The position numbers and the translations under genes were made by a program. A DNA stretch of 64,000 nucleotides. Origin: an uncultured Geobacteraceae bacterium. GTDB taxonomy: Bacteria > Desulfobacterota > Desulfuromonadia > Geobacterales > Pseudopelobacteraceae. Shown here one piece after another: positions 1 to 64,000 of the stretch (position 1 is its first letter; each line of letters starts with the position of its first letter). The notes under the pieces are model-generated. The model saw only the letters and a list, made by a program, of their open reading frames with translations, did no database searches and had not been told where the DNA came from. The DNA lies in NCBI GenBank assembly GCA_903901875.1, contig CAIUSO010000045.1, positions 40,930-104,929 on the forward strand, read 5' to 3'.

Positions 1-1
1 G

Positions 2-457
2 AAACAGCTTAACTGGGTGTTGGGATCGGTCAATACCGTGATTCTGCTCACCAGCAGTCTGGCCGCTGCCATGGCGGTTACAGCCATACAACGGGGAGAG
101 GCACGGCGGACCGTGGCATTGCTGGGGGGAACAATCCTCTGCGCCGCCGGGTTCATGGCCATCAAATACGTTGAGTGGAGCAGCAAATTCGGACACGGCA
201 TCTACCCCGGTTCTGAACATCTGAAAGCCGGTCCGCCGGGGGAATCGGTATTCTTCAGTCTGTACTTCCTTTCTACCGGCATCCATGGGCTCCATGTGGT
301 GATCGGTGCTATTCTCCTGGGATGGATCGCATTCAAGGTCAGGGGGGGGGAGCTGCATGCAGGGAATAATATACTGCTTGAAAACGGTGCCCTCTACTGG
401 CATCTGGTCGATCTGATCTGGATATTTATTTTCCCGCTGTATTACCTGATTCTGTAA
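2..457 (+). CDS. Cytochrome c oxidase subunit III (5' end outside window)
   Basis: C-terminal part of haem-copper oxidase subunit III, an all-helical inner-membrane subunit of an aa3-type terminal oxidase. The frame is open to the window edge, so the true start lies outside; about 150 residues are visible against a usual 190-210. The segment SVNTVILLTSS and the ending YWHLVDLIWIFIFPLYYL are typical of the family, with a conserved glutamate and several membrane helices between them. It is followed after 3 bp by subunit IV, then subunit II and haem O synthase, so it is part of one oxidase operon. Subunit I is presumably just upstream. The GTG at 17 is internal and not the start. Confidence 0.9.
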   Translation, partial: KQLNWVLGSVNTVILLTSSLAAAMAVTAIQRGEARRTVALLGGTILCAAGFMAIKYVEWSSKFGHGIYPGSEHLKAGPPGESVFFSLYFLSTGIHGLHVVIGAILLGWIAFKVRGGELHAGNNILLENGALYWHLVDLIWIFIFPLYYLIL

Positions 458-460
458 CCG

Positions 461-760
461 ATGGAGAACGACACCATGGATCAACATCAACCCCATATAG
501 TCAGTTATACCAGACTGATCGGCATCTGGCTGGCGTTACTGGTCCTGACCGCCCTGACCGTGGCCATAACCCGTGTGGAACTTGGCGGCTACAAGGTGGT
601 CGGTGCCCTGGCCGTGGCCTGTGCAAAAGCGGGTCTGGTCATTGCCGTTTTCATGCATATGAAATACGAAGGAGTGCTCCTGCGCTGGTTATTGTTTCTC
701 GCCTTCGTCACCCTTGCTGTTTTCATCGGCTTTACCTTCTTCGACGTGCTGTACCGTTAA
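461..760 (+). CDS. Cytochrome c oxidase subunit IV (small membrane subunit)
   Basis: A 99-residue protein with three predicted membrane helices, matching the short bacterial cytochrome c oxidase subunit IV family (CtaF/CoxD type). The motif KAGLVIAVFMHMKYE in the second helix is characteristic. This subunit stabilises the oxidase and has no redox cofactor. It starts 3 bp after subunit III and ends 9 bp before subunit II. ATG 461 is used here; an in-frame ATG at 476 is an alternative. Confidence 0.85.
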   Translation: MENDTMDQHQPHIVSYTRLIGIWLALLVLTALTVAITRVELGGYKVVGALAVACAKAGLVIAVFMHMKYEGVLLRWLLFLAFVTLAVFIGFTFFDVLYR

Positions 761-769
761 GGGGATACT

Positions 770-1687
770 GTGAACCAATTGCCACTCATATCAACGTCTG
801 ATGCCATTAATCCCCTTTTCCTGTTTATCTACGGAGCCTGTCTGGTACTGCTGCTGGGCATAACCATCACCATGATTTATTTCGTGGTGCGCTATCACCG
901 GAGCCGAGCCCCGGAGCCGACCTCCCAGGTAGACGGCAACCTCATGCTGGAGATAATCTGGATCGTACTTCCCAGTATTCTGGTGCTGGCCATGTTCTGG
1001 TACGGCTGGAAGGAGTACCTGGTCCTGCGGACCGTGCCTCCCAATGCCCTTTCCGTGACCGCGACGGCACAGATGTGGTCATGGAATTTCAGCTACAGCG
1101 ACGGGAAAACGAGCAACAAGCTCTATGTACCGGTCGGAAGGGCGGTGCGGGTGGAACTGGTTTCCAAGGATGTCATCCATGGCTTCTTCCTGCCGGCATT
1201 CCGGGTCAAGCGAGACATCGTACCGGGAATGAGCAACTACGTCTGGTTTGTGGCCAATAAACCGGGAAGTTACGATGTCTTCTGTTCCCAATACTGCGGT
1301 ACCCAGCATTCGGCCATGATCACAACGGTAGAAGCGTTGCCGGAAGATCAGTTTGCCACCTGGTTGGCCAGGAAGGAAGCTCCCGGTGCCGCCGGTAAAA
1401 TAGATGGCAAGGCCCTGGCCGAAGAAAAAGGGTGCCTCGGGTGCCATTCCCTCGACGGTACTCCGGGTGTTGGCCCCAGTTTTAAGGGGATCATGGGGCG
1501 GAGTGAAGTGGTCGTCACCAAAGGTACCGAACGTACCATGACCGTCGATGAAGCCTACCTGCGCCGCTCAATTACGGAGCCGGGGGCAGATGTGGTTAAA
1601 GGATTCCAGCCCATCATGCCTGAGTTTGGCGATCTCAAAAAAGAGGAACTTGATGCGCTGGTGGAATTCGTCACATCGGTAAAATAG
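770..1687 (+). CDS. Cytochrome c oxidase subunit II with fused cytochrome c domain (caa3 type)
   Basis: Subunit II of the terminal oxidase, which takes electrons from periplasmic cytochrome c through CuA. Two N-terminal membrane helices are followed by a cupredoxin domain. The CuA ligands are visible: His137 and the motif CSQYCGTQHSAM starting at Cys172. A C-terminal cytochrome c domain carries CLGCH at 222-226 and a later methionine (IMPEFG), so this is a caa3-type enzyme that carries its own electron-donating haem. GTG start at 770; the next gene starts 2 bp after the stop. The order III-IV-II-ctaB is typical of delta-proteobacterial operons, but the placing of subunit II after III and IV is less common than I-II-III. 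Confidence 0.93.
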   Translation: MNQLPLISTSDAINPLFLFIYGACLVLLLGITITMIYFVVRYHRSRAPEPTSQVDGNLMLEIIWIVLPSILVLAMFWYGWKEYLVLRTVPPNALSVTATAQMWSWNFSYSDGKTSNKLYVPVGRAVRVELVSKDVIHGFFLPAFRVKRDIVPGMSNYVWFVANKPGSYDVFCSQYCGTQHSAMITTVEALPEDQFATWLARKEAPGAAGKIDGKALAEEKGCLGCHSLDGTPGVGPSFKGIMGRSEVVVTKGTERTMTVDEAYLRRSITEPGADVVKGFQPIMPEFGDLKKEELDALVEFVTSVK

Positions 1688-1689
1688 GT

Positions 1690-2532
1690 GTGTTCTCCCG
1701 TTTAAGCAGACTTTTTCGTCCCCGCCTGGCTCTGCTGAACGGGGTAACGGCCCTGGGGGGATACTGTATGCACCCCTCGTCGCCGCTTCAGCTGATGACA
1801 TTCCTTGTCCTGTTATGCGGGGTCACGCTGGTTGCCATGGGGGCCTCTGGCTTCAATCAACTCATGGAACGGGACATTGATGCCCTGATGATTCGCACCA
1901 TGCAGCGCCCCCTTCCCCGGGGGGAAATGTCGCTCCAGGCCGTGGCCTTTCTGGCTCTCTGCGCCACCGGTGCCGGACTTGCTCTGCTTTCTGTCCCTTG
2001 CCAGATCCTCCCCCCGTTTTTCGCGCTGCTATCCCTGCTCTGGTACCTGATAATCTACACGCCACTCAAGCGCAAGACCAACCTTGCCCTGTTGCTGGGC
2101 GCGCTCTGTGGAGTCTTTGCGCCTTTAATCGGCTGGACCATGGCCGGAGGTGCCATGGCAGATCACCGGATTGTGATCTTTTCCGGCCTGCTCTTCATCT
2201 GGCAGATCCCCCACTTCTGGCTTTTGCAGGAACGGCACCAGAAAGATTATCGCCGGGCCGGTATTCGGCTGGTGGAGTTTCACACGGCGGCTATCAGCCG
2301 GTCGTCCCTGTTCCGTATCTGGCTGGCGGCATTGGGAGCTGCAACCCTGATGCTCCCGGTCCTGGGGTGCATCGTAAATAGCCCTCTCTCCTGGTTTATG
2401 CTGGTGCTATTGATGCTCTCTACCGTGGCATGTCTTCGTTCGGAGCGGTTACTGTTCCCCGCGTTCAGCCTCTTTCCGCTGTCCCTGACCGCCATAGTGG
2501 TTCTGTTCAGGATAGTCCAGGGGTACGTGTGA
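1690..2532 (+). CDS. ctaB: Protoheme IX farnesyltransferase (haem O synthase)
   Basis: UbiA-family prenyltransferase that converts haem B to haem O for the oxidase encoded just upstream. The first aspartate-rich motif is clear (NQLMERDIDALMIRTMQRPL, with N-x3-D-x3-D spacing) and the second catalytic loop reads KDYRRAGIRLVEF. The 280-residue length and roughly eight hydrophobic segments fit the family. GTG start 2 bp after coxII implies translational coupling. The conserved position beside oxidase genes supports the assignment. It is the last gene of the operon. Confidence 0.92.
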   Translation: MFSRLSRLFRPRLALLNGVTALGGYCMHPSSPLQLMTFLVLLCGVTLVAMGASGFNQLMERDIDALMIRTMQRPLPRGEMSLQAVAFLALCATGAGLALLSVPCQILPPFFALLSLLWYLIIYTPLKRKTNLALLLGALCGVFAPLIGWTMAGGAMADHRIVIFSGLLFIWQIPHFWLLQERHQKDYRRAGIRLVEFHTAAISRSSLFRIWLAALGAATLMLPVLGCIVNSPLSWFMLVLLMLSTVACLRSERLLFPAFSLFPLSLTAIVVLFRIVQGYV

Positions 2533-2945
2533 TACAGCCCCGTTTAACCGCGTTCTCCGCCTCCAATTAATCCCCCAGTCGCTCATAGTACCCCTTACAC
2601 TATTTTAAGTCGTCAATCACTGGCAGCTAATGAGCGCATACTATAGTACTTATAGCTATTTCATTAATATAAAATATGTACACTTATGTGGTTGGTTCTG
2701 ATAGTAAGTTATCGATAAGATGCAATCATTACTCGGTTATTTTATTCTTAATGTGAATATTTCAAAAAAAGTAATAACGATTACAGGGGGCCGTATGAAG
2801 AAAACTGCGTTAATGCTCGGAAGTGTAATTGTGATGGGGAGTCTCGCCGGATGTGTACAAAAAACGGCACAGTGTATTCAGGTTCTCGGTAGTGGTCGTT
2901 GGACAATGCGTTGATTAATCGTACAAATATTTGCGGGGGCGTGGT
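2533..2945. other. AT-rich intergenic stretch after the oxidase operon
   Basis: About 410 bp that is clearly richer in A and T than the flanking operon. The only coding signal I can support is a 39-codon lipoprotein-like frame at 2795-2914. No convincing terminator for the oxidase operon or promoter for the next gene was found. The composition change marks the start of the accessory patch. Confidence 0.5.
2795..2914 (+). CDS. Short lipoprotein-like frame, possibly a truncated gene
   Basis: ATG 2795 follows a good ribosome site (GGGGG at 2786-2790). The 39-residue product begins with a textbook lipoprotein signal ending in SLAGC (lipobox Leu-Ala-Gly-Cys at about residue 20) and stops 19 residues later. 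In another frame a plausible continuation (DNALINRTN and onward) runs to about 2995, so a frameshifted longer lipoprotein is possible. Function unknown. A signal peptide with almost no mature protein suggests a remnant, but a genuine very small lipoprotein cannot be excluded. Confidence 0.35.
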   Translation: MKKTALMLGSVIVMGSLAGCVQKTAQCIQVLGSGRWTMR

Positions 2946-4046
2946 GTGTTATCAAATATATCCTGGTCTGCTTTTGGTGATTTTTTAGGCTTATTAGTGC
3001 TCATAATTGTATCAGGTGGTTTTGGTGGTTATGTTGCTGCTGTGTTTGAGAACCTGATTGCTTCGCAAAAGGATAAAGGAAATGATGGGGTTGTCATTAC
3101 AACGAAATCTGAACACGTGCATGCGTGTAATAAGTGCAATAGTTGGTATTTTGTATGCAGAGTACTGATTGGCATTGCAGGTGCGTTTGGTGTAGTGCTA
3201 ATTGGGGGGTGGCTAACCAAGGTAAAGCTTGATCTGACAGTTGATAATGCAATAAGCTTGGTTGGGCTTTGCGTTATTGCTGGAAGTATTAGCTATGAGC
3301 TACTTCCCGTAATTGGCAATAAACTCCGAAAACAGATGGAAGCTCTCGAAAACACACAAACAGGTCAAGCAGTCCAAATCGAAAATTTAAAAAAACAAGG
3401 GATTGAAATAGAGACCGAGTGGATGAAAAAAATGCGTGAAATAGATGAACAAAGGAAAAAATATACCGATGCAATCACTCTTTCTGAAATAATCCTGGAG
3501 AACTCTGAACATCAGCAGTCACTATCGGATGCATATTCAGCAATATCAAAGATGGAGATGTTTCGTGAAAGTTCAAAGTACCAACGAGTATATAATATCT
3601 ATCTGGGTCGGTTGTACAGGAGAGTTGGCAATTGGGATAGTGCAATAAAGGTGTTAAGAGAGTACATTGAGAACCTTGATAACAACTCATTGTCGGCGAC
3701 CAACGGTTCGGCGACCAACGGTGAGGAAACAAAGGGCATAGATAAGGCAGCTGCGCTTTATAATATTTCCTGCTATCATATCCTGAAAGCTGCCATTGAC
3801 ATACATTCAGAAGAGGAGGTTAATCGGTTGTTCGAAGAAGCACTTAATGAGTTTAAATTTTCTCTGAAACTTGATCCGTCAAGTTGGGAATGCGCTGAGA
3901 GAGAAGATGAACGTGATTTTGATGCAGTGAAACATCACCCAAAATGGTCGAAAGTATATAACTCTCTGATTCAAGACACTAAGGAAATATGCAAAAAACA
4001 GTTGACAATAAAGCTGGACACACCATATAGTCCGATACTGATCTAG
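2946..4046 (+). CDS. Unrecognised membrane protein with coiled coil and TPR-like C-terminal half
   Basis: Not recognised. The GTG at 2946 is preferred because GGGGG lies 6 bp upstream; a TTG at 2931 extends the frame. The product (about 366 residues) has a hydrophobic N-terminal segment (FGDFLGLLVLIIVSGGFGG), a CNKC pair, two further membrane segments around residues 75-130, then a long charged coiled coil, and a helical region resembling tetratricopeptide repeats (YLGRLYRRVGNWDSAIKVL). Codon use is AT-rich and unlike the flanking genes, which suggests recent acquisition. A hairpin about 100 bp downstream may end the transcript. Confidence 0.55.
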   Translation: MLSNISWSAFGDFLGLLVLIIVSGGFGGYVAAVFENLIASQKDKGNDGVVITTKSEHVHACNKCNSWYFVCRVLIGIAGAFGVVLIGGWLTKVKLDLTVDNAISLVGLCVIAGSISYELLPVIGNKLRKQMEALENTQTGQAVQIENLKKQGIEIETEWMKKMREIDEQRKKYTDAITLSEIILENSEHQQSLSDAYSAISKMEMFRESSKYQRVYNIYLGRLYRRVGNWDSAIKVLREYIENLDNNSLSATNGSATNGEETKGIDKAAALYNISCYHILKAAIDIHSEEEVNRLFEEALNEFKFSLKLDPSSWECAEREDERDFDAVKHHPKWSKVYNSLIQDTKEICKKQLTIKLDTPYSPILI

Positions 4047-4142
4047 CGGTTGCATTTGCTGAAAAGCATAACTCCACTAACAAAAGCACTGGAGACGTTC
4101 ATGGAAAAAAAAGGTTGAGTATAAAATTATAGAAATAAAATA

Positions 4143-4168
4143 GGGGGACTCACTGTTTTGAGTCCCCC
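4143..4168. terminator. Hairpin, probable terminator
   Basis: Perfect 10-bp stem (GGGGGACTCA with TGAGTCCCCC) and a 6-nt loop, followed by a modest T-containing stretch. It lies about 100 bp after the gene ending at 4046. An A/T-rich flank on the other side means it could also act on the reverse strand. Confidence 0.55.
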
Positions 4169-4246
4169 ATTACACTTTAAGCTATTTTTGTGCTAATCGT
4201 ATATTCCGGCCGCCTGACATGTTTTATGATTTGAATTCTCATTTAT

Positions 4247-4378
4247 TCACGCATCTTTCTCGTCGATCTTGACAGCGTAAATTATAAGTTGATCGTCGAC
4301 CCTTTCGCAGATTACCCGCAAATTCCTGACACGAAACCTCTCATATGTCAAACCAGTTTGAGCAATTCTGTGATCTGC
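4247..4378 (-). pseudogene. Remnant of a RelE/ParE-type toxin gene (C-terminal end)
   Basis: Reading the reverse strand gives a short frame ending at 4247 whose last 32 residues follow the terminal beta-strand pattern of RelE/ParE toxins: RFRVRNLRVICERV, then DQLIIYAVKI. There is no start codon or N-terminal half in frame, and a stop interrupts it at 4379. This is a decayed toxin gene lying immediately upstream of an intact ParD/ParE pair. Confidence 0.5.
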
Positions 4379-4488
4379 TCAAAAACTGCATCTACGTTCC
4401 GCTGCGTCGGATGTAAAACCTGCGAAAAAAGACAGAATGGCAACCATTTCACTTTTCTTTAACTTTTCGAAGCTCATGTCATAATATA

Positions 4489-4517
4489 TTGAAATCCGAT
4501 TTACGGCATAGTATATT
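4489..4517 (+). promoter_or_regulatory. Sigma-70-type promoter for the parDE pair
   Basis: TTGAAA (4489-4494), 17 bp, TATATT (4512-4517). The transcript would start near 4524, 20 bp before the antitoxin ATG. GTATATTAC and GTATTAC at 4511-4529 form a direct repeat overlapping the -10 box, a plausible operator for ParD autorepression. Confidence 0.6.
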
Positions 4518-4543
4518 ACTTTGTATTACTCTTGGAGGATTAT

Positions 4544-4792
4544 ATGAGACGAAATGCAAGTGTAACGCTCGGAACTCATTACGATGATTTTATTGATTCA
4601 CAAATTAAAAGCGGTGGATTCTGTTCTCGTAGCGAGGTTGTGAGAGCCGGACTTGGCTTGCTGGAAATTCGTCAGTCTAAAATCACGGCGTTAAAACTCG
4701 CTATAGACGCCGGGCTTAATAGTGAATCTGTCGAATGCTCGTATGAAGACTTTATGTTTCAACTAGAAAGCGAAGATGGCTTAATTGCATGA
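4544..4792 (+). CDS. Antitoxin of the ParD/CopG ribbon-helix-helix family
   Basis: An 82-residue antitoxin that binds and neutralises the toxin encoded next and probably represses the shared promoter. The N-terminal RNASVTLGTHYDDFIDSQI and the SRSEVVRAGLGLLE helix are typical of ParD ribbon-helix-helix DNA-binding domains; the rest would wrap around the toxin. ATG 4544 is chosen because GGAGG lies at 4534-4538. The stop overlaps the toxin start by 4 bp (ATGA), the usual coupling in such modules. Confidence 0.85.
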   Translation: MRRNASVTLGTHYDDFIDSQIKSGGFCSRSEVVRAGLGLLEIRQSKITALKLAIDAGLNSESVECSYEDFMFQLESEDGLIA

Positions 4793-5091
4793 AATATGTG
4801 ATCAAAGGTGCCGCGTTAGCCGATTTAAAGGACATCGCAAGATATACGAGAACGAGTTGGGGAAGAGACCAAGAATACATTTATATTAAAAGCATCTTTG
4901 ATTACTTTGATAAAATTGCTTCTCGCGAGACTTTTAACGTTGATTATTCACACATAAAGGAAGGGTGCTTTAAATGCAAGATCAATCACCATGTCGTAAT
5001 ATTCCAGATACTTGCAGACGGTCGGCCTGAAATTATCCGTATTTTGCATGAAGAAATGGATATTCCACTACAACTGATAAAGTCGACATAG
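4789..5091 (+). CDS. Toxin of the ParE/RelE family
   Basis: A 100-residue toxin. The N-terminal helix region (ALADLKDIARYTRTSWG) and the end of the fold (HVVIFQIL, EIIRILHEEMDI) match ParE-type proteins; characterised ParE toxins poison DNA gyrase. It is translationally coupled to its antitoxin (4-bp overlap). A strong terminator 26 bp downstream closes the two-gene unit. Confidence 0.85.
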   Translation: MKYVIKGAALADLKDIARYTRTSWGRDQEYIYIKSIFDYFDKIASRETFNVDYSHIKEGCFKCKINHHVVIFQILADGRPEIIRILHEEMDIPLQLIKST

Positions 5092-5116
5092 TTACATCTC
5101 TACACAAGGATGGCAA

Positions 5117-5150
5117 AAGCCACCGGCATCTCCGCCGGTGGCTTCTCTCT
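5117..5150 (+). terminator. Rho-independent terminator of parDE
   Basis: 11-bp perfect stem (AAGCCACCGGC / GCCGGTGGCTT, 5117-5127 with 5134-5144) and a 6-nt loop, followed by TCTCTTT. Confidence 0.75.
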
Positions 5151-5191
5151 TTAAAACTCCACCAGGTAGTTGACCCGCCCTACCCTCTCTC

Positions 5192-5291
5192 TTACAGACC
5201 TTTCATATCCTTGCCAGGACTGAACTTCCCCCGATCGACTTGCAGCGATGTCGATTTCTGCCCCAGTTTTCGGATTGCGACCCTTGAAAAC
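5192..5291 (-). pseudogene. Frameshifted C-terminal fragment of an HU-family DNA-binding protein
   Basis: The reverse strand encodes GRNPKTGAEIDIAASRSG, then, after removing one base from a run of five identical bases near 5230, KFSPGKDMKGL and a stop. This is the C-terminal arm and end of an HU/IHF protein and resembles the intact HU encoded at 7017-7283 (RNPQTGVEIDIPASRSGKF). The N-terminal half is not recognisable upstream. The frameshift and truncation make it a pseudogene. Confidence 0.75.
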
Positions 5292-5454
5292 CTCGGGTTG
5301 AGTTGAGAACAGCTTTTGTCTGCCATTGCCAAAAAAACACGGAGGCTGTCGCTGATTTAAAAGTTTTCATGGGGATAGCAACATCTGAAATTTGTTGATT
5401 TAGTCTAACGAATACATTAGATTCACTCACATGATGTTAATAAAAGGAGGGGTT

Positions 5455-5760
5455 ATGCGTAAACTTTTAAGAATTGGTGCTCTGATCGGATTGTTGGCTG
5501 TTGCGTCGGGTTGTTCATTGAAAAGATCTCCTGTGTTGAATACCGTTGACTTGAGCAAAATAGACTTCAGTAACTCTGCATCAATGAAAGAAGGGTCGGC
5601 GTGTGCTACCTATATTCTTGGTGTCCTCGGGCCGATTGGGGATCCTTCCGTATTTCGCGCCATTCAAAACTCAAAAATCAAGAGTGTAAAAGCGGTTGAT
5701 TACCAGAGTGGGTGGTATCTGCTGTTTACGCAGGACTGCGTTGTCGTATACGGAGAGTAG
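5455..5760 (+). CDS. TRL-like family lipoprotein
   Basis: A roughly 100-residue exported lipoprotein: signal peptide MRKLLRIGALIGLLAVASGC with lipobox Cys20. The mature part, KEGSACATYILGVLGPIGD, SVFRAIQNSKIKSVKAVDY and final CVVVYGE, follows the pattern of the TRL (tRNA-associated locus) family, whose function is unknown. ATG 5455 is preferred over 5431 because AAGGAGG sits at 5444-5450 and because this start gives a clean signal peptide. It is a single-gene unit with its own terminator. Confidence 0.65.
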   Translation: MRKLLRIGALIGLLAVASGCSLKRSPVLNTVDLSKIDFSNSASMKEGSACATYILGVLGPIGDPSVFRAIQNSKIKSVKAVDYQSGWYLLFTQDCVVVYGE

Positions 5761-5790
5761 TCCGGCACTCCGATCTGTTTGTGGGTAAAG

Positions 5791-5818
5791 GGCGCTTGTT
5801 GATCGAAGCGCCTTTTTT
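5791..5818 (+). terminator. Rho-independent terminator
   Basis: 7-bp GC-rich stem (GGCGCTT / AAGCGCC) with an 8-nt loop, followed by six T residues. Confidence 0.8.
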
Positions 5819-5962
5819 AGTTCGTATCTCAATCTCTGCCTGACAAAAGTCCGCTTTCATTCATGACTGATACCCTTCGCCGTACAAAAATAATCCAGTT
5901 TCCCTTTAATGTGGTAAGCTGAATCCGCTTTACATTCTGCTTGAGTTGACAAGGAGCATGAC

Positions 5963-6856
5963 ATGAACATTTTTATCAGCGGCGGCAGCGGTTTTGTCGG
6001 TTCCCGTCTCTGTCGTCTCCTTACGGAGCGGGGACATACACTCAGGCTCCTGGTACACCGACGTCAGGGGGAAGGGGGTGGGGGGAACATTGAGTGCGTT
6101 ACGGGAGATGTGGCGGATCGGGAGAGTGTTGAGTCAGCCATGGTTGGCTGTGATGCGGTGATCAACCTGGTTGGCATCATCAGGGAATTCCCCGGCAGGG
6201 GGGTGACGTTTGACACGCTCCATCGCCGAGCCACGGAGAATCTGGTCGGTGCGGCCGTGACGTGCGGAATCGACCGCTATCTCCAGATGTCCGCTCTCGG
6301 TACCCGGCCCGATGCCGTGTCCCGGTACCATCGTACCAAATGGCAGGCCGAACAGGTGGTGCGGAACAGTACCCTTGGGTGGACCATATTTCGCCCCTCC
6401 CTGATCTTCGGGCCGGGGGACGGGTTTATCAATATGCTGGCGGCCCAACTCCGTGTGACACCGGCCATGCCGGTCATCGGGAGCGGAACCTATCGCCTGC
6501 AGCCAGTTCATGTGGATGACGTGGCCCGTTGTTTCGCCCTCTCTCTGGAAATGCCGGAAACGGTCCGGCAGACCTATGAACTGTGTGGAGCCGTGCGGCT
6601 CAGTTATGAGGAACTTCTCGATGTAATTTCTGCGGCCCTGGGACGCACCGCCACCCGTAAACCCCATATTCCCCTGGGATTGATGAAAATGGTGATTCCC
6701 TTCATGCAGAAAATACCGCAGTTTCCGATTACCATGGACCAGTTGCAGATGCTTCTGGAAGAGAGTATCGGCAGCAGTGACTGGCAGCAGCTGTTCGGCT
6801 TTACGGCCCGGGATCTGGTGAGTGGAATCAGGGAGTATGTGGGGAAAGCGGCGTAG
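5963..6856 (+). CDS. NAD(P)-dependent epimerase, complex I NDUFA9-like family
   Basis: Atypical short-chain dehydrogenase of 297 residues. The N-terminal dinucleotide-binding motif GGSGFVGSRL and the YHRTKWQAE segment (Tyr-x3-Lys) are visible, as is RPSLIFGPGD, which is common in the NDUFA9-like and NmrA-type group. The substrate is not deducible; bacterial relatives are often annotated as complex I accessory-like or nucleoside-diphosphate-sugar epimerases. ATG 5963 follows AAGGAG. It is monocistronic. Confidence 0.8.
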   Translation: MNIFISGGSGFVGSRLCRLLTERGHTLRLLVHRRQGEGGGGNIECVTGDVADRESVESAMVGCDAVINLVGIIREFPGRGVTFDTLHRRATENLVGAAVTCGIDRYLQMSALGTRPDAVSRYHRTKWQAEQVVRNSTLGWTIFRPSLIFGPGDGFINMLAAQLRVTPAMPVIGSGTYRLQPVHVDDVARCFALSLEMPETVRQTYELCGAVRLSYEELLDVISAALGRTATRKPHIPLGLMKMVIPFMQKIPQFPITMDQLQMLLEESIGSSDWQQLFGFTARDLVSGIREYVGKAA

Positions 6857-7016
6857 GTCAGGATCGCTATTTTGCCTATACCGTCACAATAGCCTCAAGC
6901 TTTTGCGCTGGAATCCGAAATGGTTACTATGCTCTTATTCTGGATTCAACGGGGGAATTATACTCTGAGAACAGGTTCATCACCGGGCAGAATGTCCACT
7001 TAAAGGAGAGTAAACT

Positions 7017-7283
7017 ATGGTTAAAGCGGTTCTTGTGCGCAATGTTGCGGAGAAGTTGGCAGTTACCCAGAAGCAGGCTGAGGCAGCAATTGATGCGGTG
7101 TTTTCTGAAATCGGGGAGGCGATCAAGGTTGGTGACAAAATCACCATTCCCGGTTTTGGAACATTCTCCGTTGCCGAGCGGGCAGCACGCAAGGGGCGGA
7201 ATCCCCAGACCGGAGTAGAGATAGATATTCCTGCAAGTCGGTCAGGAAAATTTACCCCCGGCAAGTCCCTGAAGGGGCTTTAA
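7017..7283 (+). CDS. HU-family nucleoid DNA-binding protein
   Basis: An 88-residue histone-like protein that bends and compacts DNA as a dimer. The PGFGTFSV turn and the arm sequence RKGRNPQTG with the IPAS segment are diagnostic. The end KFTPGKSLKGL matches HU rather than IHF. AAAGGAG precedes the ATG and a strong terminator follows. A decayed relative lies at 5192-5291. Confidence 0.93.
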   Translation: MVKAVLVRNVAEKLAVTQKQAEAAIDAVFSEIGEAIKVGDKITIPGFGTFSVAERAARKGRNPQTGVEIDIPASRSGKFTPGKSLKGL

Positions 7284-7306
7284 CTCGGTCGAATTTTACG
7301 ATGTAG

Positions 7307-7343
7307 ACGCAAAAAGGCTCCCCCGCAGGGAGTCTTTTTGCGT
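7307..7343 (+). terminator. Rho-independent terminator of the HU gene
   Basis: 16-bp nearly perfect stem (one G-U pair) with a 5-nt loop; the descending arm contains CTTTTTGCGT. Near-symmetry of the A and T runs could let it work on both strands. Confidence 0.75.
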
Positions 7344-7373
7344 TGGTGCCATGAACGTGCCGGTCACGAAAAC

Positions 7374-7402
7374 TTGACAGATGCTTATTAATCGGGTATA
7401 AG
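7374..7402 (+). promoter_or_regulatory. Sigma-70 promoter placed for a leaderless transcript
   Basis: Consensus -35 TTGACA (7374-7379), 17 bp, TATAAG (7397-7402). The expected start point is at or next to the ATG at 7409, and no Shine-Dalgarno sequence lies between. Confidence 0.7.
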
Positions 7403-7408
7403 ATCACC

Positions 7409-7900
7409 ATGGACAGCCCATTATTCAATAAGATAGCAGCAGGAGTTGCGCTGATAGGGGGGCTGATGGCACCGTCACTGCTCTATGCCGGCGACCCTAC
7501 TCCCCGTGACCTTACCCTGATACGGGAACTTTCCGACCCTGCTCAATCCACACTGGAAGAGCTGGTTCTGAGGAGCAGTTCCCTGGAGATGGTGGAGGGA
7601 TTTGCCTCCTATTATGCCGGCCGGTTTGAAGGAAAACGTACCACCTCCGGTCACCGATATAATCCGGAAAAAATGACTGCCGCCCATGAAAGCCTCCCCA
7701 TCGGCACGGTAGTGCGGGTGGTTAACGCGATCAGCAAGCAGGAAGTACACGTTACCATCACCGACCGGTGCGCCTCAAAATCATTTCATTTCATCGACCT
7801 TTCCCGTGCCGCAGCCAAAAAAATCGGGCTGTGGGGTAAAGGGAGAATCAAAGTTGTTATTATTCCTCTCCTCGAAGAACGCCTCAAAGAGCCGGTCTGA
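7409..7900 (+). CDS. RlpA-like double-psi beta-barrel protein
   Basis: A secreted protein of 163 residues with an N-terminal signal peptide (cleavage probably after SLLYA). The core EGFASYYAGRFEGKRTTSG, then TAAHESLPIGTVVRVVN and VTITDRC, is the double-psi beta-barrel of the RlpA family, septal or cell-wall lytic transglycosylases that act on denuded glycan strands. The SPOR domain of E. coli RlpA is absent, as in many short homologues. The promoter is so close to the ATG that the mRNA may be leaderless. Confidence 0.85.
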   Translation: MDSPLFNKIAAGVALIGGLMAPSLLYAGDPTPRDLTLIRELSDPAQSTLEELVLRSSSLEMVEGFASYYAGRFEGKRTTSGHRYNPEKMTAAHESLPIGTVVRVVNAISKQEVHVTITDRCASKSFHFIDLSRAAAKKIGLWGKGRIKVVIIPLLEERLKEPV

Positions 7901-7962
7901 TTTCCGGCAGTCCCCGAGCTGTTCCCCCTTCCCCTGTTTTTTCTCGACGGTAATCCCTCCAA

Positions 7963-7978
7963 TGGCACGGCTCATGCT
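7963..7978 (+). promoter_or_regulatory. Sigma-54 (RpoN)-type promoter
   Basis: TGGCACG-N4-ATGCT, with GG and GC separated by 10 bp, a close match to the -24/-12 consensus. It lies 28 bp before the ATG of the ANTAR response regulator. Confidence 0.6.
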
Positions 7979-8005
7979 AGACATCAGGTACGGAGGTAAT
8001 CAACC

Positions 8006-8572
8006 ATGGGTAAATCTATATTAATTTGCGATGATGAACCGCTCATCAGGACCAGCCTGAAAAGTATGCTGGTTGATCTTGGCTTTGATGAAATACTGGA
8101 ATGTGGTGACGGAGCAAAGGCGGTAGAGCTGGCACTGGGTTGCTTTCCCGATATGGCCATACTCGATGTTGCCATGCCCGGTATGGATGGTATTACGGCG
8201 GCCGGAGAGATCAAAAAAAAGCTGAAGATCCCGATTATGTTACTGACCAGTGCCTGTGATGGGGCGACAGTAAAACGGGCATCGGCATGCGGGATTGCCG
8301 CTTTTTTAACCAAACCGCTCCGTCAGCAGGATTTGCTTCCAGCCATAGAGATTGCTCTGCATCATGTTGAAGAGGTGGAAGATCTTAAGGAAAAGATCGA
8401 TGATCTGCGTGAATTGATCGAAAACCGGAAAATTATTGAAAAGGCCAAGGGGGTTTTGATGGAAAAAAATCGCTCCAGTGAGGCCGATGCCTACCGCCTT
8501 ATGCAGAAAACGGCAATGGATAAGCGGAAGACGTTGCTACAGGTGGCGACTAAAATTCTCAGCGAAGTCTGA
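8006..8572 (+). CDS. ANTAR-domain response regulator
   Basis: A 188-residue response regulator. The receiver domain (residues 1-120) has the acidic pair in ICDDEP, the phosphoacceptor in MAILDVAMPGMDG, and the lysine in FLTKPL. A coiled-coil linker leads to an ANTAR domain (IENRKIIEKAKGVLMEKN, then DAYRLMQKTAMDKRKTL), which binds paired RNA hairpins and prevents transcription termination. RBS GGAGG. The sigma-54-type promoter upstream suggests nitrogen-related control, as with other ANTAR regulators. The cognate kinase is not in the window. Confidence 0.9.
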   Translation: MGKSILICDDEPLIRTSLKSMLVDLGFDEILECGDGAKAVELALGCFPDMAILDVAMPGMDGITAAGEIKKKLKIPIMLLTSACDGATVKRASACGIAAFLTKPLRQQDLLPAIEIALHHVEEVEDLKEKIDDLRELIENRKIIEKAKGVLMEKNRSSEADAYRLMQKTAMDKRKTLLQVATKILSEV

Positions 8573-8581
8573 ACGAGCGGA

Positions 8582-11500
8582 TTACCCGAGGAGGAATTCA
8601 AAATCTTCACGGGTGAGCCCCGCTCCGCCACCACCGGCACCATCGTCAAGAATCGCCTTATATATCTGCAGTTTCCGGGCCTTTAACGCCATCATTTTTT
8701 CTTCGATGGTATGGCGCATGATGAGGCGCGTGATGGTGACCTGCTCGGTCTGGCCGATACGGTGGGCACGGTCAGATGCCTGGTTTTCAACGGCCGGATT
8801 CCACCAGGGATCCATATGGTAGACGTAGGTGGCCCGGGTAAGGTTGAGCCCCTTTCCCCCCGCCTTAAGACTTATCAGAAAAACCATGGGCTCGGTCGAG
8901 TCCTGAAATGCCTGGACCAGCTTTTTCCGCTGCACGACCGGTGTGGACCCATCGAGACGGAGACAGGAAAAACCGAGCTGCTTCAATCCCCCCTCAATCA
9001 GATCAAGATAGCTGGTGAACTGGGAAAATACCAGTGAGCTATGCCCCTCATCCCGTAGTTCTGCCAGCTGTTCGGCCAGAAATTCCAGCTTGGGCGACCC
9101 ATCGCTTGCCCCCGGTGAGGCCAGTGCCGGGGCGAGGCAGATCTGCCGCAGCCTGAGAATCGCGGTGAGTGCGATTATGCGGGCCTGGGCCGGGGCATGA
9201 CTGGCGTAAGCTGCCTGAACCTGTCCCTTTACCTCTTCCACGGTTCGCTGATAGAATGTGCGTTGTTTTGTGGTCAGCTCAAGGGGGATATCGATCTCGA
9301 TCTTCGGCGGCAGTTCATCGGCGATCAGCTGTTTTGTTCGGCGCAGCACAAAGGGGCGGGTCCGCCCGATCAGGCGTGCCGTACCGGTCGCCCCTTCCCG
9401 GTTGATGGTGCGGTTGAACTCTTCGCGGCTGCCCAGCAGTCCGGGCAAGCAGAGATCCATGATGGCAAAGTATTCTCCCAGATGGTTTTCCACCGGAGTG
9501 CCGGTCAGGGCCAGGGTGAATGCCCCCCGCAGCTTGCGGACGGCATTTGAGGTGGCCGCCTGAAGGTTTTTGACCACCTGGGTTTCGTCAAAAATCAGTA
9601 CGTTGAAGTTCTGCCCGGCCAGAATGTCGCTGTCCCGCTGGACAATGCCATAACTGGTGATGACGATGTCATGATGTTCAAAATCAGACGTACTGCGTGA
9701 CGTGCCGCTGTAGATCATGACCCGGGCGGTCGGCAGAAATCGGGCAAGTTCGGACTCCCAGTTGAACAGAAGAGACGGGGGGGCAACCACCAGGTGGGGG
9801 GCACCGGGAACAGCGGTCGAGGTCAGTTCACCCGAGAGGATTCCGGCAAGCAGGGTTATCCCCTGCACCGTTTTGCCCAACCCCATATCGTCGGCAAGGC
9901 ACGCTCCGAAGCGGTGCTCATACATGAAGGCCAGCCAGTGCCAGGCATCAATCTGGTAGTGGCGCAGTGTGGCCGTGAGGATGCCGGGCACCGGTCTCCC
10001 CTTGATTGATGAAAAATTGAGCAGGTTTTCCAGGATCTGGGCATCCCCTTCGGAGAGTATGACCTGAACTCCATGGTTGCGGAGTTGCAGCCAGTCAAGT
10101 ATCTGAAGTCGTGGTACCCGTACCAGCTCTTTTTCTCCCTTTTTCTTTCGCTTGCCGTGTGATGAGATGGCACCGGCAAACATGGCCAGCACCTGGACGT
10201 TGACGTCGTCCAGCAGCATCAATTTCCCCCCACGTCGCAGGATACCGCTGCCGTCCATGAGGCTGCGCAACTCTTCTTCAGTAAGAATCTCACCATTACA
10301 GCGAATCTCCGGTCTGAGTTCAAACCAGTCAAGGGTGCTTCGGGTGGCATCCAGGGAAAACTCCCACGATGCCATGGCCAGCGGTTCATGGCCAATGCGG
10401 AGTGAAAACGCATGGAGCTGCAAGCGGGTCGTCAGTTGGGGCAGTTCCTTCAGCAGTTTGTCGGTCGCCACCTCCAGTCGCAGGGGATGGGCACCACCGA
10501 CAAACGCTTCCAGGCCAAAGGTGTCATAGAGTATCTTAAGCAGGCGGGCCTGTTCACGGTATTCGTCCCGGAGAAACCGCCAGCCGTCCGGTGTGCCCTG
10601 TGCCACAATGGAGGATTGGTGCCACAGATCGGGCAGTTGGGTAAGAAGCTGCTTGGCCTCCCGCTTGATGGTCCGTTTCAAAAAGTCGGGGGAGGAGGTT
10701 ACGGAACGGATAATGGCATTGCGCCCCGTTGTCCTGGGCTCATCCAGCAGGGCAAATGCGGCATCCAGTACGGCCCGCAGCCGTTTTTTAGTTCTCATTT
10801 GGGCCGATAGGTGGGCCCGCCTCTGGGGATCAAGGAGCCAGAAGGGGTGCGCTGAGAGGTGAACCACCTCATGGTCATAGACGCTGACCGGTTCCAGTAC
10901 GGTGACGGTATCATTGAGGCCGTGGGGGATATCGACCAGGTATGACTGCCTCAGTGGAACCAGGTCATCGGGCTCCCCTGCCGGGGTCAGGAAATAGTGG
11001 GTAGGGGGGTGCTGTTCAAAAGTACCCGGCATAAACCTGATGTCTGCGGTGTTGAAGAGTTGCTGAGATACGCTGAGGGTGTGGCGGTGACTCCAGAGTT
11101 CCAGGCCGAAAAAATCGCCGTTTTCCTGGGGGGCCTCATCGGAGAGTTCATCTCCCCATTCATCGTCCCATTCATCGACTTCCCATGATTCATCTCCCCA
11201 CTCATCGTCGACGTTTTTGCCGGATTCCCGCTCCAATGTGTCAAAAATGCTTTCCCAGCTATTCCAGGCGGCGGGGTCAGTTACCGGTATGATGTGCCCT
11301 GCTTCGATATCAAACAGCATCTGACCATGGAAGATGGCCTGTTCCGGAAGCGGGTTGCCGTCGGCAAAGGTTCGGCTGATCTCAATGGTCGTGTCACGGA
11401 GGGTAAAGACGATTCCGGCGACACAGCTCCGCTCCCCTTCATAGGTGAGCTGAGTCTCAGTGCCATGAATGTCACGGAAAAAAATCGGGTAGATGCCGCC

Positions 11501-11788
11501 GGTGACATGCTGAAACATTTCAAAATAGCGCCGGGTCGACTCGTAGAAATAATGGGAGGCGAGAAAACGTGTCAGGTCGGCAGGAAGGGCATGGGCCGTC
11601 CAGCCGTAGACCGACTCGGAACCCCGCTGTATGGAACCACGGATACCACCACCGTAGCCGCTTGGTTCAAGCAGCAGTCGATAGGGGTTCAGGGTTGCAA
11701 CTGGCTGTTTTCGAGCAGGTTTCCCCGCAGATGTCATCTTCTGGAGATGCGGTTGATTTATTTCTTTGTGGCCAGACGATGGTTTCAT
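8582..11788 (-). CDS. SNF2/Swi2-family DEAD/DEAH-box ATPase
   Basis: A large (about 1068-residue) SNF2-type DNA translocase. The C-terminal half holds the two RecA-like lobes: Walker A DDMGLGKTVQ, motif II DETQ, TGTPVENHLGEYFAIMD, and the second lobe GGKGLNLTRA, MDPWWNPAVENQASDRAHR and IGQ. The N-terminal half is the long bacterial SNF2-associated region, with an unusually acidic segment around residues 200-215 (DDEWGDESWEVDEWDDEWGD). ATG 11788 is preferred; the frame continues to a TTG at 11824. Its role is probably chromatin remodelling or repair and cannot be narrowed. It converges on the ANTAR gene and diverges from mtnA. Confidence 0.88.
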   Translation of the reverse strand: MKPSSGHKEINQPHLQKMTSAGKPARKQPVATLNPYRLLLEPSGYGGGIRGSIQRGSESVYGWTAHALPADLTRFLASHYFYESTRRYFEMFQHVTGGIYPIFFRDIHGTETQLTYEGERSCVAGIVFTLRDTTIEISRTFADGNPLPEQAIFHGQMLFDIEAGHIIPVTDPAAWNSWESIFDTLERESGKNVDDEWGDESWEVDEWDDEWGDELSDEAPQENGDFFGLELWSHRHTLSVSQQLFNTADIRFMPGTFEQHPPTHYFLTPAGEPDDLVPLRQSYLVDIPHGLNDTVTVLEPVSVYDHEVVHLSAHPFWLLDPQRRAHLSAQMRTKKRLRAVLDAAFALLDEPRTTGRNAIIRSVTSSPDFLKRTIKREAKQLLTQLPDLWHQSSIVAQGTPDGWRFLRDEYREQARLLKILYDTFGLEAFVGGAHPLRLEVATDKLLKELPQLTTRLQLHAFSLRIGHEPLAMASWEFSLDATRSTLDWFELRPEIRCNGEILTEEELRSLMDGSGILRRGGKLMLLDDVNVQVLAMFAGAISSHGKRKKKGEKELVRVPRLQILDWLQLRNHGVQVILSEGDAQILENLLNFSSIKGRPVPGILTATLRHYQIDAWHWLAFMYEHRFGACLADDMGLGKTVQGITLLAGILSGELTSTAVPGAPHLVVAPPSLLFNWESELARFLPTARVMIYSGTSRSTSDFEHHDIVITSYGIVQRDSDILAGQNFNVLIFDETQVVKNLQAATSNAVRKLRGAFTLALTGTPVENHLGEYFAIMDLCLPGLLGSREEFNRTINREGATGTARLIGRTRPFVLRRTKQLIADELPPKIEIDIPLELTTKQRTFYQRTVEEVKGQVQAAYASHAPAQARIIALTAILRLRQICLAPALASPGASDGSPKLEFLAEQLAELRDEGHSSLVFSQFTSYLDLIEGGLKQLGFSCLRLDGSTPVVQRKKLVQAFQDSTEPMVFLISLKAGGKGLNLTRATYVYHMDPWWNPAVENQASDRAHRIGQTEQVTITRLIMRHTIEEKMMALKARKLQIYKAILDDGAGGGGAGLTREDFEFLLG

Positions 11789-11941
11789 GTCTTCTTTATA
11801 GCAGGAAGTCAGAATGTGCGGCAAGAAGAAAGCCGATGAAAGAAGTTTGATAAAGACATCCCTGTTGTGAAAATATGTAAATCATGGCATCGTATGACCA
11901 CACGGATTACCGACCAGATTATATCTGAAAAGGAGTTCCCC

Positions 11942-12982
11942 ATGTCTTTTCGCACTATTGAGTGGCTCGACGATAAAGTTATCATGATTGACCAGACCCG
12001 TTTGCCGGCTGAAGAGGTCTATAACAGCTATGGTGACTTTCAATCGGTGGCAGAGGCGATCAAGGGGATGGTCATTCGGGGGGCTCCCGCCATTGGCGTG
12101 GCAGCGGCCATGGGGGTGGCACTGGGGGCCCAGGCCATCATAGCCGATACCCACGAATCGTTTTTCCGGCAACTTGACAACGTGTGCGATGTGCTGGGAC
12201 GAACCCGCCCCACGGCCGTCAATCTTTTCTGGGGATTGGAGCGGATGAAGGGGGTGGCGGAGAGTCACCGGGGGGAATCTCTCGCGATCATCCGTGCCGC
12301 CCTCAAACAGGAGGCCATACGTATTGAACGGGACGATCAGACCATCTGCCGGAATATCGGCAAGTGGGGTGCCACCCTGATTCCCGATGGTGCCACGGTG
12401 CTCACCCACTGCAATGCCGGGGGGTTGGCAACGGCCGGCTATGGCACCGCCCTTGGCGTCATACGTGCCGCCCACGAAGGGGGTAAGAAAATCCAGGTGT
12501 TTGCCGATGAAACCCGCCCCTGGCTGCAAGGGGCGCGTTTGACCGCCTGGGAGCTGATGAAGGAGGGTATTCCAACCACGCTTATCTCCGATAATATGGC
12601 AGGTTTTTTCATGAATCGGGGGGAGATAACCTGCTGTGTGGTGGGGGCTGACAGGATTGCGGCCAACGGCGATACTGCCAACAAGATCGGTACCTATTCG
12701 GTTGCGGTACTGGCTAAAGAAAACAACATCCCCTTTTACGTGGCTGCTCCGGTCTCGACCCTGGATCTGACCCTGGCCGACGGCGGTCAAATTCCCATTG
12801 AAGAGCGGCCCTCCCATGAAGTCACCCACATCAAGGGGGTGTCCATCGGTCCGGTGGGGGTGCGGGTGCGCAATCCCTCCTTCGATGTGACCCCGGCACG
12901 GTACATAACGGCAATCATAACGGAAAACGGCATTGTGACCGGAGATTTTCGCAGTGGCTTGCGGAAGGTGGCGGGGAGCTGA
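11942..12982 (+). CDS. mtnA: S-methyl-5-thioribose-1-phosphate isomerase
   Basis: Methionine-salvage enzyme that isomerises methylthioribose-1-phosphate to methylthioribulose-1-phosphate. Family motifs are clear: [15 protein letters not shown], the catalytic cysteine in [28 protein letters not shown], and the catalytic aspartate in [21 protein letters not shown] 11942 follows AAAAGGAG and gives the usual 346-residue protein; the upstream extension to 11867 is unlikely. It lies 1 bp before glnE, so the two are probably cotranscribed. Confidence 0.95.
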
Positions 12983-12983
12983 C

Positions 12984-15900
12984 ATGGAGAGAGAACAGTT
13001 TTCCCAGAATTTTATGGGGATCATGGCCATGGCCGATTCGGTGCTGTTGTCCCGTGAATTGGCGGTGTTTCTCGAAGGGAACGGATTTGGGTACGGTAAC
13101 CGGACCGCCACAAACATTCTGCTGCTGAAAGAGATCTGCTCCGGAGAAACCCTTGAGCGGATAGTCACGGATGCCCGGCTCACCCCCTCTCCCGATCAGG
13201 CCCTCAATGCCTTCGAACGCCTTACCGGCGTTATGTCACCGGAAACCATGGCCCGGCTTGCCGAGCGGAAGAAAGGGTTGGCCCAGTGCGTTCTGCTCTG
13301 CGGTTCCTCTCCGTTTCTGGTGAGTTTGATGTACAAGGCCCCCGATATCATTAGCTGGCTCTTTCTGGATAACGGCATCGAGCTGGGGCGTTCTGCCGAA
13401 AACATGCTGGCGGCTGTAGAGGCAACCGTAGGGGACGATACGGATTTTCCCTCTCTGCAGCGGGCCCTTCGCCGTTTCAAGCGACGTGAGATTGTCCGTA
13501 TCGCCGCCCGTGACCTGAACGGACTTGCCCCCCTTGAGGAGGTGATGCGGGAACTTTCCGATCTGGCGTCGTCAACTCTCCAGGTGGCATACCACGTCTG
13601 CCACCGCTGCCTGATTCGGGACCATGGGGTACCCCTGCTGGCAGCAGAGGGGGAGCTGGCCCCCCGGGAAGCGGAGATGACGGTTCTCGGCATGGGGAAG
13701 CTGGGGGGGAGGGAACTGAACTTCTCTTCGGACATCGATATTATCTACTTCTATGAATCTGACCGGGGAGAGACCACCGGCATTGACAATGGTTCCGGGG
13801 GGTATAAGGGGGGGGTCTCGCTCCACGCCTTCTTCAATAAGTTGGGGGAGATGGTCAGTAAGGCCCTGTCACAGATCACCGAGGATGGTTTTGTCTTCCG
13901 GGTTGATGTGGGGCTCCGTCCCGAGGGGAAATCGGGCGATATGGCGGTTTCACTCCGCTCCGCAGAAATTTATTATGAATCGTGGGGGCAGTCATGGGAG
14001 AGGACAGCCATGCTGAAGGCGCGCCCCGTTGCCGGCTCACTGGCCGTGGGGGAACAGCTGCTGAAAATCCTCCAGCCGTTTATTTATCGTAAATACCTTG
14101 ATTACAACCTGATTGAGGATATGAAGCAGATGAAGCAGAAAATTGATGCTTCCCTTGCCCGTTCCCGTGAAGGTGAAATTAATCTCAAGTTGGGGCGGGG
14201 GGGGATTCGGGAAATTGAGTTCTTTATTCAGGCCCTGCAACTGGTGTATGCGGGCAAGAACCCCAAACTGCGGGAACGGAATTCCCTCTGCGCCCTGGAC
14301 ACCCTGCTGGCGGCCGGCCTATTGGGTGAGGATGATCATATTAAACTGCGGGAAGCCTATCGCTTCCTCCGCTCCGTGGAACACCGGATTCAGATGGTGC
14401 AGGAGCGGCAGACCCATAACCTGCCGGGGAAGGAAGAGGAGATGCTGGCCCTGGCCCGGCGGAGCGGCTACCTGCGGAGCAACGGGCTGGAGCGGTTCCG
14501 CGAGGTGCTGAGTGAACATCGTGAACAGGTTTCCTTTATTTATGGCACCCTGTTCCATTGCCATGATGACCCGACTGCGGAAGAGGTCACCCCCCAGGCC
14601 CTCTTTTTGCTGGATCCGAAGGCCGATGCCGATCTGGTCAAGGATATGCTGGCGGAACGGCATTTCGAGGATGTGGACCGGGCCTATGACAACCTGGTCT
14701 CCCTGAGAAAGGGGCCGGTGCGGGGGAATCTGGCGGAGCGGAGTCGGCGTATTCTGGAAAAAATAGCACCGCTCATGGTGCAGGATCTCCTTGAATCTCC
14801 CGATCCGGATCTGGCGTTGACCAACCTGGAGCGGTTCATGGAAACGATCGCCCTCCGGCCATCCTACTATGCATTGCTGGGAGAGAATCGGGCCACCATC
14901 AAGCTGCTGGTCTCCCTGTTCGGCATGTCCGAATTTCTCTCGAAAATACTGATTTCCCACCCGGAACTGCTTGACAGCCTGGTGTCCCGCACCGGTTCCG
15001 CGCTGGCACTGTCAAAGGAAACGATGCTGGAGGAGCTGTCCACCCTTCTTGATCAGAGTGACTACTTTGAAGATCATCTGAATATTTTACGCCGTTATCG
15101 GAATGAACAGTTCCTCCGCATCGGCCTCAACGACATCCATGGCCGCCTGTTGCAGGGGGAAGTGACGACTCAGCTGAGCCTTCTGGGAGAGGTCTGCCTC
15201 ACCGCCGCATATGGACTTGCCGTTTCCGAGCTCAACCGTTTTGGCCACCCCACCTGTCAGACCATGGGAATCCGTTCCGAGGCACATCTGGCCATTATCG
15301 CCATGGGGAAACTGGGCGGGCAGGAACTTAACTACCACTCCGATCTGGATATCATCTTTGTCTATGACCATCAGGGAGACACCGATGGCGAGAAGCAGAT
15401 TTCAAATCATGAATATTTTGCCAAACTGGCCCAGAAAATGATCTCGATCCTGACCATGCAGACACGGGAGGGGTACGTCTACAAGATTGATACCCGCCTG
15501 AGACCGTCGGGCAACGCCGGGCCCCTGGTGACGTCACTGGAGTCCTTCCTCGATTATCACCGCAAAGAGGCCCAGGTTTGGGAACGACAGGCACTTACCA
15601 AGGCACGGGTGGTGCTTGGTGACTCGGCGCTGGCCGGCAAGCTCCATGACGTTATCCGTCACACGGTCTATGGTTCCAGCATTGATGATGAGGGACGGCA
15701 GGAGATTCGTCGGCTCCGCATGCGCATGGAGCACGAACTGGCACGGGAGAAGGATGGCAGCTTCAATATCAAGACCGGGCGGGGGGGGATGGTTGATGTG
15801 GAGTTTGCCGTACAATACCTGCAACTGCGTGAGGGGTACAAACACTCCGAATTGCGCACGGTGAGTACGGTCGTTGCGCTCAAGGAACTGGGCACCCTGG

Positions 15901-16175
15901 GGCTTCTGCCGGAGGGGAACGCCCAGACCCTGCTGGCCGGCTACAAATTTTTGCGCAAGCTGGAAAACCGCCTTCGCATCATTCATGACTATTCGGTAAA
16001 CGATCTTTCCGGTTCCAAAATGTATCTGAACAAACTGGCCCTTCGTCTTGACTATGACCCAAAGCTGAAAAACCCGGGAGCCGCCCTGATCGGCGACTAC
16101 GGCGAGGTAACCGGCAACATCAGGGCGGTATTTGACCGGCTCTTTGTCACGGAGTTGCCCACCGGAAACTCCTGA
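12984..16175 (+). CDS. glnE: Bifunctional glutamine synthetase adenylyltransferase/deadenylase
   Basis: GlnE switches glutamine synthetase off (AMP transfer) and on (deadenylylation) in response to nitrogen signals. The 1063-residue protein has the expected duplicated architecture: an N-terminal nucleotidyltransferase with GMGKLGGRELNFSSDIDI and a C-terminal one with AMGKLGGQELNYHSDLDI, separated by helical linkers containing GRGGIREIEFF and GRGGMVDVEF. ATG 12984 is used because mtnA ends at 12982; the frame extends inside mtnA but that overlap is improbable. The ANTAR regulator nearby is also nitrogen-flavoured, though not in the same unit. Confidence 0.95.
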   Translation: MEREQFSQNFMGIMAMADSVLLSRELAVFLEGNGFGYGNRTATNILLLKEICSGETLERIVTDARLTPSPDQALNAFERLTGVMSPETMARLAERKKGLAQCVLLCGSSPFLVSLMYKAPDIISWLFLDNGIELGRSAENMLAAVEATVGDDTDFPSLQRALRRFKRREIVRIAARDLNGLAPLEEVMRELSDLASSTLQVAYHVCHRCLIRDHGVPLLAAEGELAPREAEMTVLGMGKLGGRELNFSSDIDIIYFYESDRGETTGIDNGSGGYKGGVSLHAFFNKLGEMVSKALSQITEDGFVFRVDVGLRPEGKSGDMAVSLRSAEIYYESWGQSWERTAMLKARPVAGSLAVGEQLLKILQPFIYRKYLDYNLIEDMKQMKQKIDASLARSREGEINLKLGRGGIREIEFFIQALQLVYAGKNPKLRERNSLCALDTLLAAGLLGEDDHIKLREAYRFLRSVEHRIQMVQERQTHNLPGKEEEMLALARRSGYLRSNGLERFREVLSEHREQVSFIYGTLFHCHDDPTAEEVTPQALFLLDPKADADLVKDMLAERHFEDVDRAYDNLVSLRKGPVRGNLAERSRRILEKIAPLMVQDLLESPDPDLALTNLERFMETIALRPSYYALLGENRATIKLLVSLFGMSEFLSKILISHPELLDSLVSRTGSALALSKETMLEELSTLLDQSDYFEDHLNILRRYRNEQFLRIGLNDIHGRLLQGEVTTQLSLLGEVCLTAAYGLAVSELNRFGHPTCQTMGIRSEAHLAIIAMGKLGGQELNYHSDLDIIFVYDHQGDTDGEKQISNHEYFAKLAQKMISILTMQTREGYVYKIDTRLRPSGNAGPLVTSLESFLDYHRKEAQVWERQALTKARVVLGDSALAGKLHDVIRHTVYGSSIDDEGRQEIRRLRMRMEHELAREKDGSFNIKTGRGGMVDVEFAVQYLQLREGYKHSELRTVSTVVALKELGTLGLLPEGNAQTLLAGYKFLRKLENRLRIIHDYSVNDLSGSKMYLNKLALRLDYDPKLKNPGAALIGDYGEVTGNIRAVFDRLFVTELPTGNS

Positions 16176-16209
16176 TTCCCTGTCGCAATCAAGATGGCAC
16201 CACCCGTAG

Positions 16210-16229
16210 GGGCGTATGGCCATACGCCC
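16210..16229. repeat. Perfect palindrome, possible dispersed intergenic repeat or terminator
   Basis: GGCGTATGGCCATACGCC, flanked by GTAGGG and CGCCTTTT, in the gap after glnE. It could fold as a weak terminator for glnE. Short GTAGGGGCG-type palindromes are, as I recall, scattered between genes in related genomes, but no second copy was noticed in this window. Confidence 0.4.
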
Positions 16230-16276
16230 GCCTTTTGGTGCTCACCCAATCGGTGCCGACACCAGTGCCCAAAATA

Positions 16277-16453
16277 TCACAGCGGGGTGATCGGTTCCTC
16301 CCACACGTACCCGCAAATCGGGCAGATGCCTTGCCCCGTGGCATAATACTCCTCGCCGCATGCGGGGCAGGTAACATTGGGCTGGTGGCCGCACAGGGAA
16401 CAGATTGCCCCGTCTTCAAGCCGGTTTCCGCAATAGATGCAGGTTTCTCTCAT
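16277..16453 (-). CDS. Small zinc-ribbon protein (58 residues)
   Basis: An unlisted short gene. ATG at 16453 preceded by an excellent RBS (ATAAGGAGG, 7 bp upstream). The product carries four CxxC knuckles (CIYC, CSLC, CPAC, CPIC), enough for two zinc ribbons or one rubredoxin-like pair, and ends CGYVWEEPITPL. It lies 13 bp downstream of the ketopantoate reductase gene on the same strand and is probably cotranscribed. Function unknown; nucleic-acid or protein binding is the usual role of such ribbons. Confidence 0.75.
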   Translation of the reverse strand: MRETCIYCGNRLEDGAICSLCGHQPNVTCPACGEEYYATGQGICPICGYVWEEPITPL

Positions 16454-16466
16454 GGGTACAACCTCC

Positions 16467-17381
16467 TTATTGCCGTTGTTCCGCCTGTTCCAGCAGGGTG
16501 GCCAGCATCTCCACCCGTGCCATGGCTATTCCCTGCCGCTGGCCGAACTCCAGGGGCGTTCTGAAAATGGCCCCCAGCTCCATCTCTCGTGCCTCTTCCC
16601 GGTCTATCTGCATGGATGGTTTGTAGACCCCCATGTTGTCGGTAAAGGTGAGCATGGTCTCTGCGTACTCTGCCGGAATGGGTGAACGGAGGTTTTGCCC
16701 ATTGGCAGCCTCGATAACCTCTCCCATGATGTCAGCCAGCAGTGTCCTGGTTGCCGGAACTGCCAGCAGGCGGTCCACCGATTGTAGCAAAAGGGCCGAA
16801 AGACCGTTGAACGGGATGTTCCAGACCAGCTTTTCCCAGCGGCTCTTCGTCAGATCATCCGTACTCCGGCAGTCAACGGTACAGTGCCGGAACAGAGCGG
16901 CCAGCGTTTGAACCCTCTCGTCATTCACCCTGACATGTTCCCCCATGACAACACGCCCCGCTCCCAGATGGTGGACACTCCCCGGTCTACCCCGATTGGA
17001 GCAGAGAAAGGCCACACCCCCCAGAATTCGTTCGGCACCAAATAGTTCGGCCAGCGCTTCTTCATTGCCAAGGCCATTTTGCAGGGTGAGAATCTGTGTC
17101 TGGTCATGGAGCAGTGGAGAGATTAATGGTGAAAACATACTGTTGGCACCGGTCTTCAGCCCAACCAGCACCAGATCGACGGTACCGATGTCCGCGGACT
17201 CTCGATAAGCCTTGATCTGCGCCAGATGGAAATCACCGTTGAGTGAGAATACCCGCAGACCGTCTCTGCTGATGGCATCGTAGTCGCTTCGGAGCAGGAA
17301 ATGCACATCTTCCCCACCCCGCTGCAACAGTGCCCCGTAATAGAGGCCCAGTGCCCCTGAACCGACAATAGCAATTTTCAT
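16467..17381 (-). CDS. panE: 2-dehydropantoate 2-reductase (ketopantoate reductase)
   Basis: ApbA/PanE-family NADPH-dependent reductase of 304 residues, for the pantothenate (CoA) pathway. The N-terminal Rossmann motif is KIAIVGSGALGLYYGALL; the segment LTLQNGLGNEEALAELFG and the catalytic lysine in KSRWEKLVWNIPFNGLSALL are characteristic. Family members also act on other 2-keto acids, so the exact substrate is inferred. The zinc-ribbon gene follows closely. Confidence 0.88.
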   Translation of the reverse strand: MKIAIVGSGALGLYYGALLQRGGEDVHFLLRSDYDAISRDGLRVFSLNGDFHLAQIKAYRESADIGTVDLVLVGLKTGANSMFSPLISPLLHDQTQILTLQNGLGNEEALAELFGAERILGGVAFLCSNRGRPGSVHHLGAGRVVMGEHVRVNDERVQTLAALFRHCTVDCRSTDDLTKSRWEKLVWNIPFNGLSALLLQSVDRLLAVPATRTLLADIMGEVIEAANGQNLRSPIPAEYAETMLTFTDNMGVYKPSMQIDREEAREMELGAIFRTPLEFGQRQGIAMARVEMLATLLEQAEQRQ

Positions 17382-17487
17382 GGAAACCTACCTGGCCCTG
17401 GTACTGTTTGATTAGATTGGTATATCGTGAGCTGCCTGGAAATATTCTCGGATACAATCGGTGTGAGGAGAGGTGCCGGATGGGGGG

Positions 17488-17907
17488 TTATCGGGGTGAA
17501 TGGACGTCCTGTTCGGTTGCGGAAATAACCCCACGCTGAATCGTCAGCAGCTTATCAGCACAACGGATATGTTCTTTCAGAACCCCGATTTCATAAAAAG
17601 GTCGCTCGGCACTGTCGGCTTCATAGCCGGCCAGAACATCCTCATAAATATGTATACCCCGTGCAAGCATTTTACAGAGAGTAACCTGTCGATCAAGGGG
17701 GAGCTTGATCTTGCCTGTTTTCCAGTGTGAGACGGTAACTTCAGAAACGGCCAGCTGTGCGGCAATGAACTGATCCGTTGCGTCCAATCGTTCCAGTCCG
17801 GCCAAAACCGGCGGCATGATGAGCATACGTAAATCATCAACCAATTCGTTAAAATCCTTGAGGCTGAGCACAACTTTCAGCCCCTCGGCATCATTGAGGT
17901 ATTTCAT
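17488..17907 (-). CDS. Helix-turn-helix protein, function unknown
   Basis: A 139-residue protein with a phage-repressor-like helix-turn-helix in its middle (QFIAAQLAVSEVTVSHWKTG, about residues 46-65). The rest is helical without an obvious ligand-binding domain. It is probably a DNA-binding regulator, and targets cannot be inferred. ATG 17907 directly follows the stop of the doubtful frame at 17908-18108. Confidence 0.65.
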   Translation of the reverse strand: MKYLNDAEGLKVVLSLKDFNELVDDLRMLIMPPVLAGLERLDATDQFIAAQLAVSEVTVSHWKTGKIKLPLDRQVTLCKMLARGIHIYEDVLAGYEADSAERPFYEIGVLKEHIRCADKLLTIQRGVISATEQDVHSPR

Positions 17908-18108
17908 TCAAATATGGTCCTCCACACGAACTTCATAGTAGTATCTAGCACTGTCAATAGGCAAATACAATAAAAAAGTACCTCGCCGGGCAGTGGGGTA
18001 CTGACGATAAACGGTGACCGGAGCAGCGGGAGAAGGTACTTCCGGTGGTGCATTTTCCGCTGCGGTGCAGAGCGAATTACATGTGAATGATGCAGGAAGC
18101 GCTGTCAA
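17908..18108 (-). CDS. Doubtful 66-residue frame
   Basis: The frame starts inside the SRAP gene and stops immediately before the ATG of the HTH gene. The last third (TFLLYLPIDSARYYYEVRVE) reads like protein, but the N-terminal part is low in complexity and no RBS stands out. It could be a small linking gene or chance. Confidence 0.25.
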   Translation of the reverse strand: MTALPASFTCNSLCTAAENAPPEVPSPAAPVTVYRQYPTARRGTFLLYLPIDSARYYYEVRVEDHI

Positions 18109-18733
18109 AACGGAGGTTGTTGACCAGACCTGGCACCGGGTATGCCACCATTAACTCGGCAGAGTAGGGGTGGTATAATTCCGTGAGGAGGGCCGTTTCG
18201 TCGGTGGAACAGTCCAGCCAGAGGTTATACTGCTCCGGCTGGAGTATCACCGGCATACGGTCATTGATGGGTTGAACCAGTTCATTTGCTTCGGTGGTAA
18301 GGATGGCGCAGGTTTCAACGTCAGTACCGTCTTCCCTTCGGAAATGGTTCCATATTCCGGCAAAACCGACGGCAGAGCTATTGGCAAGACGAATATAGTA
18401 GGGTTGCTTCTGGCTCTCGGAGGGCAACCAGTCGTAAAAACCGGACGCGGGAATGATACACCTTCTCCCGCTGAGGGCAGAAGCGTAATCCGTATCCGTA
18501 CCAATCGTTTCCGAAGGAATATTGATTACCGGTTGCCCACTTCCTTCCGGTTCGCCAGTAGTCAATCCCCACGTGAGGGTATCAAGCCTGTTCCGGTTTC
18601 CGCCCCGCCGTACCACAACGATATTCTGGCCGGGAGCAATGTTATAGCGCAGCTCGTATTGTGGAATTTCAACCAGATCAAATGTTTTTGCCAGAACTTC
18701 CGGGTGTATATTTAAAGTGAATCGACTGCACAT
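18077..18733 (-). CDS. SOS response-associated peptidase (SRAP, YedK/HMCES family)
   Basis: A protein that covalently caps abasic sites in single-stranded DNA. ATG 18733 (RBS GAAGGAG) places Cys at position 2 (MCSRF), the residue that after Met removal forms the thiazolidine link. Other family signatures: NIAPGQ, TLTWGL, the RRCIIPASGFYDW motif containing the active-site region, and NDRMPVIL. Length (218) is normal. The upstream in-frame extension to 18790 would bury the catalytic cysteine and is rejected. Confidence 0.92.
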   Translation of the reverse strand: MCSRFTLNIHPEVLAKTFDLVEIPQYELRYNIAPGQNIVVVRRGGNRNRLDTLTWGLTTGEPEGSGQPVINIPSETIGTDTDYASALSGRRCIIPASGFYDWLPSESQKQPYYIRLANSSAVGFAGIWNHFRREDGTDVETCAILTTEANELVQPINDRMPVILQPEQYNLWLDCSTDETALLTELYHPYSAELMVAYPVPGLVNNLRFDSASCIIHM

Positions 18734-19036
18734 AGTTCGCTCCTTCGATGATGAGGTGATACTATACGTGAAAAACAGTGTCTTTGACAAATAATTTTAA
18801 CTATATTGAGCGATATTACTGCAAAAAAAATTAACCAGAATCTATTTATGCCGTTACCAGCGTGGTACATGGGGGGGAGAACGCAGGGGGATTCGACTTG
18901 AAACGGCCGGTTTTATTATTCCGGACGGCTGGATCAGTATAAAAACAGTGGAAAAATAGTGACACTTCACGTATAGAAGTAGAACATACTGGGTCAATTG
19001 TCTTCTCGAAGAGACCCCAAGACCGGAGTGGGACCC
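18734..19036. other. Divergent intergenic region at the left edge of the magnetosome cluster
   Basis: About 300 bp between the reverse-strand SRAP gene and the first forward gene of the cluster. It must hold promoters for both directions. A TTGACA at 18784-18789 has no good -10 partner at normal spacing. No hairpin, repeat or RNA gene was found. Confidence 0.4.
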
Positions 19037-19702
19037 ATGAACATCGACGGGTTATACGAAATAATCGATATGGATCTGTGGAATAGCCCGGTGGCTGGCC
19101 TGCCCATACCGGTTCACATCAGTATTCAGGGGAAAAAGGGGAGGGTTCATTTCACCGGTTTTGATGGTCGTATGGAGATCAGAAAGAGCGGCGACAGGTA
19201 CCTGTTCACCTGGGAGGGGCATTACGAAGGTGAACGTCCCTGCGGCTACGGAAACTTCACGGTATCCGGTGGTGCCCTGAATGGCAGAATATATATGTAC
19301 GACTGCTACGACACCTCCTTTGTGGCACGGAAAACGACTCTGGTGAAAAAACGGGCCCGGAGGATTAACCGGGAGGTGCTTGTGGTGACCGCCCGACAGC
19401 CGTTCAAGGAGTGGGCCGAGTCTCTGTCCAGCTGGAATGGCAACCTGGGGGGGGATGTGACGGTCTATCGTTCGGTTTATCTGGTCCCGATCCTGGAGAA
19501 CGCTCAGCAGCGGGACGTGCTTCTTACCGCTCTGTACGAAGAAATCTTTACCGAACAGCTCTACAGCCGGAGCAGGAATGATGCCACCTGGCCTCTGAAC
19601 AGGACCATCGCACTCTTTAAACGGTGGTTTGATTCGGAATTTCATTCGATGGTTACGGATTTGACCGATGAGGATGCTGCTGAAATTGGCGGATACGAGT
19701 AG
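19037..19702 (+). CDS. Unrecognised protein at the start of the magnetosome cluster
   Basis: A 221-residue soluble protein. ATG 19037 follows GGAGTGGG; a TTG at 18998 extends it. The N-terminal half alternates short strands (VHISIQGKKGRVHFTGFDGR, YLFTWEGHYEGE) like a small beta-barrel. The C-terminal half is helical (YLVPILENAQQRDVLLTALY, LNRTIALFKRWFDSEFH). No membrane segment or signal peptide. It sits 30 bp before a glycine-rich membrane protein gene and is probably in the same unit. I know no magnetosome family to place it in. Confidence 0.7.
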   Translation: MNIDGLYEIIDMDLWNSPVAGLPIPVHISIQGKKGRVHFTGFDGRMEIRKSGDRYLFTWEGHYEGERPCGYGNFTVSGGALNGRIYMYDCYDTSFVARKTTLVKKRARRINREVLVVTARQPFKEWAESLSSWNGNLGGDVTVYRSVYLVPILENAQQRDVLLTALYEEIFTEQLYSRSRNDATWPLNRTIALFKRWFDSEFHSMVTDLTDEDAAEIGGYE

Positions 19703-19732
19703 AAAATTACTATAAGAGACGAGGTGGTGGGC

Positions 19733-19993
19733 ATGGCACACACAGAGGCAGCAGGGGCGAACCGGGAGCGAATCAGTTACGGTAGTACGCCGAGTGCAGG
19801 AGAGAACATCCATACGGCATGCTCGGTTTTTGGCAAGACGGTGACCGGTCTGGGGATCGGCGTGGTAACCGGCATCAGTCTGGTAGTGGTGGCCGCAGCC
19901 TCTGAAGTGGCCGTGCCGGCCATATTGTTGCTGAAAGTGCTCGGGTTTACCGGTGGTGCCTTTGGCTTTGTCAGCGGAATCAAGAAAGATTAA
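19733..19993 (+). CDS. Small glycine-rich hydrophobic protein, paralogue of 25684-25953
   Basis: An 86-residue protein with a polar N-terminus, then GLGIGVVTGISLVVVAAASE and VAVPAILLLKVLGFTGGAFG, probably two short membrane helices or a helical hairpin, ending GIKKD. The second copy at 25684 shares ENIHTAC, GKT, VVTGI, EVAVPA and the IKKD ending. Small, abundant glycine-rich membrane proteins (MamC, MamD, MamF, Mms6) control crystal size in known magnetotactic bacteria; this pair is similar in character but I cannot assign it to one of those families. ATG 19733 is chosen over a GTG at 19724. Confidence 0.65.
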   Translation: MAHTEAAGANRERISYGSTPSAGENIHTACSVFGKTVTGLGIGVVTGISLVVVAAASEVAVPAILLLKVLGFTGGAFGFVSGIKKD

Positions 19994-20133
19994 TGAGATA
20001 ATTGAATCTCGTGGTTGACACGTTTACAAAAATATGAAATAAGTTCAGTCAAGTAACTGGATTTTTACGCCTGATTAGTTTTTTTTAAATATAAAGTTAG
20101 TTGAAGAACATTTTGATATACGCGGAGGGATCT

Positions 20134-21213
20134 ATGGCTGCTCCAAAAATTATGAATGTTGGTATCGATTTCGGAAGTTCTATCAGTGTGATATCTGCCG
20201 ATAACGGTGTCCGTGCCTGTGTGCCGAGTTTTGTCGGCTTTCCGAAGGATATGATTGCCCGCAAGTTGCTCGGCAAAGAGTACCTGGTGGGTGATGATGC
20301 CATCAAGAACCGCCTTTCCTGTAATATCTTCCGTCCTCTGGAACGGGGGGTTCTCAAGTATTCGGACCATATTGATGAGAATGAAAGTGATTACCGGCAG
20401 ATTGTCTGGGTTGCCCAGATTATTTTCAATCACCTGATAAATCTGGCCACCCAGGGGAGACCACAGGATTTTATCATCCGTGCCTGTATCGGTACCCCCT
20501 CCCTTGCCAACGACAAAAACAAACAGGCACTGCTTGAACTGACCGAGTCGATGGTTGACTGTGCCCAGATAGTATCCGAGCCGTTCTCCGTTGCCTATGG
20601 CATGAATCTGTTGAGTAACACTCTTATTGTTGACATCGGCGGCGGCACCGTTGACCTCTGTCGTATGCAGGGTGTCTATCCGACTCAGGAGGATCAGCTG
20701 ACGGTCTATAAAGCGGGCGATTATATCGATAACGTATTCTTTGACCTGCTGGACGCAAAATATCCTGACGCCAATTACACCATTAATATGCTCAGAACCT
20801 TTAAGGAAGAGAACGCCACCATTTCCGATACCGACGAGAAGCTGGTGCTTACCCTTCCGGTCTGCGGCAAGCCGACTGAACTGGATTTGACCGACGAGCT
20901 CCGCCAGGCGTGCAGCTCCATCGTTCCGGAAATAGCTGACGGCATCAAATACCTGATCTCCACCCATGACCCCGAATTCCAGGAAGAGTTAAAGGGAAAT
21001 ATCGTTCTGGCCGGCGGAGGCAGCAAGATCATCGGTCTCTGCGAAGAGCTGGAAAAATATATGACCCAGTCACTTGGATATGGCAGTGTTCGCAGAGTAC
21101 CCGATCCTGTGTACGCTGGTGCCAACGGTGCCCTGTTGTACTGCAAGGATATGCCTGAGGATTTCTGGACCGAACTGAAGGAAAGCAGAGGACAAAAAAC
21201 TGCAAAAAAATAA
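20134..21213 (+). CDS. mamK: Magnetosome actin-like protein MamK
   Basis: A 359-residue actin-fold ATPase that forms the filament on which magnetosome chains are organised. Nucleotide-binding motifs are intact: phosphate 1 GIDFGSS (from Gly10), phosphate 2 DIGGGTVDL (Asp167) and adenosine motif AGGGSK (from Ala293). Sequence beyond the general actin fold is MamK-specific from memory: FPKDMIARKLLGKEYLVGDD, the QIVSEPFSVAYGMN segment, EDQLTVYKAGDYID, and the ending MPEDFWTEL. ATG 20134 follows GGAGGG; the frame also runs up to a TTG at 20101. A TTGACA lies at 20015 but lacks a good -10. The gene stands between small membrane-protein and repeat-protein genes, and other mam genes follow. Confidence 0.93.
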   Translation: MAAPKIMNVGIDFGSSISVISADNGVRACVPSFVGFPKDMIARKLLGKEYLVGDDAIKNRLSCNIFRPLERGVLKYSDHIDENESDYRQIVWVAQIIFNHLINLATQGRPQDFIIRACIGTPSLANDKNKQALLELTESMVDCAQIVSEPFSVAYGMNLLSNTLIVDIGGGTVDLCRMQGVYPTQEDQLTVYKAGDYIDNVFFDLLDAKYPDANYTINMLRTFKEENATISDTDEKLVLTLPVCGKPTELDLTDELRQACSSIVPEIADGIKYLISTHDPEFQEELKGNIVLAGGGSKIIGLCEELEKYMTQSLGYGSVRRVPDPVYAGANGALLYCKDMPEDFWTELKESRGQKTAKK

Positions 21214-21415
21214 GAATCTGCCGATGAGAGAAAGCAGTCGATTAACGGTACCTCGGGCACAGTGGCCGCACGTTAATTAAGATCTATTTCAGTGCCTGCA
21301 TGCGCTTCGATGCCCTCGATGCCTTCGATGCCCTCTTCAGGTTAACCATTCCTGGAGGGGGTGTGGTGTTTTTAGCAGACCAACCGGGGTGGGCCCGCTG
21401 ACAGCTTCATTATGA

Positions 21416-22039
21416 ATGCGAATTAACAGTGCCATGGTGAGGAACAGCATGGAGAGCAGCTCCAGAATCCGCAACGCGATGAGCCGGATAGCCCGTGCGG
21501 GGCGTTTGGCACTTACCCGTTCGGTGACCGCTGAAACGTCGAAGATCAGCAGGGTTCTGACGGTTTTAGCCCCCGACAGCAGGGAAACGCTGAACGCCAG
21601 AATCAGACTTCTGGAGAAGAAGATTCAGAGGGTGTCAACAGCAATCGGTAAAGAATGTTCACGGCACCCGACGCTGGAGGCGGCCCTCTCATCAAAGCCG
21701 GTGAGAAGTTCCCTTGCCACCGTTAAAGAGCTGACGAAGGAACTGGAGCGGACCAGACTGCGACTGGTGCGGCGCGCAACCCGGAAAATCGAAACGGGGT
21801 GGCGGCAGCGACCCTTTGCCTCTGGGTCACGCCGGTTGGGTAGAGGGGAAAAGAAGCTTATCCGGATAACGTCACGGTTGTTCAATGTGATTAAGGCCAA
21901 AGTGTCAGAGCATCTCCCCCCGGAGAAGGGGGGCTTTGAGCAGGCGGTTCGGAGCGGAAAACGAATAATCAGAGCATTGGCCAGATTATGGCGGTCCAGG
22001 GTAGGGCCACCTACTGGGCTGAACCGGGTACACACTTAA
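21416..22039 (+). CDS. Basic coiled-coil protein sharing a repeat module with the next gene
   Basis: A 207-residue, strongly basic protein (about a fifth Arg and Lys). It contains a module also present three times in the next protein: a hydrophobic helix, a turn (LAPDSRE here, LPGEKSG there), then a long charged helix (RIRLLEKKIQRVSTAIGKE) ending with HPTLEAALSSKPVRSSLATV. A second partial module occurs near the C-terminus (LFNVIKAKVSEHLPPEKGG). No known family recognised. It lies between mamK and the large acidic repeat protein; opposite charge of the two neighbours suggests they may bind each other. Confidence 0.65.
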   Translation: MRINSAMVRNSMESSSRIRNAMSRIARAGRLALTRSVTAETSKISRVLTVLAPDSRETLNARIRLLEKKIQRVSTAIGKECSRHPTLEAALSSKPVRSSLATVKELTKELERTRLRLVRRATRKIETGWRQRPFASGSRRLGRGEKKLIRITSRLFNVIKAKVSEHLPPEKGGFEQAVRSGKRIIRALARLWRSRVGPPTGLNRVHT

Positions 22040-22078
22040 AGAAACGCCACGATATCGAGAAACGGGAAGGAGAAGACA

Positions 22079-24724
22079 ATGGGAAACACTTTAATTCTGG
22101 ATACGATTTCAAAAACGTTGAATGCGGGAGGGTCAGCACTTGTATCGGCAGTTGATGCCGGCGCGTCGGCGTTTAATTGTACCATGTCGGCATTGTCGCC
22201 GGGAGAAAGAACCAAACTCGGAATCAGGATCAAAACTCTGGAGTTGAGGATTCAGTCTTTGTACGTTGACTTTGCAAAAGCCAATGCCAAATTCTCTGAC
22301 CCGGCTGCCGCATTGGAATCAAAGGCGGCAAAAGACATACTGGCGGTTATCTCGGAACTGAGTAATGAAATAACAAAGATGAAGCAGCGGGTTACCGATC
22401 TTGATAAAGCCAGGGCGGAAATGAAAACTGCCAAGGGGTCATGTTGCCTCTCTTCCAAAATATCCCGTTCAATTTCGAGTATTTTGCCGGGCGAAAAGTC
22501 AGGGTTGCAGAATAAAATCCATGCAAATGAAAAGAAAATAGAGAGTCTCTACTGCGATTTTGCTAAAGAAGCAGCCAAACATTCGGATCCTGCCGCCGTT
22601 GTCGCATCAAAGGCGGTTTTCGGTATTTACGAAAAAATTAATGGGCTCACCACTGAAAACGAAACTCTTAAGCAAAAAATAGACGATCTGGCCAAGCCTA
22701 AGGCACCTGCGGCGAAACCGGCACCTGCGAAACCGGCACCCGCAAAACCGGGTGACAAGAAAATGCCCCCTGAAGCGACCGGTGTGGCCTCGTTCTTTGT
22801 TCATGCCATCTCTGACAAGCTTTCCGGATATCTGCCGGGTGACAGATCAGGGGCAGATAAAAAAACAACGGAAACGGAAAAGAAATTACAGGCACTGTAT
22901 CTGGAAGTTGGCAAGGAAACGGCCAAATATCCTGATCCGGCCGATGCCATGGTCGCTGAACCGGTCAAAAAACTTTTTGCACAGATAGCGGCACTCAAGG
23001 CCGAGCTGGTACCTGCGAGCCCGGTAAAAGCAGAAAAGCCGGCTGTAAAACCGGTTGAGGCTGGAGCGGCGGCCGTTGCCCCGGAAGTCGTTGCACCTGC
23101 TGTTGCCGATGCACCTGCCGTAGTTGAAACAGCGGGAGAAGTTGCAGTGCCTACGGAAGTTACGGAAGTTACGGAAGTGACAACACCTGTTGATGAAACG
23201 CCACTAGAAGCTGAAGTGCCAACAGTCGCTGATGAGGTTGCAGAAGTAGCAGAAGTAGCAGAAGTTACGGAAGTGATCGCCCCCGCCGTAGAAACGGCTG
23301 TTGAAGCTGAAGTGCCAGCAGTCGCTGATGAGGTTGCAGAAGTGGTAGAAGTTACGGAAGTGGCATTGCCTGTTGATGAAACGCCAATAGTAGCTGAAGT
23401 GCCAACAGTCGCTGATGAGGTTGCAGAAGTGGTAGAAGTGGTAGAAGTGACGGAAGTTACGGAAGTTACGGAAGTTACGGAAGTTACGGAAGTTACGGAA
23501 GTGACGGAAGTGACGGAAGTGACGGAAGTGACGGAAATCGCCGAACCAATCGCAGCTGGTGCTGATGAGATTGCTGTGGCCGAAGTGGCCGACGCGATTG
23601 AAACGGTGTCCACAACAAGTGAACTGTCCGAATCGGTTTCCTTCGGAAGTATCAAGATAAACCCATTTGCTGTTTCTCTGGCCGCTGAGCTGATTGCACC
23701 GGTTAGTGAGGAAGAGCCCGTAGTGGCGGAAGTAGCAACTGAAGAAGTGGTTGTCGCACCGGTAGAAGAGCTGCAGGCGGTGGAAGTCGCCGTGCCCGTT
23801 GAAGGAACCGAAGATGCGGTGGTGCTTGAATTCCCGCCAGCGATTAATAGCGAGCCTGCCATCGCCGTGGCAGCCGATGGTGATGATGCCGTTGCGGAAA
23901 TTGTGCCCGCTGAAGAGGGAGCAACGGAAGCGGTTGCAACTGCCGAAGCAGAGGTTAGCGTGCCATCGTCGGCCTTGGAACTTCCCCCCGGCATCCCGGT
24001 ATACGATGCGGAGGAAATTGTGATGCCGTTCGTTGAAAGTGGTGCTGATACTGCCGTAGAGAGTGCCGTTGATGCGGGCTCCGTTACTGAAACAGGTGAG
24101 CAGGTTGAACCGGTGACGGTACCGGAACCGGCTGCTCAAGACGATGAGAGTGACAAGCCCCGTGAGGTCGGAAGTTTTGCCACAACCGTGAGCGATCTGA
24201 CGAGTATGCGCACCAAAAGTTATACACCATCGATTTTTCTGGGAGAAACCAGAGTAAAACGTGCCGCATACCCAAGTTCGAGCTTTTCGTCTCTTACCGA
24301 TAGGGATGAACTCCCGTCACTCCTTGCTGCTGCGGAAACCGCTGAAAAGACAGAGGAGCAGGATGCTCTTGTGATGCCGGACACAGAAGTGGCGGTGGTC
24401 GCACCGCTTGAAGAGACAGCTGCAGAAGTGACGGAAACATCTGAAGCAGAGAGCACCGTGGCTGAAGAGGCAAATGTGGAAAACAGCAGTGAAGAAGCTG
24501 CCGTTCCGGAAGAAGAAGTGCCGTTATTGATGCCTCCGGCTGTCGGGACTGACTCTGCCGACGAGATTGCATCCAACGAAGATGCTCCGGTCACCGGGGA
24601 AGAAGTGGCAGTGCAGGAAGTTGATGCTGAAGAGGGAACGCCTTCACCAATAAATACCATTGTGTTTGACAATGCGCCGTCATCACCATTTTCAAGAAAG
24701 AAAACTCCCAAAAATCGGCGATAG
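22079..24724 (+). CDS. Large acidic repeat protein beside mamK, candidate MamJ-like tether
   Basis: An 881-residue protein. Residues about 20-310 hold three copies of a helix-turn-helix module (SALSPGERTKL, SSILPGEKSGL, GYLPGDRSGA; each followed by a coiled-coil helix and a DPA-AA-S/E-K segment). Residues about 320-700 are a long low-complexity, highly acidic region rich in Glu, Val, Ala and Thr, including ten consecutive EVT units and three longer repeats built on EVP-VADEVAEV. The C-terminus has a more ordered stretch (TTVSDLTSMRTKSYTPSIFL). RBS GAAGGAGA precedes ATG 22079. In Magnetospirillum the acidic repeat protein MamJ sits next to mamK and ties magnetosomes to the filament; position and composition suggest an analogous role, but no homology to MamJ is claimed. 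Confidence 0.7.
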   Translation: MGNTLILDTISKTLNAGGSALVSAVDAGASAFNCTMSALSPGERTKLGIRIKTLELRIQSLYVDFAKANAKFSDPAAALESKAAKDILAVISELSNEITKMKQRVTDLDKARAEMKTAKGSCCLSSKISRSISSILPGEKSGLQNKIHANEKKIESLYCDFAKEAAKHSDPAAVVASKAVFGIYEKINGLTTENETLKQKIDDLAKPKAPAAKPAPAKPAPAKPGDKKMPPEATGVASFFVHAISDKLSGYLPGDRSGADKKTTETEKKLQALYLEVGKETAKYPDPADAMVAEPVKKLFAQIAALKAELVPASPVKAEKPAVKPVEAGAAAVAPEVVAPAVADAPAVVETAGEVAVPTEVTEVTEVTTPVDETPLEAEVPTVADEVAEVAEVAEVTEVIAPAVETAVEAEVPAVADEVAEVVEVTEVALPVDETPIVAEVPTVADEVAEVVEVVEVTEVTEVTEVTEVTEVTEVTEVTEVTEVTEIAEPIAAGADEIAVAEVADAIETVSTTSELSESVSFGSIKINPFAVSLAAELIAPVSEEEPVVAEVATEEVVVAPVEELQAVEVAVPVEGTEDAVVLEFPPAINSEPAIAVAADGDDAVAEIVPAEEGATEAVATAEAEVSVPSSALELPPGIPVYDAEEIVMPFVESGADTAVESAVDAGSVTETGEQVEPVTVPEPAAQDDESDKPREVGSFATTVSDLTSMRTKSYTPSIFLGETRVKRAAYPSSSFSSLTDRDELPSLLAAAETAEKTEEQDALVMPDTEVAVVAPLEETAAEVTETSEAESTVAEEANVENSSEEAAVPEEEVPLLMPPAVGTDSADEIASNEDAPVTGEEVAVQEVDAEEGTPSPINTIVFDNAPSSPFSRKKTPKNRR
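23444..23533. repeat. Ten 9-bp tandem repeats coding for (EVT)10
   Basis: Ten consecutive units of GAAGT(T/G)ACG, in frame within the acidic repeat protein gene. The first unit ends GTGACG, the next five GTTACG, the last four GTGACG, a pattern that suggests blockwise expansion. Copy-number change would alter protein length without breaking the frame. Confidence 0.9.
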
Positions 24725-24873
24725 TCTGAGTCGCCCGGAAAACGGGGGAGCCGATATAATGTATTGTCTTGATGTCGGTACGGTCCTATTGTAGAGTGGG
24801 TGAAGAGTTATCGGAAAGTACCACCGGTCAGTAAGGACACGGGTAGGCCAAAACGTAGTGGAGTATGTATTAC

Positions 24874-25644
24874 ATGGATACAGTGCAGGCGAAAAAAGCC
24901 AGATTGCTCAAGGAGATGGGTGAGCGGGAACAGCATTTAAAAAGCGGTCGTCTGGTGGTTGAGTCGTCGTTGGACGTGGTTTTTGCGGTGGATACCACCG
25001 GAAGTATGGAATCTTATATCCATGAGGTGCGGGACAATATCCTCAAAATCATGGAAGATGTCTTTGAATTCACCCAAGGGGTGAGGATGGGTGTCATTGC
25101 CTATAAGGATCATGGTGATGAAGGGGAGAACGAATTTTATCTCACCAAAATTCTCCCTCTAACCTTTGACAAAAAAGAAATAGTGGAGTTTCTCCGTTCA
25201 CCGGACCTGCATATCGGGGTCGGTGGAGACGGTGCCGAAGCGGTGGAATGCGCCTTGTACGACGCAGCTAACCTTAACTGGGGACTGTCAAAAACACCGA
25301 AGGCCATTGTGCTGGTTGGTGACAAGCCGGCCCACGGCGTTATTGACAGCTTCCGTGCCTGTCCGCGAATGAAGGATTATCGGCAAGAGGTTGAGGTTAT
25401 CAAAAGCAAGGGAATCAAGATCTATCCGATTCTCTGCAATAATATTCACGAGACCGAATCCAGCTTTCGCTGGATGGCCAGTGAAACAGACGGTACCTTC
25501 ATCTATCTGGACGACATCACCAGTCTGAGCGATATTCTGACCGGTATATGTCTGAAAGAAACGGGTAAGCTTCTGGAATACAAGAGTAAGCTGCTTGAAT
25601 ACGGCGATAAGGTCCGGTTGGAGCATATTGTACTGCTGAACTGA
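24874..25644 (+). CDS. Von Willebrand factor type A domain protein
   Basis: A cytosolic protein of 256 residues made almost entirely of one VWA domain. The metal-ion-dependent adhesion site is intact: DTTGSM (Asp-x-Ser-x-Ser type, here DTTGS), the later threonine/aspartate positions in GDGAEAVE, and the VLVGDKPAHG strand. Such domains bind protein partners through Mg2+. ATG 24874 is chosen because GGAG lies 10 bp upstream; an ATG at 24865 is too close to it. A weak promoter-like pair (TTGTCT, 17 bp, TATTGT) lies at 24764-24792. Its role in the magnetosome cluster is unknown; it may connect membrane and scaffold proteins. Confidence 0.75.
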   Translation: MDTVQAKKARLLKEMGEREQHLKSGRLVVESSLDVVFAVDTTGSMESYIHEVRDNILKIMEDVFEFTQGVRMGVIAYKDHGDEGENEFYLTKILPLTFDKKEIVEFLRSPDLHIGVGGDGAEAVECALYDAANLNWGLSKTPKAIVLVGDKPAHGVIDSFRACPRMKDYRQEVEVIKSKGIKIYPILCNNIHETESSFRWMASETDGTFIYLDDITSLSDILTGICLKETGKLLEYKSKLLEYGDKVRLEHIVLLN

Positions 25645-25683
25645 TACAGAGTGGAACTAAACATACAAGAGAAGGAGGCGCCA

Positions 25684-25953
25684 GTGGATTCTTCAGCTGA
25701 CACCAAAGCAACGGAAAGTGGACGTATCGATATCAGTAGCTATTACCCCTCCCGGACCGAGGAAAATATTCATACCGCCTGTGCCATACTGGGCAAGACC
25801 GCCGCAGGACTTGGCGTCGGTGTGGTCACCGGTATTGGACTTGTTGTCGCCGCAGCGGCTGCCGAGGTTGCTGTGCCGGCGGTTCTGGTGCTGAAGGCCT
25901 TCGGTTTGACCGGGGGCGCACTCGGCTTTTTAACCGGTATTAAGAAGGATTAG
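25684..25953 (+). CDS. Small glycine-rich hydrophobic protein, paralogue of 19733-19993
   Basis: An 89-residue protein; GTG 25684 follows an ideal RBS (GAAGGAGG at 25671-25678). After a polar N-terminus come ENIHTACAILGKTAAGLG, GVVTGIGLVVAAAAAEVAVP and AVLVLKAFGLTGGALGFLTG, ending GIKKD. The close relation to the protein at 19733 shows a duplication within the cluster. It is followed by the mamL-like gene. A magnetosome-membrane protein affecting crystal growth is a reasonable guess only. Confidence 0.7.
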   Translation: MDSSADTKATESGRIDISSYYPSRTEENIHTACAILGKTAAGLGVGVVTGIGLVVAAAAAEVAVPAVLVLKAFGLTGGALGFLTGIKKD

Positions 25954-25968
25954 AATCCTACGGTAAGT

Positions 25969-26205
25969 ATGCAAAAAAAGCTTATATTCTTCTCCATAGT
26001 TACGCTGCTTCTGCTCGCCGTTCTCTTCCTTGACGGGAACAGCAGTCCGGTGCCGGTCAAGTTTATACTTGGCGAGCCGAAGCCGGTGGTGCTCAGTACG
26101 GTTGTCGTGGTCAGCGTCTGTGTGGGGGTGTTGCTGGCGGTGGTGGTGATGCTTTCGTTCAAGGCACTGCGCAAACCGAAAAAGGTTCCCCAGCTGGTCG
26201 AGTAA
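25969..26205 (+). CDS. mamL: MamL-like small membrane protein (LapA-type fold)
   Basis: A 78-residue protein with two membrane helices: KLIFFSIVTLLLLAVLFLDG, then a short loop (SPVPVKFILGEPKP), then VVLSTVVVVSVCVGVLLAVV, and a basic tail (FKALRKPKKVP). The two-helix layout with a V/F-rich loop matches the LapA domain and MamL of Magnetospirillum, also 78 residues as I recall, which is required for magnetosome membrane formation and has a positively charged tail. It lies 15 bp after the glycine-rich protein gene. The identification rests on layout as much as sequence. Confidence 0.6.
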   Translation: MQKKLIFFSIVTLLLLAVLFLDGNSSPVPVKFILGEPKPVVLSTVVVVSVCVGVLLAVVVMLSFKALRKPKKVPQLVE

Positions 26206-26266
26206 CGTCAGTCGGTGCCGATGACGGTACTATTGCGTATTTTTATATTGCAAAGGGGAACGAACT

Positions 26267-26641
26267 GTGGCAATTGATGTGAGATATGGTTTATTGCACA
26301 TGGGCGATTTATTTATGGATTTAGTCCATAAAACCGCCGATTCTGCAACTATCTGCTCCAAAAGACTTTTTTTGGCATACGATATTACGTCGCTTACCTG
26401 TAAAAAAGATCAGGTCTCCCGGAAAATCGGGGAGCGGGTTACCGTTCTGGTAAATGGCGGAACGACGGACCTGACCACCGATACCACACTGGCCGGGTAC
26501 ATCGCCCGTCTCAATGAAATCGAAGCGGCAATAGCAGCCCATGAACAAGAGAAAAATAATCTGGTAAACCCGTTTAACGTACCGAAAACAGCATGTGATA
26601 GAACAAATAATGGATCTGAAAAAGGGGAGAACAATGAGTAA
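26267..26641 (+). CDS. Unrecognised 124-residue protein
   Basis: GTG start with AAAGGGGA upstream. The product has a mildly hydrophobic helical N-terminus (GLLHMGDLFMDLVHKTADSA), a conserved-looking segment CKKDQVSRKIGERVTVLVNG, and a helix EIEAAIAAHEQEKNNLV before a polar tail. No membrane segment is certain. The stop overlaps the next start by 8 bp, so the two are translated together. No family recognised. Confidence 0.6.
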   Translation: MAIDVRYGLLHMGDLFMDLVHKTADSATICSKRLFLAYDITSLTCKKDQVSRKIGERVTVLVNGGTTDLTTDTTLAGYIARLNEIEAAIAAHEQEKNNLVNPFNVPKTACDRTNNGSEKGENNE

Positions 26642-26816
26642 AGTCCTAATTGGAGTCTTTTCAGGTATTTTCTTGGGAGCGGTCATCTATGAGCTCATTA
26701 ACCGCACCAACCCGGAGCTGATCCGGAAAGTTGAAGAATTCGCCTGCAGCAAGGTTGACGATCTCTGTGGTCTGAACGAAGAGAACCCTGCATACAAGGC
26801 CCATGAAGCAGCTTAA
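26634..26816 (+). CDS. Small single-span membrane protein
   Basis: A 60-residue protein; ATG 26634 follows AAAGGGGAG. It has one membrane helix (VLIGVFSGIFLGAVIYELIN) and a soluble tail with two cysteines (FACSKVDDLCGLNEENPAY). It overlaps the preceding gene by 8 bp and mamP by 14 bp, so it is firmly within the operon. Size and topology resemble small accessory magnetosome proteins, but I recognise no family. Confidence 0.6.
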   Translation: MSKVLIGVFSGIFLGAVIYELINRTNPELIRKVEEFACSKVDDLCGLNEENPAYKAHEAA

Positions 26817-27804
26817 TTTTCTTGCGAACCCGATATTTCTGCTGCTGCTGATCGGATCGTTTGTCTACGTTTACTTTTTCTATCTTGCTGACGCACCAAT
26901 GCGGAAGCGGGAAGCTTTGGAAAGGGAAAACGAGTTTGCCCAGCAGGCTCCTCCCCCCAATGGAAATCCCGCGACTCCGGTTGCCGGCATTATCATGAAG
27001 GAAGAGAATCCGTTCAATATGGGTAATGATCCGGGGCAGATGAACGTGCCGAATGGCAACCAGTTCTTCAAAATGCAGAATCGCCAGAGTCCTCTGACCA
27101 TGCGGGAAGAGAATCCGTTTGCACCTCCACCCCGGAGGCCACGCATGAGTCAACAGGTGGATCCGAATGGACAGCAATTTGATCCGAATGCCCAGCAGGT
27201 ACAGTTTGGCTATCCCTATGGTTTTGCGGGACAGAACGTGGTGCCGGTCGCCGGTGGTGCCATGGGCAAAACCTGGATCGAGGCCCACTGGATCGGCCTC
27301 GAGGCTGGCCCTCTGACACCTGCTGTTGCCCGTGCCAACAATATTCCTGCCAATGTGACCGGGGTATTTGTGGACGAGGTGACTCTTGTTTCCGCTGACG
27401 CGGGGCTTTTGGCAGGGGATGTGATTACTGCGGTGAACGGTATTCAGGTCGCTGATCTCAGGTCGTTCAAAAACGCCACCCGCCAGGTGGCCCAGATGAC
27501 CCAGACTCAGCTGACTATTTACCGGGGTGGCGCCTATAAAAATGTTGTCATCACCAGTGTGGATGAACTCGGCTTTGCCCAGGTAGAGGGAGCACCGATG
27601 ATTCTGGCAACCGCCCGGTCGCCACACGGCTATTACGGCCCCTGTGACAAGTGTCACTCCATCGCCCCGGGAAAGACCAATCCGAACCAGATGGCCAGAG
27701 ACCTTGGTGATATTTTGACCACAACGGCACCCAACATCAAAAAAGGAACCCCGGCACCACACGGCAACCGGGGACAATGTTCTAAATGTCACGTAATTCT
27801 CTGA
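26803..27804 (+). CDS. mamP: Magnetosome protein MamP (PDZ plus two magnetochrome motifs)
   Basis: A 333-residue membrane-anchored c-type cytochrome. An N-terminal helix (PIFLLLLIGSFVYVYFFYLA) is followed by a proline/glutamine-rich linker, a PDZ domain (WIGLEAGPLTPAVARANNIP, LLAGDVITAVNGIQVADL) and two magnetochrome haem sites, PHGYYGPCDKCH (Cys281-His285) and PHGNRGQCSKCH (Cys326-His330). This domain order is unique to MamP, an iron oxidase that tunes the Fe(II)/Fe(III) ratio during magnetite growth. The linker contains two EENPF segments. The protein ends three residues after the last haem motif. It overlaps the genes on both sides. Confidence 0.92.
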   Translation: MKQLNFLANPIFLLLLIGSFVYVYFFYLADAPMRKREALERENEFAQQAPPPNGNPATPVAGIIMKEENPFNMGNDPGQMNVPNGNQFFKMQNRQSPLTMREENPFAPPPRRPRMSQQVDPNGQQFDPNAQQVQFGYPYGFAGQNVVPVAGGAMGKTWIEAHWIGLEAGPLTPAVARANNIPANVTGVFVDEVTLVSADAGLLAGDVITAVNGIQVADLRSFKNATRQVAQMTQTQLTIYRGGAYKNVVITSVDELGFAQVEGAPMILATARSPHGYYGPCDKCHSIAPGKTNPNQMARDLGDILTTTAPNIKKGTPAPHGNRGQCSKCHVIL

Positions 27805-28712
27805 ACTATTGCAAAAGTTCCACGAATGACTTCAAGGAATGCGCGAACTGCGAGAAAAAAGCAGGATGGGTTGCGGTATGGGCTAACCTTTCTCTCGCCA
27901 TTTTCAAGGGGTTCATCGGTCTGCTGAGTGGCAGTCAGGCTATCATTGGTGATGCGCTTTTTTCTTTCAAGGATTTCATCGCCTCCCTGGTAGTGGTTAT
28001 CGGTGTCAAGGTTTCGGGAAAACCTGCTGATGAACAGCACCCCTACGGTCATGGTAAGGTAGAATACGTTGCACTGTTCTTCATTAGCGTTGCCTTGTTG
28101 GTTTCCACCGGGTTTCTCTTTTTCCACTCGGCGGTCGGCGTCTGGGAAAGCTTCCATGGTGTGGGAACCACACCAAAGCTGGTGGCCTTCTGGGCGGCGG
28201 TCATTTCGGTTATTGCCAACTACAAACTGGCACAGTATCTCCGTTGTGTCGGGGACAGGCTGCAAAGCCCCTCGATGCTGGCCAATGCCCGCCACAATCA
28301 CTCGGACGCCATGTCGTCGGTCATGGTAGCCGTGGCTATTCTGGGGGGACGCTTCCTGGGGCTTCAGTTCCTCGATCCTCTGGTTGCCGTCATTGAAACC
28401 GTGGCCCTGCTGGCCATGAGTATTGACATGCTCAAGGAAGCCGTGAAAGGGCTCTTTGATTCGGCACTCCCCGCCAACAAGGTTGAGCAGATTGAAGCCA
28501 TTGCCCGGCTTGTTCCCGGAGTTAAGAAAGTTTCAAAGGTTGTGGCCCGCCACCTGGGACAGGGGATGTCGGTGGATATGACGATAAAAATTGATCACTC
28601 TTTGAGTCATGAAGAAGGGTATATAATCGTTCAGCACGTGCGGGAAAGTATCATGGCCGCCCTGGGAAATCATACTGCGGTCAATATCGTATTTGAGCCG
28701 TACCTGCCATGA
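27786..28712 (+). CDS. mamM: Magnetosome cation diffusion facilitator MamM
   Basis: A 308-residue CDF transporter expected to move iron into the magnetosome vesicle. An N-terminal CxxC (CANCEKKAGW) and LSGSQAIIGDALFSFKD followed by KPADEQHPYGHGKVE match MamM better than MamB. The membrane metal site pairs Asp63 with the later HNHSD (His and Asp in HxxxD). Where Magnetospirillum MamM has a tyrosine four residues before the first aspartate, this protein has Phe59. The C-terminal cytosolic domain is present (VPGVKKVSKVVARHLGQGM). It overlaps mamP by 19 bp and the next gene by 4 bp. Confidence 0.85.
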   Translation: MSRNSLNYCKSSTNDFKECANCEKKAGWVAVWANLSLAIFKGFIGLLSGSQAIIGDALFSFKDFIASLVVVIGVKVSGKPADEQHPYGHGKVEYVALFFISVALLVSTGFLFFHSAVGVWESFHGVGTTPKLVAFWAAVISVIANYKLAQYLRCVGDRLQSPSMLANARHNHSDAMSSVMVAVAILGGRFLGLQFLDPLVAVIETVALLAMSIDMLKEAVKGLFDSALPANKVEQIEAIARLVPGVKKVSKVVARHLGQGMSVDMTIKIDHSLSHEEGYIIVQHVRESIMAALGNHTAVNIVFEPYLP

Positions 28713-29398
28713 CGGACAAAGGCTGGCTTTCCAAGATACTGATGGTTACGGGCAAGTCGTTGCCGGCCATCCGTAAGGAAGTCCTGCAGATGGAGCATGA
28801 ATACGATCTGGCCCACGGGGGAAAGCCCCGTCGGTATGTTTCTTTTGGTGTCAGTAGCAAGCTTATTAAGCGGGCCGCCCTGAAAACGGCTGCGTTCGGC
28901 GGGTTAGCCAGTATTCCGGCAACCATTCCGGGTGTGGGCATGGCGGGGTCACTGCTCGCCGGCATCACGGCAGATTTGGCGTACTTGGTGCGAACACAGA
29001 TTGAGCTCTGTTATGCTATTTCAATTGCCTATGATGTGCAGATGGATGAGGAAGAATTGAAGGCGGTCTCTCTGGCCCTGCTCGGCTTTTCCGGTAGTGC
29101 TGAGGCTGCCAAAGGGATAGCGGTCAGGACATTGCGGGGCGTTGTAGACGAGCTTTCCGTTGCCTATCTCCGGAAGGGAATTCCGGACTCGGCCCTTGAT
29201 GTGTCTGCAAAACTGGTGCCGCGATTTGCCGGTAAGGCGTACCGGTTGATCCCGTTTTTGGGGATACCGATTGCCGCATCCCTTAACATCGCATCCACCA
29301 TGATGATTGGCAACCAAGCCAGAAAATATTTCAGTACATGGGAAGGTTTCCCTGAACGCCTGGACAGTGCCGGATGCCAAAGAGAAACCGATACGTAA
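28709..29398 (+). CDS. EcsC-like protein in the mam operon
   Basis: A 229-residue protein with a hydrophobic, glycine-rich centre (FGGLASIPATIPGVGMAGSL, then LLAGITADLAYLVRTQIEL and YDVQMDEEELKAVSLALLG), a pattern seen in the EcsC family, and a second hydrophobic part near the C-terminus (RLIPFLGIPIAASLNIASTM). EcsC proteins are poorly characterised membrane-associated proteins. It overlaps mamM by 4 bp (ATGA) and the next gene by 25 bp, so co-translation with the magnetosome genes is very likely. The family call is tentative. Confidence 0.55.
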   Translation: MTDKGWLSKILMVTGKSLPAIRKEVLQMEHEYDLAHGGKPRRYVSFGVSSKLIKRAALKTAAFGGLASIPATIPGVGMAGSLLAGITADLAYLVRTQIELCYAISIAYDVQMDEEELKAVSLALLGFSGSAEAAKGIAVRTLRGVVDELSVAYLRKGIPDSALDVSAKLVPRFAGKAYRLIPFLGIPIAASLNIASTMMIGNQARKYFSTWEGFPERLDSAGCQRETDT

Positions 29399-29931
29399 TT
29401 TTGCTGGTTCTGGTACTGCTGCTGGTGTATCTGTTTTCCCGGCGTGCCAATAATATTTTCGTGGAAGAACAGCATCTGCTCTATATGGCTTCGGGCCTGC
29501 TGGAACTTGAGGTCAGACGTCGCAACGACCTGCTCATGCGTGCCCGGGCGGCGGTCAAACGGTATAATGATCTGGAAGAAAAAATAATTACTAACCTGGT
29601 TACCAAGAATTCTTTGAACATGCCACCGGGTAACAACACCGTTCGTCTGGAAAAAACAAATCCGCTGTTCGAGCTGCTCAGTGAGATTGACAGTGTCAAG
29701 GAGCAGTACCCGGCACTGAAAAGTAAAGGCCCCTACCTTGCGCTGATGGAAGATATGCAGGCGTCGGGATTTCGAGTTACCAATGCCCGCATGGCGTATA
29801 ATGTAAAAGTTAACGAATTCAACACGCTGTTAAATGTATTTCCCTATAAACTGGTTGCCGGTCCACTCGGCTTTCACGCCCACCCCTTTTATGAAGGATC
29901 CGGCGAGAAGCTGCTGAGGAACGAGAACTGA
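29374..29931 (+). CDS. LemA-type protein, divergent second MamQ-like protein
   Basis: A 185-residue protein with one N-terminal membrane helix (YVILLVLVLLLVYLFSRRAN) and a helical LemA-like domain: LLELEVRRRNDLLMRARAAV, then EQYPALKSKGPYLALMEDMQ and YNVKVNEFNTLLNVFPYKLV. It follows the pattern of MamQ but is less conserved than the protein at 34252-34953, which I take as the true MamQ. MamQ is needed for magnetosome membrane formation. The paralogue may act as a partner or have a separate role. It overlaps the EcsC-like gene and precedes mamB by 17 bp. Confidence 0.7.
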   Translation: MPKRNRYVILLVLVLLLVYLFSRRANNIFVEEQHLLYMASGLLELEVRRRNDLLMRARAAVKRYNDLEEKIITNLVTKNSLNMPPGNNTVRLEKTNPLFELLSEIDSVKEQYPALKSKGPYLALMEDMQASGFRVTNARMAYNVKVNEFNTLLNVFPYKLVAGPLGFHAHPFYEGSGEKLLRNEN

Positions 29932-29948
29932 CGTAGTGACAAGGTGCT

Positions 29949-30821
29949 ATGAAGTATACGGAATGTTTAAAATGTGGGCAGTCTTCGCCCCGCTGGAGCT
30001 TTTTCGGTAATACACTTGCCGCTCTGTTCAAGGTACTTGTCGGAACGCTCACCGGAAGTAAGGGGTTGGTGGCCGATGGGGTTCACTCTGCCGCCGACGC
30101 CATGTCCTCACTTTTTATCCTGGTGGCGCTGAAGGTTGCTGACAAGCCGCACGATGAAAAACACCCCTACGGGTACGGCAAGATTGAGTATTTCAGTACC
30201 CTCTGTGCCAGTACCTTCCTGTTTGCCGGTGCCGGTTCCATTTTCGTGGACGCCTTGAGAACCTTCAAGGAAGGGGTCCACGATATGCCGGGCAATGCGG
30301 CCCTTCTGGCCACCGTTATTTCACTCTGTTTCAGTTACCTCATGTATGTTTCCAATTTTTGCGCCGGTACCCAGCTGTCGAGCCCTGCCATGCTGGCGGA
30401 CGCCAACGAGAGCAAGGCCGACAGCATCACCTCCGTTGCCGTTCTGCTCGGCTTGATTGGTGCCAAGATGGGCTATCCCAATGCGGATACCATTGCGGCG
30501 GTCATTGTCTCCCTCTTTATTTTCAACATGAGTGTGGAGATGTTTCTTCAGGGGATAAGCGGATTGATCGATATGTCGGCCGATCAGGACGTGGTGGACG
30601 AAATAGTTGCCGCGACCTTGAAAATAGAGGGGCTTGCCGGAATCAAGGCGATCAAGACGCGGAAAATGGGGCAGAAGAGCTGGGTTGATCTGCAGATAGC
30701 CGTCTCGAAATCGCTGACGGTGCTTGAGGTGCATGTCATCACCGAGAAGGTTCGTGAAGCGGTCATGGCCAATGTGGAAGGTGTCAGCGGCATTGCCGTT
30801 GCGACCTATCCGGTTGATTGA
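29949..30821 (+). CDS. mamB: Magnetosome cation diffusion facilitator MamB
   Basis: A 290-residue CDF protein. MamB-like features: N-terminal CLKC, KGLVADGVHSAADAMSS with the classical His46-x3-Asp50 metal site, KPHDEKHPYGYGKIEY, and GYPNADTIAAVIVSLFIFNM, which closely follows MamB. In the fifth helix the second site reads ESKAD, so Glu replaces the usual His; Magnetospirillum MamB also lacks His there. MamB is needed for vesicle formation and works with MamM. It has the usual cytosolic C-terminal domain. Confidence 0.9.
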   Translation: MKYTECLKCGQSSPRWSFFGNTLAALFKVLVGTLTGSKGLVADGVHSAADAMSSLFILVALKVADKPHDEKHPYGYGKIEYFSTLCASTFLFAGAGSIFVDALRTFKEGVHDMPGNAALLATVISLCFSYLMYVSNFCAGTQLSSPAMLADANESKADSITSVAVLLGLIGAKMGYPNADTIAAVIVSLFIFNMSVEMFLQGISGLIDMSADQDVVDEIVAATLKIEGLAGIKAIKTRKMGQKSWVDLQIAVSKSLTVLEVHVITEKVREAVMANVEGVSGIAVATYPVD

Positions 30822-30844
30822 CCCACGGGAGACCTGTTTTTATT

Positions 30845-31240
30845 ATGAGTACTGAAGCAATAAGTGATTTTTTCGGTTTAGTGAGCTTGGTACTGTTCGT
30901 CTTTGCCAACGCCTACTATCCGGCCCGGATGATTGCCAATCAGTTCCGCCCCTGGCCCCGGGACGTTGCACTCTTTTTTAAAAAATATCTGGATCTGCAC
31001 ATGAATATTAACATCATAGCCTTCGTGGCCATGACCATTCATGCGCACTTCTCCGATGAACGAAATCTGTTCCTGTACGTCAGCTTACTGGTGACGGTCT
31101 GGCTGACCATGGCCGGAATTCTGATGCGATCTAAAAAATTCTCAAGTGATACCAAAAAACAGATGCGCCTTATTCATACCCAACAGACGGTCTTTCTGGT
31201 ATGGATTGTTCTGCTGCTTCTGGGACATTTGATTGAATAG
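30845..31240 (+). CDS. Small four-helix membrane protein with paired histidines
   Basis: A 131-residue protein with about four membrane helices. One helix holds two histidines 14 residues apart (HMNINIIAFVAMTIHAHF), the spacing used in haem-b-binding helices; the last helix begins with His and ends with GHLIE. ATG 30845 is used, since the frame upstream only overlaps mamB. This could be a small cytochrome-b561-like or ferric-reductase-like protein that moves electrons across the magnetosome membrane, which is an inference from histidine placement alone. It ends 52 bp before mamA, and a promoter for mamA overlaps its last codons. Confidence 0.6.
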   Translation: MSTEAISDFFGLVSLVLFVFANAYYPARMIANQFRPWPRDVALFFKKYLDLHMNINIIAFVAMTIHAHFSDERNLFLYVSLLVTVWLTMAGILMRSKKFSSDTKKQMRLIHTQQTVFLVWIVLLLLGHLIE

Positions 31241-31262
31241 ACCGAGCAGTTTCTGATATACT
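31233..31262 (+). promoter_or_regulatory. Promoter upstream of mamA
   Basis: TTGAAT (31233-31238), 18 bp, TATACT (31257-31262) with an extended -10 (TGA before it). It would start transcription near 31269, 24 bp before the mamA ATG, giving mamA-mamI-mamE-mamQ a start of their own inside the cluster. Confidence 0.55.
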
Positions 31263-31292
31263 AAGTTTCATTACATTATTTAAGGAGTTCTT

Positions 31293-31934
31293 ATGGGAAT
31301 CATTGATACTAGTGAACTTCAGTTTTTTTTCAAAGCGGTGACAATAAACGCAAAAAAACTGGTTAATAAATCCATTGACGCGTACAATAGCCTGTTGCAG
31401 ATAGACCCGGAAAGTACCAAGGAAATTCACAACGAACTTGGGGATGACCTGGAAAAAAGCGGTAACTATCAGGGGGCGATCAAGGCCTTCAAGAAAATTA
31501 TCGTCACCGATCCGACCAACGTCAGTGTGCTGTTTAAGCTTGGCAAAATTTATATGCGTCTCGGCCAGAACCCCGAGGCCATGGAAACGTTACGCAAAGT
31601 GACCCTGCTTGATGAAAACATTCCGGAAGCGTTCTACCTGCTTGGTTCGGTTTATTTTACCGCCGATGCCAATGAGGAAGCACTGGAAGCACTCAATAAG
31701 GCGGTGGCTCTGAATCCGGCCTACGCCGATGCCTATTACAAAATCGGCCTTATCGCCGATGCCAGAAGTGACCACGATGGGGCCATCAAGGCCTATCTGA
31801 AAACAATTGACTTCAAGCCGGATTTCATCAAGGCGTACCAGAGTCTCGGTTTTGCCTATGAAGCTAAGGGGCTCCGTGATGAAGCGGTGAAATACTTCAA
31901 AAAATCCCTTGAAATGGAACATAAGAATAATTGA
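31293..31934 (+). CDS. mamA: Magnetosome TPR scaffold protein MamA
   Basis: A 213-residue soluble protein built from about five tetratricopeptide repeats (for example GNYQGAIKAFKKIIVTDPTN, then NEEALEALNKAVALNPAYAD and GLRDEAVKYFKKSLEME). MamA of similar length coats the outside of magnetosomes and recruits other proteins. TPR proteins are common, so the assignment depends on the position between mamB and mamI/mamE and on the length and repeat number. The RBS is AAGGAG 7 bp before ATG 31293. Confidence 0.8.
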   Translation: MGIIDTSELQFFFKAVTINAKKLVNKSIDAYNSLLQIDPESTKEIHNELGDDLEKSGNYQGAIKAFKKIIVTDPTNVSVLFKLGKIYMRLGQNPEAMETLRKVTLLDENIPEAFYLLGSVYFTADANEEALEALNKAVALNPAYADAYYKIGLIADARSDHDGAIKAYLKTIDFKPDFIKAYQSLGFAYEAKGLRDEAVKYFKKSLEMEHKNN

Positions 31935-31998
31935 TAGCAGACAGGGTAATCCGTTACCCCCAGTGTCACATCCCGATTATGGGTAAACAGGAGTTGGT

Positions 31999-32232
31999 AT
32001 GCTTAGTATCGTATTTGGTCTCATCTCGTTGAGTCTCGGTTTCTGGGGACTTGTGAAGTACTGGTGGTACATGGTTGATGTTTTGATTGCAATCTTACCT
32101 CTGCTGCTGATTGGCGGTGGTGCCATTGCACTGCTGGCCGGCATTAAAAATACCGGAATGCAGGCTTCGTTCAAGGTTAAAAACCATGAGTTTCGTGAGG
32201 CCGACCCCGCACCTCGAAAACAAGATGAATAG
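31999..32232 (+). CDS. mamI: Magnetosome membrane protein MamI
   Basis: A 77-residue protein with two membrane helices. SIVFGLISLSLGFWGLVKYW followed by WYMVDVLIAILPLLLIGGGA and IALLAGI resembles MamI of Magnetospirillum nearly throughout the helices as I recall it (VFGLLAL, WGVTAWWW, PLALVxFG, LVAG). MamI is one of the four proteins required to form the magnetosome vesicle. The tail is polar and charged. It lies 9 bp before mamE. Confidence 0.85.
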   Translation: MLSIVFGLISLSLGFWGLVKYWWYMVDVLIAILPLLLIGGGAIALLAGIKNTGMQASFKVKNHEFREADPAPRKQDE

Positions 32233-32241
32233 GAGTCGCTG

Positions 32242-34245
32242 ATGTCATCAGAGAAAACTTCTGAAAGTACCCAAAGTACTATTCAGCATCCTGACCTCAA
32301 GTGTACGCGGAATTATAAACCGTGGATCTGGGCACTGGTGGTCATGGCTGTCTTTACTATTATCTGGGCACTCTACGAAGGTTCGCAGCAGGAAGGGTAT
32401 GTCAATAATTTTCTCACCAAGGGGAGAAATGCCCAAAGTGGTGCTGTGCCAACGGCCCAGCCCGGCATGGCAAGTCCCTTTGTGACACCGGTAGCCCAGG
32501 CAACCGGTGCGGTCGGTGACGTGCAGACTTCGTACCATACTATCATTGACGCAGTACGTCCGGCGGTAGTCAGTATTGACGCTGCCATGCGCAATAACCC
32601 GACGGCGGCCAATCAGGGTATGGCTGATCCGGTCCCGAATGATGTGGCCTTTAACAAAATCGGCTCGGGGGTTATCATCGACCCGAGGGGATATATTCTG
32701 AGCAGCTACCACGTAATCGCCGGTGCTGAAGCCCTTAAAGCAACCGTGTATGGCCCGGGCGGCGCCATGGACTATCCGCTCAAGATGGTAAAGGCAGATC
32801 TTCGTACCGATATGGCACTGCTGCGTATTCAGGGAACCGGTCCATTTCCCCATGCGGAACTGGGTAACTCGGACCTGGCCAGAACCGGTGATATGGTACT
32901 CACCATCGGCAGCCCCTTTGGTTTTGAGCAGTCGGTCACCTCCGGTATGATCAGCAGCAGAAATCGTACCCTGCAGGTTGGCGACACCGTTTATGAAAAT
33001 CTGATTCAGACCGACTCTTCCATCAATCGGGGGAGCAGCGGCGGCCCCATGCTTAACGTGAAGGGTGAGGTTATCGGCATCAACACCGCTATCTTTGCCC
33101 CGACCGGAGTATTCAACGGTATCGGTTTTGCTATTCCGATTAACCGTGCGTCGGAACTGGTTGGCGGCGTGATTGACTTCAACAACACCGCTCCTGGTGC
33201 CGTGGGAGGCCAGTTGGTGGCCTGGACCACTCAGGGACGCCAGGTTGGTAATGCCTATCGTTTGCCCAATGGACAGACGGTTATCCCTCCCCACGGGCCG
33301 CTCGGATCATGTATAACCTGTCATCCACAATTATTTGAAGTGCAGGGCCAACAGAAACCTGCTGTGGCGGCCAATACTGATCCCTGGATGACACAACAGC
33401 CCGGCACGGCGGTCAATGTTGATCCCTGGATGAGACAGCAGCCCGGTACGGCGGCTAACGCTGATCCGCTCATGGGGCAGCAGCCGGGTATGGCAGCCAA
33501 TGCCGATCCACTGCTGACGCAGCAAAACGGCCTGCATATCGGTGCCGGCGCCGGCACGAGAAGAGGCTTGTTCGGGCGAACTAATGGCGGTCCGGTAACC
33601 GGTAATGGTCAGTTTACCGCTGCCGGTCAGCAGATGGTTTTCAATGAACCGGTCATGGGGCTCGGACTGGTGGATGTGGATGATATAATCTGCCGTCAGG
33701 CCGGCATGCTCCACCCGGAAGGGGTGCTGGTCACCAGTACGGCCCCCGGCGGACCGGCGGAAGTTGCCGGCCTCCAGCGGGGTGACATCATCCTCCGCTT
33801 CTCCGGTAAGAAAATCATCAACGTGGCAGCACTCAATACACTCATGGCTGGCCAGAATATCGGCCGCTCCGTTGAACTGGTCTTTTTACGAAACGGTTCC
33901 CGGCAGACCGCCAAGCTAAAAACCGCTGCAACTCGCCAGAACAAGGCCGCAGCCAAGGCACCACAGGTCATGGCTCCCTATCAGTGGCAGCTGGGCGCAC
34001 GTATCACCCCCATTATACCGTCGTTGACGAGAATTACCAAGTCGGGGGTCTATGTGCAGAACAGCAGCGGCATACTGGCCGCCAATGGCTTGCGCAGTGG
34101 TGATATCATCAAGGGGATAAACGGTGCCCAGGTGGAAGAGATGGAAGCTTTCATCAAGGCGTCCCAGCGGGTTGACAGCAAACGGGGCTTTGTCTTGGAC
34201 ATAATTCGTGGCGGTAATTCCATGCTCCTGAATGTTAAAGGATAA
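32242..34245 (+). CDS. mamE: Magnetosome serine protease MamE
   Basis: A 667-residue membrane-anchored HtrA-like protease that directs protein sorting and triggers crystal maturation. One N-terminal helix (WIWALVVMAVFTIIWALYEG) leads to a trypsin-like domain with the full triad: His157 (SSYHV), Asp190 (RTDMAL) and Ser266 in GSSGGP (usual motif GNSGGP). A single magnetochrome site PPHGPLGSCITCH (Cys357-His361) follows, where Magnetospirillum MamE has two. A four-copy repeat (NADP-L/W-M-x-QQPGTA type, about residues 375-430) links to two PDZ domains (GVLVTSTAPGGPAEVAGLQR; GVYVQNSSGILAANGLRSGD). The order is typical of MamE. Confidence 0.93.
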   Translation: MSSEKTSESTQSTIQHPDLKCTRNYKPWIWALVVMAVFTIIWALYEGSQQEGYVNNFLTKGRNAQSGAVPTAQPGMASPFVTPVAQATGAVGDVQTSYHTIIDAVRPAVVSIDAAMRNNPTAANQGMADPVPNDVAFNKIGSGVIIDPRGYILSSYHVIAGAEALKATVYGPGGAMDYPLKMVKADLRTDMALLRIQGTGPFPHAELGNSDLARTGDMVLTIGSPFGFEQSVTSGMISSRNRTLQVGDTVYENLIQTDSSINRGSSGGPMLNVKGEVIGINTAIFAPTGVFNGIGFAIPINRASELVGGVIDFNNTAPGAVGGQLVAWTTQGRQVGNAYRLPNGQTVIPPHGPLGSCITCHPQLFEVQGQQKPAVAANTDPWMTQQPGTAVNVDPWMRQQPGTAANADPLMGQQPGMAANADPLLTQQNGLHIGAGAGTRRGLFGRTNGGPVTGNGQFTAAGQQMVFNEPVMGLGLVDVDDIICRQAGMLHPEGVLVTSTAPGGPAEVAGLQRGDIILRFSGKKIINVAALNTLMAGQNIGRSVELVFLRNGSRQTAKLKTAATRQNKAAAKAPQVMAPYQWQLGARITPIIPSLTRITKSGVYVQNSSGILAANGLRSGDIIKGINGAQVEEMEAFIKASQRVDSKRGFVLDIIRGGNSMLLNVKG

Positions 34246-34251
34246 CAGGCA

Positions 34252-34953
34252 GTGAAAGAGGTCATCGAAAAGCTGTATGCCAAAGAGCTGAATCTGATTA
34301 CCGAAAAGCCGGTGCTTACCAGAGGAAAGAAACGGAGGCCACTGACTCACCGGATTAAAACCAGGGTCTGGCACCAGCAGACAATCTCGGCAAAGATTGC
34401 CCTGGTGTCGTTTACGCTCTTGTTGGTGACGGGAAGTGTCTATTATTACAACCTGTTTACCACCGAAATGTTTGCGGTGCGTCTTGAGTCGGCTCAGATC
34501 GAAGCAGAACTGCAACGGCGCGGCGATCTTATTCCCGGCTTGGTTAAGGCGGTTTCCGATTACATGAACTACGAGGGGCGGGTGTTTGTCCATGCTGCCG
34601 ATGTGCGAAGTGCCCTTGGTTCCCTGAAGGATATGACCGCTGAGGGCCTTCCCCAGGCACTGGATACCCAGACTCTGAACAACTTTAAGAGTGCCATTTC
34701 AAAATTTCAGGCGGTTGCGGAGAATTATCCCGATCTCAAATCGTCCATTACCTATCAGAACCTCATGACCGAACTGGCAAATACGGAAACACGTCTGGCC
34801 GTTGCCCGGGCCCATTACAATACGGCTGCCAATATGTACAATACCAGTCTGGAACTGGTTCCCGGCTTTTTCTTCGGCTACCCACTTGGTTTCAGACACG
34901 CTAAGACGTTTATTTCTGAAAAAGAAATCCATAAACCAGAAGCAGCAAAATGA
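34252..34953 (+). CDS. mamQ: Magnetosome LemA-family protein MamQ
   Basis: A 233-residue protein: cytosolic basic N-terminus, one membrane helix (IALVSFTLLLVTGSVYYYNL) and a LemA domain. The stretch IEAELQRRGDLIPGLVKAVS, then YMNYEGRVFVHAADVRSALG and ENYPDLKSSITYQNLMTELA, fits MamQ well. MamQ is required for magnetosome membrane formation. GTG start, 6 bp after mamE, with a 4-bp overlap into the next gene. This is the better of two LemA-type genes in the cluster (see 29374-29931). Confidence 0.85.
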   Translation: MKEVIEKLYAKELNLITEKPVLTRGKKRRPLTHRIKTRVWHQQTISAKIALVSFTLLLVTGSVYYYNLFTTEMFAVRLESAQIEAELQRRGDLIPGLVKAVSDYMNYEGRVFVHAADVRSALGSLKDMTAEGLPQALDTQTLNNFKSAISKFQAVAENYPDLKSSITYQNLMTELANTETRLAVARAHYNTAANMYNTSLELVPGFFFGYPLGFRHAKTFISEKEIHKPEAAK

Positions 34954-36059
34954 GACAGATAATCAAATATCTGCTTTTTGTCGGTTTCCTGGCGGCGGCT
35001 CTTATTGCTGCCGCCAATTTTGATCTTACATCACTCACGGTGCCGAAGCCCCGGAAGAGTGGCACGGCTGCCCCAAAAAGCTTTCGGGGGGTCTCCATCT
35101 CGAAAAAGCCATCGGCGATCCTGACCGGTCTGTCGGGTGTGGTCTCCTTCGATTACAGCCCGTCATCGGCCATGACCGCCGCTACTGCCGATGACCAGAT
35201 TCTGGTCTGGCAGCTTCCCGATACGGCTCCACTGCGGGAAATATCCAGTGGTCCCGGCTTTCAGGCCCTGTCACTCCGTTTTCTTCCCGGCAGTTCCCTG
35301 TTTGCGGTGGGGGGGATGAACAGCGATAATTCGGGAAGCATCAAGATCTATGACGCCGTGACCGGAGTCCAGAAGCTGCAGTTCGATGAAGCTGAGCCGA
35401 TTATCAGCCTGGACCCCCATCCAAACGGCAAACAGTTGTTGATCACCGGCGAGACCTATATCAAGGTGATCGAGGTGAAAGACGGAAATCTGGTGGCAAT
35501 TATGCAGAAGAGCAGTCCGGTGGCGCGGGCCTGTTTTTACGGTAACGGCAACTTTATTCTCCAATCGGACATTCTGTCTCTCTATGATGTGAACAAACGG
35601 GCCATGGCCGGTTCCGTTGATACGGTAGCTCCGCTGTTTTTCCGGAAGGGGATGGATGGCACGACCTTTACCTGGCTGTCGGCCGAAGGGGTTACCATTG
35701 CGACGGCGGGACAGCCGGGTAAAAAGTTTTTCCCCGTGGACACAAAGGGGGTTCTGTCCTTCGACGTTGACAGCAAGGGAACCTGGGGGCTTTTCCTCCT
35801 TGACGGGCAAAAAATGGTGGTTCGGGAGCTGGCTACCGGCAAGAGTATTAAAACGATTGCACTGGGTGCGGCGGCTGCCGATGTGGTGCTCAATGCCGAT
35901 GAAAACAGTGCCTACGTCCAGTTTACCAGTGGGGCCATCGGAGTCTTTGATGTGGGGTATCAGAACAAACTGAAAAGTATGAAGTATGCCCTGAAAAAGT
36001 TTGTGGGTAGCATAAAAAGTAAAGCGGCCCCGGTGGAAAAGCCGGTGGATCCCCAATAG
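34950..36059 (+). CDS. Membrane-anchored WD40-like beta-propeller protein
   Basis: A 369-residue protein with a single N-terminal helix (YLLFVGFLAAALIAAANF) and a repetitive beta-rich domain of WD40/YVTN type: GVVSFDYSPSSAMTAATADD with QILVWQL, GSIKIYDAVTGVQKLQFDE, then KVIEVKDG, DILSLYDVN, MVVRELATGKSIKTI and GAIGVFDVG, about seven blades. Propellers are protein-binding platforms. It overlaps mamQ by 4 bp, so it is part of the mam operon. I do not know a named magnetosome protein of this form. The side of the membrane is uncertain; MamE-type orientation would put it inside the vesicle. Confidence 0.7.
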   Translation: MRQIIKYLLFVGFLAAALIAAANFDLTSLTVPKPRKSGTAAPKSFRGVSISKKPSAILTGLSGVVSFDYSPSSAMTAATADDQILVWQLPDTAPLREISSGPGFQALSLRFLPGSSLFAVGGMNSDNSGSIKIYDAVTGVQKLQFDEAEPIISLDPHPNGKQLLITGETYIKVIEVKDGNLVAIMQKSSPVARACFYGNGNFILQSDILSLYDVNKRAMAGSVDTVAPLFFRKGMDGTTFTWLSAEGVTIATAGQPGKKFFPVDTKGVLSFDVDSKGTWGLFLLDGQKMVVRELATGKSIKTIALGAAAADVVLNADENSAYVQFTSGAIGVFDVGYQNKLKSMKYALKKFVGSIKSKAAPVEKPVDPQ

Positions 36060-36070
36060 CCGGAATACAT

Positions 36071-36952
36071 ATGCTCTACCGATTTATCACATCTGGCTAT
36101 ACGGACCTGCTGGCCTATGCCACGGCCTTTCTACTGTCGGTTTGGTTTTTTATCTCATGGCAGTATGCTCCGTTGATGCCCGATTATCTCGCTGCGGTTT
36201 CACCCGCCTATGGATTAGCTGTTGCGGCATTCAGCGGCGCGTTGCTGATCTGCAAGTACATCTGTCTTGAGGGGCACGCACTCACCGTACGGGTGCTGGG
36301 TGTTGAAAAGTCCCAGTTGGCACAGACGATTAAAAGTCGCGATATGGATTTGCGAGAGGCTGCACAGAATATTGCCCAGCTCACGGTTACCATGGGGGAG
36401 CTGCAACACAAAATAACCACCATGGAGGCCAACTCTCCGGACCGGCAGTTGTCGGAGATGCGGATGAAGTTGCGCACCGCCGATGATGATAAGGTGGCCG
36501 CCTTGTCAGTGCTGCTGAAGAACCTCCAGGCCCGGGTCCATGCCCTGTTGAATATCTCCGACGACCAGCTCCGGTATGCCGTGGATGTGTTGCGTCAGGA
36601 GATCGGGCTGGTTGAGAATGAAATCAAGCGGGGTGTGTTTTCCTACTATGAACTCTGTATTAAGATCGTCGATATTAATGAAAAACTTACGGAACTGAAT
36701 GACATTAATCTGATGTCGTCCCTCGATCAGCCGGTGAATGGGGATTCGGTTACCGAAGCCTGGCTCAATTTTATCAAGGTAAATGATAATACGGACCCGT
36801 CGGCGGTAGAACGGTCCTTCAAATTTTTCAAGGTTGCCTTCCATCCCGACCGTTTCCCCTCGGAAACGTTGAAAGTCGAAGCGGCCAAGTATTTCAAGCA
36901 TAGCATTAATGTACACAGCTCCGTAAAGAGAATGGAAAAATCAGCCCCATGA
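36071..36952 (+). CDS. Membrane coiled-coil protein with a C-terminal J-domain-like HPD motif
   Basis: A 293-residue protein: two membrane helices (residues about 12-30 and 45-65), a long coiled coil (about 75-215), and a helical end containing FKFFKVAFHPDRF with His258-Pro259-Asp260. The HPD tripeptide between two helices, followed by AAKYFKHSINVHSSVKRM, is the J-domain pattern used to stimulate Hsp70 ATPase. The helix I region is divergent, so the domain call is tentative. It starts 11 bp after the propeller gene and overlaps the TauE gene by 4 bp (ATGA). Confidence 0.65.
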   Translation: MLYRFITSGYTDLLAYATAFLLSVWFFISWQYAPLMPDYLAAVSPAYGLAVAAFSGALLICKYICLEGHALTVRVLGVEKSQLAQTIKSRDMDLREAAQNIAQLTVTMGELQHKITTMEANSPDRQLSEMRMKLRTADDDKVAALSVLLKNLQARVHALLNISDDQLRYAVDVLRQEIGLVENEIKRGVFSYYELCIKIVDINEKLTELNDINLMSSLDQPVNGDSVTEAWLNFIKVNDNTDPSAVERSFKFFKVAFHPDRFPSETLKVEAAKYFKHSINVHSSVKRMEKSAP

Positions 36953-37851
36953 AAAAAATACTCTTTCCCATACTGATCATGCTGCTCATGGCCGGCAGTG
37001 CCATAGCCGGTCCAGTAGCCATTGATGGGCATGCCGTGGTGGCCGATCTGCCGGAGGCGATTCTGCTGATCGTATTCGGCTGCGTGGTGGGACTGATCGG
37101 CACGTTGATTGGAGCCGGTGGTGGTTTTATCCATGTGCCGATGCTGATGATCTTCTTTAATTTTACCCCCCAACTTGCCATCGGTACCTCAATCACGGCG
37201 GTGTTCATGAATGCCCTCTCAGGGACATTCTCCTATGTCACCCACAAGCGCATTGATTACGACATCGGTCTCAAGTTCGCCACGGCAGCCGTGCCGGGGG
37301 TTCTGGTGGGAGCGGTCATCGCCCAGCATTTTACCTTTACTACCTTCTCCATCTTTTTCAGTGTGACGCTGATGCTGCTGTCTCTGCACCTGTTCGCGGA
37401 AAAGGATATTTCCATCGTTCTGACCAATGTGCCGGAAAAGCCGGAAGTGCGCCTCTTGATCGATGCGGAAGGGGAAACCCACCTCTATGCACCGGATATG
37501 TCCATCGGGCTGGCAGGAAGCTTCTTTACCGGCATATTCTCCGGGCTGTTCGGTATTGGCGGCGGTATTATCCATGTGCCGCTGATGTACTCGGTGCTCG
37601 GTATGCCGGTACACATCGCAACGGCAACGTCCCACTTTATTCTGGCTATCACCAGCTTCTTCGCTGTGGTTGTTTTTACCGGGATGCATGAAATCGATCT
37701 TGATTTTGCCATTTTCATCGGCGTAGGGGCCATCCTTGGTGCCTATTTCGGTGCGCGGTTGTCGCGGAAAACCCGCCCCCGTTCAATAAAACGGGGAATT
37801 GCGGTATGTCTGCTTCTGCTGGCATTAAAACTAATTACCGGTGTGATGTAG
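36949..37851 (+). CDS. TauE/SafE-family membrane transporter of the magnetosome cluster
   Basis: A 300-residue protein with a signal-like first helix and about eight membrane helices. The duplicated TauE/SafE motif is present twice: GTLIGAGGGFIHVPML and GLFGIGGGIIHVPLMY. Family members export sulfite or organic anions. In Magnetospirillum a TauE-type domain forms the C-terminal part of MamO, and stand-alone TauE proteins occur in deltaproteobacterial magnetosome clusters; no protease part is attached here. A large soluble loop (KPEVRLLIDAEGETHLYAPD) separates the halves. It is followed after 13 bp by the Rieske gene. Confidence 0.8.
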   Translation: MKKILFPILIMLLMAGSAIAGPVAIDGHAVVADLPEAILLIVFGCVVGLIGTLIGAGGGFIHVPMLMIFFNFTPQLAIGTSITAVFMNALSGTFSYVTHKRIDYDIGLKFATAAVPGVLVGAVIAQHFTFTTFSIFFSVTLMLLSLHLFAEKDISIVLTNVPEKPEVRLLIDAEGETHLYAPDMSIGLAGSFFTGIFSGLFGIGGGIIHVPLMYSVLGMPVHIATATSHFILAITSFFAVVVFTGMHEIDLDFAIFIGVGAILGAYFGARLSRKTRPRSIKRGIAVCLLLLALKLITGVM

Positions 37852-37864
37852 GGGAGAACTGGCT

Positions 37865-38293
37865 GTGGATCAAAGTAAAAGAAAATTTATCAGCATCTGT
37901 CTTGGCGGCATTGCCGCGCTGGCCGTTACCGGCATCACTGCGGTGGTCTACCCGGTGTTCCGTTACTACCTGGTACCCAGTCCTGACGGTGGTGGCAAGG
38001 GGAAAGCCACCATACCGGTGAAGGACATCCTGCCGGGAGATGCGAAATTTTTTGAATACAACGGCACTGCGGCCGTACTGGTGAAAAAACAGGATGGCAC
38101 GATGATTGCGCTGTCAGCCGTCTGCCCCCACCTCGGCTGTATCGTGCAGTGGGAAAAGGATCGGCAGGATTTTCTCTGCCCCTGTCATGCCGGCTATTTC
38201 ACCGCAGATGGTGCCGTGGTCTCCGGTCCCCCTCCACGTGCTTTGGAAAAAATTCCTTTTACGGTGGCTAATGGGGTCGTAACGGTTGGCTAA
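37865..38293 (+). CDS. Rieske iron-sulfur protein of a cytochrome bc-type complex
   Basis: A 142-residue Rieske protein with an N-terminal membrane or Tat-like anchor (SKRKFISICLGGIAALAVTG). Both cluster-binding boxes are complete: CPHLGC (Cys87, His89, Cys92) and CPCHAG (Cys105, Cys107, His108), with Cys87/His89 and Cys105/His108 as 2Fe-2S ligands and Cys92/Cys107 as the disulfide. GTG start 13 bp after the TauE gene. It forms a three-gene module with cytochrome b and a pentahaem cytochrome c, which together would oxidise menaquinol. The location inside a magnetosome cluster is unusual. Confidence 0.9.
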   Translation: MDQSKRKFISICLGGIAALAVTGITAVVYPVFRYYLVPSPDGGGKGKATIPVKDILPGDAKFFEYNGTAAVLVKKQDGTMIALSAVCPHLGCIVQWEKDRQDFLCPCHAGYFTADGAVVSGPPPRALEKIPFTVANGVVTVG

Positions 38294-38334
38294 TGTCTCT
38301 AACATGTGGAAAGAAATTATAAAGGCTCACTCTG

Positions 38335-39438
38335 ATGGATTTTTTGAAACAACTATATGACTGGGTTGATGTCCGATTCGGTGTGCGTGAAGTCGTCGAC
38401 GAAAAGCGGTCCGGCCATCTGCTCCCCCCCAATATTAATGCCTGGTACTCCCTGGGGAGTGTGCTGCTGGTAATATTCTGCCTGCAGATCGTAACCGGCC
38501 TGCTGTTGATGCTCTACTACGTGCCGGATATTGACAAAGCCTTTGGCAGCGTGGCGTTTATCATGGAGGAGATCCCCCTTGGCCGGTTGATCCGACTGTT
38601 CCATGCGGTGGGATCGAGCATGATGCTGCTGGTTATCCTGCTGCACATGTTTTCCGTCCTCTTTATGGGGAGTTATAAGGCCCCCCGTGAACTCCACTGG
38701 CTCACCGGTTTCTTTCTGCTGCTTCTGGCCATGGGAATTTCCCTGACCGGTTACCTGCTCCCCTGGAATCAGCTCTCCTTCTGGGCTACCACGGTGGCAA
38801 CCGACTGCGTCAGCTCGATTCCCTTCGTCGGTTCGGATCTGGTTGAGCTGCTCCGTGGCGGGAAACAGGTTGGCTTCCACACTCTGGGGCGTTTCTATAC
38901 TCTCCACGTGGGGCTGCTGCCGGCGTCCATTGTCGTCATGATCGGCACACACCTTTTCCTGATCAGAAGAACCGGTGTCTCCACACCCCCCTTTGGTCTT
39001 GAGGACACCACTAATCAGTGGCAGGGGGACAAATTTGTCTGCAAAGATCATCCGGATGGTATTCCGTTCTTCCCCAATTTTGTACTTCAGGACCTGATAT
39101 CCATTTCGCTCTATCTGGCCTGTCTCATGATGTTTGTCTTTTTCTTTCCGAACCTGTTTATCCCTTCAACATCATATATGCCGGCGAACCCTTTGGTAAC
39201 GCCCTCCCATATCAAGCCGGAGTGGTACTTTCTGGCAAATTACCAGACGTTGAAGCTGTTTCCCAGTGAGATAGTCGGGTTGACGGTACAGGCCATTGCC
39301 ATGACTTTTCTGGCCCTGTTACCCTTCATTGATCGGGGTACGGAGAAGCACCCCCTGAAGCGTCCGACATTCACCTTGACCGCTATTGGCTGCATCCTGC
39401 TCTGGATCGGCCTGACTATATGGGGACTGTATTCATGA
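38335..39438 (+). CDS. Cytochrome b of a bc-type quinol oxidoreductase
   Basis: A 367-residue cytochrome b with N- and C-terminal halves fused in one chain (eight helices). The four haem ligands are visible as His pairs: FHAVGSSMMLLVILLHMF and YTLHVGLLPASIVVMIGTHL. The quinol-site motif PEWY lies in HIKPEWYFLANYQ. The protein would oxidise menaquinol and pass electrons to the Rieske protein and the attached cytochrome c. Its stop overlaps the ATG of the cytochrome c gene (ATGA), confirming one transcription unit. Confidence 0.93.
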   Translation: MDFLKQLYDWVDVRFGVREVVDEKRSGHLLPPNINAWYSLGSVLLVIFCLQIVTGLLLMLYYVPDIDKAFGSVAFIMEEIPLGRLIRLFHAVGSSMMLLVILLHMFSVLFMGSYKAPRELHWLTGFFLLLLAMGISLTGYLLPWNQLSFWATTVATDCVSSIPFVGSDLVELLRGGKQVGFHTLGRFYTLHVGLLPASIVVMIGTHLFLIRRTGVSTPPFGLEDTTNQWQGDKFVCKDHPDGIPFFPNFVLQDLISISLYLACLMMFVFFFPNLFIPSTSYMPANPLVTPSHIKPEWYFLANYQTLKLFPSEIVGLTVQAIAMTFLALLPFIDRGTEKHPLKRPTFTLTAIGCILLWIGLTIWGLYS

Positions 39439-40211
39439 AACAGTTGCTCTTCGCTTTTTTACTGGTTCTTTCCCTGCTTTCGGCTCCGCCGGCTACTGCT
39501 GCCGTTCGTCCCGTCGATGTCTGTGTTACCTGCCACGGAGCACTGTCTGCACGCCTGGGAATGCCGGCTAAGCTCTGGAAGGCGAGTATCCATGCCGAAC
39601 ATGGTGTGTCCTGTAATGCCTGCCATGGCGGAGATCCCATGGATGGGGCCAACTCCATGAGCCCGGCGAGGGGATTCCGCGGGGTGCCGATAGCAACGGA
39701 AATCCCGACCATTTGTGGCGGGTGCCATATGGGGATTGCCAAGTACAATGCGGCGAGTCCACATGGGAAAGCACTGGGGAGGGGTGGCCCCACCTGCGTC
39801 ACCTGTCATGGCAGCCATGGCGTCGTCAAGGCTACCATTGATCAGATCAACCGGAAAAACTGTACCCCCTGCCATGGCTTTGAAAGTGCATGGGAGATCA
39901 GAAATGCCATGCTGAAGACCGATGGCATGCTGAAAGCCATAGAAGATCGTATTATTGAACTGAAAAATCAGGGGATACTGACCGATACGTTGGAGAAGCG
40001 GCTGTTCGCATTGCGGAATCAATCACACTCGCTGTTCCACACCCTGAATATCGACCTGATTCGCCAGGAATCGGCCCATCTTCAGGCCGAACTGGAAAAA
40101 AATAACGGCATTGGTAATACCGGTACCGGGCTTTCAATTGGTGCCCTTGCCGTGGGGTGGGCCCTCCTCGCCGCACTGCTGTTCTATCTGATCAAAAAAA
40201 ATATTGATTAG
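39435..40211 (+). CDS. Pentahaem cytochrome c with C-terminal membrane anchor
   Basis: A 258-residue exported cytochrome. A cleavable signal peptide (LLFAFLLVLSLLSAPPATAA) is followed by five CxxCH sites: CVTCH (Cys30), CNACH, CGGCH, CVTCH and CTPCH, with extra histidines suited to bis-His haems. A helical region (residues about 150-215) and a C-terminal membrane helix (LSIGALAVGWALLAALLFYL) anchor it. It takes the place of cytochrome c1 in the bc module, as multihaem cytochromes do in Desulfuromonadota. ATG 39435 overlaps the cytochrome b stop. Confidence 0.9.
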   Translation: MKQLLFAFLLVLSLLSAPPATAAVRPVDVCVTCHGALSARLGMPAKLWKASIHAEHGVSCNACHGGDPMDGANSMSPARGFRGVPIATEIPTICGGCHMGIAKYNAASPHGKALGRGGPTCVTCHGSHGVVKATIDQINRKNCTPCHGFESAWEIRNAMLKTDGMLKAIEDRIIELKNQGILTDTLEKRLFALRNQSHSLFHTLNIDLIRQESAHLQAELEKNNGIGNTGTGLSIGALAVGWALLAALLFYLIKKNID

Positions 40212-40310
40212 TGAGCATAAATTGCCTATAGCACATAGGTGACATCCACGCATGAAAAACCATGCTTGGATTTCAGCCGGAACTGCACTATTTTTTAAAG
40301 GAGAGCGCAT

Positions 40311-40550
40311 ATGCAACCAGTACATTGCCCGAATGTAATCACGGTAGCTGGACAAAAAACAGGCCAGGGAGTCGGTTTTAAGGCGGCAACATGCTGTAAG
40401 ACCATGGGAACCGGTTTGGGTGCGAAAGGAGTGGGACTCGGTCTGGGACTCGGTCTCGGCTTCGGAGTGTGGGGCCCCGTCGGTCTGATCGGTCTTGGAA
40501 TCGTTGGAGGCTATTATTACTGGAAAAAAGCATCGGAGATGCTTGATTGA
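40311..40550 (+). CDS. LG-repeat magnetosome protein of the Mms6/MamG/MamD kind
   Basis: A 79-residue protein. The centre GLGAKGVGLGLGLGLGFGVW followed by GPVGLIGLGIVGGYYYWKK strongly recalls the Leu-Gly repeat and following membrane helix of Mms6, MamG and MamD, which sit in the magnetosome membrane and govern crystal size and shape. Two adjacent cysteines (TCCKTMG) precede the repeat. The acidic C-terminal iron-binding tail of Mms6 is missing (the protein ends ASEMLD), so it is closer to the short MamG form. RBS AAAGGAG before ATG 40311. Confidence 0.6.
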   Translation: MQPVHCPNVITVAGQKTGQGVGFKAATCCKTMGTGLGAKGVGLGLGLGLGFGVWGPVGLIGLGIVGGYYYWKKASEMLD

Positions 40551-40580
40551 TTCAAGAGCTGTTGAACCGGGAGGTTACAG

Positions 40581-41930
40581 GTGGCGAAGAAAAACAAGGC
40601 CAAGAGTAGGAGCGTAAATAGCCCGCACCCAAAACAGGTTCTGGATGCTGTGTCGGTGAATGGTACCGCCGTGGTTATGGATGGTGCGCTTCAGGCAGCA
40701 GAAGAGGAACCGGTTGGGGACGTGACCGCTCTGGCGATTGATGAAGCCGACATTGGTGAAGATACCGATGTGATTGTGCCCCTGGCTGATGGTGCTTCAC
40801 TACTCGAAGAAGCTGTCGTTGAAGAGGTCATTGCGGAATCCCCCCAGGAACCGGTGAGTGTTGAAGTCGGCGAGCCGATGCCGGTTGAAGTGCCGGTTGT
40901 TACAGAGAAACGGAGGGGGCGGAAGAGTCTGGTTGAACGCCTGATTCTGGCCGGAATTGTCGAGGCACCCCACGGGGAGATCGGGGCAGGAGACATACCA
41001 GCTGTCGAGGTGGAAGTGCCGGTGGCAGAGGAACCGATAGCAGTGGAACCGGTAGCAGAGGAACCGGTGGTAGTGGAACCGGTAGCAGAGGAACCGGTAG
41101 CAGAGGAACCGGTAGCAGCGGAACCGGTAGCAGCGGAACCGGTAACAGAGGAACCGGTAGCAGAGGTGCCGGTTGCAGAGGCCTCGCTCTCTGCACCTGC
41201 GGATGAAGCAATGACCGCTGATGCAGAGGACGCTCCGGTAACTGTCGCGGAAACCGTAGAGCCGGCTCAGATGGTTGTTCAGGTTCCGGTGGAAATAGTG
41301 GAAGTCGAGGAACTCTTGCCGGTCGTTTCGGCTCCTGCTCCGGTTGACGGCGTGACGGACGTGGCACAATGCAACGACGAGGATCTGCTGGTTGCCGATG
41401 GGAATCATGGGGTGGAGGAAGCAGAGACGGCTGAAGAGACCGTCGACAGTAAAGAATCGCTGTCAGGGGAAATCGTTCAGAGTATGAAGGCCCAGGCGGT
41501 GCAGGAAGTGCGTGATGTTCTGCAGGAACTTGAAAGTAAACATTATAATATTACCGAGGGAATGGCCACTGCGGTCGGGGCAGGGACAGGTGCTGCCGGA
41601 TCCATTGCCGCTCTTTCATCACTTGGCGCGGTTTCCGGGTTGTCATCGGCCGGCGTCTCGTCCGGTCTTGCCGCTGCCGGTGCATTAATCGGTGGGGGGA
41701 CACTGGTGGGACTTGGTGTCATTGTGGCTCCCGTCGCAGCATTGGGGGTGCTCGGATATCGGCTTGCCCACAAAATAAAAGAATCAAGAAGAAGTGTGGA
41801 TTTGGGAGCTGCCGTCAAAAAAATCTGTGAGATCCAGTTGCGACTCAACCGGCATAGGGAACAGTTCAGGGAAGAATTGTCGCTTATTGATACCACCCTG
41901 GATGTGCTTCTCCGCGTGAAGACGAAGTAA
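40581..41930 (+). CDS. Acidic repeat protein with C-terminal glycine-zipper membrane segment
   Basis: A 449-residue protein. Residues about 20-290 are acidic and low in complexity, with eleven 5-residue units of the (E)PVAEE type at about 146-200. The C-terminal third is ordered: a helix (MKAQAVQEVRDVLQELESKH), a long Gly/Ala/Ser-rich hydrophobic part (AAGSIAALSSLGAVSGLSSA, LIGGGTLVGLGVIVAPVAAL) and a basic coiled coil (RLNRHREQFREELSLIDTTL). GTG start with GGGAGG upstream. The arrangement fits a membrane-bound protein with a long acidic arm, possibly binding iron or mineral surfaces, or acting as spacer. No family recognised. Confidence 0.65.
   Translation: MAKKNKAKSRSVNSPHPKQVLDAVSVNGTAVVMDGALQAAEEEPVGDVTALAIDEADIGEDTDVIVPLADGASLLEEAVVEEVIAESPQEPVSVEVGEPMPVEVPVVTEKRRGRKSLVERLILAGIVEAPHGEIGAGDIPAVEVEVPVAEEPIAVEPVAEEPVVVEPVAEEPVAEEPVAAEPVAAEPVTEEPVAEVPVAEASLSAPADEAMTADAEDAPVTVAETVEPAQMVVQVPVEIVEVEELLPVVSAPAPVDGVTDVAQCNDEDLLVADGNHGVEEAETAEETVDSKESLSGEIVQSMKAQAVQEVRDVLQELESKHYNITEGMATAVGAGTGAAGSIAALSSLGAVSGLSSAGVSSGLAAAGALIGGGTLVGLGVIVAPVAALGVLGYRLAHKIKESRRSVDLGAAVKKICEIQLRLNRHREQFREELSLIDTTLDVLLRVKTK
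41016..41180. repeat. Eleven 15-bp tandem repeats coding for (E/V)PVAE units
   Basis: Eleven consecutive 15-bp units based on GAACCGGTAGCAGAG within the acidic repeat protein gene, in frame, with a few substitutions each. Likely subject to copy-number change. Confidence 0.9.
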
Positions 41931-41966
41931 CCCTTCATTTTCTCCTGCCATAGCTGGTAGTTTTCG

Positions 41967-41996
41967 GACCCCTTGTTCTTTACCGTTCAAGGGGTC
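41967..41996 (+). terminator. Hairpin after the acidic repeat gene, possible terminator
   Basis: 9-bp perfect stem (GACCCCTTG / CAAGGGGTC) with a 12-nt loop, 36 bp after the stop. No T run follows, so termination activity is uncertain. Confidence 0.4.
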
Positions 41997-42016
41997 TGTC
42001 TGGATTAAGGTCCGCC

Positions 42017-42319
42017 ATGTTTAAATCAACAATAATCAAACGTTTCGTTAACTCTAAAATTGAGAGGTATGGGTATATGCTTAAGCTTGATATCAATTCG
42101 GGAGACAAAACCATCGATCTTGAAGTGTTACTGCGGGGAGAAAGTGCCCCTCTGAAGGTGCATGTGGGGCGGTACGAGGTTATCGGAGGGGCGGAAAGCG
42201 GCATTAAGATCGGCCAGATAACGACCTCACGGGAGTGGATCACCGAGGTGATAAACGCACTGGCCCCCGAACACACGGTAAAGTTCAACCATGCCGGCCT
42301 GCTGAAGATGATCCTGTAG
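42017..42319 (+). CDS. Unrecognised 100-residue protein
   Basis: Small soluble protein with an amphipathic N-terminus (TIIKRFVNSKIERYGYMLKL), alternating strands (DKTIDLEVLLRGESAPLKVH, YEVIGG) and a helical end (TSREWITEVINALAP). ATG 42017 has AAGG upstream. It is convergent with the next, reverse-strand gene, with stops 2 bp apart. No family recognised. Confidence 0.55.
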   Translation: MFKSTIIKRFVNSKIERYGYMLKLDINSGDKTIDLEVLLRGESAPLKVHVGRYEVIGGAESGIKIGQITTSREWITEVINALAPEHTVKFNHAGLLKMIL

Positions 42320-42321
42320 TA

Positions 42322-43152
42322 CTAAAACTGCCAGTCCGGTACCACCGGTGAGGTGCTGACCGGGGTTACAAATTCCTTACTGGCGGTTTCTTTCCCCTGT
42401 GTTTCGGTCACGTTAATGCGGTAGTGAAGGGAAGGGACGTGGGAGGGCACTTTGGGGAGTATGGCCTCATAGGTGAAGCGGGTGCCGTTTACCTTATCCA
42501 TCTTTATTTCGGTCAGTTCCCCGGTTTCCACGGAGCGTACCCGGCAGCTGACAGTGCGAAGATCGGTCTCTTTCAGATACACCACGGCATGGATCACGGT
42601 ACTTTTCCCGGAGACGATAAAGCTGTAGGGCTCGTGATCTATCCGGATAGTTTCTGCCGTGGGTGCATTTTTAGCCGGTACACTTTTTGGCGGCGGGGTG
42701 ACGGCCACCGGGGCGACAGGCAGGCTTACGATTTTCGGTGTACTGACAACCGGTGGTTTGACGGGGAGCGGCTGTCTCTGGGCCGGAACAAAGGCACCAA
42801 GCGGTGCCGGGGTTGTTTTGTCCGCTTGTTTTTTTACTTTGTGAACGTGGGTAGCCACCTGTTTCGGGACCGCAGCCTTCTTCTTTTTCGGCTTGGCGGC
42901 TACTGCTGGCGAAGGGGGAGGAGCCGGAGTGGTTGCTTTCCTCTCTTTGCTCAGTTCACTTAAGGGGATCTCAAAATCAACGGCACCGGCCAGTGCGGTG
43001 GTTGCACAGATAGTTATGGAGAACGCCACCGCAGCGGCAACACAAAATGCCCCCAGGTACGGTGTCGATACATAATCAGTTACGTTTTCTTTCAAACCAG
43101 ACCCCTCGTCTTTTTTCTTCCACCGAAGCATCACGGCATATTCAATTATCAT
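42322..43152 (-). CDS. Exported proline-rich protein with C-terminal beta domain
   Basis: A 276-residue protein. A hydrophobic segment (YLGAFCVAAAVAFSITICAT, about residues 33-52) acts as signal or anchor. A long Pro/Ala/Lys linker follows (residues about 75-165), then an Ig-like beta-rich domain (YSFIVSGKSTVIHAVVYLKE, LHYRINVTETQGKET). Such architecture suits a periplasmic protein reaching across the cell wall. ATG 43152 has no clear RBS, and an ATG at 43131 is equally possible. It lies downstream of the DtxR-type gene on the same strand. Function unknown. Confidence 0.6.
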   Translation of the reverse strand: MIIEYAVMLRWKKKDEGSGLKENVTDYVSTPYLGAFCVAAAVAFSITICATTALAGAVDFEIPLSELSKERKATTPAPPPSPAVAAKPKKKKAAVPKQVATHVHKVKKQADKTTPAPLGAFVPAQRQPLPVKPPVVSTPKIVSLPVAPVAVTPPPKSVPAKNAPTAETIRIDHEPYSFIVSGKSTVIHAVVYLKETDLRTVSCRVRSVETGELTEIKMDKVNGTRFTYEAILPKVPSHVPSLHYRINVTETQGKETASKEFVTPVSTSPVVPDWQF

Positions 43153-43311
43153 GTCACGAAAATTACCTGAACAGAATCAGTGCGATTAGGAAATTGCACG
43201 GCGAAAAACTCTGCCTTATCCCCTGAGGGCGAATCGTGGCCTCAAGCAAAAAACCAACCGGACAACGCTGGCACAGAATAGCTTTTCCGGTCCCCGCTGG
43301 CAAGAACAAAT

Positions 43312-43974
43312 CTAAACCCGTACCCCGTAGATATCGGCCGCGATATCCTGCTCCAGGGCTATCTGGGTATTCTCGATCTGAATGACATAGGCGGGGAATT
43401 TCTGGCGTATTTTGAGAACCTTGCCCGGAGACACCCCGAATGACACCAGTTTGCCGATAAGTACCGGATCATCCTTTCTGATAAAGGAGACCCGAACCGA
43501 ATCCCCCACATCCAAGGCGTTCAGCGGCTTTACAAAGGATTCAACGGAGCTTTCCGACCGTTTGCAGCACTCCCCCTCAGGTATGGGTGAACCGTGGGGA
43601 CATTCACGGGGGTGTCCAAGCAGCGTACAGATGGCCTCGGTGAGGCCGGGAGCCAAGGTGTGCTCATATTCACAGGCCGACTCTTCTATGGCATCAAAGG
43701 GCATGCCAAGCACGTCAACCAGCATCCGCTCCGCCAGGCGGTGGCGGCGAATGATCGGCAGTGCGTAGGCCCTGCCGCTGGCGGTCAAAGAAACGCTACT
43801 GCCGGTGAAGCAGATGAGCCCTTTGTGGGCCAAATCTGACAAAACTGCGTCATCAACACGATAGGACGCCTCGCTATGCTCTTTCTTTATGCCTTCCGCC
43901 GTACAGGCCCCCATCTCCTCAAATCTCCAGACGGTTTCAAGGACCTCATCGGTAACATGCTCGATATTCTTCAT
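43312..43974 (-). CDS. DtxR/MntR-family metal-dependent regulator with FeoA-like domain
   Basis: A 220-residue repressor. The N-terminal winged helix (TDEVLETVWRFEEMGACTAE) is followed by a dimerisation and metal-binding domain with the family pattern ESACEYEHTLAPGLTEAICT, then LGHPRECPHGSPIP, and a C-terminal SH3-like FeoA domain (NALDVGDSVRVSFIRK, KLVSFGVSPGKVLKIRQK). It probably senses Fe(II) (or Mn) and controls the adjacent feoB. ATG 43974 has AAGGG upstream. It starts 14 bp after the feoB stop, so feoB and regulator are one transcript; no free-standing feoA is present. Confidence 0.88.
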   Translation of the reverse strand: MKNIEHVTDEVLETVWRFEEMGACTAEGIKKEHSEASYRVDDAVLSDLAHKGLICFTGSSVSLTASGRAYALPIIRRHRLAERMLVDVLGMPFDAIEESACEYEHTLAPGLTEAICTLLGHPRECPHGSPIPEGECCKRSESSVESFVKPLNALDVGDSVRVSFIRKDDPVLIGKLVSFGVSPGKVLKIRQKFPAYVIQIENTQIALEQDIAADIYGVRV

Positions 43975-43988
43975 GGTGATACCCTTTC

Positions 43989-45929
43989 TTAAAAAGTAAT
44001 GGTGACCCAACTGAGGACGTTGTTTAGTATGCCCCCGGTCAATACGGCACAGGTCGTAACCGCAACAATAATGGCAAGGGCCTTCTGGGCACCCTGCTCT
44101 TTGATGATAAGCATGAAATTAGTGACACAGGGGATAAAGAGAATCGTGACCACCATGGCCACAACCAGCTGTGTATGGTTCATGACTCCGCTGTCCACCA
44201 TTTTTTTCAGGATGGCAACGCCGGCTTCACCCCGGATGAAGCCCATGATCAGTGATTCGGCGAATTGGGGGGGGAGGCCAAGAAAACCTCTGATAATGGG
44301 GGCTGAAAGACGCTCTATGACAGAAAGCAGACCGATTTTATCGGCTAAAAACAGGCCAAGTGCGCTGATAATGAAGAGTGGTACCGCCTCCTGAAGAAAC
44401 AGCAGAGAACGGTAGGAGGTCTTTGCCAGGACGTTTTTCAAGCTGGGTATGCGTATGGGGGGAACTTCCATGATGAAATTGGATGACTCCGTCGGCATGA
44501 TTTTGTTGAGGATGATGCCGGTCAGTATGGTCAAGGAGAAGACAACACCGAAGACGACCAGAAAACCGTTAAAGGAAATTTGCGTCAGAATGGCCAAAAT
44601 GACGCTCAATTTGGCAGAGCAGGGAATGCCGAGTGACAGAAGGAAGATGGCAATAAAACGTTCCCTTTTGCTGTCCAGCACCCTGGTGGAAATGGTGGCC
44701 ATGGTAACGCAGGAAAAGCCGAGTACCATGGGGAGTACGGCCTTGCCGTTGAGGCCGATTTTTCTGAAAATACGGTCAAGCAGGATGGAAAGGCGGGGTA
44801 TGTAGCCTGAATCCTCGATGAAACCGAAGGTGAAAAAGAACATGGTCAGGATCGGCAGGAGCAGGCCGAAGACCGGAACAACCGCCATGGTGTAGAGTCC
44901 GTACTCACCGGTAATCAGTTCCCTTACGAAGGCGTACGGGATAACTGCAACCGCGTTTTTCAGGTGAGGTCCGATCATGTCCCCAAAGAAGTCGTTGAGG
45001 AGGAAATCGACGACAATGCCGGCGGCGAACTTTCCGACGATGAAATAGAGCAGGGCGATGAGGGCCACCAGTATGAGAGAACCGGTGATTGGTGTGAGTG
45101 CCAGGTCTCCGATCCGGTTCAGGAGCGGGGTGGAGGAAATGGGACTCAGCGTGACCGTTTGCGCGTAAACCGCTTCGGCCCACAGGTCATGGGCACGGGC
45201 TACCACCAGGCCCAGGGGGCGGTGGAAGGTCCGGGACGTGCTGACAATAAGTTCCGTGACGGAGGTGTCCTGATGCAGAGCCAGCTTTGTCCGGGCCCAC
45301 ATCGACGTGGGGTGGTCTCCGGCCATGGCAAGGATGGCCAGTATCCGTCTATTCCGTTCAGAACAGAGCTCGGTGGTGATAGACTCTTCCAGTTTACTGA
45401 CGGCAGCGGTAAGTGTCGCCGGTAGCCTGGTGGGGAAGCGGGGAGCAACGCCCTTGCCGAGCGCAGTGACCAGGGTCGGTACACCGACACCCTCAGAAGC
45501 GATGATCTCGATGACCGGTGTTCCCAGCAGCTCCTCAAGTTTGTGCCGATTGACCGTAATTCCCTTTTGTGCCGCCTCGTCCACCATATTGATCGCACAT
45601 AGGAGCGGTATCTGCAAGTCAGCCAGCAGGGACGTCAGCTGAAGGGAACGATTGACATTTTTTGCATCGAAGACCTGGACTACCAGCTCCGGTGCCTCTT
45701 CCACAAGGATACATTTGGCAACTCTCTCGTTATCCTCATTAAACAGCAGGTTGCAGACGCCGGGGGTGTCAATTATCTCAACATCCTCACCATCAACTTT
45801 CAGGATTCCCCTTCTCACTTCAACGGAGGAGCCGGGATATGACCCGCTGCTGACCCGGTTGGTTATCAAACGGTTAAACAGAGTGCTTTTACCCACATTC
45901 GGCAAGCCAATCAACAATATCTTCTTCAC
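43989..45929 (-). CDS. feoB: Ferrous iron transporter FeoB
   Basis: A 646-residue inner-membrane Fe(II) transporter. The N-terminal G domain has G1 GLPNVGKS, G3 DTPG and G4 NMVD. The membrane part contains the paired GATE motifs (FGFIEDSGYIPR, LPMVLGFSCV; GFIRGEAGVAIL). The TTG at 45938 overlaps the RBS (GAAGGA), so GTG 45929, 9 bp from it, is the likely start. FeoB homologues are regular parts of magnetosome clusters, where they supply iron for the crystal. The DtxR-type regulator follows in the same operon. Confidence 0.93.
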   Translation of the reverse strand: MKKILLIGLPNVGKSTLFNRLITNRVSSGSYPGSSVEVRRGILKVDGEDVEIIDTPGVCNLLFNEDNERVAKCILVEEAPELVVQVFDAKNVNRSLQLTSLLADLQIPLLCAINMVDEAAQKGITVNRHKLEELLGTPVIEIIASEGVGVPTLVTALGKGVAPRFPTRLPATLTAAVSKLEESITTELCSERNRRILAILAMAGDHPTSMWARTKLALHQDTSVTELIVSTSRTFHRPLGLVVARAHDLWAEAVYAQTVTLSPISSTPLLNRIGDLALTPITGSLILVALIALLYFIVGKFAAGIVVDFLLNDFFGDMIGPHLKNAVAVIPYAFVRELITGEYGLYTMAVVPVFGLLLPILTMFFFTFGFIEDSGYIPRLSILLDRIFRKIGLNGKAVLPMVLGFSCVTMATISTRVLDSKRERFIAIFLLSLGIPCSAKLSVILAILTQISFNGFLVVFGVVFSLTILTGIILNKIMPTESSNFIMEVPPIRIPSLKNVLAKTSYRSLLFLQEAVPLFIISALGLFLADKIGLLSVIERLSAPIIRGFLGLPPQFAESLIMGFIRGEAGVAILKKMVDSGVMNHTQLVVAMVVTILFIPCVTNFMLIIKEQGAQKALAIIVAVTTCAVLTGGILNNVLSWVTITF

Positions 45930-46061
45930 AATAACCAATCCTTCTGTGTAGTATGTCAGATGTGCCGGGCAACATTCTCATATTGTATTAATTCCGTCAA
46001 TGCCTGACGTGACCAGAGTCGATGGTAGTCGTCAAATACCTCATTAATCATCTAAAATGTG

Positions 46062-46089
46062 TTGACAACTAGCCGGTTACGGATATAGT
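46062..46089 (+). promoter_or_regulatory. Sigma-70 promoter for the parA operon
   Basis: TTGACA (46062-46067), 16 bp, TATAGT (46084-46089). Transcription would begin near 46096, leaving a 120-nt leader. The leader starts with a small inverted repeat (ATACCG / CGGTAT, 46105-46125) that might bind a regulator. Confidence 0.6.
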
Positions 46090-46218
46090 GTCTCTCTGAT
46101 TATAATACCGTGAGGCTTCCGGTATAAAGTGCCAAGAGCTTTTCATGCCCCCGTGGGGGGAGAATGCGTAAATATAACGCAATACAGAGCACATACACGC
46201 TGTAGAGGAGGAGGCCGT

Positions 46219-46986
46219 TTGATAATATCCATCATCAATCATAAAGGCGGGGTCGGGAAATCCTGTATTTCCACCAATCTTTCCCATGCGCTGGCAAATC
46301 GGGGCAAAAAGGTGCTGGTTATTGATTGTGATCCCCAATGCAATACGTCGTCAATCTTCGGTCCGGCCGAGGAGGTAGAGGATCCGAAGACACTCTATGA
46401 TATTTACGCCAATAATACTCCCGTAGCAGAATGCGTGTATAAAACGACCTACAAGAATGTTGATGTCATCATGAACTCGCCGGAGATCTCCCATCTTGAA
46501 ATGGAGCTGTACCAGGATGCCAAGAACTCCTATCAGTTGCTGCGCAATGGTGTCCGAAAGTTTGCCTCGGAAAATTATGACATCACGATCATCGATAACA
46601 ATCCGTCCTTAGGGCTCTACACCATCAACAGTCTGATCGCCAGTGACTGTGCCATCGTCCCCATCGAATCCGGCTGCCGCTACTCTCTGGACGGTTTTGT
46701 CGCCGCCCTTGAAGCCATCAGTTCCATTGCATCACGGGTAAACGCAGAGTTGCGTTTTTTGAAGGCGGTCATCAACAAGGCCGACTCCCGCACCAGCATC
46801 AGCCGTGCTTCCGTTGACCATATACAGCGGAAATTTGCCGACAAGGTATTTTCAACGATTATCAATACCGACACAAAAATTAAGGAGGCGGTCGCGTTTA
46901 AATCCACCGTATTGCGACATGCCCCTTCATGTATCGCCAGTAACAAATTCCGGGCTCTTGCCAACGAAGTGATAGGACTCATATGA
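46219..46986 (+). CDS. ParA-family ATPase
   Basis: A 255-residue ParA/Soj-type ATPase. The deviant Walker A is NHKGGVGKSCISTNLSHAL with both lysines, followed by VLVIDCDPQCNTSS (Walker A') and ITIIDNNPS (Walker B; Asn replaces the usual Cys or Thr residues). The TTG start at 46219 is supported by GAGGAGG 7 bp upstream and begins the protein at LIISIINHKGG, as is normal. It overlaps the next gene by 4 bp. ParA proteins move plasmids, chromosomes or organelles over the nucleoid; near a magnetosome cluster a cargo-positioning role is possible. A chromosomal parABS set usually lies elsewhere. Confidence 0.88.
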   Translation: MIISIINHKGGVGKSCISTNLSHALANRGKKVLVIDCDPQCNTSSIFGPAEEVEDPKTLYDIYANNTPVAECVYKTTYKNVDVIMNSPEISHLEMELYQDAKNSYQLLRNGVRKFASENYDITIIDNNPSLGLYTINSLIASDCAIVPIESGCRYSLDGFVAALEAISSIASRVNAELRFLKAVINKADSRTSISRASVDHIQRKFADKVFSTIINTDTKIKEAVAFKSTVLRHAPSCIASNKFRALANEVIGLI

Positions 46987-49070
46987 CGACAAAAGTTAGA
47001 GGTAGTAAAGGATTTGACGCGCTGTTTTCACGGGTGTTTGACGAGCCTGCTCTCAAGGGTGCCGTCGGCAACCTGCATGACGATTTTTCGTCCGCAGAGC
47101 CGGCCCCTGCACCGGCCCCTGCACCGGCACCCGTGGCGGCTGCACCGATTGCTCCCAAGCCTGAACCGAAGCCTGAAGTAAGGCCGGAACCTGTGGTGGA
47201 AGTCGCGCCTGTAGCCACACCTGCTCCCGCTCCCGTACCTGAGCCGGTGGTCGTGGCGGTTGTACCGGCAGAGCCTGAAGCTGCTCCGGTCCCGGCGGTT
47301 GAGCCACCCCCTGTCGTGGCACCAGCTGCGCCGGTTATTGCTGAAAAAACAGCCGTTCAGCCGAAAGTCCCCCTACCGGAAGTGAAACGGACGCAACCGT
47401 TGCCCACACCGGCGGTACCGGTTGAAGCAGCACCGGGTAAACTGTCGGTCGGGTGGTCCATTGAGCTGTTTGAAGAGATAATGGGCGAAGCACTGACGGA
47501 AAAGGAACCGGAATCGGTTCCCGAGGTGCTTGAGGTACCGACGAAGGCCCGTTTTGAAGAGATTCCCCCCCCCTCACGTGCCGAACTGCGTGCTCCGGTT
47601 CTGGTTGAAGAGCGCCCGCGGACAGTTGCCGGCAGCATACAGGCGGGGATTCCGATTCCACGGGTCACCAAGCCGGTTGTGAATTCCTTTTCCACACTGG
47701 GTGGGGCTCCGTCTTCAACAACCGCTCCCGTTACGCGGAAGGAACCGGTTCTCGAAGTCGTTGCTCCCCCCCCCGCTTCTGATGCTGTTCCTCTCCTCCA
47801 GAGTGATGATATTACGGAATTAATACATCAGGAGGACGAATTTGTGGAACAGGATCGGGCGGTACAGTCCCAATGGCTCCCCCTGTCAAAGAATCAGGGA
47901 AGGATTCTGGAGTATCTGTACGAAGTTGCCGATGGTCTTGCCAATGCGGAGGCGATCAGCAAGGAACTTGATATTAAAATTCCGGCCGTACGCCAATCGG
48001 TGCTGACTCTGGTGAATGAGGGGTATCTGTATCTGCAGGGAAAGAGACGGGTCCATGGCTTTGCAACTCCCGGCTTTACCTACACCCTGAACACGTACCT
48101 TTGCTCAACGTATCTGACAAAGGTTAAGGGGGAAGCCCGGCTGTCAAAGCTTCGGTCCGGTACCTCCGGCGCACCTCCTGAAATACGTGTTACCGTGGGC
48201 ACCACCCCTATTCAGATGGAACAGGTGGAGATCCCCACCTCCGAGTTAGTGCTGAGTGGCGCCGTCGGGGCTTACTGGGAGGACGAGGGACTTGGTGAAC
48301 AACAGGCCCAGAAGTGGTGCTCCCTGTTTAATGTTGCTCCCAAGCAGATGCGTGAACAGCTTGAGTGGGCACGCTTTGACCTTGAAATAAACAAGCAGCG
48401 GGGTTCCTTGACCAAGGATGTGATCACCTGGTTCTATGACCACCTGAGAACCAGTGGTGGTCTGTTCCCCCGTCCGGAAAATTATCGCTCGGCCGATGAA
48501 CTGCGTGCCGAAGCCATTCGGTTGCAGCGGGAAAGCGGCCAGTTGGCAAAGGCGAAAAATGCTGAAAATGAATTTGCCAATTCTCTCCAAGCCGTCGTGG
48601 CCGATTCCAATTCGCCGATTTATCAGGAACTGTTGAAACGGGTGAACTCGTTTGTGCTGGAACAGATAAAATCCGGTGAAGAGTCGGCTGAAAGAATTGA
48701 ACTGGAAGCTTCCTTCAAAATATGCTGGAGCATGACCAACAGTGATCCGATCAGTTCGTCATTCTCCTTCGACTTGAGCTCGTTGGGTGCGGCTCCAGCG
48801 GCCTCCACCGAGTCGGTTGCCATTGATGGAAATAAGCTTATTTCCCTTGCAGTCGGCTGGAATCTGGTGGGATATAATGGTGCCTTTGCCCAGTCAATCC
48901 GTCAGGCAATAGCTCCCATATCCACCTTGGTGGAAAGTGTCTGGAGCTGGAATAACGGCCGGTGGCACTCCTTTGGTCCAACCCGTTCGGCAAACAGTCT
49001 GACCAAGCTGGAGCCGGGCGTGGGATACTGGATTAATATGAAGCAACCGGCTATCTGGCAGTTGCTGTAA
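46983..49070 (+). CDS. ParA partner: Pro/Ala-rich protein with winged helix
   Basis: A 695-residue cytosolic protein translated together with ParA (4-bp overlap). Residues about 35-260 are a Pro/Ala/Glu/Val-rich disordered region (PAPAPAPAPVAAAP). A winged-helix domain lies near 300-360 (NQGRILEYLYEVADGLANAE, KIPAVRQSVLTLVNEGYLYL). The middle is helical. The C-terminus (GWNLVGYNG, SVWSWNNGRWHSF, LEPGVGYWINM) is a small domain common in Desulfuromonadota proteins. A DNA-binding or cargo-adaptor protein working with ParA, comparable in role to ParB or McdB, is inferred from coupling and not from homology. Confidence 0.65.
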   Translation: MTTKVRGSKGFDALFSRVFDEPALKGAVGNLHDDFSSAEPAPAPAPAPAPVAAAPIAPKPEPKPEVRPEPVVEVAPVATPAPAPVPEPVVVAVVPAEPEAAPVPAVEPPPVVAPAAPVIAEKTAVQPKVPLPEVKRTQPLPTPAVPVEAAPGKLSVGWSIELFEEIMGEALTEKEPESVPEVLEVPTKARFEEIPPPSRAELRAPVLVEERPRTVAGSIQAGIPIPRVTKPVVNSFSTLGGAPSSTTAPVTRKEPVLEVVAPPPASDAVPLLQSDDITELIHQEDEFVEQDRAVQSQWLPLSKNQGRILEYLYEVADGLANAEAISKELDIKIPAVRQSVLTLVNEGYLYLQGKRRVHGFATPGFTYTLNTYLCSTYLTKVKGEARLSKLRSGTSGAPPEIRVTVGTTPIQMEQVEIPTSELVLSGAVGAYWEDEGLGEQQAQKWCSLFNVAPKQMREQLEWARFDLEINKQRGSLTKDVITWFYDHLRTSGGLFPRPENYRSADELRAEAIRLQRESGQLAKAKNAENEFANSLQAVVADSNSPIYQELLKRVNSFVLEQIKSGEESAERIELEASFKICWSMTNSDPISSSFSFDLSSLGAAPAASTESVAIDGNKLISLAVGWNLVGYNGAFAQSIRQAIAPISTLVESVWSWNNGRWHSFGPTRSANSLTKLEPGVGYWINMKQPAIWQLL

Positions 49071-49094
49071 CAGATTCTCTCCTTTGGGACAACG

Positions 49095-49138
49095 CACAAC
49101 CTGTTTGCTCCGGCTGTTCACGGGGGAAACAGGTTGTG
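49095..49138. repeat. Inverted repeat between the ParA operon and the receiver protein gene
   Basis: 12-bp perfect arms (CACAACCTGTTT / AAACAGGTTGTG) with a 20-nt spacer, 24 bp after the stop of the preceding gene. No T run follows. It may be a weak terminator or a binding site. Confidence 0.45.
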
Positions 49139-49215
49139 TCATTACCTGCCGTTAGTCGGTAGCAGGGGAATCTCTCCCTTTCACTCATTTTGACCATAAC
49201 GCTCAAAGGGTCGGC

Positions 49216-52200
49216 ATGCTCAGTCTGCTCATCATTTCAAATAATCCCGTAGGCAGCCAGCTCCAAAGCCTTGTTCAGCCGTTGGTACCGGGAGATGTCG
49301 GTCTGGTGTCCGGTTTTGCGGACGGTCTGAGTGAAATCCTTGACAATACCCCTGCCGTCGTCATCATTCAGGACAGGATTTCCGGTGTTACCTGCGAGCC
49401 GATTGTCCGCCGTGTCCGGCAATTGCTTGGTGACAGCAGTCCCGTATTCATCATGGCCTACGGGGGGACGACCCCTGTTGCACCTCTGCCGGGACTATTC
49501 GAAATTACCACCGATCTGGACCAATCCCTCGAATCGCTGACTAACGAAATCGGCTCCTACCTGAAACGTCTCCTTGACGGCGAACAGGTTTTGCCTTCAC
49601 CACTCCCTCACCCCCCGTCATCCCCGCCACCGGTGATCCCGGCGGTGAATACGGAGAAGAAGCGGTTTCCCCGTTCCCCCCGCGTCCTTTTAGTGGAAGA
49701 CAACTTCATCAACCAGAAGGTGACGCTGACGATGCTGCACAATCTGGATTGCAGGGTGGAACTGGCTCCCAACGGGCAGAAAGCCATCGACGCACTGGAG
49801 CAGATCAACTACGATCTGGTGCTGATGGACTGGATGATGCCGCGCATGGATGGTCTGGAAGCGACCGCCCTGATTCGCAGTTCCGGGTCAAAGGTCATTA
49901 ACCGTGACGTGATGATTGTTGCATTGACATCCAACACCAAACCGGGTGATCGGGAAAAATGTCTGGAAGCCGGAATGGATGACTATCTGGCCAAACCGGT
50001 AAGGAAAGCCCAGTTGGGTGAAATCCTTGACGTCTGTATGAAGGACGCGGTAGCCGAGCCGGTCATTGAACCGGTCATTGAACCGGTCATTGAGCCCGTT
50101 ATTGAACCGATAGCTGAACCGGTTATTGAGCCGGTCATTGAACCGATAGCTGAACCTGTTGATGCCCCACCTGCCACTGAACCATCCACCCCTGAACAGG
50201 TCTTCCCTGTGGAACAGAAGCTCGTGCTGCTGGTGGAAGATAACCTGATCAATCAGCGTATTGCCCTGATGATACTGAACAATCTGGGGTGCAAGGTTGA
50301 TGTGGTCCCCAATGGTCAAAAGGCCATTACCGCCCTTGAACGGGTTAATTACCATATGGTCCTGATGGATTGGATGATGCCCCGGATGGATGGTGTGGAA
50401 GCGACCACCCTCATCAGGAGCCCCCAGTCCGGCGTTATCAATCATGATGTGCCGATTATTGCCCTGACCTCCAACACTCTGCCGGGTGACCGGGAGCGGT
50501 GTCTTGAGGCCGGCATGAACGACTATGTGGCCAAGCCGGCGACGAAAGCCCACATGGCGGAAGTCATAGAAAAGTGGCTGAATAATCCCCATATGCTGGC
50601 CCCGGTTACTCCGGAGCCGGAAGCGGTGGTGGAACAGGCTGACATAACCACCTTCTGGAACCCTGCTGAAGAACCTCTGCCCGAGGCTGTTACGACTGTC
50701 GAGGTACTCCCGGAACTGCCTGACACGTCTCCTCTCGAAGACGTCCCGGCACCTCCTGAGACCGAACCGGTACCTGCGAGCAGCACTGTGGAGCTACAGG
50801 CCACGGCGGTCAGGAAAAATTATCTGGCCGAAGTCATCGAAAGGTGGCGCCAGGAACCTGTCGCGCCGGCAGTTGCCGCGGGCGAAGCCACCGAGCTGTC
50901 TTCCACTCCCGCTGTTGAAGAAGCACCGACTGAACCGGTGCTGGAACCGGTCGAACCTGTGCTGGAACCTGTGCCGGAACCTGTGCCGGAACCTGTGCCG
51001 GAACCTGTGCCGGAACCTGTGCCGGTGCCGGTTGCGCCTGCTGCACCGAAGCTGGAATCCCTCTCTCCCGCTGCGCCTCCATTTACTGTCACCAGTGATG
51101 ATATTCCCGATGCACTGCCCGAAATTGCTGGGGACACACCCGAGCCGGATCTCAGTGGTAACGTCGATAACGTCGATAACGTCGATAACGTCGGGGCTCT
51201 GCCGGTGGCTCTGCCGGAGCAGTGGAAGCATTCCGTCCTGTTGGTGGAAGATGAACTTTCCAGCCAGCGGGACCTGCTGGTGACGTTGAAGAAGCTGGGA
51301 TATCTGGGATACCTGATTGACGATGACCCCATTGGTGAGAGTTCGACGCGGCTGATATTGAATGGTCTGGGATGCAGGGTGCATGTGGTGTCCGATATTC
51401 GGCAGGCGCTCCAAGAGATGGAATGGGCGTGGTACGATCTGCTGCTCATGGATTGGCTGATGCCGAAGGGGGACTATCGGGAGGTCATCTCGGCCATCCG
51501 CAACCCCGAGTCACCCATCCTCAATCATGGGGTGCCGATTATCGGTCTGACCTCTCTGCTCATGGCGGAAGATCGGGAACGATGTCTCTGGGCAGGTATG
51601 GACGAGTATGTGGTAAAGCCGCTCTATCGTGAGGAGATGGCCCGCATCCTTGAGGTGTGGCTGGGAGCCCGCGCTGTGGAGGAATCGTCAGACAGCGAAG
51701 AACCGGAATGTGCCGATGAAGAGGTGGATGGCGGTGACGAAGAGGAGACTCTTCCACCCGTGGTGTCTCCGGCAGGCGTGCCACCGTCCCAGCCGTTTTT
51801 TGACTTGACCAGTTCGCAGCTCAGCCTGTTGACGGCACAGGCGGAAGTGCCTTCCGGCGATACGGCCAGTGAACGTGCAGCTGCCACCGTGGAGCCGATT
51901 CCGGCAGAACGGGAAGCGTCGGTGGCATCGCTGCCCGTTTCCCCGGTAACGGTTGGTCATCCCACCGGTGTTTCCCATCAAGAGATACGGGAACCCCATT
52001 CGGAGCTGCTGGAAGAAGATTTCAGCTCTCGCACCCGAGCCTGGGTGTTGCTGCTGACGGCCTTTGTGGTCCTCTGCGCCGTTGCAGGGGGGTGGTCTCT
52101 CCTCAAGCGTAAGCCGGTGACCGTACAGCCGCCACCGGTAGTTGAAAAGCCGAGTACGCCGGTCGTGGTTTCCCCACCAAAATCAGCTGCCGAAAAACAG

Positions 52201-52605
52201 CCCATAGCTGCCAAAAAGCCAAAGGTGAATGGGCCGGTACCGGTACCCCTCGCAGGTGGTGTCCCGTCATTTGTGTCGGTTAAAGGGCGTGACAGCGCAT
52301 TTTCCAAAGAAAAACCGGGGTGGGAACGGTATGCTGACGGGACCTATGATATTCGGCTCTATCGCCCTGCTGGGCAGATAACTGCGGTTCAGGTGCTTGC
52401 TGCGAAGGAAAAGGTGGTGGCGGATGCGTTTATGCGTCGGGTACTTACCGAGGTTACGGGGCGGAGTGAGTATGTACTTGCCTCCAGTGAGGAGAAACAG
52501 GGGTTTATACTTCAGCGAAACAAGATTGGTTCCCGTACCTGGTTGACCATCTACCGAAGTCAGTCTACCCACAAAATAGTAGCATTCGTGGTGCAAATGG
52601 AGTAA
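49216..52605 (+). CDS. Membrane-anchored protein with three receiver domains
   Basis: An 1129-residue protein. An N-terminal degenerate receiver-like fold (1-120) is followed by receiver 1 (LLVEDNFINQ; phosphoacceptor LVLMDWMMPRMDG; Lys in LAKPV), receiver 2 (LLVEDNLINQ; VLMDWMMPRMDG; VAKPA) and receiver 3 (LLVEDELSSQ; LLMDWLMPKGD; VVKPL; with an insertion after the first helix). The domains are joined by acidic-proline linkers with tandem repeats (PVIE, EPVP and NVD units). Near the C-terminus is a membrane helix (WVLLLTAFVVLCAVAGGWSL) and an extracytoplasmic domain (YDIRLYRPAGQITAVQVLAA). No DNA-binding or enzymatic output domain is visible. It is convergent with a hybrid kinase gene that likely phosphorylates it. 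Confidence 0.8.
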   Translation: MLSLLIISNNPVGSQLQSLVQPLVPGDVGLVSGFADGLSEILDNTPAVVIIQDRISGVTCEPIVRRVRQLLGDSSPVFIMAYGGTTPVAPLPGLFEITTDLDQSLESLTNEIGSYLKRLLDGEQVLPSPLPHPPSSPPPVIPAVNTEKKRFPRSPRVLLVEDNFINQKVTLTMLHNLDCRVELAPNGQKAIDALEQINYDLVLMDWMMPRMDGLEATALIRSSGSKVINRDVMIVALTSNTKPGDREKCLEAGMDDYLAKPVRKAQLGEILDVCMKDAVAEPVIEPVIEPVIEPVIEPIAEPVIEPVIEPIAEPVDAPPATEPSTPEQVFPVEQKLVLLVEDNLINQRIALMILNNLGCKVDVVPNGQKAITALERVNYHMVLMDWMMPRMDGVEATTLIRSPQSGVINHDVPIIALTSNTLPGDRERCLEAGMNDYVAKPATKAHMAEVIEKWLNNPHMLAPVTPEPEAVVEQADITTFWNPAEEPLPEAVTTVEVLPELPDTSPLEDVPAPPETEPVPASSTVELQATAVRKNYLAEVIERWRQEPVAPAVAAGEATELSSTPAVEEAPTEPVLEPVEPVLEPVPEPVPEPVPEPVPEPVPVPVAPAAPKLESLSPAAPPFTVTSDDIPDALPEIAGDTPEPDLSGNVDNVDNVDNVGALPVALPEQWKHSVLLVEDELSSQRDLLVTLKKLGYLGYLIDDDPIGESSTRLILNGLGCRVHVVSDIRQALQEMEWAWYDLLLMDWLMPKGDYREVISAIRNPESPILNHGVPIIGLTSLLMAEDRERCLWAGMDEYVVKPLYREEMARILEVWLGARAVEESSDSEEPECADEEVDGGDEEETLPPVVSPAGVPPSQPFFDLTSSQLSLLTAQAEVPSGDTASERAAATVEPIPAEREASVASLPVSPVTVGHPTGVSHQEIREPHSELLEEDFSSRTRAWVLLLTAFVVLCAVAGGWSLLKRKPVTVQPPPVVEKPSTPVVVSPPKSAAEKQPIAAKKPKVNGPVPVPLAGGVPSFVSVKGRDSAFSKEKPGWERYADGTYDIRLYRPAGQITAVQVLAAKEKVVADAFMRRVLTEVTGRSEYVLASSEEKQGFILQRNKIGSRTWLTIYRSQSTHKIVAFVVQME
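50059..50154. repeat. Eight 12-bp tandem repeats coding for P(V/I)(I/A)E units
   Basis: Eight consecutive 12-bp units based on CCGGTCATTGAA in the linker between receivers 1 and 2. Similar but separate short repeats occur at 50940-51020 (12-bp, EPVP units) and 51160-51190 (9-bp, NVD units). Confidence 0.85.
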
Positions 52606-52649
52606 CGGCGGTGTCTGCGAAGAACCGTTGCGTACGGTTACTTCTGAAA

Positions 52650-55600
52650 TTACCTGTCCAAGCTTTTCCTGACCGCTTCGATGGTCAGTGTGGTGATCCT
52701 GCCCAGTTCCGGCTGTAATCTTCTCACCGTTGCCATGTCGTTACCCAGGGCGGCTGTTTCAATTTCGTAGCAGATTTCTTTCAAGGCCGGCGTGCAGATG
52801 TTGGCTGCCAACCCTTTCATGGTATGGGCCTGAATACTGATTGCCTGGGTATCGTCTTCGGCGGCAAGCTGGCCCAGTAATTTCAGGTCTTCCGGTAGCT
52901 CAAGCAGCGCATCGCTCAGAATGCTTTCTGCAAAGTCACGGTCATCATCGAATACGCTGATCAGTTCGGCCTCATCGAACAGCAGCACTGTTTCTGAAGG
53001 ATTATTTAACGGTTCACTCACCGGGCTCTCCTCGCTGGTATCTTTTCGTAACCACTCTTCCAGTACTCTGGCCAGCTCATCTTTCCGAACCGGTTTCGCC
53101 AGATAGTCGTTCATGCCGGCTGCCAGGCAGGCTTCCCGGTCATTGGTCATGGCATTTGCAGTCATTGCTACTATTGGAACCTTGTGGTTCAGCACCGATG
53201 AGGTCTGGTCACGAATGGCGGCTGTTGCCTCCAAGCCATCCATCTCCGGCATCATGCAGTCCATGAAAACAAGGTCATAGTTTATCTGTTCCAAGGCCCG
53301 AACCGCTTCGCGGCCATCGGGGACCACGTCTGCCTGGTACCCCATCTTACCGAGCATACTCAAGGCAACCTTCTGGTTAATGACATTGTCTTCGGCCAGC
53401 AGGATGCGTACACTACCATTACTGCCATTGCCGGAAACCTGGTCGGCAGCAATATGTACTTCCGGTTTTTGCTGGCGGGATGGGATTTTTGTGGCAGGTG
53501 TCCCCACCGCCGCAGCGATACAATCATGGAGTTGTGCCCGGCGTACCGGTTTTGCCAGATACCCCCCAAAGCCCAGCTGCGACAGAGCAGCCGCATCTCC
53601 CCGGTTATCGGCGGCAATCATCATCACCAACGGCAGTGGTGCCAGTTGGGGGTCCGCCTTGATCCGCTGACCCAATTCCCGCCCCGTAATGTCAGCAATT
53701 TTTTCATCAATGAGAGCCAGTTGGAATGGCTTTGATCCGTTGACATTCCTGCGAAGCATGGCGAGGGCTGCCTCTCCATCGGGAGCCCATTCACTGAGGC
53801 ATCCCCACTGGTGGAGCTGGGTTGACACGAACGAGTTGTTGGTAATACTACCGGTAACCACCAGGATGTTCAAGCCGATGAATGCCCCATCGGCAGTGGC
53901 GGTTATCGGAGCGGGAACGGACTGTTTTGCCAGGCGGGCAGTGAACCAGAATGTGGAGCCCCTGCCCATTTCACTGGTCACTCCGATGGTTCCTCCCATC
54001 AACTCCACCAGCTGTTTGCAGATGGGAAGGCCCAATCCGGTGCCGCCATATTTGCGGGCCGTGCCTGATTCTGCCTGGGAGTAAGGGGAGAAAACGGCAT
54101 CGAGGCGATCCGGAGGGATGCCGATACCGGTATCACTGATCTCGAAAAGTATGGTGGCACTGTCATCAGAGTCAGATGTGAGGGATACACTGATGACGAT
54201 TTCACCCTCATGGGTAAATTTAAGCGCATTACCGACGAGGTTGATGATGATCTGGCGTAGCCTGCCCGAATCACCGATGAGAAAGAGCGGCACATTGGGG
54301 GCGATTCCGCTGAAAAGTTCAATCCCTTTGTCGGCGGCACGGAAGGCCAGTAGTTCTGTGGTATCTTCGATGGTCTGGCGAACATCAAAGTCCAGTAACT
54401 CCAGCTCAAGCTTGCCCGCTTCAATTTTGGAAAAATCAAGGATCTCATTGATGATGGAAAGCAGGTTCTCGGCACTCTTCCGGATAATGTCGGTGTACTC
54501 CAGCTGCTCCGTACTCAGGTGAGTATCAAGCAGCATATTGGCCATGCCGATGACACCGTTCATGGGGGTGCGGATTTCGTGGCTCATGGTGGCCAGAAAG
54601 CTGCTCTTTGCCTGGGTCGCCATTTCAGCCATGTTTTTGGCCTCAATGAGCTGGTCAAGGACCCGCCTCTTTTCTGTGACATCCTCCTTGACCGCCAGAT
54701 AGTTGGTAATGACCCCATTATCGTCAAAGAGGGGTGAAATGGTGGCAATCTCCCAGAACAGGGTGCCGTCCTTGGTTTTGTTAAGAACCTCACCGCTCCA
54801 GATATTACCCGATGAAATAGTGCTCCATAACCGGGTAAAAACCTCCGGTGGTGTCTGGCCGGCATTGAGGATACGGGGATTCTGTCCGATGGCCTCTTCG
54901 GCAGTATAGCCGGTAAGTTCGGTGAACTTCGGGTTGACAAATTCGATTAATCCCCGTGTATCGGTGATCAGGATGGTAACGGGACTCTGCTGGACGGCCC
55001 GTAACAGCTTACGCAATTCAAATTCATGCTCTTTCCGCGCGGTTATGTCACTCAGGATACCGTGCCAGAGGATGCTGCCATCCACCAGTCCCTGGGGGTG
55101 GGCACTGCCCGAATTCCACCGTATCTCGCCGGTGGGGAGTATGGTCCTGAACTGCTTCTCCCACGGCTGGAGTGTCCCCGCCGAATCCTGAATCGATTCC
55201 ATGACGTTGGCATAGTCATGGGGATGAATAAGAGTCAAAAACGGTGTGGCATCTTTGCTGACTTGCTCCGGTGTGAGCCCGTAGATCCTTTTAATGGCGG
55301 AGCTGGCATAGGGAAAACAACACTGACCATCGGGTAACATTCGAAACTGGTAGATCATCTCCGGTATCTGGCGGGAAAGGGACGTCAAGAGATCGTGGCT
55401 CTGTCTCAGCTTAAGTTCCAGAACCCTTTGTTCGTCAAAGTGTTGTTGCTGCTTTATTTCTGCCTCTGTGCGTTCGGTTATATCCTCGTGGCAGATAATC
55501 CCATAGGTAACGCCGTCAATCGGTACTGACGTAATTGTGCCCATAAAACGGTGCTGATGGTCGTTAAAGTAACAGGAGAATTCAGCATTGACCTTTTCCA

Positions 55601-55877
55601 GGGTGCCGTTAATAACATCCTTTGCCGACCCATAAAAAAGCCGGAGTTCCTCATTATCGCTCTTCAACAGATGGTGAATCGATTCAAGGGAGCTGAATCC
55701 CTGATTTAAAGCCCCCTCACCCCCCTTGCTTTGGGTGGCAAAGTCACGCCACGCACGGTTGCTCACAGTAATATCCCCCTGTTCATCGATAACGCATACC
55801 TGGGCACCCATCATATCAATGATGGCACTCAGCAGCTGATGCGGTATGTTACGGTGGATATCGGAGGCCAATGACAT
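52650..55877 (-). CDS. Hybrid sensor histidine kinase, BarA-like (PAS-HisKA-HATPase-REC-REC-Hpt)
   Basis: A 1075-residue kinase without membrane helices. Three PAS domains (about 15-140, 155-290, 295-415) end in [16 protein letters not shown] and VTEKRR. The phosphorylated histidine lies in [17 protein letters not shown]; the ATPase part has N box [15 protein letters not shown] and GTGLGLPI. The first receiver lacks the leading acidic pair ([10 protein letters not shown]) and is probably inactive; the second is complete ([22 protein letters not shown]). A C-terminal Hpt domain carries the second histidine ([11 protein letters not shown]). The receivers resemble those of the convergent three-receiver protein, suggesting a phosphorelay. 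Confidence 0.92.
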
Positions 55878-56027
55878 GGGGTCCCTTTATGCTCGGAGCG
55901 TGTGCAACGGTCGTGTGTGATTACTGTGGAGTCTGACCTACCCAAAATAACCACTCTCGTTTATATACTTTTCCATCGTTCTCCGCAACGGGTACCTTAC
56001 CGGGAAAAAATAAAAGTCAGAAAATAA

Positions 56028-56897
56028 TTAACCTGTTGACGCCATGAGCCCTTCTTCGACGGAGGGGTAGCGGAGGGTGATCTTGAGCTTGTGCATCATG
56101 GCACTGTTATTTACTATTCTTGACTGGCTCACATAGGAGAACATCAGGGGGGTCATCCGTTGCCGCGCCTCATTCAGTGGTACACGGGGTTGACGTGGCA
56201 TACCGAGAGCATCGGCGCAGGCGTCAAAATAGGATGTCATGCTGGAGGGGTGACCATCACTGACATTGAAAATATCCCCGCCATTACCATGGATAGCAGC
56301 GGCACAGCAGACTGCAGCCAGATCATCGACGTGGATCCGGTTACTGGGACCTGACTCTTCTTCATTCAAGAGTGGTTGCCCCTGACTGATCTGCATGAGG
56401 GGGAGTCGTCCCGGACCGTAGATGCCGCTGACCCGAAGAATAACTACGGGGACACCGACATTCCGGCCATACTCAGAAAAAGCCGCTTCGGCATCGAGCC
56501 GCCGCTTACCCATGGCCGTTTCTGGACGTGTCGGCGATGTCTCTGTGACAACAGCACCGTCAGCTTCGCTGTACACAGACGTTGCACTCACATAGATAAT
56601 CTTCTCCGGTGTTCCGCCGTGTGACATCCGGGCAATAAAATTTCTGGCACGCTGGTCACTGGTGCCGCCCCCCGGTGGTGGTACCAGATAGAACAGGGTC
56701 TGCCCCGCCAGGTCCAGGGGGGGGAGAGTGGTTATGTCATCAAGAACCAGGGTCATGGTGGCAAAGCCGTTCGAGTCAAGGTACTCCGCACGTTGCGGGG
56801 AGCGGACCATACAGGTAACGCCAGTACCCGAATCCCGGTACTGCCGGGCGATACGTTCGCCACAATAGCCGCATCCGGCGATGAAAATCGTAGACAT
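56028..56897 (-). CDS. NAD(P)-dependent epimerase/SDR-like protein (YeeZ type)
   Basis: A 289-residue extended short-chain dehydrogenase. The nucleotide motif is IFIAGCGYCGERIARQYRDS; a YVSATSVYSEADG strand, LRVSGIYGPGRLPL and the NRIHVDDLAA region follow the YeeZ-like group. The usual catalytic Tyr-x3-Lys is not obvious (GKRRLDAE aligns there), so enzyme activity is uncertain. Substrate unknown. It lies 13 bp after a small gene on the same strand. Confidence 0.75.
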   Translation of the reverse strand: MSTIFIAGCGYCGERIARQYRDSGTGVTCMVRSPQRAEYLDSNGFATMTLVLDDITTLPPLDLAGQTLFYLVPPPGGGTSDQRARNFIARMSHGGTPEKIIYVSATSVYSEADGAVVTETSPTRPETAMGKRRLDAEAAFSEYGRNVGVPVVILRVSGIYGPGRLPLMQISQGQPLLNEEESGPSNRIHVDDLAAVCCAAAIHGNGGDIFNVSDGHPSSMTSYFDACADALGMPRQPRVPLNEARQRMTPLMFSYVSQSRIVNNSAMMHKLKITLRYPSVEEGLMASTG

Positions 56898-56910
56898 AAG
56901 GAACTCCGTG

Positions 56911-57177
56911 TCAGATCAGCATGGTTTTGGCTATGGGGCGCACCGCATCGGGCGCAGATTCCACGGCGGCAATCCGTTCCGCTTCAGTCATATATTTTTT
57001 GAGATATTTTTTTGCCAGTTTTCGGTTGCCGGCAATTGTCTCGGCCATTTTGCAGAGGATACCAACCGGTACACCATTACGAAATCCGCTCACCAATTTG
57101 GCAATTTCATTAATTCGTTCCTTCTCGGTCCAGGTTTTAAACAGTGCTGCCCCCAGATCGCCACTTCCTTCAAGCAT
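56911..57177 (-). CDS. Conserved-looking 88-residue protein, unknown
   Basis: Small helical soluble protein (GDLGAALFKTWTEKERINEI, VPVGILCKMAETIAGNRKLA, KYLKKYMTEAERIAAVE). ATG 57177 follows GGGAGG, a strong RBS. It lies just downstream of the pyruvate:ferredoxin oxidoreductase terminator and before the epimerase gene, same strand. Not recognised. Confidence 0.6.
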   Translation of the reverse strand: MLEGSGDLGAALFKTWTEKERINEIAKLVSGFRNGVPVGILCKMAETIAGNRKLAKKYLKKYMTEAERIAAVESAPDAVRPIAKTMLI

Positions 57178-57194
57178 ACAGTACCTCCCTAATT

Positions 57195-57222
57195 TAAAAA
57201 CCCCGCAGATTGCTCTGCGGGG
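57195..57222 (-). terminator. Rho-independent terminator of the pyruvate oxidoreductase operon
   Basis: On the reverse strand an 8-bp stem (CCCCGCAG / CTGCGGGG) with a short loop is followed by five T residues. It lies about 35 bp after the stop at 57256. Confidence 0.8.
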
Positions 57223-57255
57223 TTGGATACTACCATTTTGACTCTCTACTGACTA

Positions 57256-60200
57256 CTATTTCTCGTCGGTATCCCCGAAGTTCAGGGCCGCCAGTTTCTC
57301 ATAATAGGCGAAGTGGGCCTTGGTCCACTCACCGGCCTTTTTCATCAGTGCGCCGGCCTGTTCCGGGTTGGCCTTTTTCAGCATACGGTAGCGATTTTCT
57401 GCCCCGGTGTACTCTTCAAAGCTGATGGTAGCCGCCTTGCTGTCAAGCTGGAGCGGATTCTTCCGCTTCGCTGCCAGGGCCGGATTGTAACGGTACAGGG
57501 GCCAGTAGCCGGACTGTACGGCCCGTTTCTGGGCATCCACACCGGCGGTCATGTCAATGCCGTGGGCGATGCAGTGTGAGTAGGCAATGATCAGTGACGG
57601 ACCATCAAAGGCTTCCGCCTCAAGCATGGCTTTGACGCACTGGGCCGGGTTGGAAAGTGCCACGGTTGCCACGTACACCGAACCGTAGGACATGGCGATC
57701 ATGCCCAGATCTTTTTTAGATACCGGTTTGCCACCGGCAGCGAATTGGGCCACGGCACCCATGGGGGTGGATTTCGAAGCCTGGCCGCCGGTATTGGAGT
57801 ATACTTCTGTATCCAGAACGAACAGGTTGATATCCTTGCCCGACGCAATAACATGGTCCAGACCGCCGAAGCCGATATCATAGGCCCAGCCGTCACCACC
57901 GAAGCACCAGACCGATTTTTTCACCAGATAATCGACGATGGGGATCAGCAGCTTGGCTGTTGCATTGTCGCTTCCCTGGAGGAGGCCTTTTAACGTTTCA
58001 ACCCGGCTACGCTGGGCCTCTATGCCCGCTTGGCCGGACTGGTCGGCGGCGACCAGTTCGGAAAGAAGTGCTGCATTTCCGGCAAACGCTGCGTCATTGG
58101 CAAGGATAGCCACATAATCAAGGGCAGCTTTGCTGAACTGGTCCACGGTGAGGCGCATACCAAAGCCAAACTCGGCGTTGTCTTCAAACAGCGAGTTGGA
58201 CCATGCCGGTCCCCGTCCGTCCGCCCGCTTGGCGTAGGGGGTGGTGGGCAGGTTGCCGCCATAGATCGAGGAACAGCCGGTGGCGTTGGCAATGAGCATC
58301 CGGTCGCCAAACAGCTGGGTCAACAGCTTTAAATAGGGGGTCTCGCCACAACCGGCGCAGGCCCCGGAGAATTCAAACAGCGGGCGGACCAGCTGGTTGC
58401 TTCGCAGGGTATCCAGTTTGACCGTGGTTGGATCCACGTCGGGAAGGCCCAGGAAGAAGGCGAAGTTATCGGCTTCCGTGGCACGAAGTGGTGGCTGGAA
58501 GTGCATATCCAGCGCCTTGTGTCCCGAAACTTTTTTGTCCTTGGCCGGACAGTTGTGGGCACAGGCACCACAACCGGTGCAGTCTTCCGGTGCAACCTGG
58601 ATGGTGTACTTTTTGCCGGCCATTTCCGGGATTTTGCAGTCAACGGATTTGAAGGTTGCCGGGGCGGTTGCCAAGAGTGCTCCGTCGTATGCCTTGGAAC
58701 GGACAGCTGCGTGGGGGCAGACGAAGGAACAGATGCCGCACTGGATACAGAGCTTGTCGTCCCATACCGGGATATCGATGGCAATATTCCGCTTTTCGTA
58801 TTGGGATGTGGCCGTCGGGAAGGTGCCGTCGGCAGGCATTTTCGATACCGGCAGGCTGTCGCCCAGACCGGCCACGATGACTCCGGTGACCTCTTTGACG
58901 AAGGTCGGTGCCGTGCTGGAAACCGCATCGGCCATCTTCAATGTGCTACTGACCTTTTTCGGGACCGTGACTTCATAGAAGTTGTTCAGGCCCGCATCGA
59001 CGGCCTTGTAGTTCATTTCAAGAACCGCTTCACCCGCCTTACCGTAGGACTTCTTGATGGCACCCTTAATGGAAGCCACCGCATCCTTGAGGGGGATGAT
59101 GTTGGAAATTTTAAAGAACGCGGTCTGCATGATCACGTTGATACGTGGTCCCAGACCAATTTCGTTCCCCAGTTTGACACCGTCGATAACGAAGAACTTC
59201 AGTTTTTTGCCAATGATCTGCTGCTGAACTTCCGCCGGAATGGTGTCCCATACCTCTTCAGCCCCAAAGGGAGCGTTGAGCAGGAAGGTGGCACCGGTTT
59301 TGGCGCGGGCAAGCATATCGTATTTCTCAAGGAACGAGAAGTTGTGGCAGGCAACGAAATCGGCTTCCTGTACCAGGTAGGGAGCACGGATATAGCTCTT
59401 GCCGAAGCGGAGATGGGACGTGGTCATGGAACCGGCTTTTTTCGAGTCGTACACGAAGTAGGCCTGGGCATTGTTGCTGGTTTCTTCGCCAAGGATCTTG
59501 ATGGAGTTCTTGTTGGCACCAACGGTGCCGTCGGAACCGAGGCCGAAGAACATCGCCTCGTAGACGCCTGCCATGGGGTTTTTGTAAGAGTAGTCAACCT
59601 TGAGGCTGCAGTTGGTCACATCCTCTTCAATGCCGACCACAAATTTGTTTTTCGGTTTGGCCGCTTTCAGGTTGTCAAGCACCGCCTTGGCCATGGCGGG
59701 ATTAAATTCTTTGGATCCGAGGCCATAGCGGCCACCGACGATGACCGGATACCCTTCACACTTGAACTTACCCGATGCCATCGCTTCGCCGATGGCGGTA
59801 CGGACGTCCAGATACATCGGCTCGCCAAGGGCACCCGGCTCTTTGGTGCGGTCGAGGACGGCAATCTTTTTGACTGTTTTTGGCAGGGCCTTGATGAAGG
59901 CGTCAAGGGGGAAGGGGCGATAGAGACGGATCTTGACGACGCCGACCTTTTCACCGCTCTTGACCAGATTTTCAACGGTATCCTGAACCACATCGGCACC
60001 GGAACCCATGATGATCACAATCCGCTCGGCATCCTTGGCACCTGCGTAATCAACCAGTTTGTATTTACGGCCGGTCAGTTTACCAAACTTGTCCATCTCC
60101 TCCTGAACGATCTTCTCGCAGGCCGGATAGTAGGGATTGACCGTCTCACGCCCCTGGAAATAGACATCGGGGTTCTGGGCCGTACCGCGCATTACCGGCT

Positions 60201-60834
60201 TGTCGGGGGTCAGACCACGTGCCTTGTGATCGGCAACCAGTGTGTCATCGATCATGGCCCGCATCTCGTCAAAAGAGAGCTCTGTTACTTTCTGGACTTC
60301 GTGGGAGGTGCGGAAGCCGTCAAAGAAGTGCAGGAACGGCAGGCGGCTCCTCAGGGTGGATGACTGGGAAATCAGGGCGAAGTCCATGACCTCCTGGACG
60401 TTGTTGGAACAGAGAAAAGCCCAGCCGGTGGAACGACAGGACATGACGTCGGAATGGTCGCCAAATATTGACAGTGCCTGGGCGGCAATGGCGCGGGCCG
60501 AAACATGGAATACGGTGGAGGTAAGCTCGCCGGCAATCTTGAACATGTTGGGGATCATCAACAGCAGTCCCTGGCTGGCGGTGAAGGTTGTGGTGAGTGC
60601 ACCGGCCTGAAGTGCTCCGTGAACGGCACCGGCGGCGCCACCTTCGGACTGCATTTCAGCAACTGTCGGCACGTTGCCCCAGATATTCCTCTCGCCCATG
60701 GCGCTCTTGACATCGGAAATTTCGCCCATTACCGATGACGGGGTGATCGGGTATATGGCAATGACTTCATTGGTGGCGTGGGCCACGTGGGCGGCGGCGG
60801 TATTGCCGTCAATAGTAACCATCTTCTTGCTCAT
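57256..60834 (-). CDS. nifJ: Pyruvate:ferredoxin (flavodoxin) oxidoreductase, single-chain
   Basis: A 1192-residue homodimeric enzyme that interconverts pyruvate plus CoA with acetyl-CoA, CO2 and reduced ferredoxin, central to carbon flow in anaerobes. N-terminal YPITPSSVMGE is the conserved pyruvate-domain motif. Two 4Fe-4S motifs are present (CIQCGICSFVCP and CTGCGACAHNCP) and the thiamine diphosphate domain has GCAGCGETPY-type CxxC and GDGWAYDIGFGGLDH. ATG 60834 has a perfect RBS (GAGGAGG); the extension to 60864 is rejected. It follows recR by 36 bp. The long open frame antisense to it is a shadow. Confidence 0.95.
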   Translation of the reverse strand: MSKKMVTIDGNTAAAHVAHATNEVIAIYPITPSSVMGEISDVKSAMGERNIWGNVPTVAEMQSEGGAAGAVHGALQAGALTTTFTASQGLLLMIPNMFKIAGELTSTVFHVSARAIAAQALSIFGDHSDVMSCRSTGWAFLCSNNVQEVMDFALISQSSTLRSRLPFLHFFDGFRTSHEVQKVTELSFDEMRAMIDDTLVADHKARGLTPDKPVMRGTAQNPDVYFQGRETVNPYYPACEKIVQEEMDKFGKLTGRKYKLVDYAGAKDAERIVIIMGSGADVVQDTVENLVKSGEKVGVVKIRLYRPFPLDAFIKALPKTVKKIAVLDRTKEPGALGEPMYLDVRTAIGEAMASGKFKCEGYPVIVGGRYGLGSKEFNPAMAKAVLDNLKAAKPKNKFVVGIEEDVTNCSLKVDYSYKNPMAGVYEAMFFGLGSDGTVGANKNSIKILGEETSNNAQAYFVYDSKKAGSMTTSHLRFGKSYIRAPYLVQEADFVACHNFSFLEKYDMLARAKTGATFLLNAPFGAEEVWDTIPAEVQQQIIGKKLKFFVIDGVKLGNEIGLGPRINVIMQTAFFKISNIIPLKDAVASIKGAIKKSYGKAGEAVLEMNYKAVDAGLNNFYEVTVPKKVSSTLKMADAVSSTAPTFVKEVTGVIVAGLGDSLPVSKMPADGTFPTATSQYEKRNIAIDIPVWDDKLCIQCGICSFVCPHAAVRSKAYDGALLATAPATFKSVDCKIPEMAGKKYTIQVAPEDCTGCGACAHNCPAKDKKVSGHKALDMHFQPPLRATEADNFAFFLGLPDVDPTTVKLDTLRSNQLVRPLFEFSGACAGCGETPYLKLLTQLFGDRMLIANATGCSSIYGGNLPTTPYAKRADGRGPAWSNSLFEDNAEFGFGMRLTVDQFSKAALDYVAILANDAAFAGNAALLSELVAADQSGQAGIEAQRSRVETLKGLLQGSDNATAKLLIPIVDYLVKKSVWCFGGDGWAYDIGFGGLDHVIASGKDINLFVLDTEVYSNTGGQASKSTPMGAVAQFAAGGKPVSKKDLGMIAMSYGSVYVATVALSNPAQCVKAMLEAEAFDGPSLIIAYSHCIAHGIDMTAGVDAQKRAVQSGYWPLYRYNPALAAKRKNPLQLDSKAATISFEEYTGAENRYRMLKKANPEQAGALMKKAGEWTKAHFAYYEKLAALNFGDTDEK

Positions 60835-60870
60835 CTGTTTCCTCCTCTGTGGAATGTATGTCACTTCGGT

Positions 60871-61464
60871 CTATAGTTCGTTGCGCCCCTGCAATGCCCA
60901 TTGCACCGTGGCCGCGTCAACAAATTCAATGTCGCTCCCCAGCGGAATGCCATGGGCAAGGCGACTTATCTTCACTCCGGTCGGTTTCAGCAGCCGCGTC
61001 AGGTACAGTGCCGTTGCTTCCCCTTCGACGGTGAAGTTTGTGGCGATCACCACCTCCCGCACCGTGCCCTGTTCAACCCGTGCCACCAGTTCGGCAATTC
61101 TCAGATTGGCCGGCCCAATACCCGAAAGGGGAGAAATGGCCCCCTCCAGAACGTGGTATATTCCCTGGAAGGCGTTACTTCGCTCCAGTGCCATCAGATC
61201 CTGGGAATTTTCCACCACACAGATGGTGCCGCCATCACGGTTTCCCGAGCAGATATGGCAGGGATCGTTCTCCGTAATGGCAAAGCAGATAGAACAGGGG
61301 TGTACCCGGTCCCGCACTTCGCAGAGCGACTCCGATAACGCCGTAATATTCCGGGGCGACTTGAGGAGATGGAACGCCAGACGGAGCGCGGTACGCTCTC
61401 CCACGCCGGGCAATTTTTTCAGTTCCCCAACCAAACGCATCAACGAAGATGATTTTGTTAACAT
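60871..61464 (-). CDS. recR: Recombination mediator RecR
   Basis: A 197-residue repair protein acting with RecF and RecO to load RecA on gaps. Visible are the helix-hairpin-helix (LKKLPGVGERTALRLAFHLL), the four-cysteine zinc motif (CSICFAITENDPCHIC) and the Toprim domain (TICVVENSQDLMALE, EVVIATNFTVEGEATALYL). It follows ybaB and dnaX in the order common to many bacteria, and precedes the pyruvate oxidoreductase as recalled for Geobacter. Confidence 0.95.
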   Translation of the reverse strand: MLTKSSSLMRLVGELKKLPGVGERTALRLAFHLLKSPRNITALSESLCEVRDRVHPCSICFAITENDPCHICSGNRDGGTICVVENSQDLMALERSNAFQGIYHVLEGAISPLSGIGPANLRIAELVARVEQGTVREVVIATNFTVEGEATALYLTRLLKPTGVKISRLAHGIPLGSDIEFVDAATVQWALQGRNEL

Positions 61465-61716
61465 AAATTCCGATACAAATAAAACATTTTTTTAGTGTTA
61501 TAGCGAGGTTAAAAAAAGACCTGCTCCGCCCGGTAACAGGTGTGAAGTACCTGAAAACCGTGGAGGAGCATTAATGACGGAGTCTGTGCCAACCCTAAGC
61601 GGTCTGAAAATGCTGCATGGTGGTGAGGCCAAAATTAGCCGAACTAAAACATTTAATCAGAGTAAAGGGGGCCACGGATGAAATCTTGAAAAAGAGTTTA
61701 TAACTATCAATAATTA

Positions 61717-62031
61717 CTAAAAAAGTCCTGGGATGCTCATGCCGCCGGTAATTTTGGACATGGCGTCGCCCATTTCGGTGTGGACCTTTTTAAGCGCCTC
61801 GTTAGCAGCCGTCATAACAAGGTCTTGCAGCATTTCCACGTCGTTTGGATCTACCGCCTCTTTTTTTATTTCAAGTGAAAGTATCTCGTTTTTACCGTTC
61901 ACCGTTACCGTTACCGCGCCACCACCGGATGTTGCCACGGCGGTCTTTACATTGGCCTCTTCCTGCAATTTAGCCATTTTCTGCTGAATCATCTGGGCCT
62001 GCTTCATGATATTTGCCAATCCCTTTGACAT
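61717..62031 (-). CDS. YbaB/EbfC-family nucleoid-associated protein
   Basis: A 104-residue DNA-binding protein that forms tweezer-like dimers. The N-terminal helix (LANIMKQAQMIQQKMAKLQE) and VTVNGKNEILSLEIKKE strands are typical. It lies between dnaX and recR, its usual place. 252 bp separate it from recR, and no gene was found in that gap. Confidence 0.93.
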   Translation of the reverse strand: MSKGLANIMKQAQMIQQKMAKLQEEANVKTAVATSGGGAVTVTVNGKNEILSLEIKKEAVDPNDVEMLQDLVMTAANEALKKVHTEMGDAMSKITGGMSIPGLF

Positions 62032-62087
62032 CGTACCCTCCTCAGTATGCTCTGTAGTAGTATGTAATGTGATTGTTTCGGTAACTG

Positions 62088-63797
62088 TTACAATTCCCGA
62101 ACGTCAATACTGTTGCTGGCGAACACTCGCTGCACTTCTTTGATTACCGGGTGATTCTCCGCTTCTTGCTTCAAATCTTCCATTCGCTGCTCGGCGTCAC
62201 TCTTTTTTTTTTCGGCCAGAGAGAGGGGGGCGTCGGCAAAGCCGGCCTCAATTCCCTTGATTTTGATGGTGGTTGATACTCCGGTAAAGGCCTGGGCCAG
62301 CCGTTGGACATCGGCGACAAATTCTGCATCCTGGGCGGCGGTCAAGTAGTAACTGCCAGCGGGGAAGCCGATTTCAATCAATCCGCTCTCCTGTTTCAGG
62401 GGGCTGCCATGCTCAAGGACCGATCCCAGCTGCCGGTCTTTATCGTTGACAAAAAGGACAAAGCGTCCCCATTCAGCCACTCCGCCCCCCCCTCCGCCAC
62501 CGGCTGGCGGCCGTGGTTCCGGTGTGGTCGGCATCACCGTGTGGCCGGGTGAAACCGGGCGGTGCGAGTCAACTGGTGATGCCGGTGATGGTGACGGTGC
62601 AGCAGTTCTGGCCGTTTCCCAGGGGAGGACAGGGGTATGGACCGCTGCGGTTTCCAGTGCCTTGATTTTGTCGATCAATTCCTGAACAGGCACCAGCGGT
62701 GCCAACAGTGTGGCCTTGAGCAGTGCCATCTCGACAATCAGGCGGGGAAAGCTGGCATAGGCCATTTCGGCTTCGGCCCTCAAAAACAGGGTCAGGCGAC
62801 GCTGAATATCCAACGGTGAAATGTGATGGGACTGCCCGCGCAATTCATCCAGTTCGGCCACCGTCAGATCGAGGATCTCTTCCGGCCTGGCAACGGAACG
62901 GATGACCAGCAGATTACGGAAATGTTCTATCAATTCCTGACAGAATTGACGCATGTTGTAGCCGACCAGATCAACCTGTTTCACGCCAGCCAGCACCGCC
63001 TGCGTATTGCCGGTAAACAGGGCACCGGAAATTTCCGCCAGAAGACGTCGGTCGATGGTGCCAAGCAGGGTTGCCACATCTTCATCCTGAACGGTATCAC
63101 CGCAAAACGCCAAGACCTGGTCGAAGGCCGTCAGGGAGTCGCGCATGCTGCCATCCCCCTTGCGGGCGATCAGGGTCAGGGAGCCATCGGAAATGGTTAC
63201 CGATTCCTTTTCGGCAATCTCCCTCAGGCGGGCGATGATGCGGGGCACGGTAACCCGCTTGAAGTCAAAACGCTGGCAGCGGGAAAGGATGGTTACCGGC
63301 AGTTTATGTGGTTCGGTGGTGGCAAAGATGAATTTGACATGTTCCGGCGGCTCTTCCAGCGTCTTCAGCAGAGCGTTGAAGGCATTGGTGGAAAGCATAT
63401 GGACTTCGTCAATGATGATAATCCGGTACCGACTGTGGGAAGGGAGGTACTTGATATTGTCCCGGAGATCACGCACATCGTCCACACCGTTATTGGAAGC
63501 ACCATCTATTTCAAAGACGTCGGTGGAGGTTCCTTTGGTGATTTCAATGCATTGGGGACAGTGGTTGCACGGCTCATGGGTAACACCCTCGGCGCAGTTG
63601 AGGGTTTTAGCCATGATGCGGGCAGTGCTGGTCTTGCCAACTCCCCGTGCTCCGGTGAAGAGAAAGGCATGGGCAACACGTCCGGAATCTATGGCGTTCT
63701 GCAGGGTGCGGCTGACATGTTCCTGGCCGGCCAGTTCGGAAAAACTTTGGGGACGATATTTCCTTGCCAGGACTTCATAGTGCGTGTCGTTGGACAA
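62088..63797 (-). CDS. dnaX: DNA polymerase III subunit gamma/tau
   Basis: A 569-residue clamp-loader ATPase. Walker A GARGVGKTS, the zinc motif ending CNHCPQC, DEVHMLS (Walker B) and the sensor region TEPHKLPVTILSRCQ are clear in the N-terminal domain (YEVLARKYRPQSF). The C-terminal tau-like part is short. TTG 63797 is the apparent start, with GAGG 9 bp upstream. A run of ten identical bases at 62203-62212 (A10 in the mRNA) near codon 528 could allow slippage to short alternative ends. It lies directly downstream of the SRP RNA gene. Confidence 0.95.
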   Translation of the reverse strand: MSNDTHYEVLARKYRPQSFSELAGQEHVSRTLQNAIDSGRVAHAFLFTGARGVGKTSTARIMAKTLNCAEGVTHEPCNHCPQCIEITKGTSTDVFEIDGASNNGVDDVRDLRDNIKYLPSHSRYRIIIIDEVHMLSTNAFNALLKTLEEPPEHVKFIFATTEPHKLPVTILSRCQRFDFKRVTVPRIIARLREIAEKESVTISDGSLTLIARKGDGSMRDSLTAFDQVLAFCGDTVQDEDVATLLGTIDRRLLAEISGALFTGNTQAVLAGVKQVDLVGYNMRQFCQELIEHFRNLLVIRSVARPEEILDLTVAELDELRGQSHHISPLDIQRRLTLFLRAEAEMAYASFPRLIVEMALLKATLLAPLVPVQELIDKIKALETAAVHTPVLPWETARTAAPSPSPASPVDSHRPVSPGHTVMPTTPEPRPPAGGGGGGGVAEWGRFVLFVNDKDRQLGSVLEHGSPLKQESGLIEIGFPAGSYYLTAAQDAEFVADVQRLAQAFTGVSTTIKIKGIEAGFADAPLSLAEKKKSDAEQRMEDLKQEAENHPVIKEVQRVFASNSIDVREL

Positions 63798-63889
63798 GAG
63801 ATCTAACCTCGCAGGTAAACTGACTCGCCATGGAAACGTGACGAGCGTTTTGTTTCAGGGGGATGTGGCAGGAAAATTTGCAGACGCAG

Positions 63890-63995
63890 ATGATAGCCGG
63901 GTTTACCCGCGGCACACAGCAGGAGCCGCTGCCGTTGCTTCCTTCCGGACCTGGCGGAGTTCACGGCGTGCCGTTGCGCGAGGCCCGGCTATCAT
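63890..63995 (-). ncRNA. ffs: Bacterial small signal recognition particle RNA (4.5S)
   Basis: On the reverse strand the universally conserved SRP apical part CAGGTCCGGAAGGAAGCA is present. A 12-bp terminal helix pairs 63890-63901 with 63984-63995, and the arms between (GGCACGCC, GCCGCGGG) form the usual hairpin. Length of about 105 nt fits the small bacterial type, which binds Ffh for membrane protein targeting. The position upstream of dnaX is typical of related genomes. Confidence 0.95.
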
Positions 63996-64000
63996 CTCCG

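Follow-up and report, generated by a model that had tools for sequence, protein, structure and literature searches.

The window, a 64,000-nt stretch of DNA from an uncultured Geobacteraceae bacterium (GCA_903901875.1, contig CAIUSO010000045.1, positions 40,930-104,929 of the forward strand; labelled G000), carries what its genes identify as a magnetosome gene cluster (MGC) of the man/mad type, and inside this cluster lies an operon for a Rieske protein, a cytochrome b, and a pentahaem cytochrome c (37865-40211). Our preferred reading, to which we give a probability of roughly 55%, is that the cluster builds magnetite and that the operon connects the menaquinone pool to the haems of MamP and MamE, likely setting the balance of Fe(II) and Fe(III) in the crystal. 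The literature on magnetosomes that we examined names no cluster-encoded partner that supplies or takes magnetochrome electrons. The operon is a candidate for such a partner: it lies within the cluster, is conserved, and is subject to purifying selection. The corresponding cluster of a sister genus lacks it. Three findings go beyond the literature that we examined: the presence of the operon inside an MGC, a second mamP island, and the histidine pattern of Mad2. The same data yield a second magnetosome island, retained by most of the MGC carriers in one genus, along with a testable haem prediction.

Profile searches and gene order placed mamA, mamB, mamM, mamK, mamP, mamQ, mamE, and mamI together at one locus, within an MGC that extends over window positions 18998-45938 (Table 1). 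A first-pass annotation had proposed a magnetosome gene cluster in a Geobacter-like chromosome from these same eight genes, all of which are present. Because MamK and MamM alone exceed the curated NCBIfam cut-offs, the other mam genes were called from model matches together with conserved order. MamP, MamA, and MamI have their own Mam models as best matches and, like MamK and MamM, do not match the ordinary MreB, HtrA, CDF, and LemA families best. The separation is less clean for the remaining genes: MamE scores higher against generic DegP/HtrA (304) than against its own model, MamB matches the MamB model best with MamM close behind, and the two MamQ genes are well below cut-off, although all of them sit in conserved order. 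Magnetochrome sites had been described as paired in MamP and MamE. MamP does carry two such domains over the Pfam cut-off, but MamE has a single CXXCH motif and no Pfam magnetochrome match at E 0.01.

Table 1. Features of the magnetosome gene cluster and its left edge, with bit scores and cut-offs of NCBIfam models where given
Feature	Coordinates	Strand	Remarks
Small conserved ORF, 139 aa, without Pfam match	17488..17907	-	Near left edge
234-aa ORF	18998..19702	+	Homologues adjoin mamK in G042, G046, G017, G038 MGCs
mamK, actin-like magnetosome filament	20101-21213	+	MamK 415 bits, cut-off 400
207-aa basic ORF	21416..22039	+	Homologue (49%) in G042 only; no Pfam/NCBIfam match at E 0.01
881-aa acidic TEV-repeat/coiled-coil protein	22079..24724	+	Homologues in genus MGCs
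von Willebrand A (vWA) domain protein	24865..25644	+	82-97% conserved in genus MGCs; also G004, L038, L055
100-aa hydrophobic ORF	25651..25953	+	Conserved, adjoins vWA/mamK
Candidate mamL-like, 78 aa, two hydrophobic stretches, LapA-like domain	25969..26205	+	man2/mad10/man3 stretch
124-aa ORF between mamK and mamP	26267..26641	+	Conserved as far as Nitrospirota; assigned by position to the man2/mad10/man3 stretch
mamP, PDZ and two Pfam magnetochrome domains	26803-27804	+	MamP 219 bits, cut-off 300
mamM, CDF iron transporter	27786-28712	+	MamM 374 bits, cut-off 350
mad31	28709..29398	+	Position and conservation
mamQ-2, LemA type	29374-29931	+	MamQ 44, cut-off 250
mamB, CDF iron transporter	29949-30821	+	MamB 233 bits, MamM 222 bits, cut-off 350
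mad2, four-helix membrane protein	30818..31240	+	Likely start ATG 30845
mamA, TPR protein	31293-31934	+	MamA 143, cut-off 200
mamI	31999-32232	+	MamI 64, cut-off 80
mamE, HtrA protease (GSSGGP serine motif), two PDZ, one CXXCH	32242-34245	+	MamE 235, cut-off 800
mamQ, LemA type	34252-34953	+	MamQ 84, cut-off 250
WD40-like propeller protein	34950..36059	+	man4-6 site, by position only
293-aa coiled-coil protein	36071..36952	+	man4-6 site, by position only
TauE/SafE transporter, mamO-Cter	36949-37851	+	Matches C-terminal part of MamO model, E 2.3e-12
Rieske [2Fe-2S] protein	37865..38293	+	CPHLG/CPCHA motifs
Cytochrome b, full-length, PEWY motif	38335..39438	+	Motif intact
Pentahaem c-type cytochrome	39420..40211	+	Five CXXCH
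LG-repeat protein, MamD/Mms6-like	40311-40550	+	MamD E 3.2e-9, below cut-off
449-aa acidic/repeat protein	40581..41930	+	Homologues in genus MGCs
100-aa ORF	42017..42319	+	Conserved in genus MGCs and G004
DtxR-type metal-binding and FeoA domain protein, mad30-like	43312..44010	-	
feoB, Fe(II) uptake, mad17-like	43989..45938	-	TIGR00437 over cut-off

The nine-gene MGC set given by Uzun 2020 (PMC7449369) consists of these eight genes plus mamO. Here, mamO is represented solely by its C-terminal part: the TauE gene matches positions 538-647 of the MamO profile and occupies the place called mamO-Cter in the naming of Uzun 2022 (PMC9376291). No second HtrA-type protease occurs among the listed cluster ORFs. 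The LG-repeat, TauE, and feoB genes that the first-pass annotation reported were all recovered, and glnE was found by search, joined to the cluster on the same contig. Its probable mamL is probably the 78-aa candidate of Table 1, which has no MamL model match and whose LapA domain (E 2.1e-5) is below cut-off. The proposed cluster start at 19037 proved to be an internal ATG of the 234-aa ORF. At that stage, mad2, mad31, the operon, and the second island, which lies on another contig, had not been described.

The gene set differs from that of Magnetospirillum, as had been noticed, because it belongs to the known man/mad type. From mamK to mamO-Cter, the order (mamK...mamP, mamM, mad31, mamQ-2, mamB, mad2, mamA, mamI, mamE, mamQ, the man4-6 position, mamO-Cter) is common to man-containing Nitrospirota MGCs, including those of Ca. 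Magnetomonas plexicatena LBB01, Ca. Magnetominusculus, and Ca. Magnetobacterium (PMC9376291), with the vWA gene and two long ORFs as extras between mamK and mamP. The ORFs at 25969 and 26267 are conserved to Nitrospirota loci and, by position, are candidates for man2/man3. Beyond mamO-Cter the two diverge, with mad23-26 in LBB01 and the bc-type operon plus LG-repeat gene here. When 25 clusters were compared in a concatenated tree, that of the window fell in a clade of eight clusters from its genus, followed in turn by MAG_22309 (G076, Desulfobulbales), sister-genus G004, and Nitrospirota clusters.

An MGC of this kind is not new. Magnetotactic members of this group had been called rarely described, which is fair, yet two MGC-bearing MAGs of the same genus were published in 2020: MAG_13126_9_058 (G016) and MAG_21600_9_004 (G017), reported as Pelobacteraceae genus UBA8499 (PMC7449369) and assigned to the same genus here by kinship. 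Their mam/mad order from mamP onward is the one seen here, with 65-85% identity for mamK, mamP, mamM, mamB, mamA, and mamE, and in G016, as in G004, the MGC is again followed by the DtxR/FeoA and feoB pair. In contrast to G016 and G017, the window's species is a different one, its cluster occupies another chromosomal place, and it has a second mamP island; in addition, mamK precedes the vWA gene here and follows it in G016.

The operon carries the signature of a quinol:cytochrome c oxidoreductase, with a PEWY cytochrome b and Rieske cluster motifs in adjacent genes, and quinol oxidation is its predicted function. It resembles bc1/b6f complexes and the order's own housekeeping bc-type operon in its full-length PEWY cytochrome b and Rieske motifs, and the solved relatives are bc and b6f cytochromes b. 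Yet it has a pentahaem cytochrome c where bc1/b6f have cytochrome c1/f, it shows 61-68% identity to the family's other copies, and it differs from the housekeeping operon in being encoded in an MGC. The operon was found in seven of the eight MGC-bearing genomes of the genus, that is, in every one that spans the place between TauE and the LG-repeat gene, and it follows TauE in MAG_22309. In G017, the eighth carrier, the contig ends in mamQ and the assembly has no cluster-type TauE anywhere; the place is thus absent from the assembly and not simply vacant. Such clusters can nevertheless dispense with the operon in general: it is absent from both the cluster and the whole genome of G004, where TauE is followed by one coiled-coil-like ORF and then directly by feoB/feoA, and none of the Nitrospirota cluster stretches examined contains it.

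If our preferred reading holds, FeoB would bring Fe(II) into the cell, MamB and MamM would load it into the vesicle, MamI, MamQ, MamA, and MamE would act in vesicle shaping and maturation, and MamK would align the chain, as their families suggest. We further infer that menaquinol would be oxidised at the Qo site of cytochrome b and that electrons would pass from the Rieske protein through the pentahaem cytochrome c to the magnetochromes, the direction of flow being a choice on our part. Mad2 would give electrons a second route through the vesicle membrane, by way of b haems. The second island, perhaps suited to different redox conditions, would add extra MamP, MamE, MamM, and MamB together with another Rieske/cytochrome b set. 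Magnetosomes are predicted here from genes alone, and magnetotaxis is likewise a prediction.

An argument can be made that this is an ordinary respiratory operon beside mam genes, unrelated to magnetite. It has a paralogous operon whose cytochrome b is widespread in the family and order, and it was apparently copied from the respiratory machinery of its own order. Moreover, a housekeeping copy of this cytochrome b family is lacking in G000, G042, and G045 (the three matches in G000 are the MGC copy, that of the second island, and a distant one at 36%). In G000, respiration could therefore be all that the MGC operon serves, and the related G004 cluster manages without it. We nevertheless consider this explanation less likely, given that the operon stands between mamO-Cter and the LG-repeat gene in every MGC of the genus that spans this site. 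Furthermore, MGC and second-island cytochromes b form one clade (support 100/100) on a long stem (0.46-0.47), and in G016 and G044 the MGC copy is an addition, since both keep a separate Rieske/cytochrome b/cytochrome c operon. Omega values of 0.030-0.081 against G042 indicate purifying selection on the operon.

Silent or decaying clusters are reported for some non-magnetotactic MGC carriers, and the patchy presence within the genus (8 of 39 genomes, G000 included) would fit such a fate. This seems improbable to us for a cluster whose core frames are open, whose 17 listed genes have omega values of 0.015-0.133 against G042, and whose genome has five Flagellin_N matches over cut-off. Another organism's MGC might have been binned or assembled into a Geobacter-like MAG, given an assembly of 169 contigs and the many sister species that have no MGC, but we find such an error hard to credit: glnE and panE lie with the cluster on one contig, their order is the one seen in a second MAG, G042 (glnE 92% identical), and seven further genomes of the genus carry an MGC.

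The operon also marks the transfer of clusters between distantly related lineages. In the tree, its cytochrome b lies on the side of the window's order, so the MAG_22309 cluster, which carries the operon, most likely came from that side. This bears on the spread of clusters in the Thermodesulfobacteriota group, a matter not fully clear according to Uzun 2022 (PMC9376291). A bolder and rather doubtful extension is that the magnetosome membrane of this genus is a respiratory membrane, in which electrons are moved between menaquinone and growing magnetite by a dedicated bc complex and dihaem Mad2, so that the crystal would serve as a compass and also as a store of electrons. On this view, a single recruitment after the G004 split would have brought the bc module from a same-order respiratory operon to its site between TauE and feoAB; it would then have been copied into the second island and have travelled with the cluster to a Desulfobulbales lineage, giving the direction of transfer.

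Mad2 is known as a protein of crystal shape. Dihaem cytochromes b have two histidine pairs, in helices 2 and 4, and the four histidines of Mad2 are placed in the same way (H52/H66 in helix 39-69; H111/H128 in helix 103-130). All four occur in 52 of 69 homologues, H66, H111, and H128 are lost together in another 13, and a Mad2-magnetochrome fusion exists (P0170). A Foldseek search gave no match below E 0.001, its top matches being generic four-helix bundles. From the histidine pattern, we predict that Mad2 is a dihaem b-type electron carrier.

A second mamP locus occurs in six of the eight MGC carriers of the genus and was not found in G016 or G017. In G000 it lies on another contig, away from the main cluster, and includes paralogues of mamB, mamM, mamE, mamI, mad2, Rieske, and cytochrome b as well as genes for a CZB-domain protein and two unknown proteins. 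The magnetosome islet of AMB-1, in a different lineage, is likewise a partial second mam gene set away from the main cluster. The duplicated clusters described for Alphaproteobacteria (PMC6819731) are similar in this respect, but the lineage differs and the second set here comes with the Rieske/cytochrome b pair, the CZB-domain protein, and the two unknown proteins. The second-island cytochrome b is broken in G042 (a 121-aa fragment) and in G046. Finally, a homologue of the 139-aa ORF near the left edge lies near the MGC in five other species, even though their other flanking genes differ.

The window's magnetosome gene cluster (MGC) belongs to a known type, and its genus was already known to carry such clusters. 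What is new is its redox equipment: a bc-type operon that resides in the MGC and is absent from a sister cluster, a second island that repeats the operon, and the likely haem protein Mad2. Within its accessible parts, the mostly open literature on magnetosome clusters, supplements aside, names no Rieske/cytochrome b gene in an MGC, no second island in this genus, and no haem in Mad2.

Coordinates of the features discussed (window positions unless a contig is named)
Feature	Position	Strand	Content or basis
Magnetosome gene cluster	18998 (first ORF) to 45938 (feoB)	+ for genes up to 42319	ORFs and profile matches recomputed
Right end of cluster	ORF 42322-43152 and DtxR-FeoA/feoB	-	
139-aa ORF	17488-17907		no Pfam match
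Mad2	30818-31240		
TauE (mamO-Cter)	36949-37851		
bc-type operon	37865-40211		Rieske, cytochrome b, pentahaem cytochrome c
Genes beyond feoB	46129-55877		
Small SRP RNA	63892-63990		sole Rfam match in window
Second island, first part	C111, within 7.1-33.5 kb (approx.; L005, L094)		mad2b, mamB2, mamM2, two unknown proteins, CZB-domain protein, mamP2, rieske2, mad2c
Second island, further part	C111, within 7.1-33.5 kb		about 15 kb beyond mad2c: cytochrome b2, mamE2, mamI2
Sister-genus cluster (G004)	C78, 1-9.6 kb (L201)		mamI, mamE, mamQ, WD40, coiled-coil, TauE, one ORF, feoB, feoA

The first-pass annotation had recognized an MGC from motifs in eight mam genes, and the cluster itself holds up. 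MamK and MamM score above curated cut-offs; the other mam genes fall below theirs, and a generic HtrA model outscores the MamE model for MamE. Gene order settles the call. The annotation had also seen no tRNA flanking the cluster, and a tRNA search of the window found none. Read in reverse, the window matches the gene order of Ca. Magnetomonas plexicatena LBB01 given in the accessible part of Uzun 2022 (PMC9376291) from mamO-Cter (TauE) to mamK; additional genes, vWA and long ORFs, separate mamP from mamK. It is on the match to that order that the names mad2, mad31, and mamQ-2 rest; man names reflect position only.

Our scan of named genomes returned 46 loci, from Geobacteraceae/Desulfuromonadales MAGs, MAG_22309 (a Desulfobulbales genome), Nitrospirota, Nitrospinota, and Planctomycetes/Phycisphaerae; the rest were from Magnetococcales, SAR324, one unnamed bacterium, and one Clostridium PDZ protein. 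Two of the genomes, MAG_13126_9_058 (G016) and MAG_21600_9_004 (G017), belong to the window genome's genus, and the accessible part of Uzun 2020 (PMC7449369) places them in Pelobacteraceae UBA8499. Section 14 of PMC9376291 seems to exchange the class names that PMC7449369 gives for MAG_22309 and for MAG_13126/21600/21601, in the portions available of each; two of the latter (G016 and G017) are in the window's genus. A GlnE match was absent from MAG_22309 and present in 6/6 class members tested (53-70%), which fits a position for MAG_22309 outside the window's class, with the caveat that this MAG is incomplete.

In the window, the bc-type operon directly follows TauE, in the order Rieske, full-length cytochrome b, and pentahaem cytochrome c, with an LG-repeat (MamD-like) gene next. 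It is flanked by TauE and the LG-repeat gene in the window's genome (G000) and in its congeners G042, G016, G038, G044, G045, and G046, with one additional ORF after TauE in the operon region of G016 and G044; in MAG_22309 it also comes after TauE. The G017 contig stops in mamQ, and that assembly lacks both a cluster-type TauE and any cytochrome b match at E 1e-60, so the operon region seems to be missing from the assembly. G004 has the related cluster without the bc-operon insertion: from TauE (74%) it runs through a single ORF to feoB/feoA. Operon and LG-repeat matches are absent from this cluster, and the genome has no cytochrome b of the operon's kind. Rieske and cytochrome b were likewise absent from the Nitrospirota-type stretches compared, many of which end near TauE, and the cytochromes b of those genomes reach 24-41% identity among the matches listed.

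We infer that the operon would open a path for electrons from menaquinol to the magnetochromes. Alternatively, it might serve plain respiration, which we regard as unlikely, if a serious contender. The operon-free cluster of G004 cuts both ways and leaves the odds of the two readings unchanged.

G016 and G044 also have a paralogous Rieske/cytochrome b/cytochrome c operon outside the cluster, and its cytochrome b is present in many family members. Among the matches listed, non-cluster copies share 61-68% identity with the window's cytochrome b in the family, 60-66% in the order (which we take to be Geobacterales) except G292 (53%), and 52-57% elsewhere in the class. In trees, the copies from MGCs, second islands, and MAG_22309 are united in a single clade (100/100), which a further 100/100 branch sets on the side of the order. 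The best tree nests this clade inside the order, the favored position; a branch outside the order was not rejected (p-AU 0.27). A search of solved structures with the pentahaem cytochrome c returned just designed 'Pizza' proteins, none with a passing stretch, which we took as spurious.

The other magnetochrome pair of G000 is on contig C111, where the second island's two parts are separated by about 15 kb that, read from the sequences, hold an efflux-type set and signalling genes. Its mamE2 has two CXXCH motifs and an intact GSSGGP, and its two unknown proteins are conserved. A second mamP locus occurs in six of the eight carriers in the genus (G000, G042, G038, G044, G045, and G046), which have island-specific genes in common. 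Some copies are not intact: in G042, cytochrome b2 is a fragment of 121 aa, and in G046 it is broken. G046 has two further mamP-bearing pieces beyond its main cluster, on contigs C17 and C25 (L031/L080, L062/L120); on C25, mamP and a cytochrome b are split across frames and are thus broken copies. A decayed second island in G017, considered at a weak match on contig C40, was rejected since no homologues were found there.

In trees with SH-aLRT support, mamP2 adjoins the mamP1 clade (66 and 89), mamB2 adjoins mamB1 (87 and 79), and island-type mad2 adjoins main-type mad2 (91 and 88); for these genes, the split is therefore older than the sampled members of the genus. Cytochrome b2 instead joins the main copy of G044 (85/85 and 95/79), and mamM2, mamA2, and rieske2 were not separated from the main copies; no single duplication date for the whole island emerged from these trees. 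Between G000 and G042, dS is 0.24-0.40 for eight island genes (omega 0.02-0.18), whereas main-cluster genes range over 0.38-1.09 and flanking genes over 0.51-0.85, with 0.59 for a permease at the beginning of C111. The lower dS of the island suggests that it was exchanged later between these two lineages.

An AlphaFold2 model of Mad2 (mean pLDDT 83.6) is a four-helix bundle with His 52 and 66 in helix 39-69 and His 111 and 128 in helix 103-130. Four histidines placed and spaced in this way match the core of a dihaem cytochrome b. All four are present in 52 of 69 full-length homologues, and a single change or gap affects 3. The other 14 keep 52 and lose 66 and 128, with 111 also lost in 13; in the second-island paralogue mad2c, three of the four are lost together. 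The three Nitrospirota rows tested keep all four. Mad2 is likely a haem protein. In the accessible part of PMC9840458, Mad2 is essential for bullet-shaped magnetite and is not listed among redox proteins. The fold search by itself does not show a dihaem core: its top matches, sought to name the family of Mad2, were generic helical bundles alone, and no solved structure matched in a profile search at E 1. P0170, a 158-aa protein, is a Mad2 with a C-terminal magnetochrome resembling the end of MamP; it could have arisen by gene fusion or through rearrangement of neighboring mad2 and mamP.

Magnetochrome domains exceed the Pfam cut-off in 9/76 family genomes, the identical nine among 277 class genomes: eight of the genus's 39, plus G004, which belongs to a second genus. 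Mapped onto a glnE tree of 37 genomes from the genus, MGC presence requires five changes, and therefore repeated loss or gain. The MGC adjoins glnE/panE in G000 and G042. Cluster genes, save generic TPR matches, are absent from the glnE neighborhoods of G017, G038, G044, and G046 (G045 left out), and the contig bearing the cluster of G016 has different flanks. A homologue of the 139-aa ORF is found close to the edge of the cluster in G000, G042, G016, G017, G038, and G046, six species whose other flanking genes differ. Together, these places point to relocation of the cluster. No clean empty site was seen at glnE: the glnE neighborhoods compared from relatives gave just weak kinase-type matches to the window's right-flank genes. 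Transfer of the cluster between species of the genus is possible: the cluster tree rejects a G044+G045 clade (delta lnL 208) that the glnE tree (37 rows) unites at 97/94, but with glnE cut to the eight carriers neither arrangement was rejected (p-AU 0.20 and 0.40). Directly beyond feoB are a ParA-type ATPase and an HTH-containing 695-aa protein, neither of which had a match in the other MGC stretches compared. Two large signalling proteins lie there as well, with multiple domains that include receivers, PAS, and histidine kinase.
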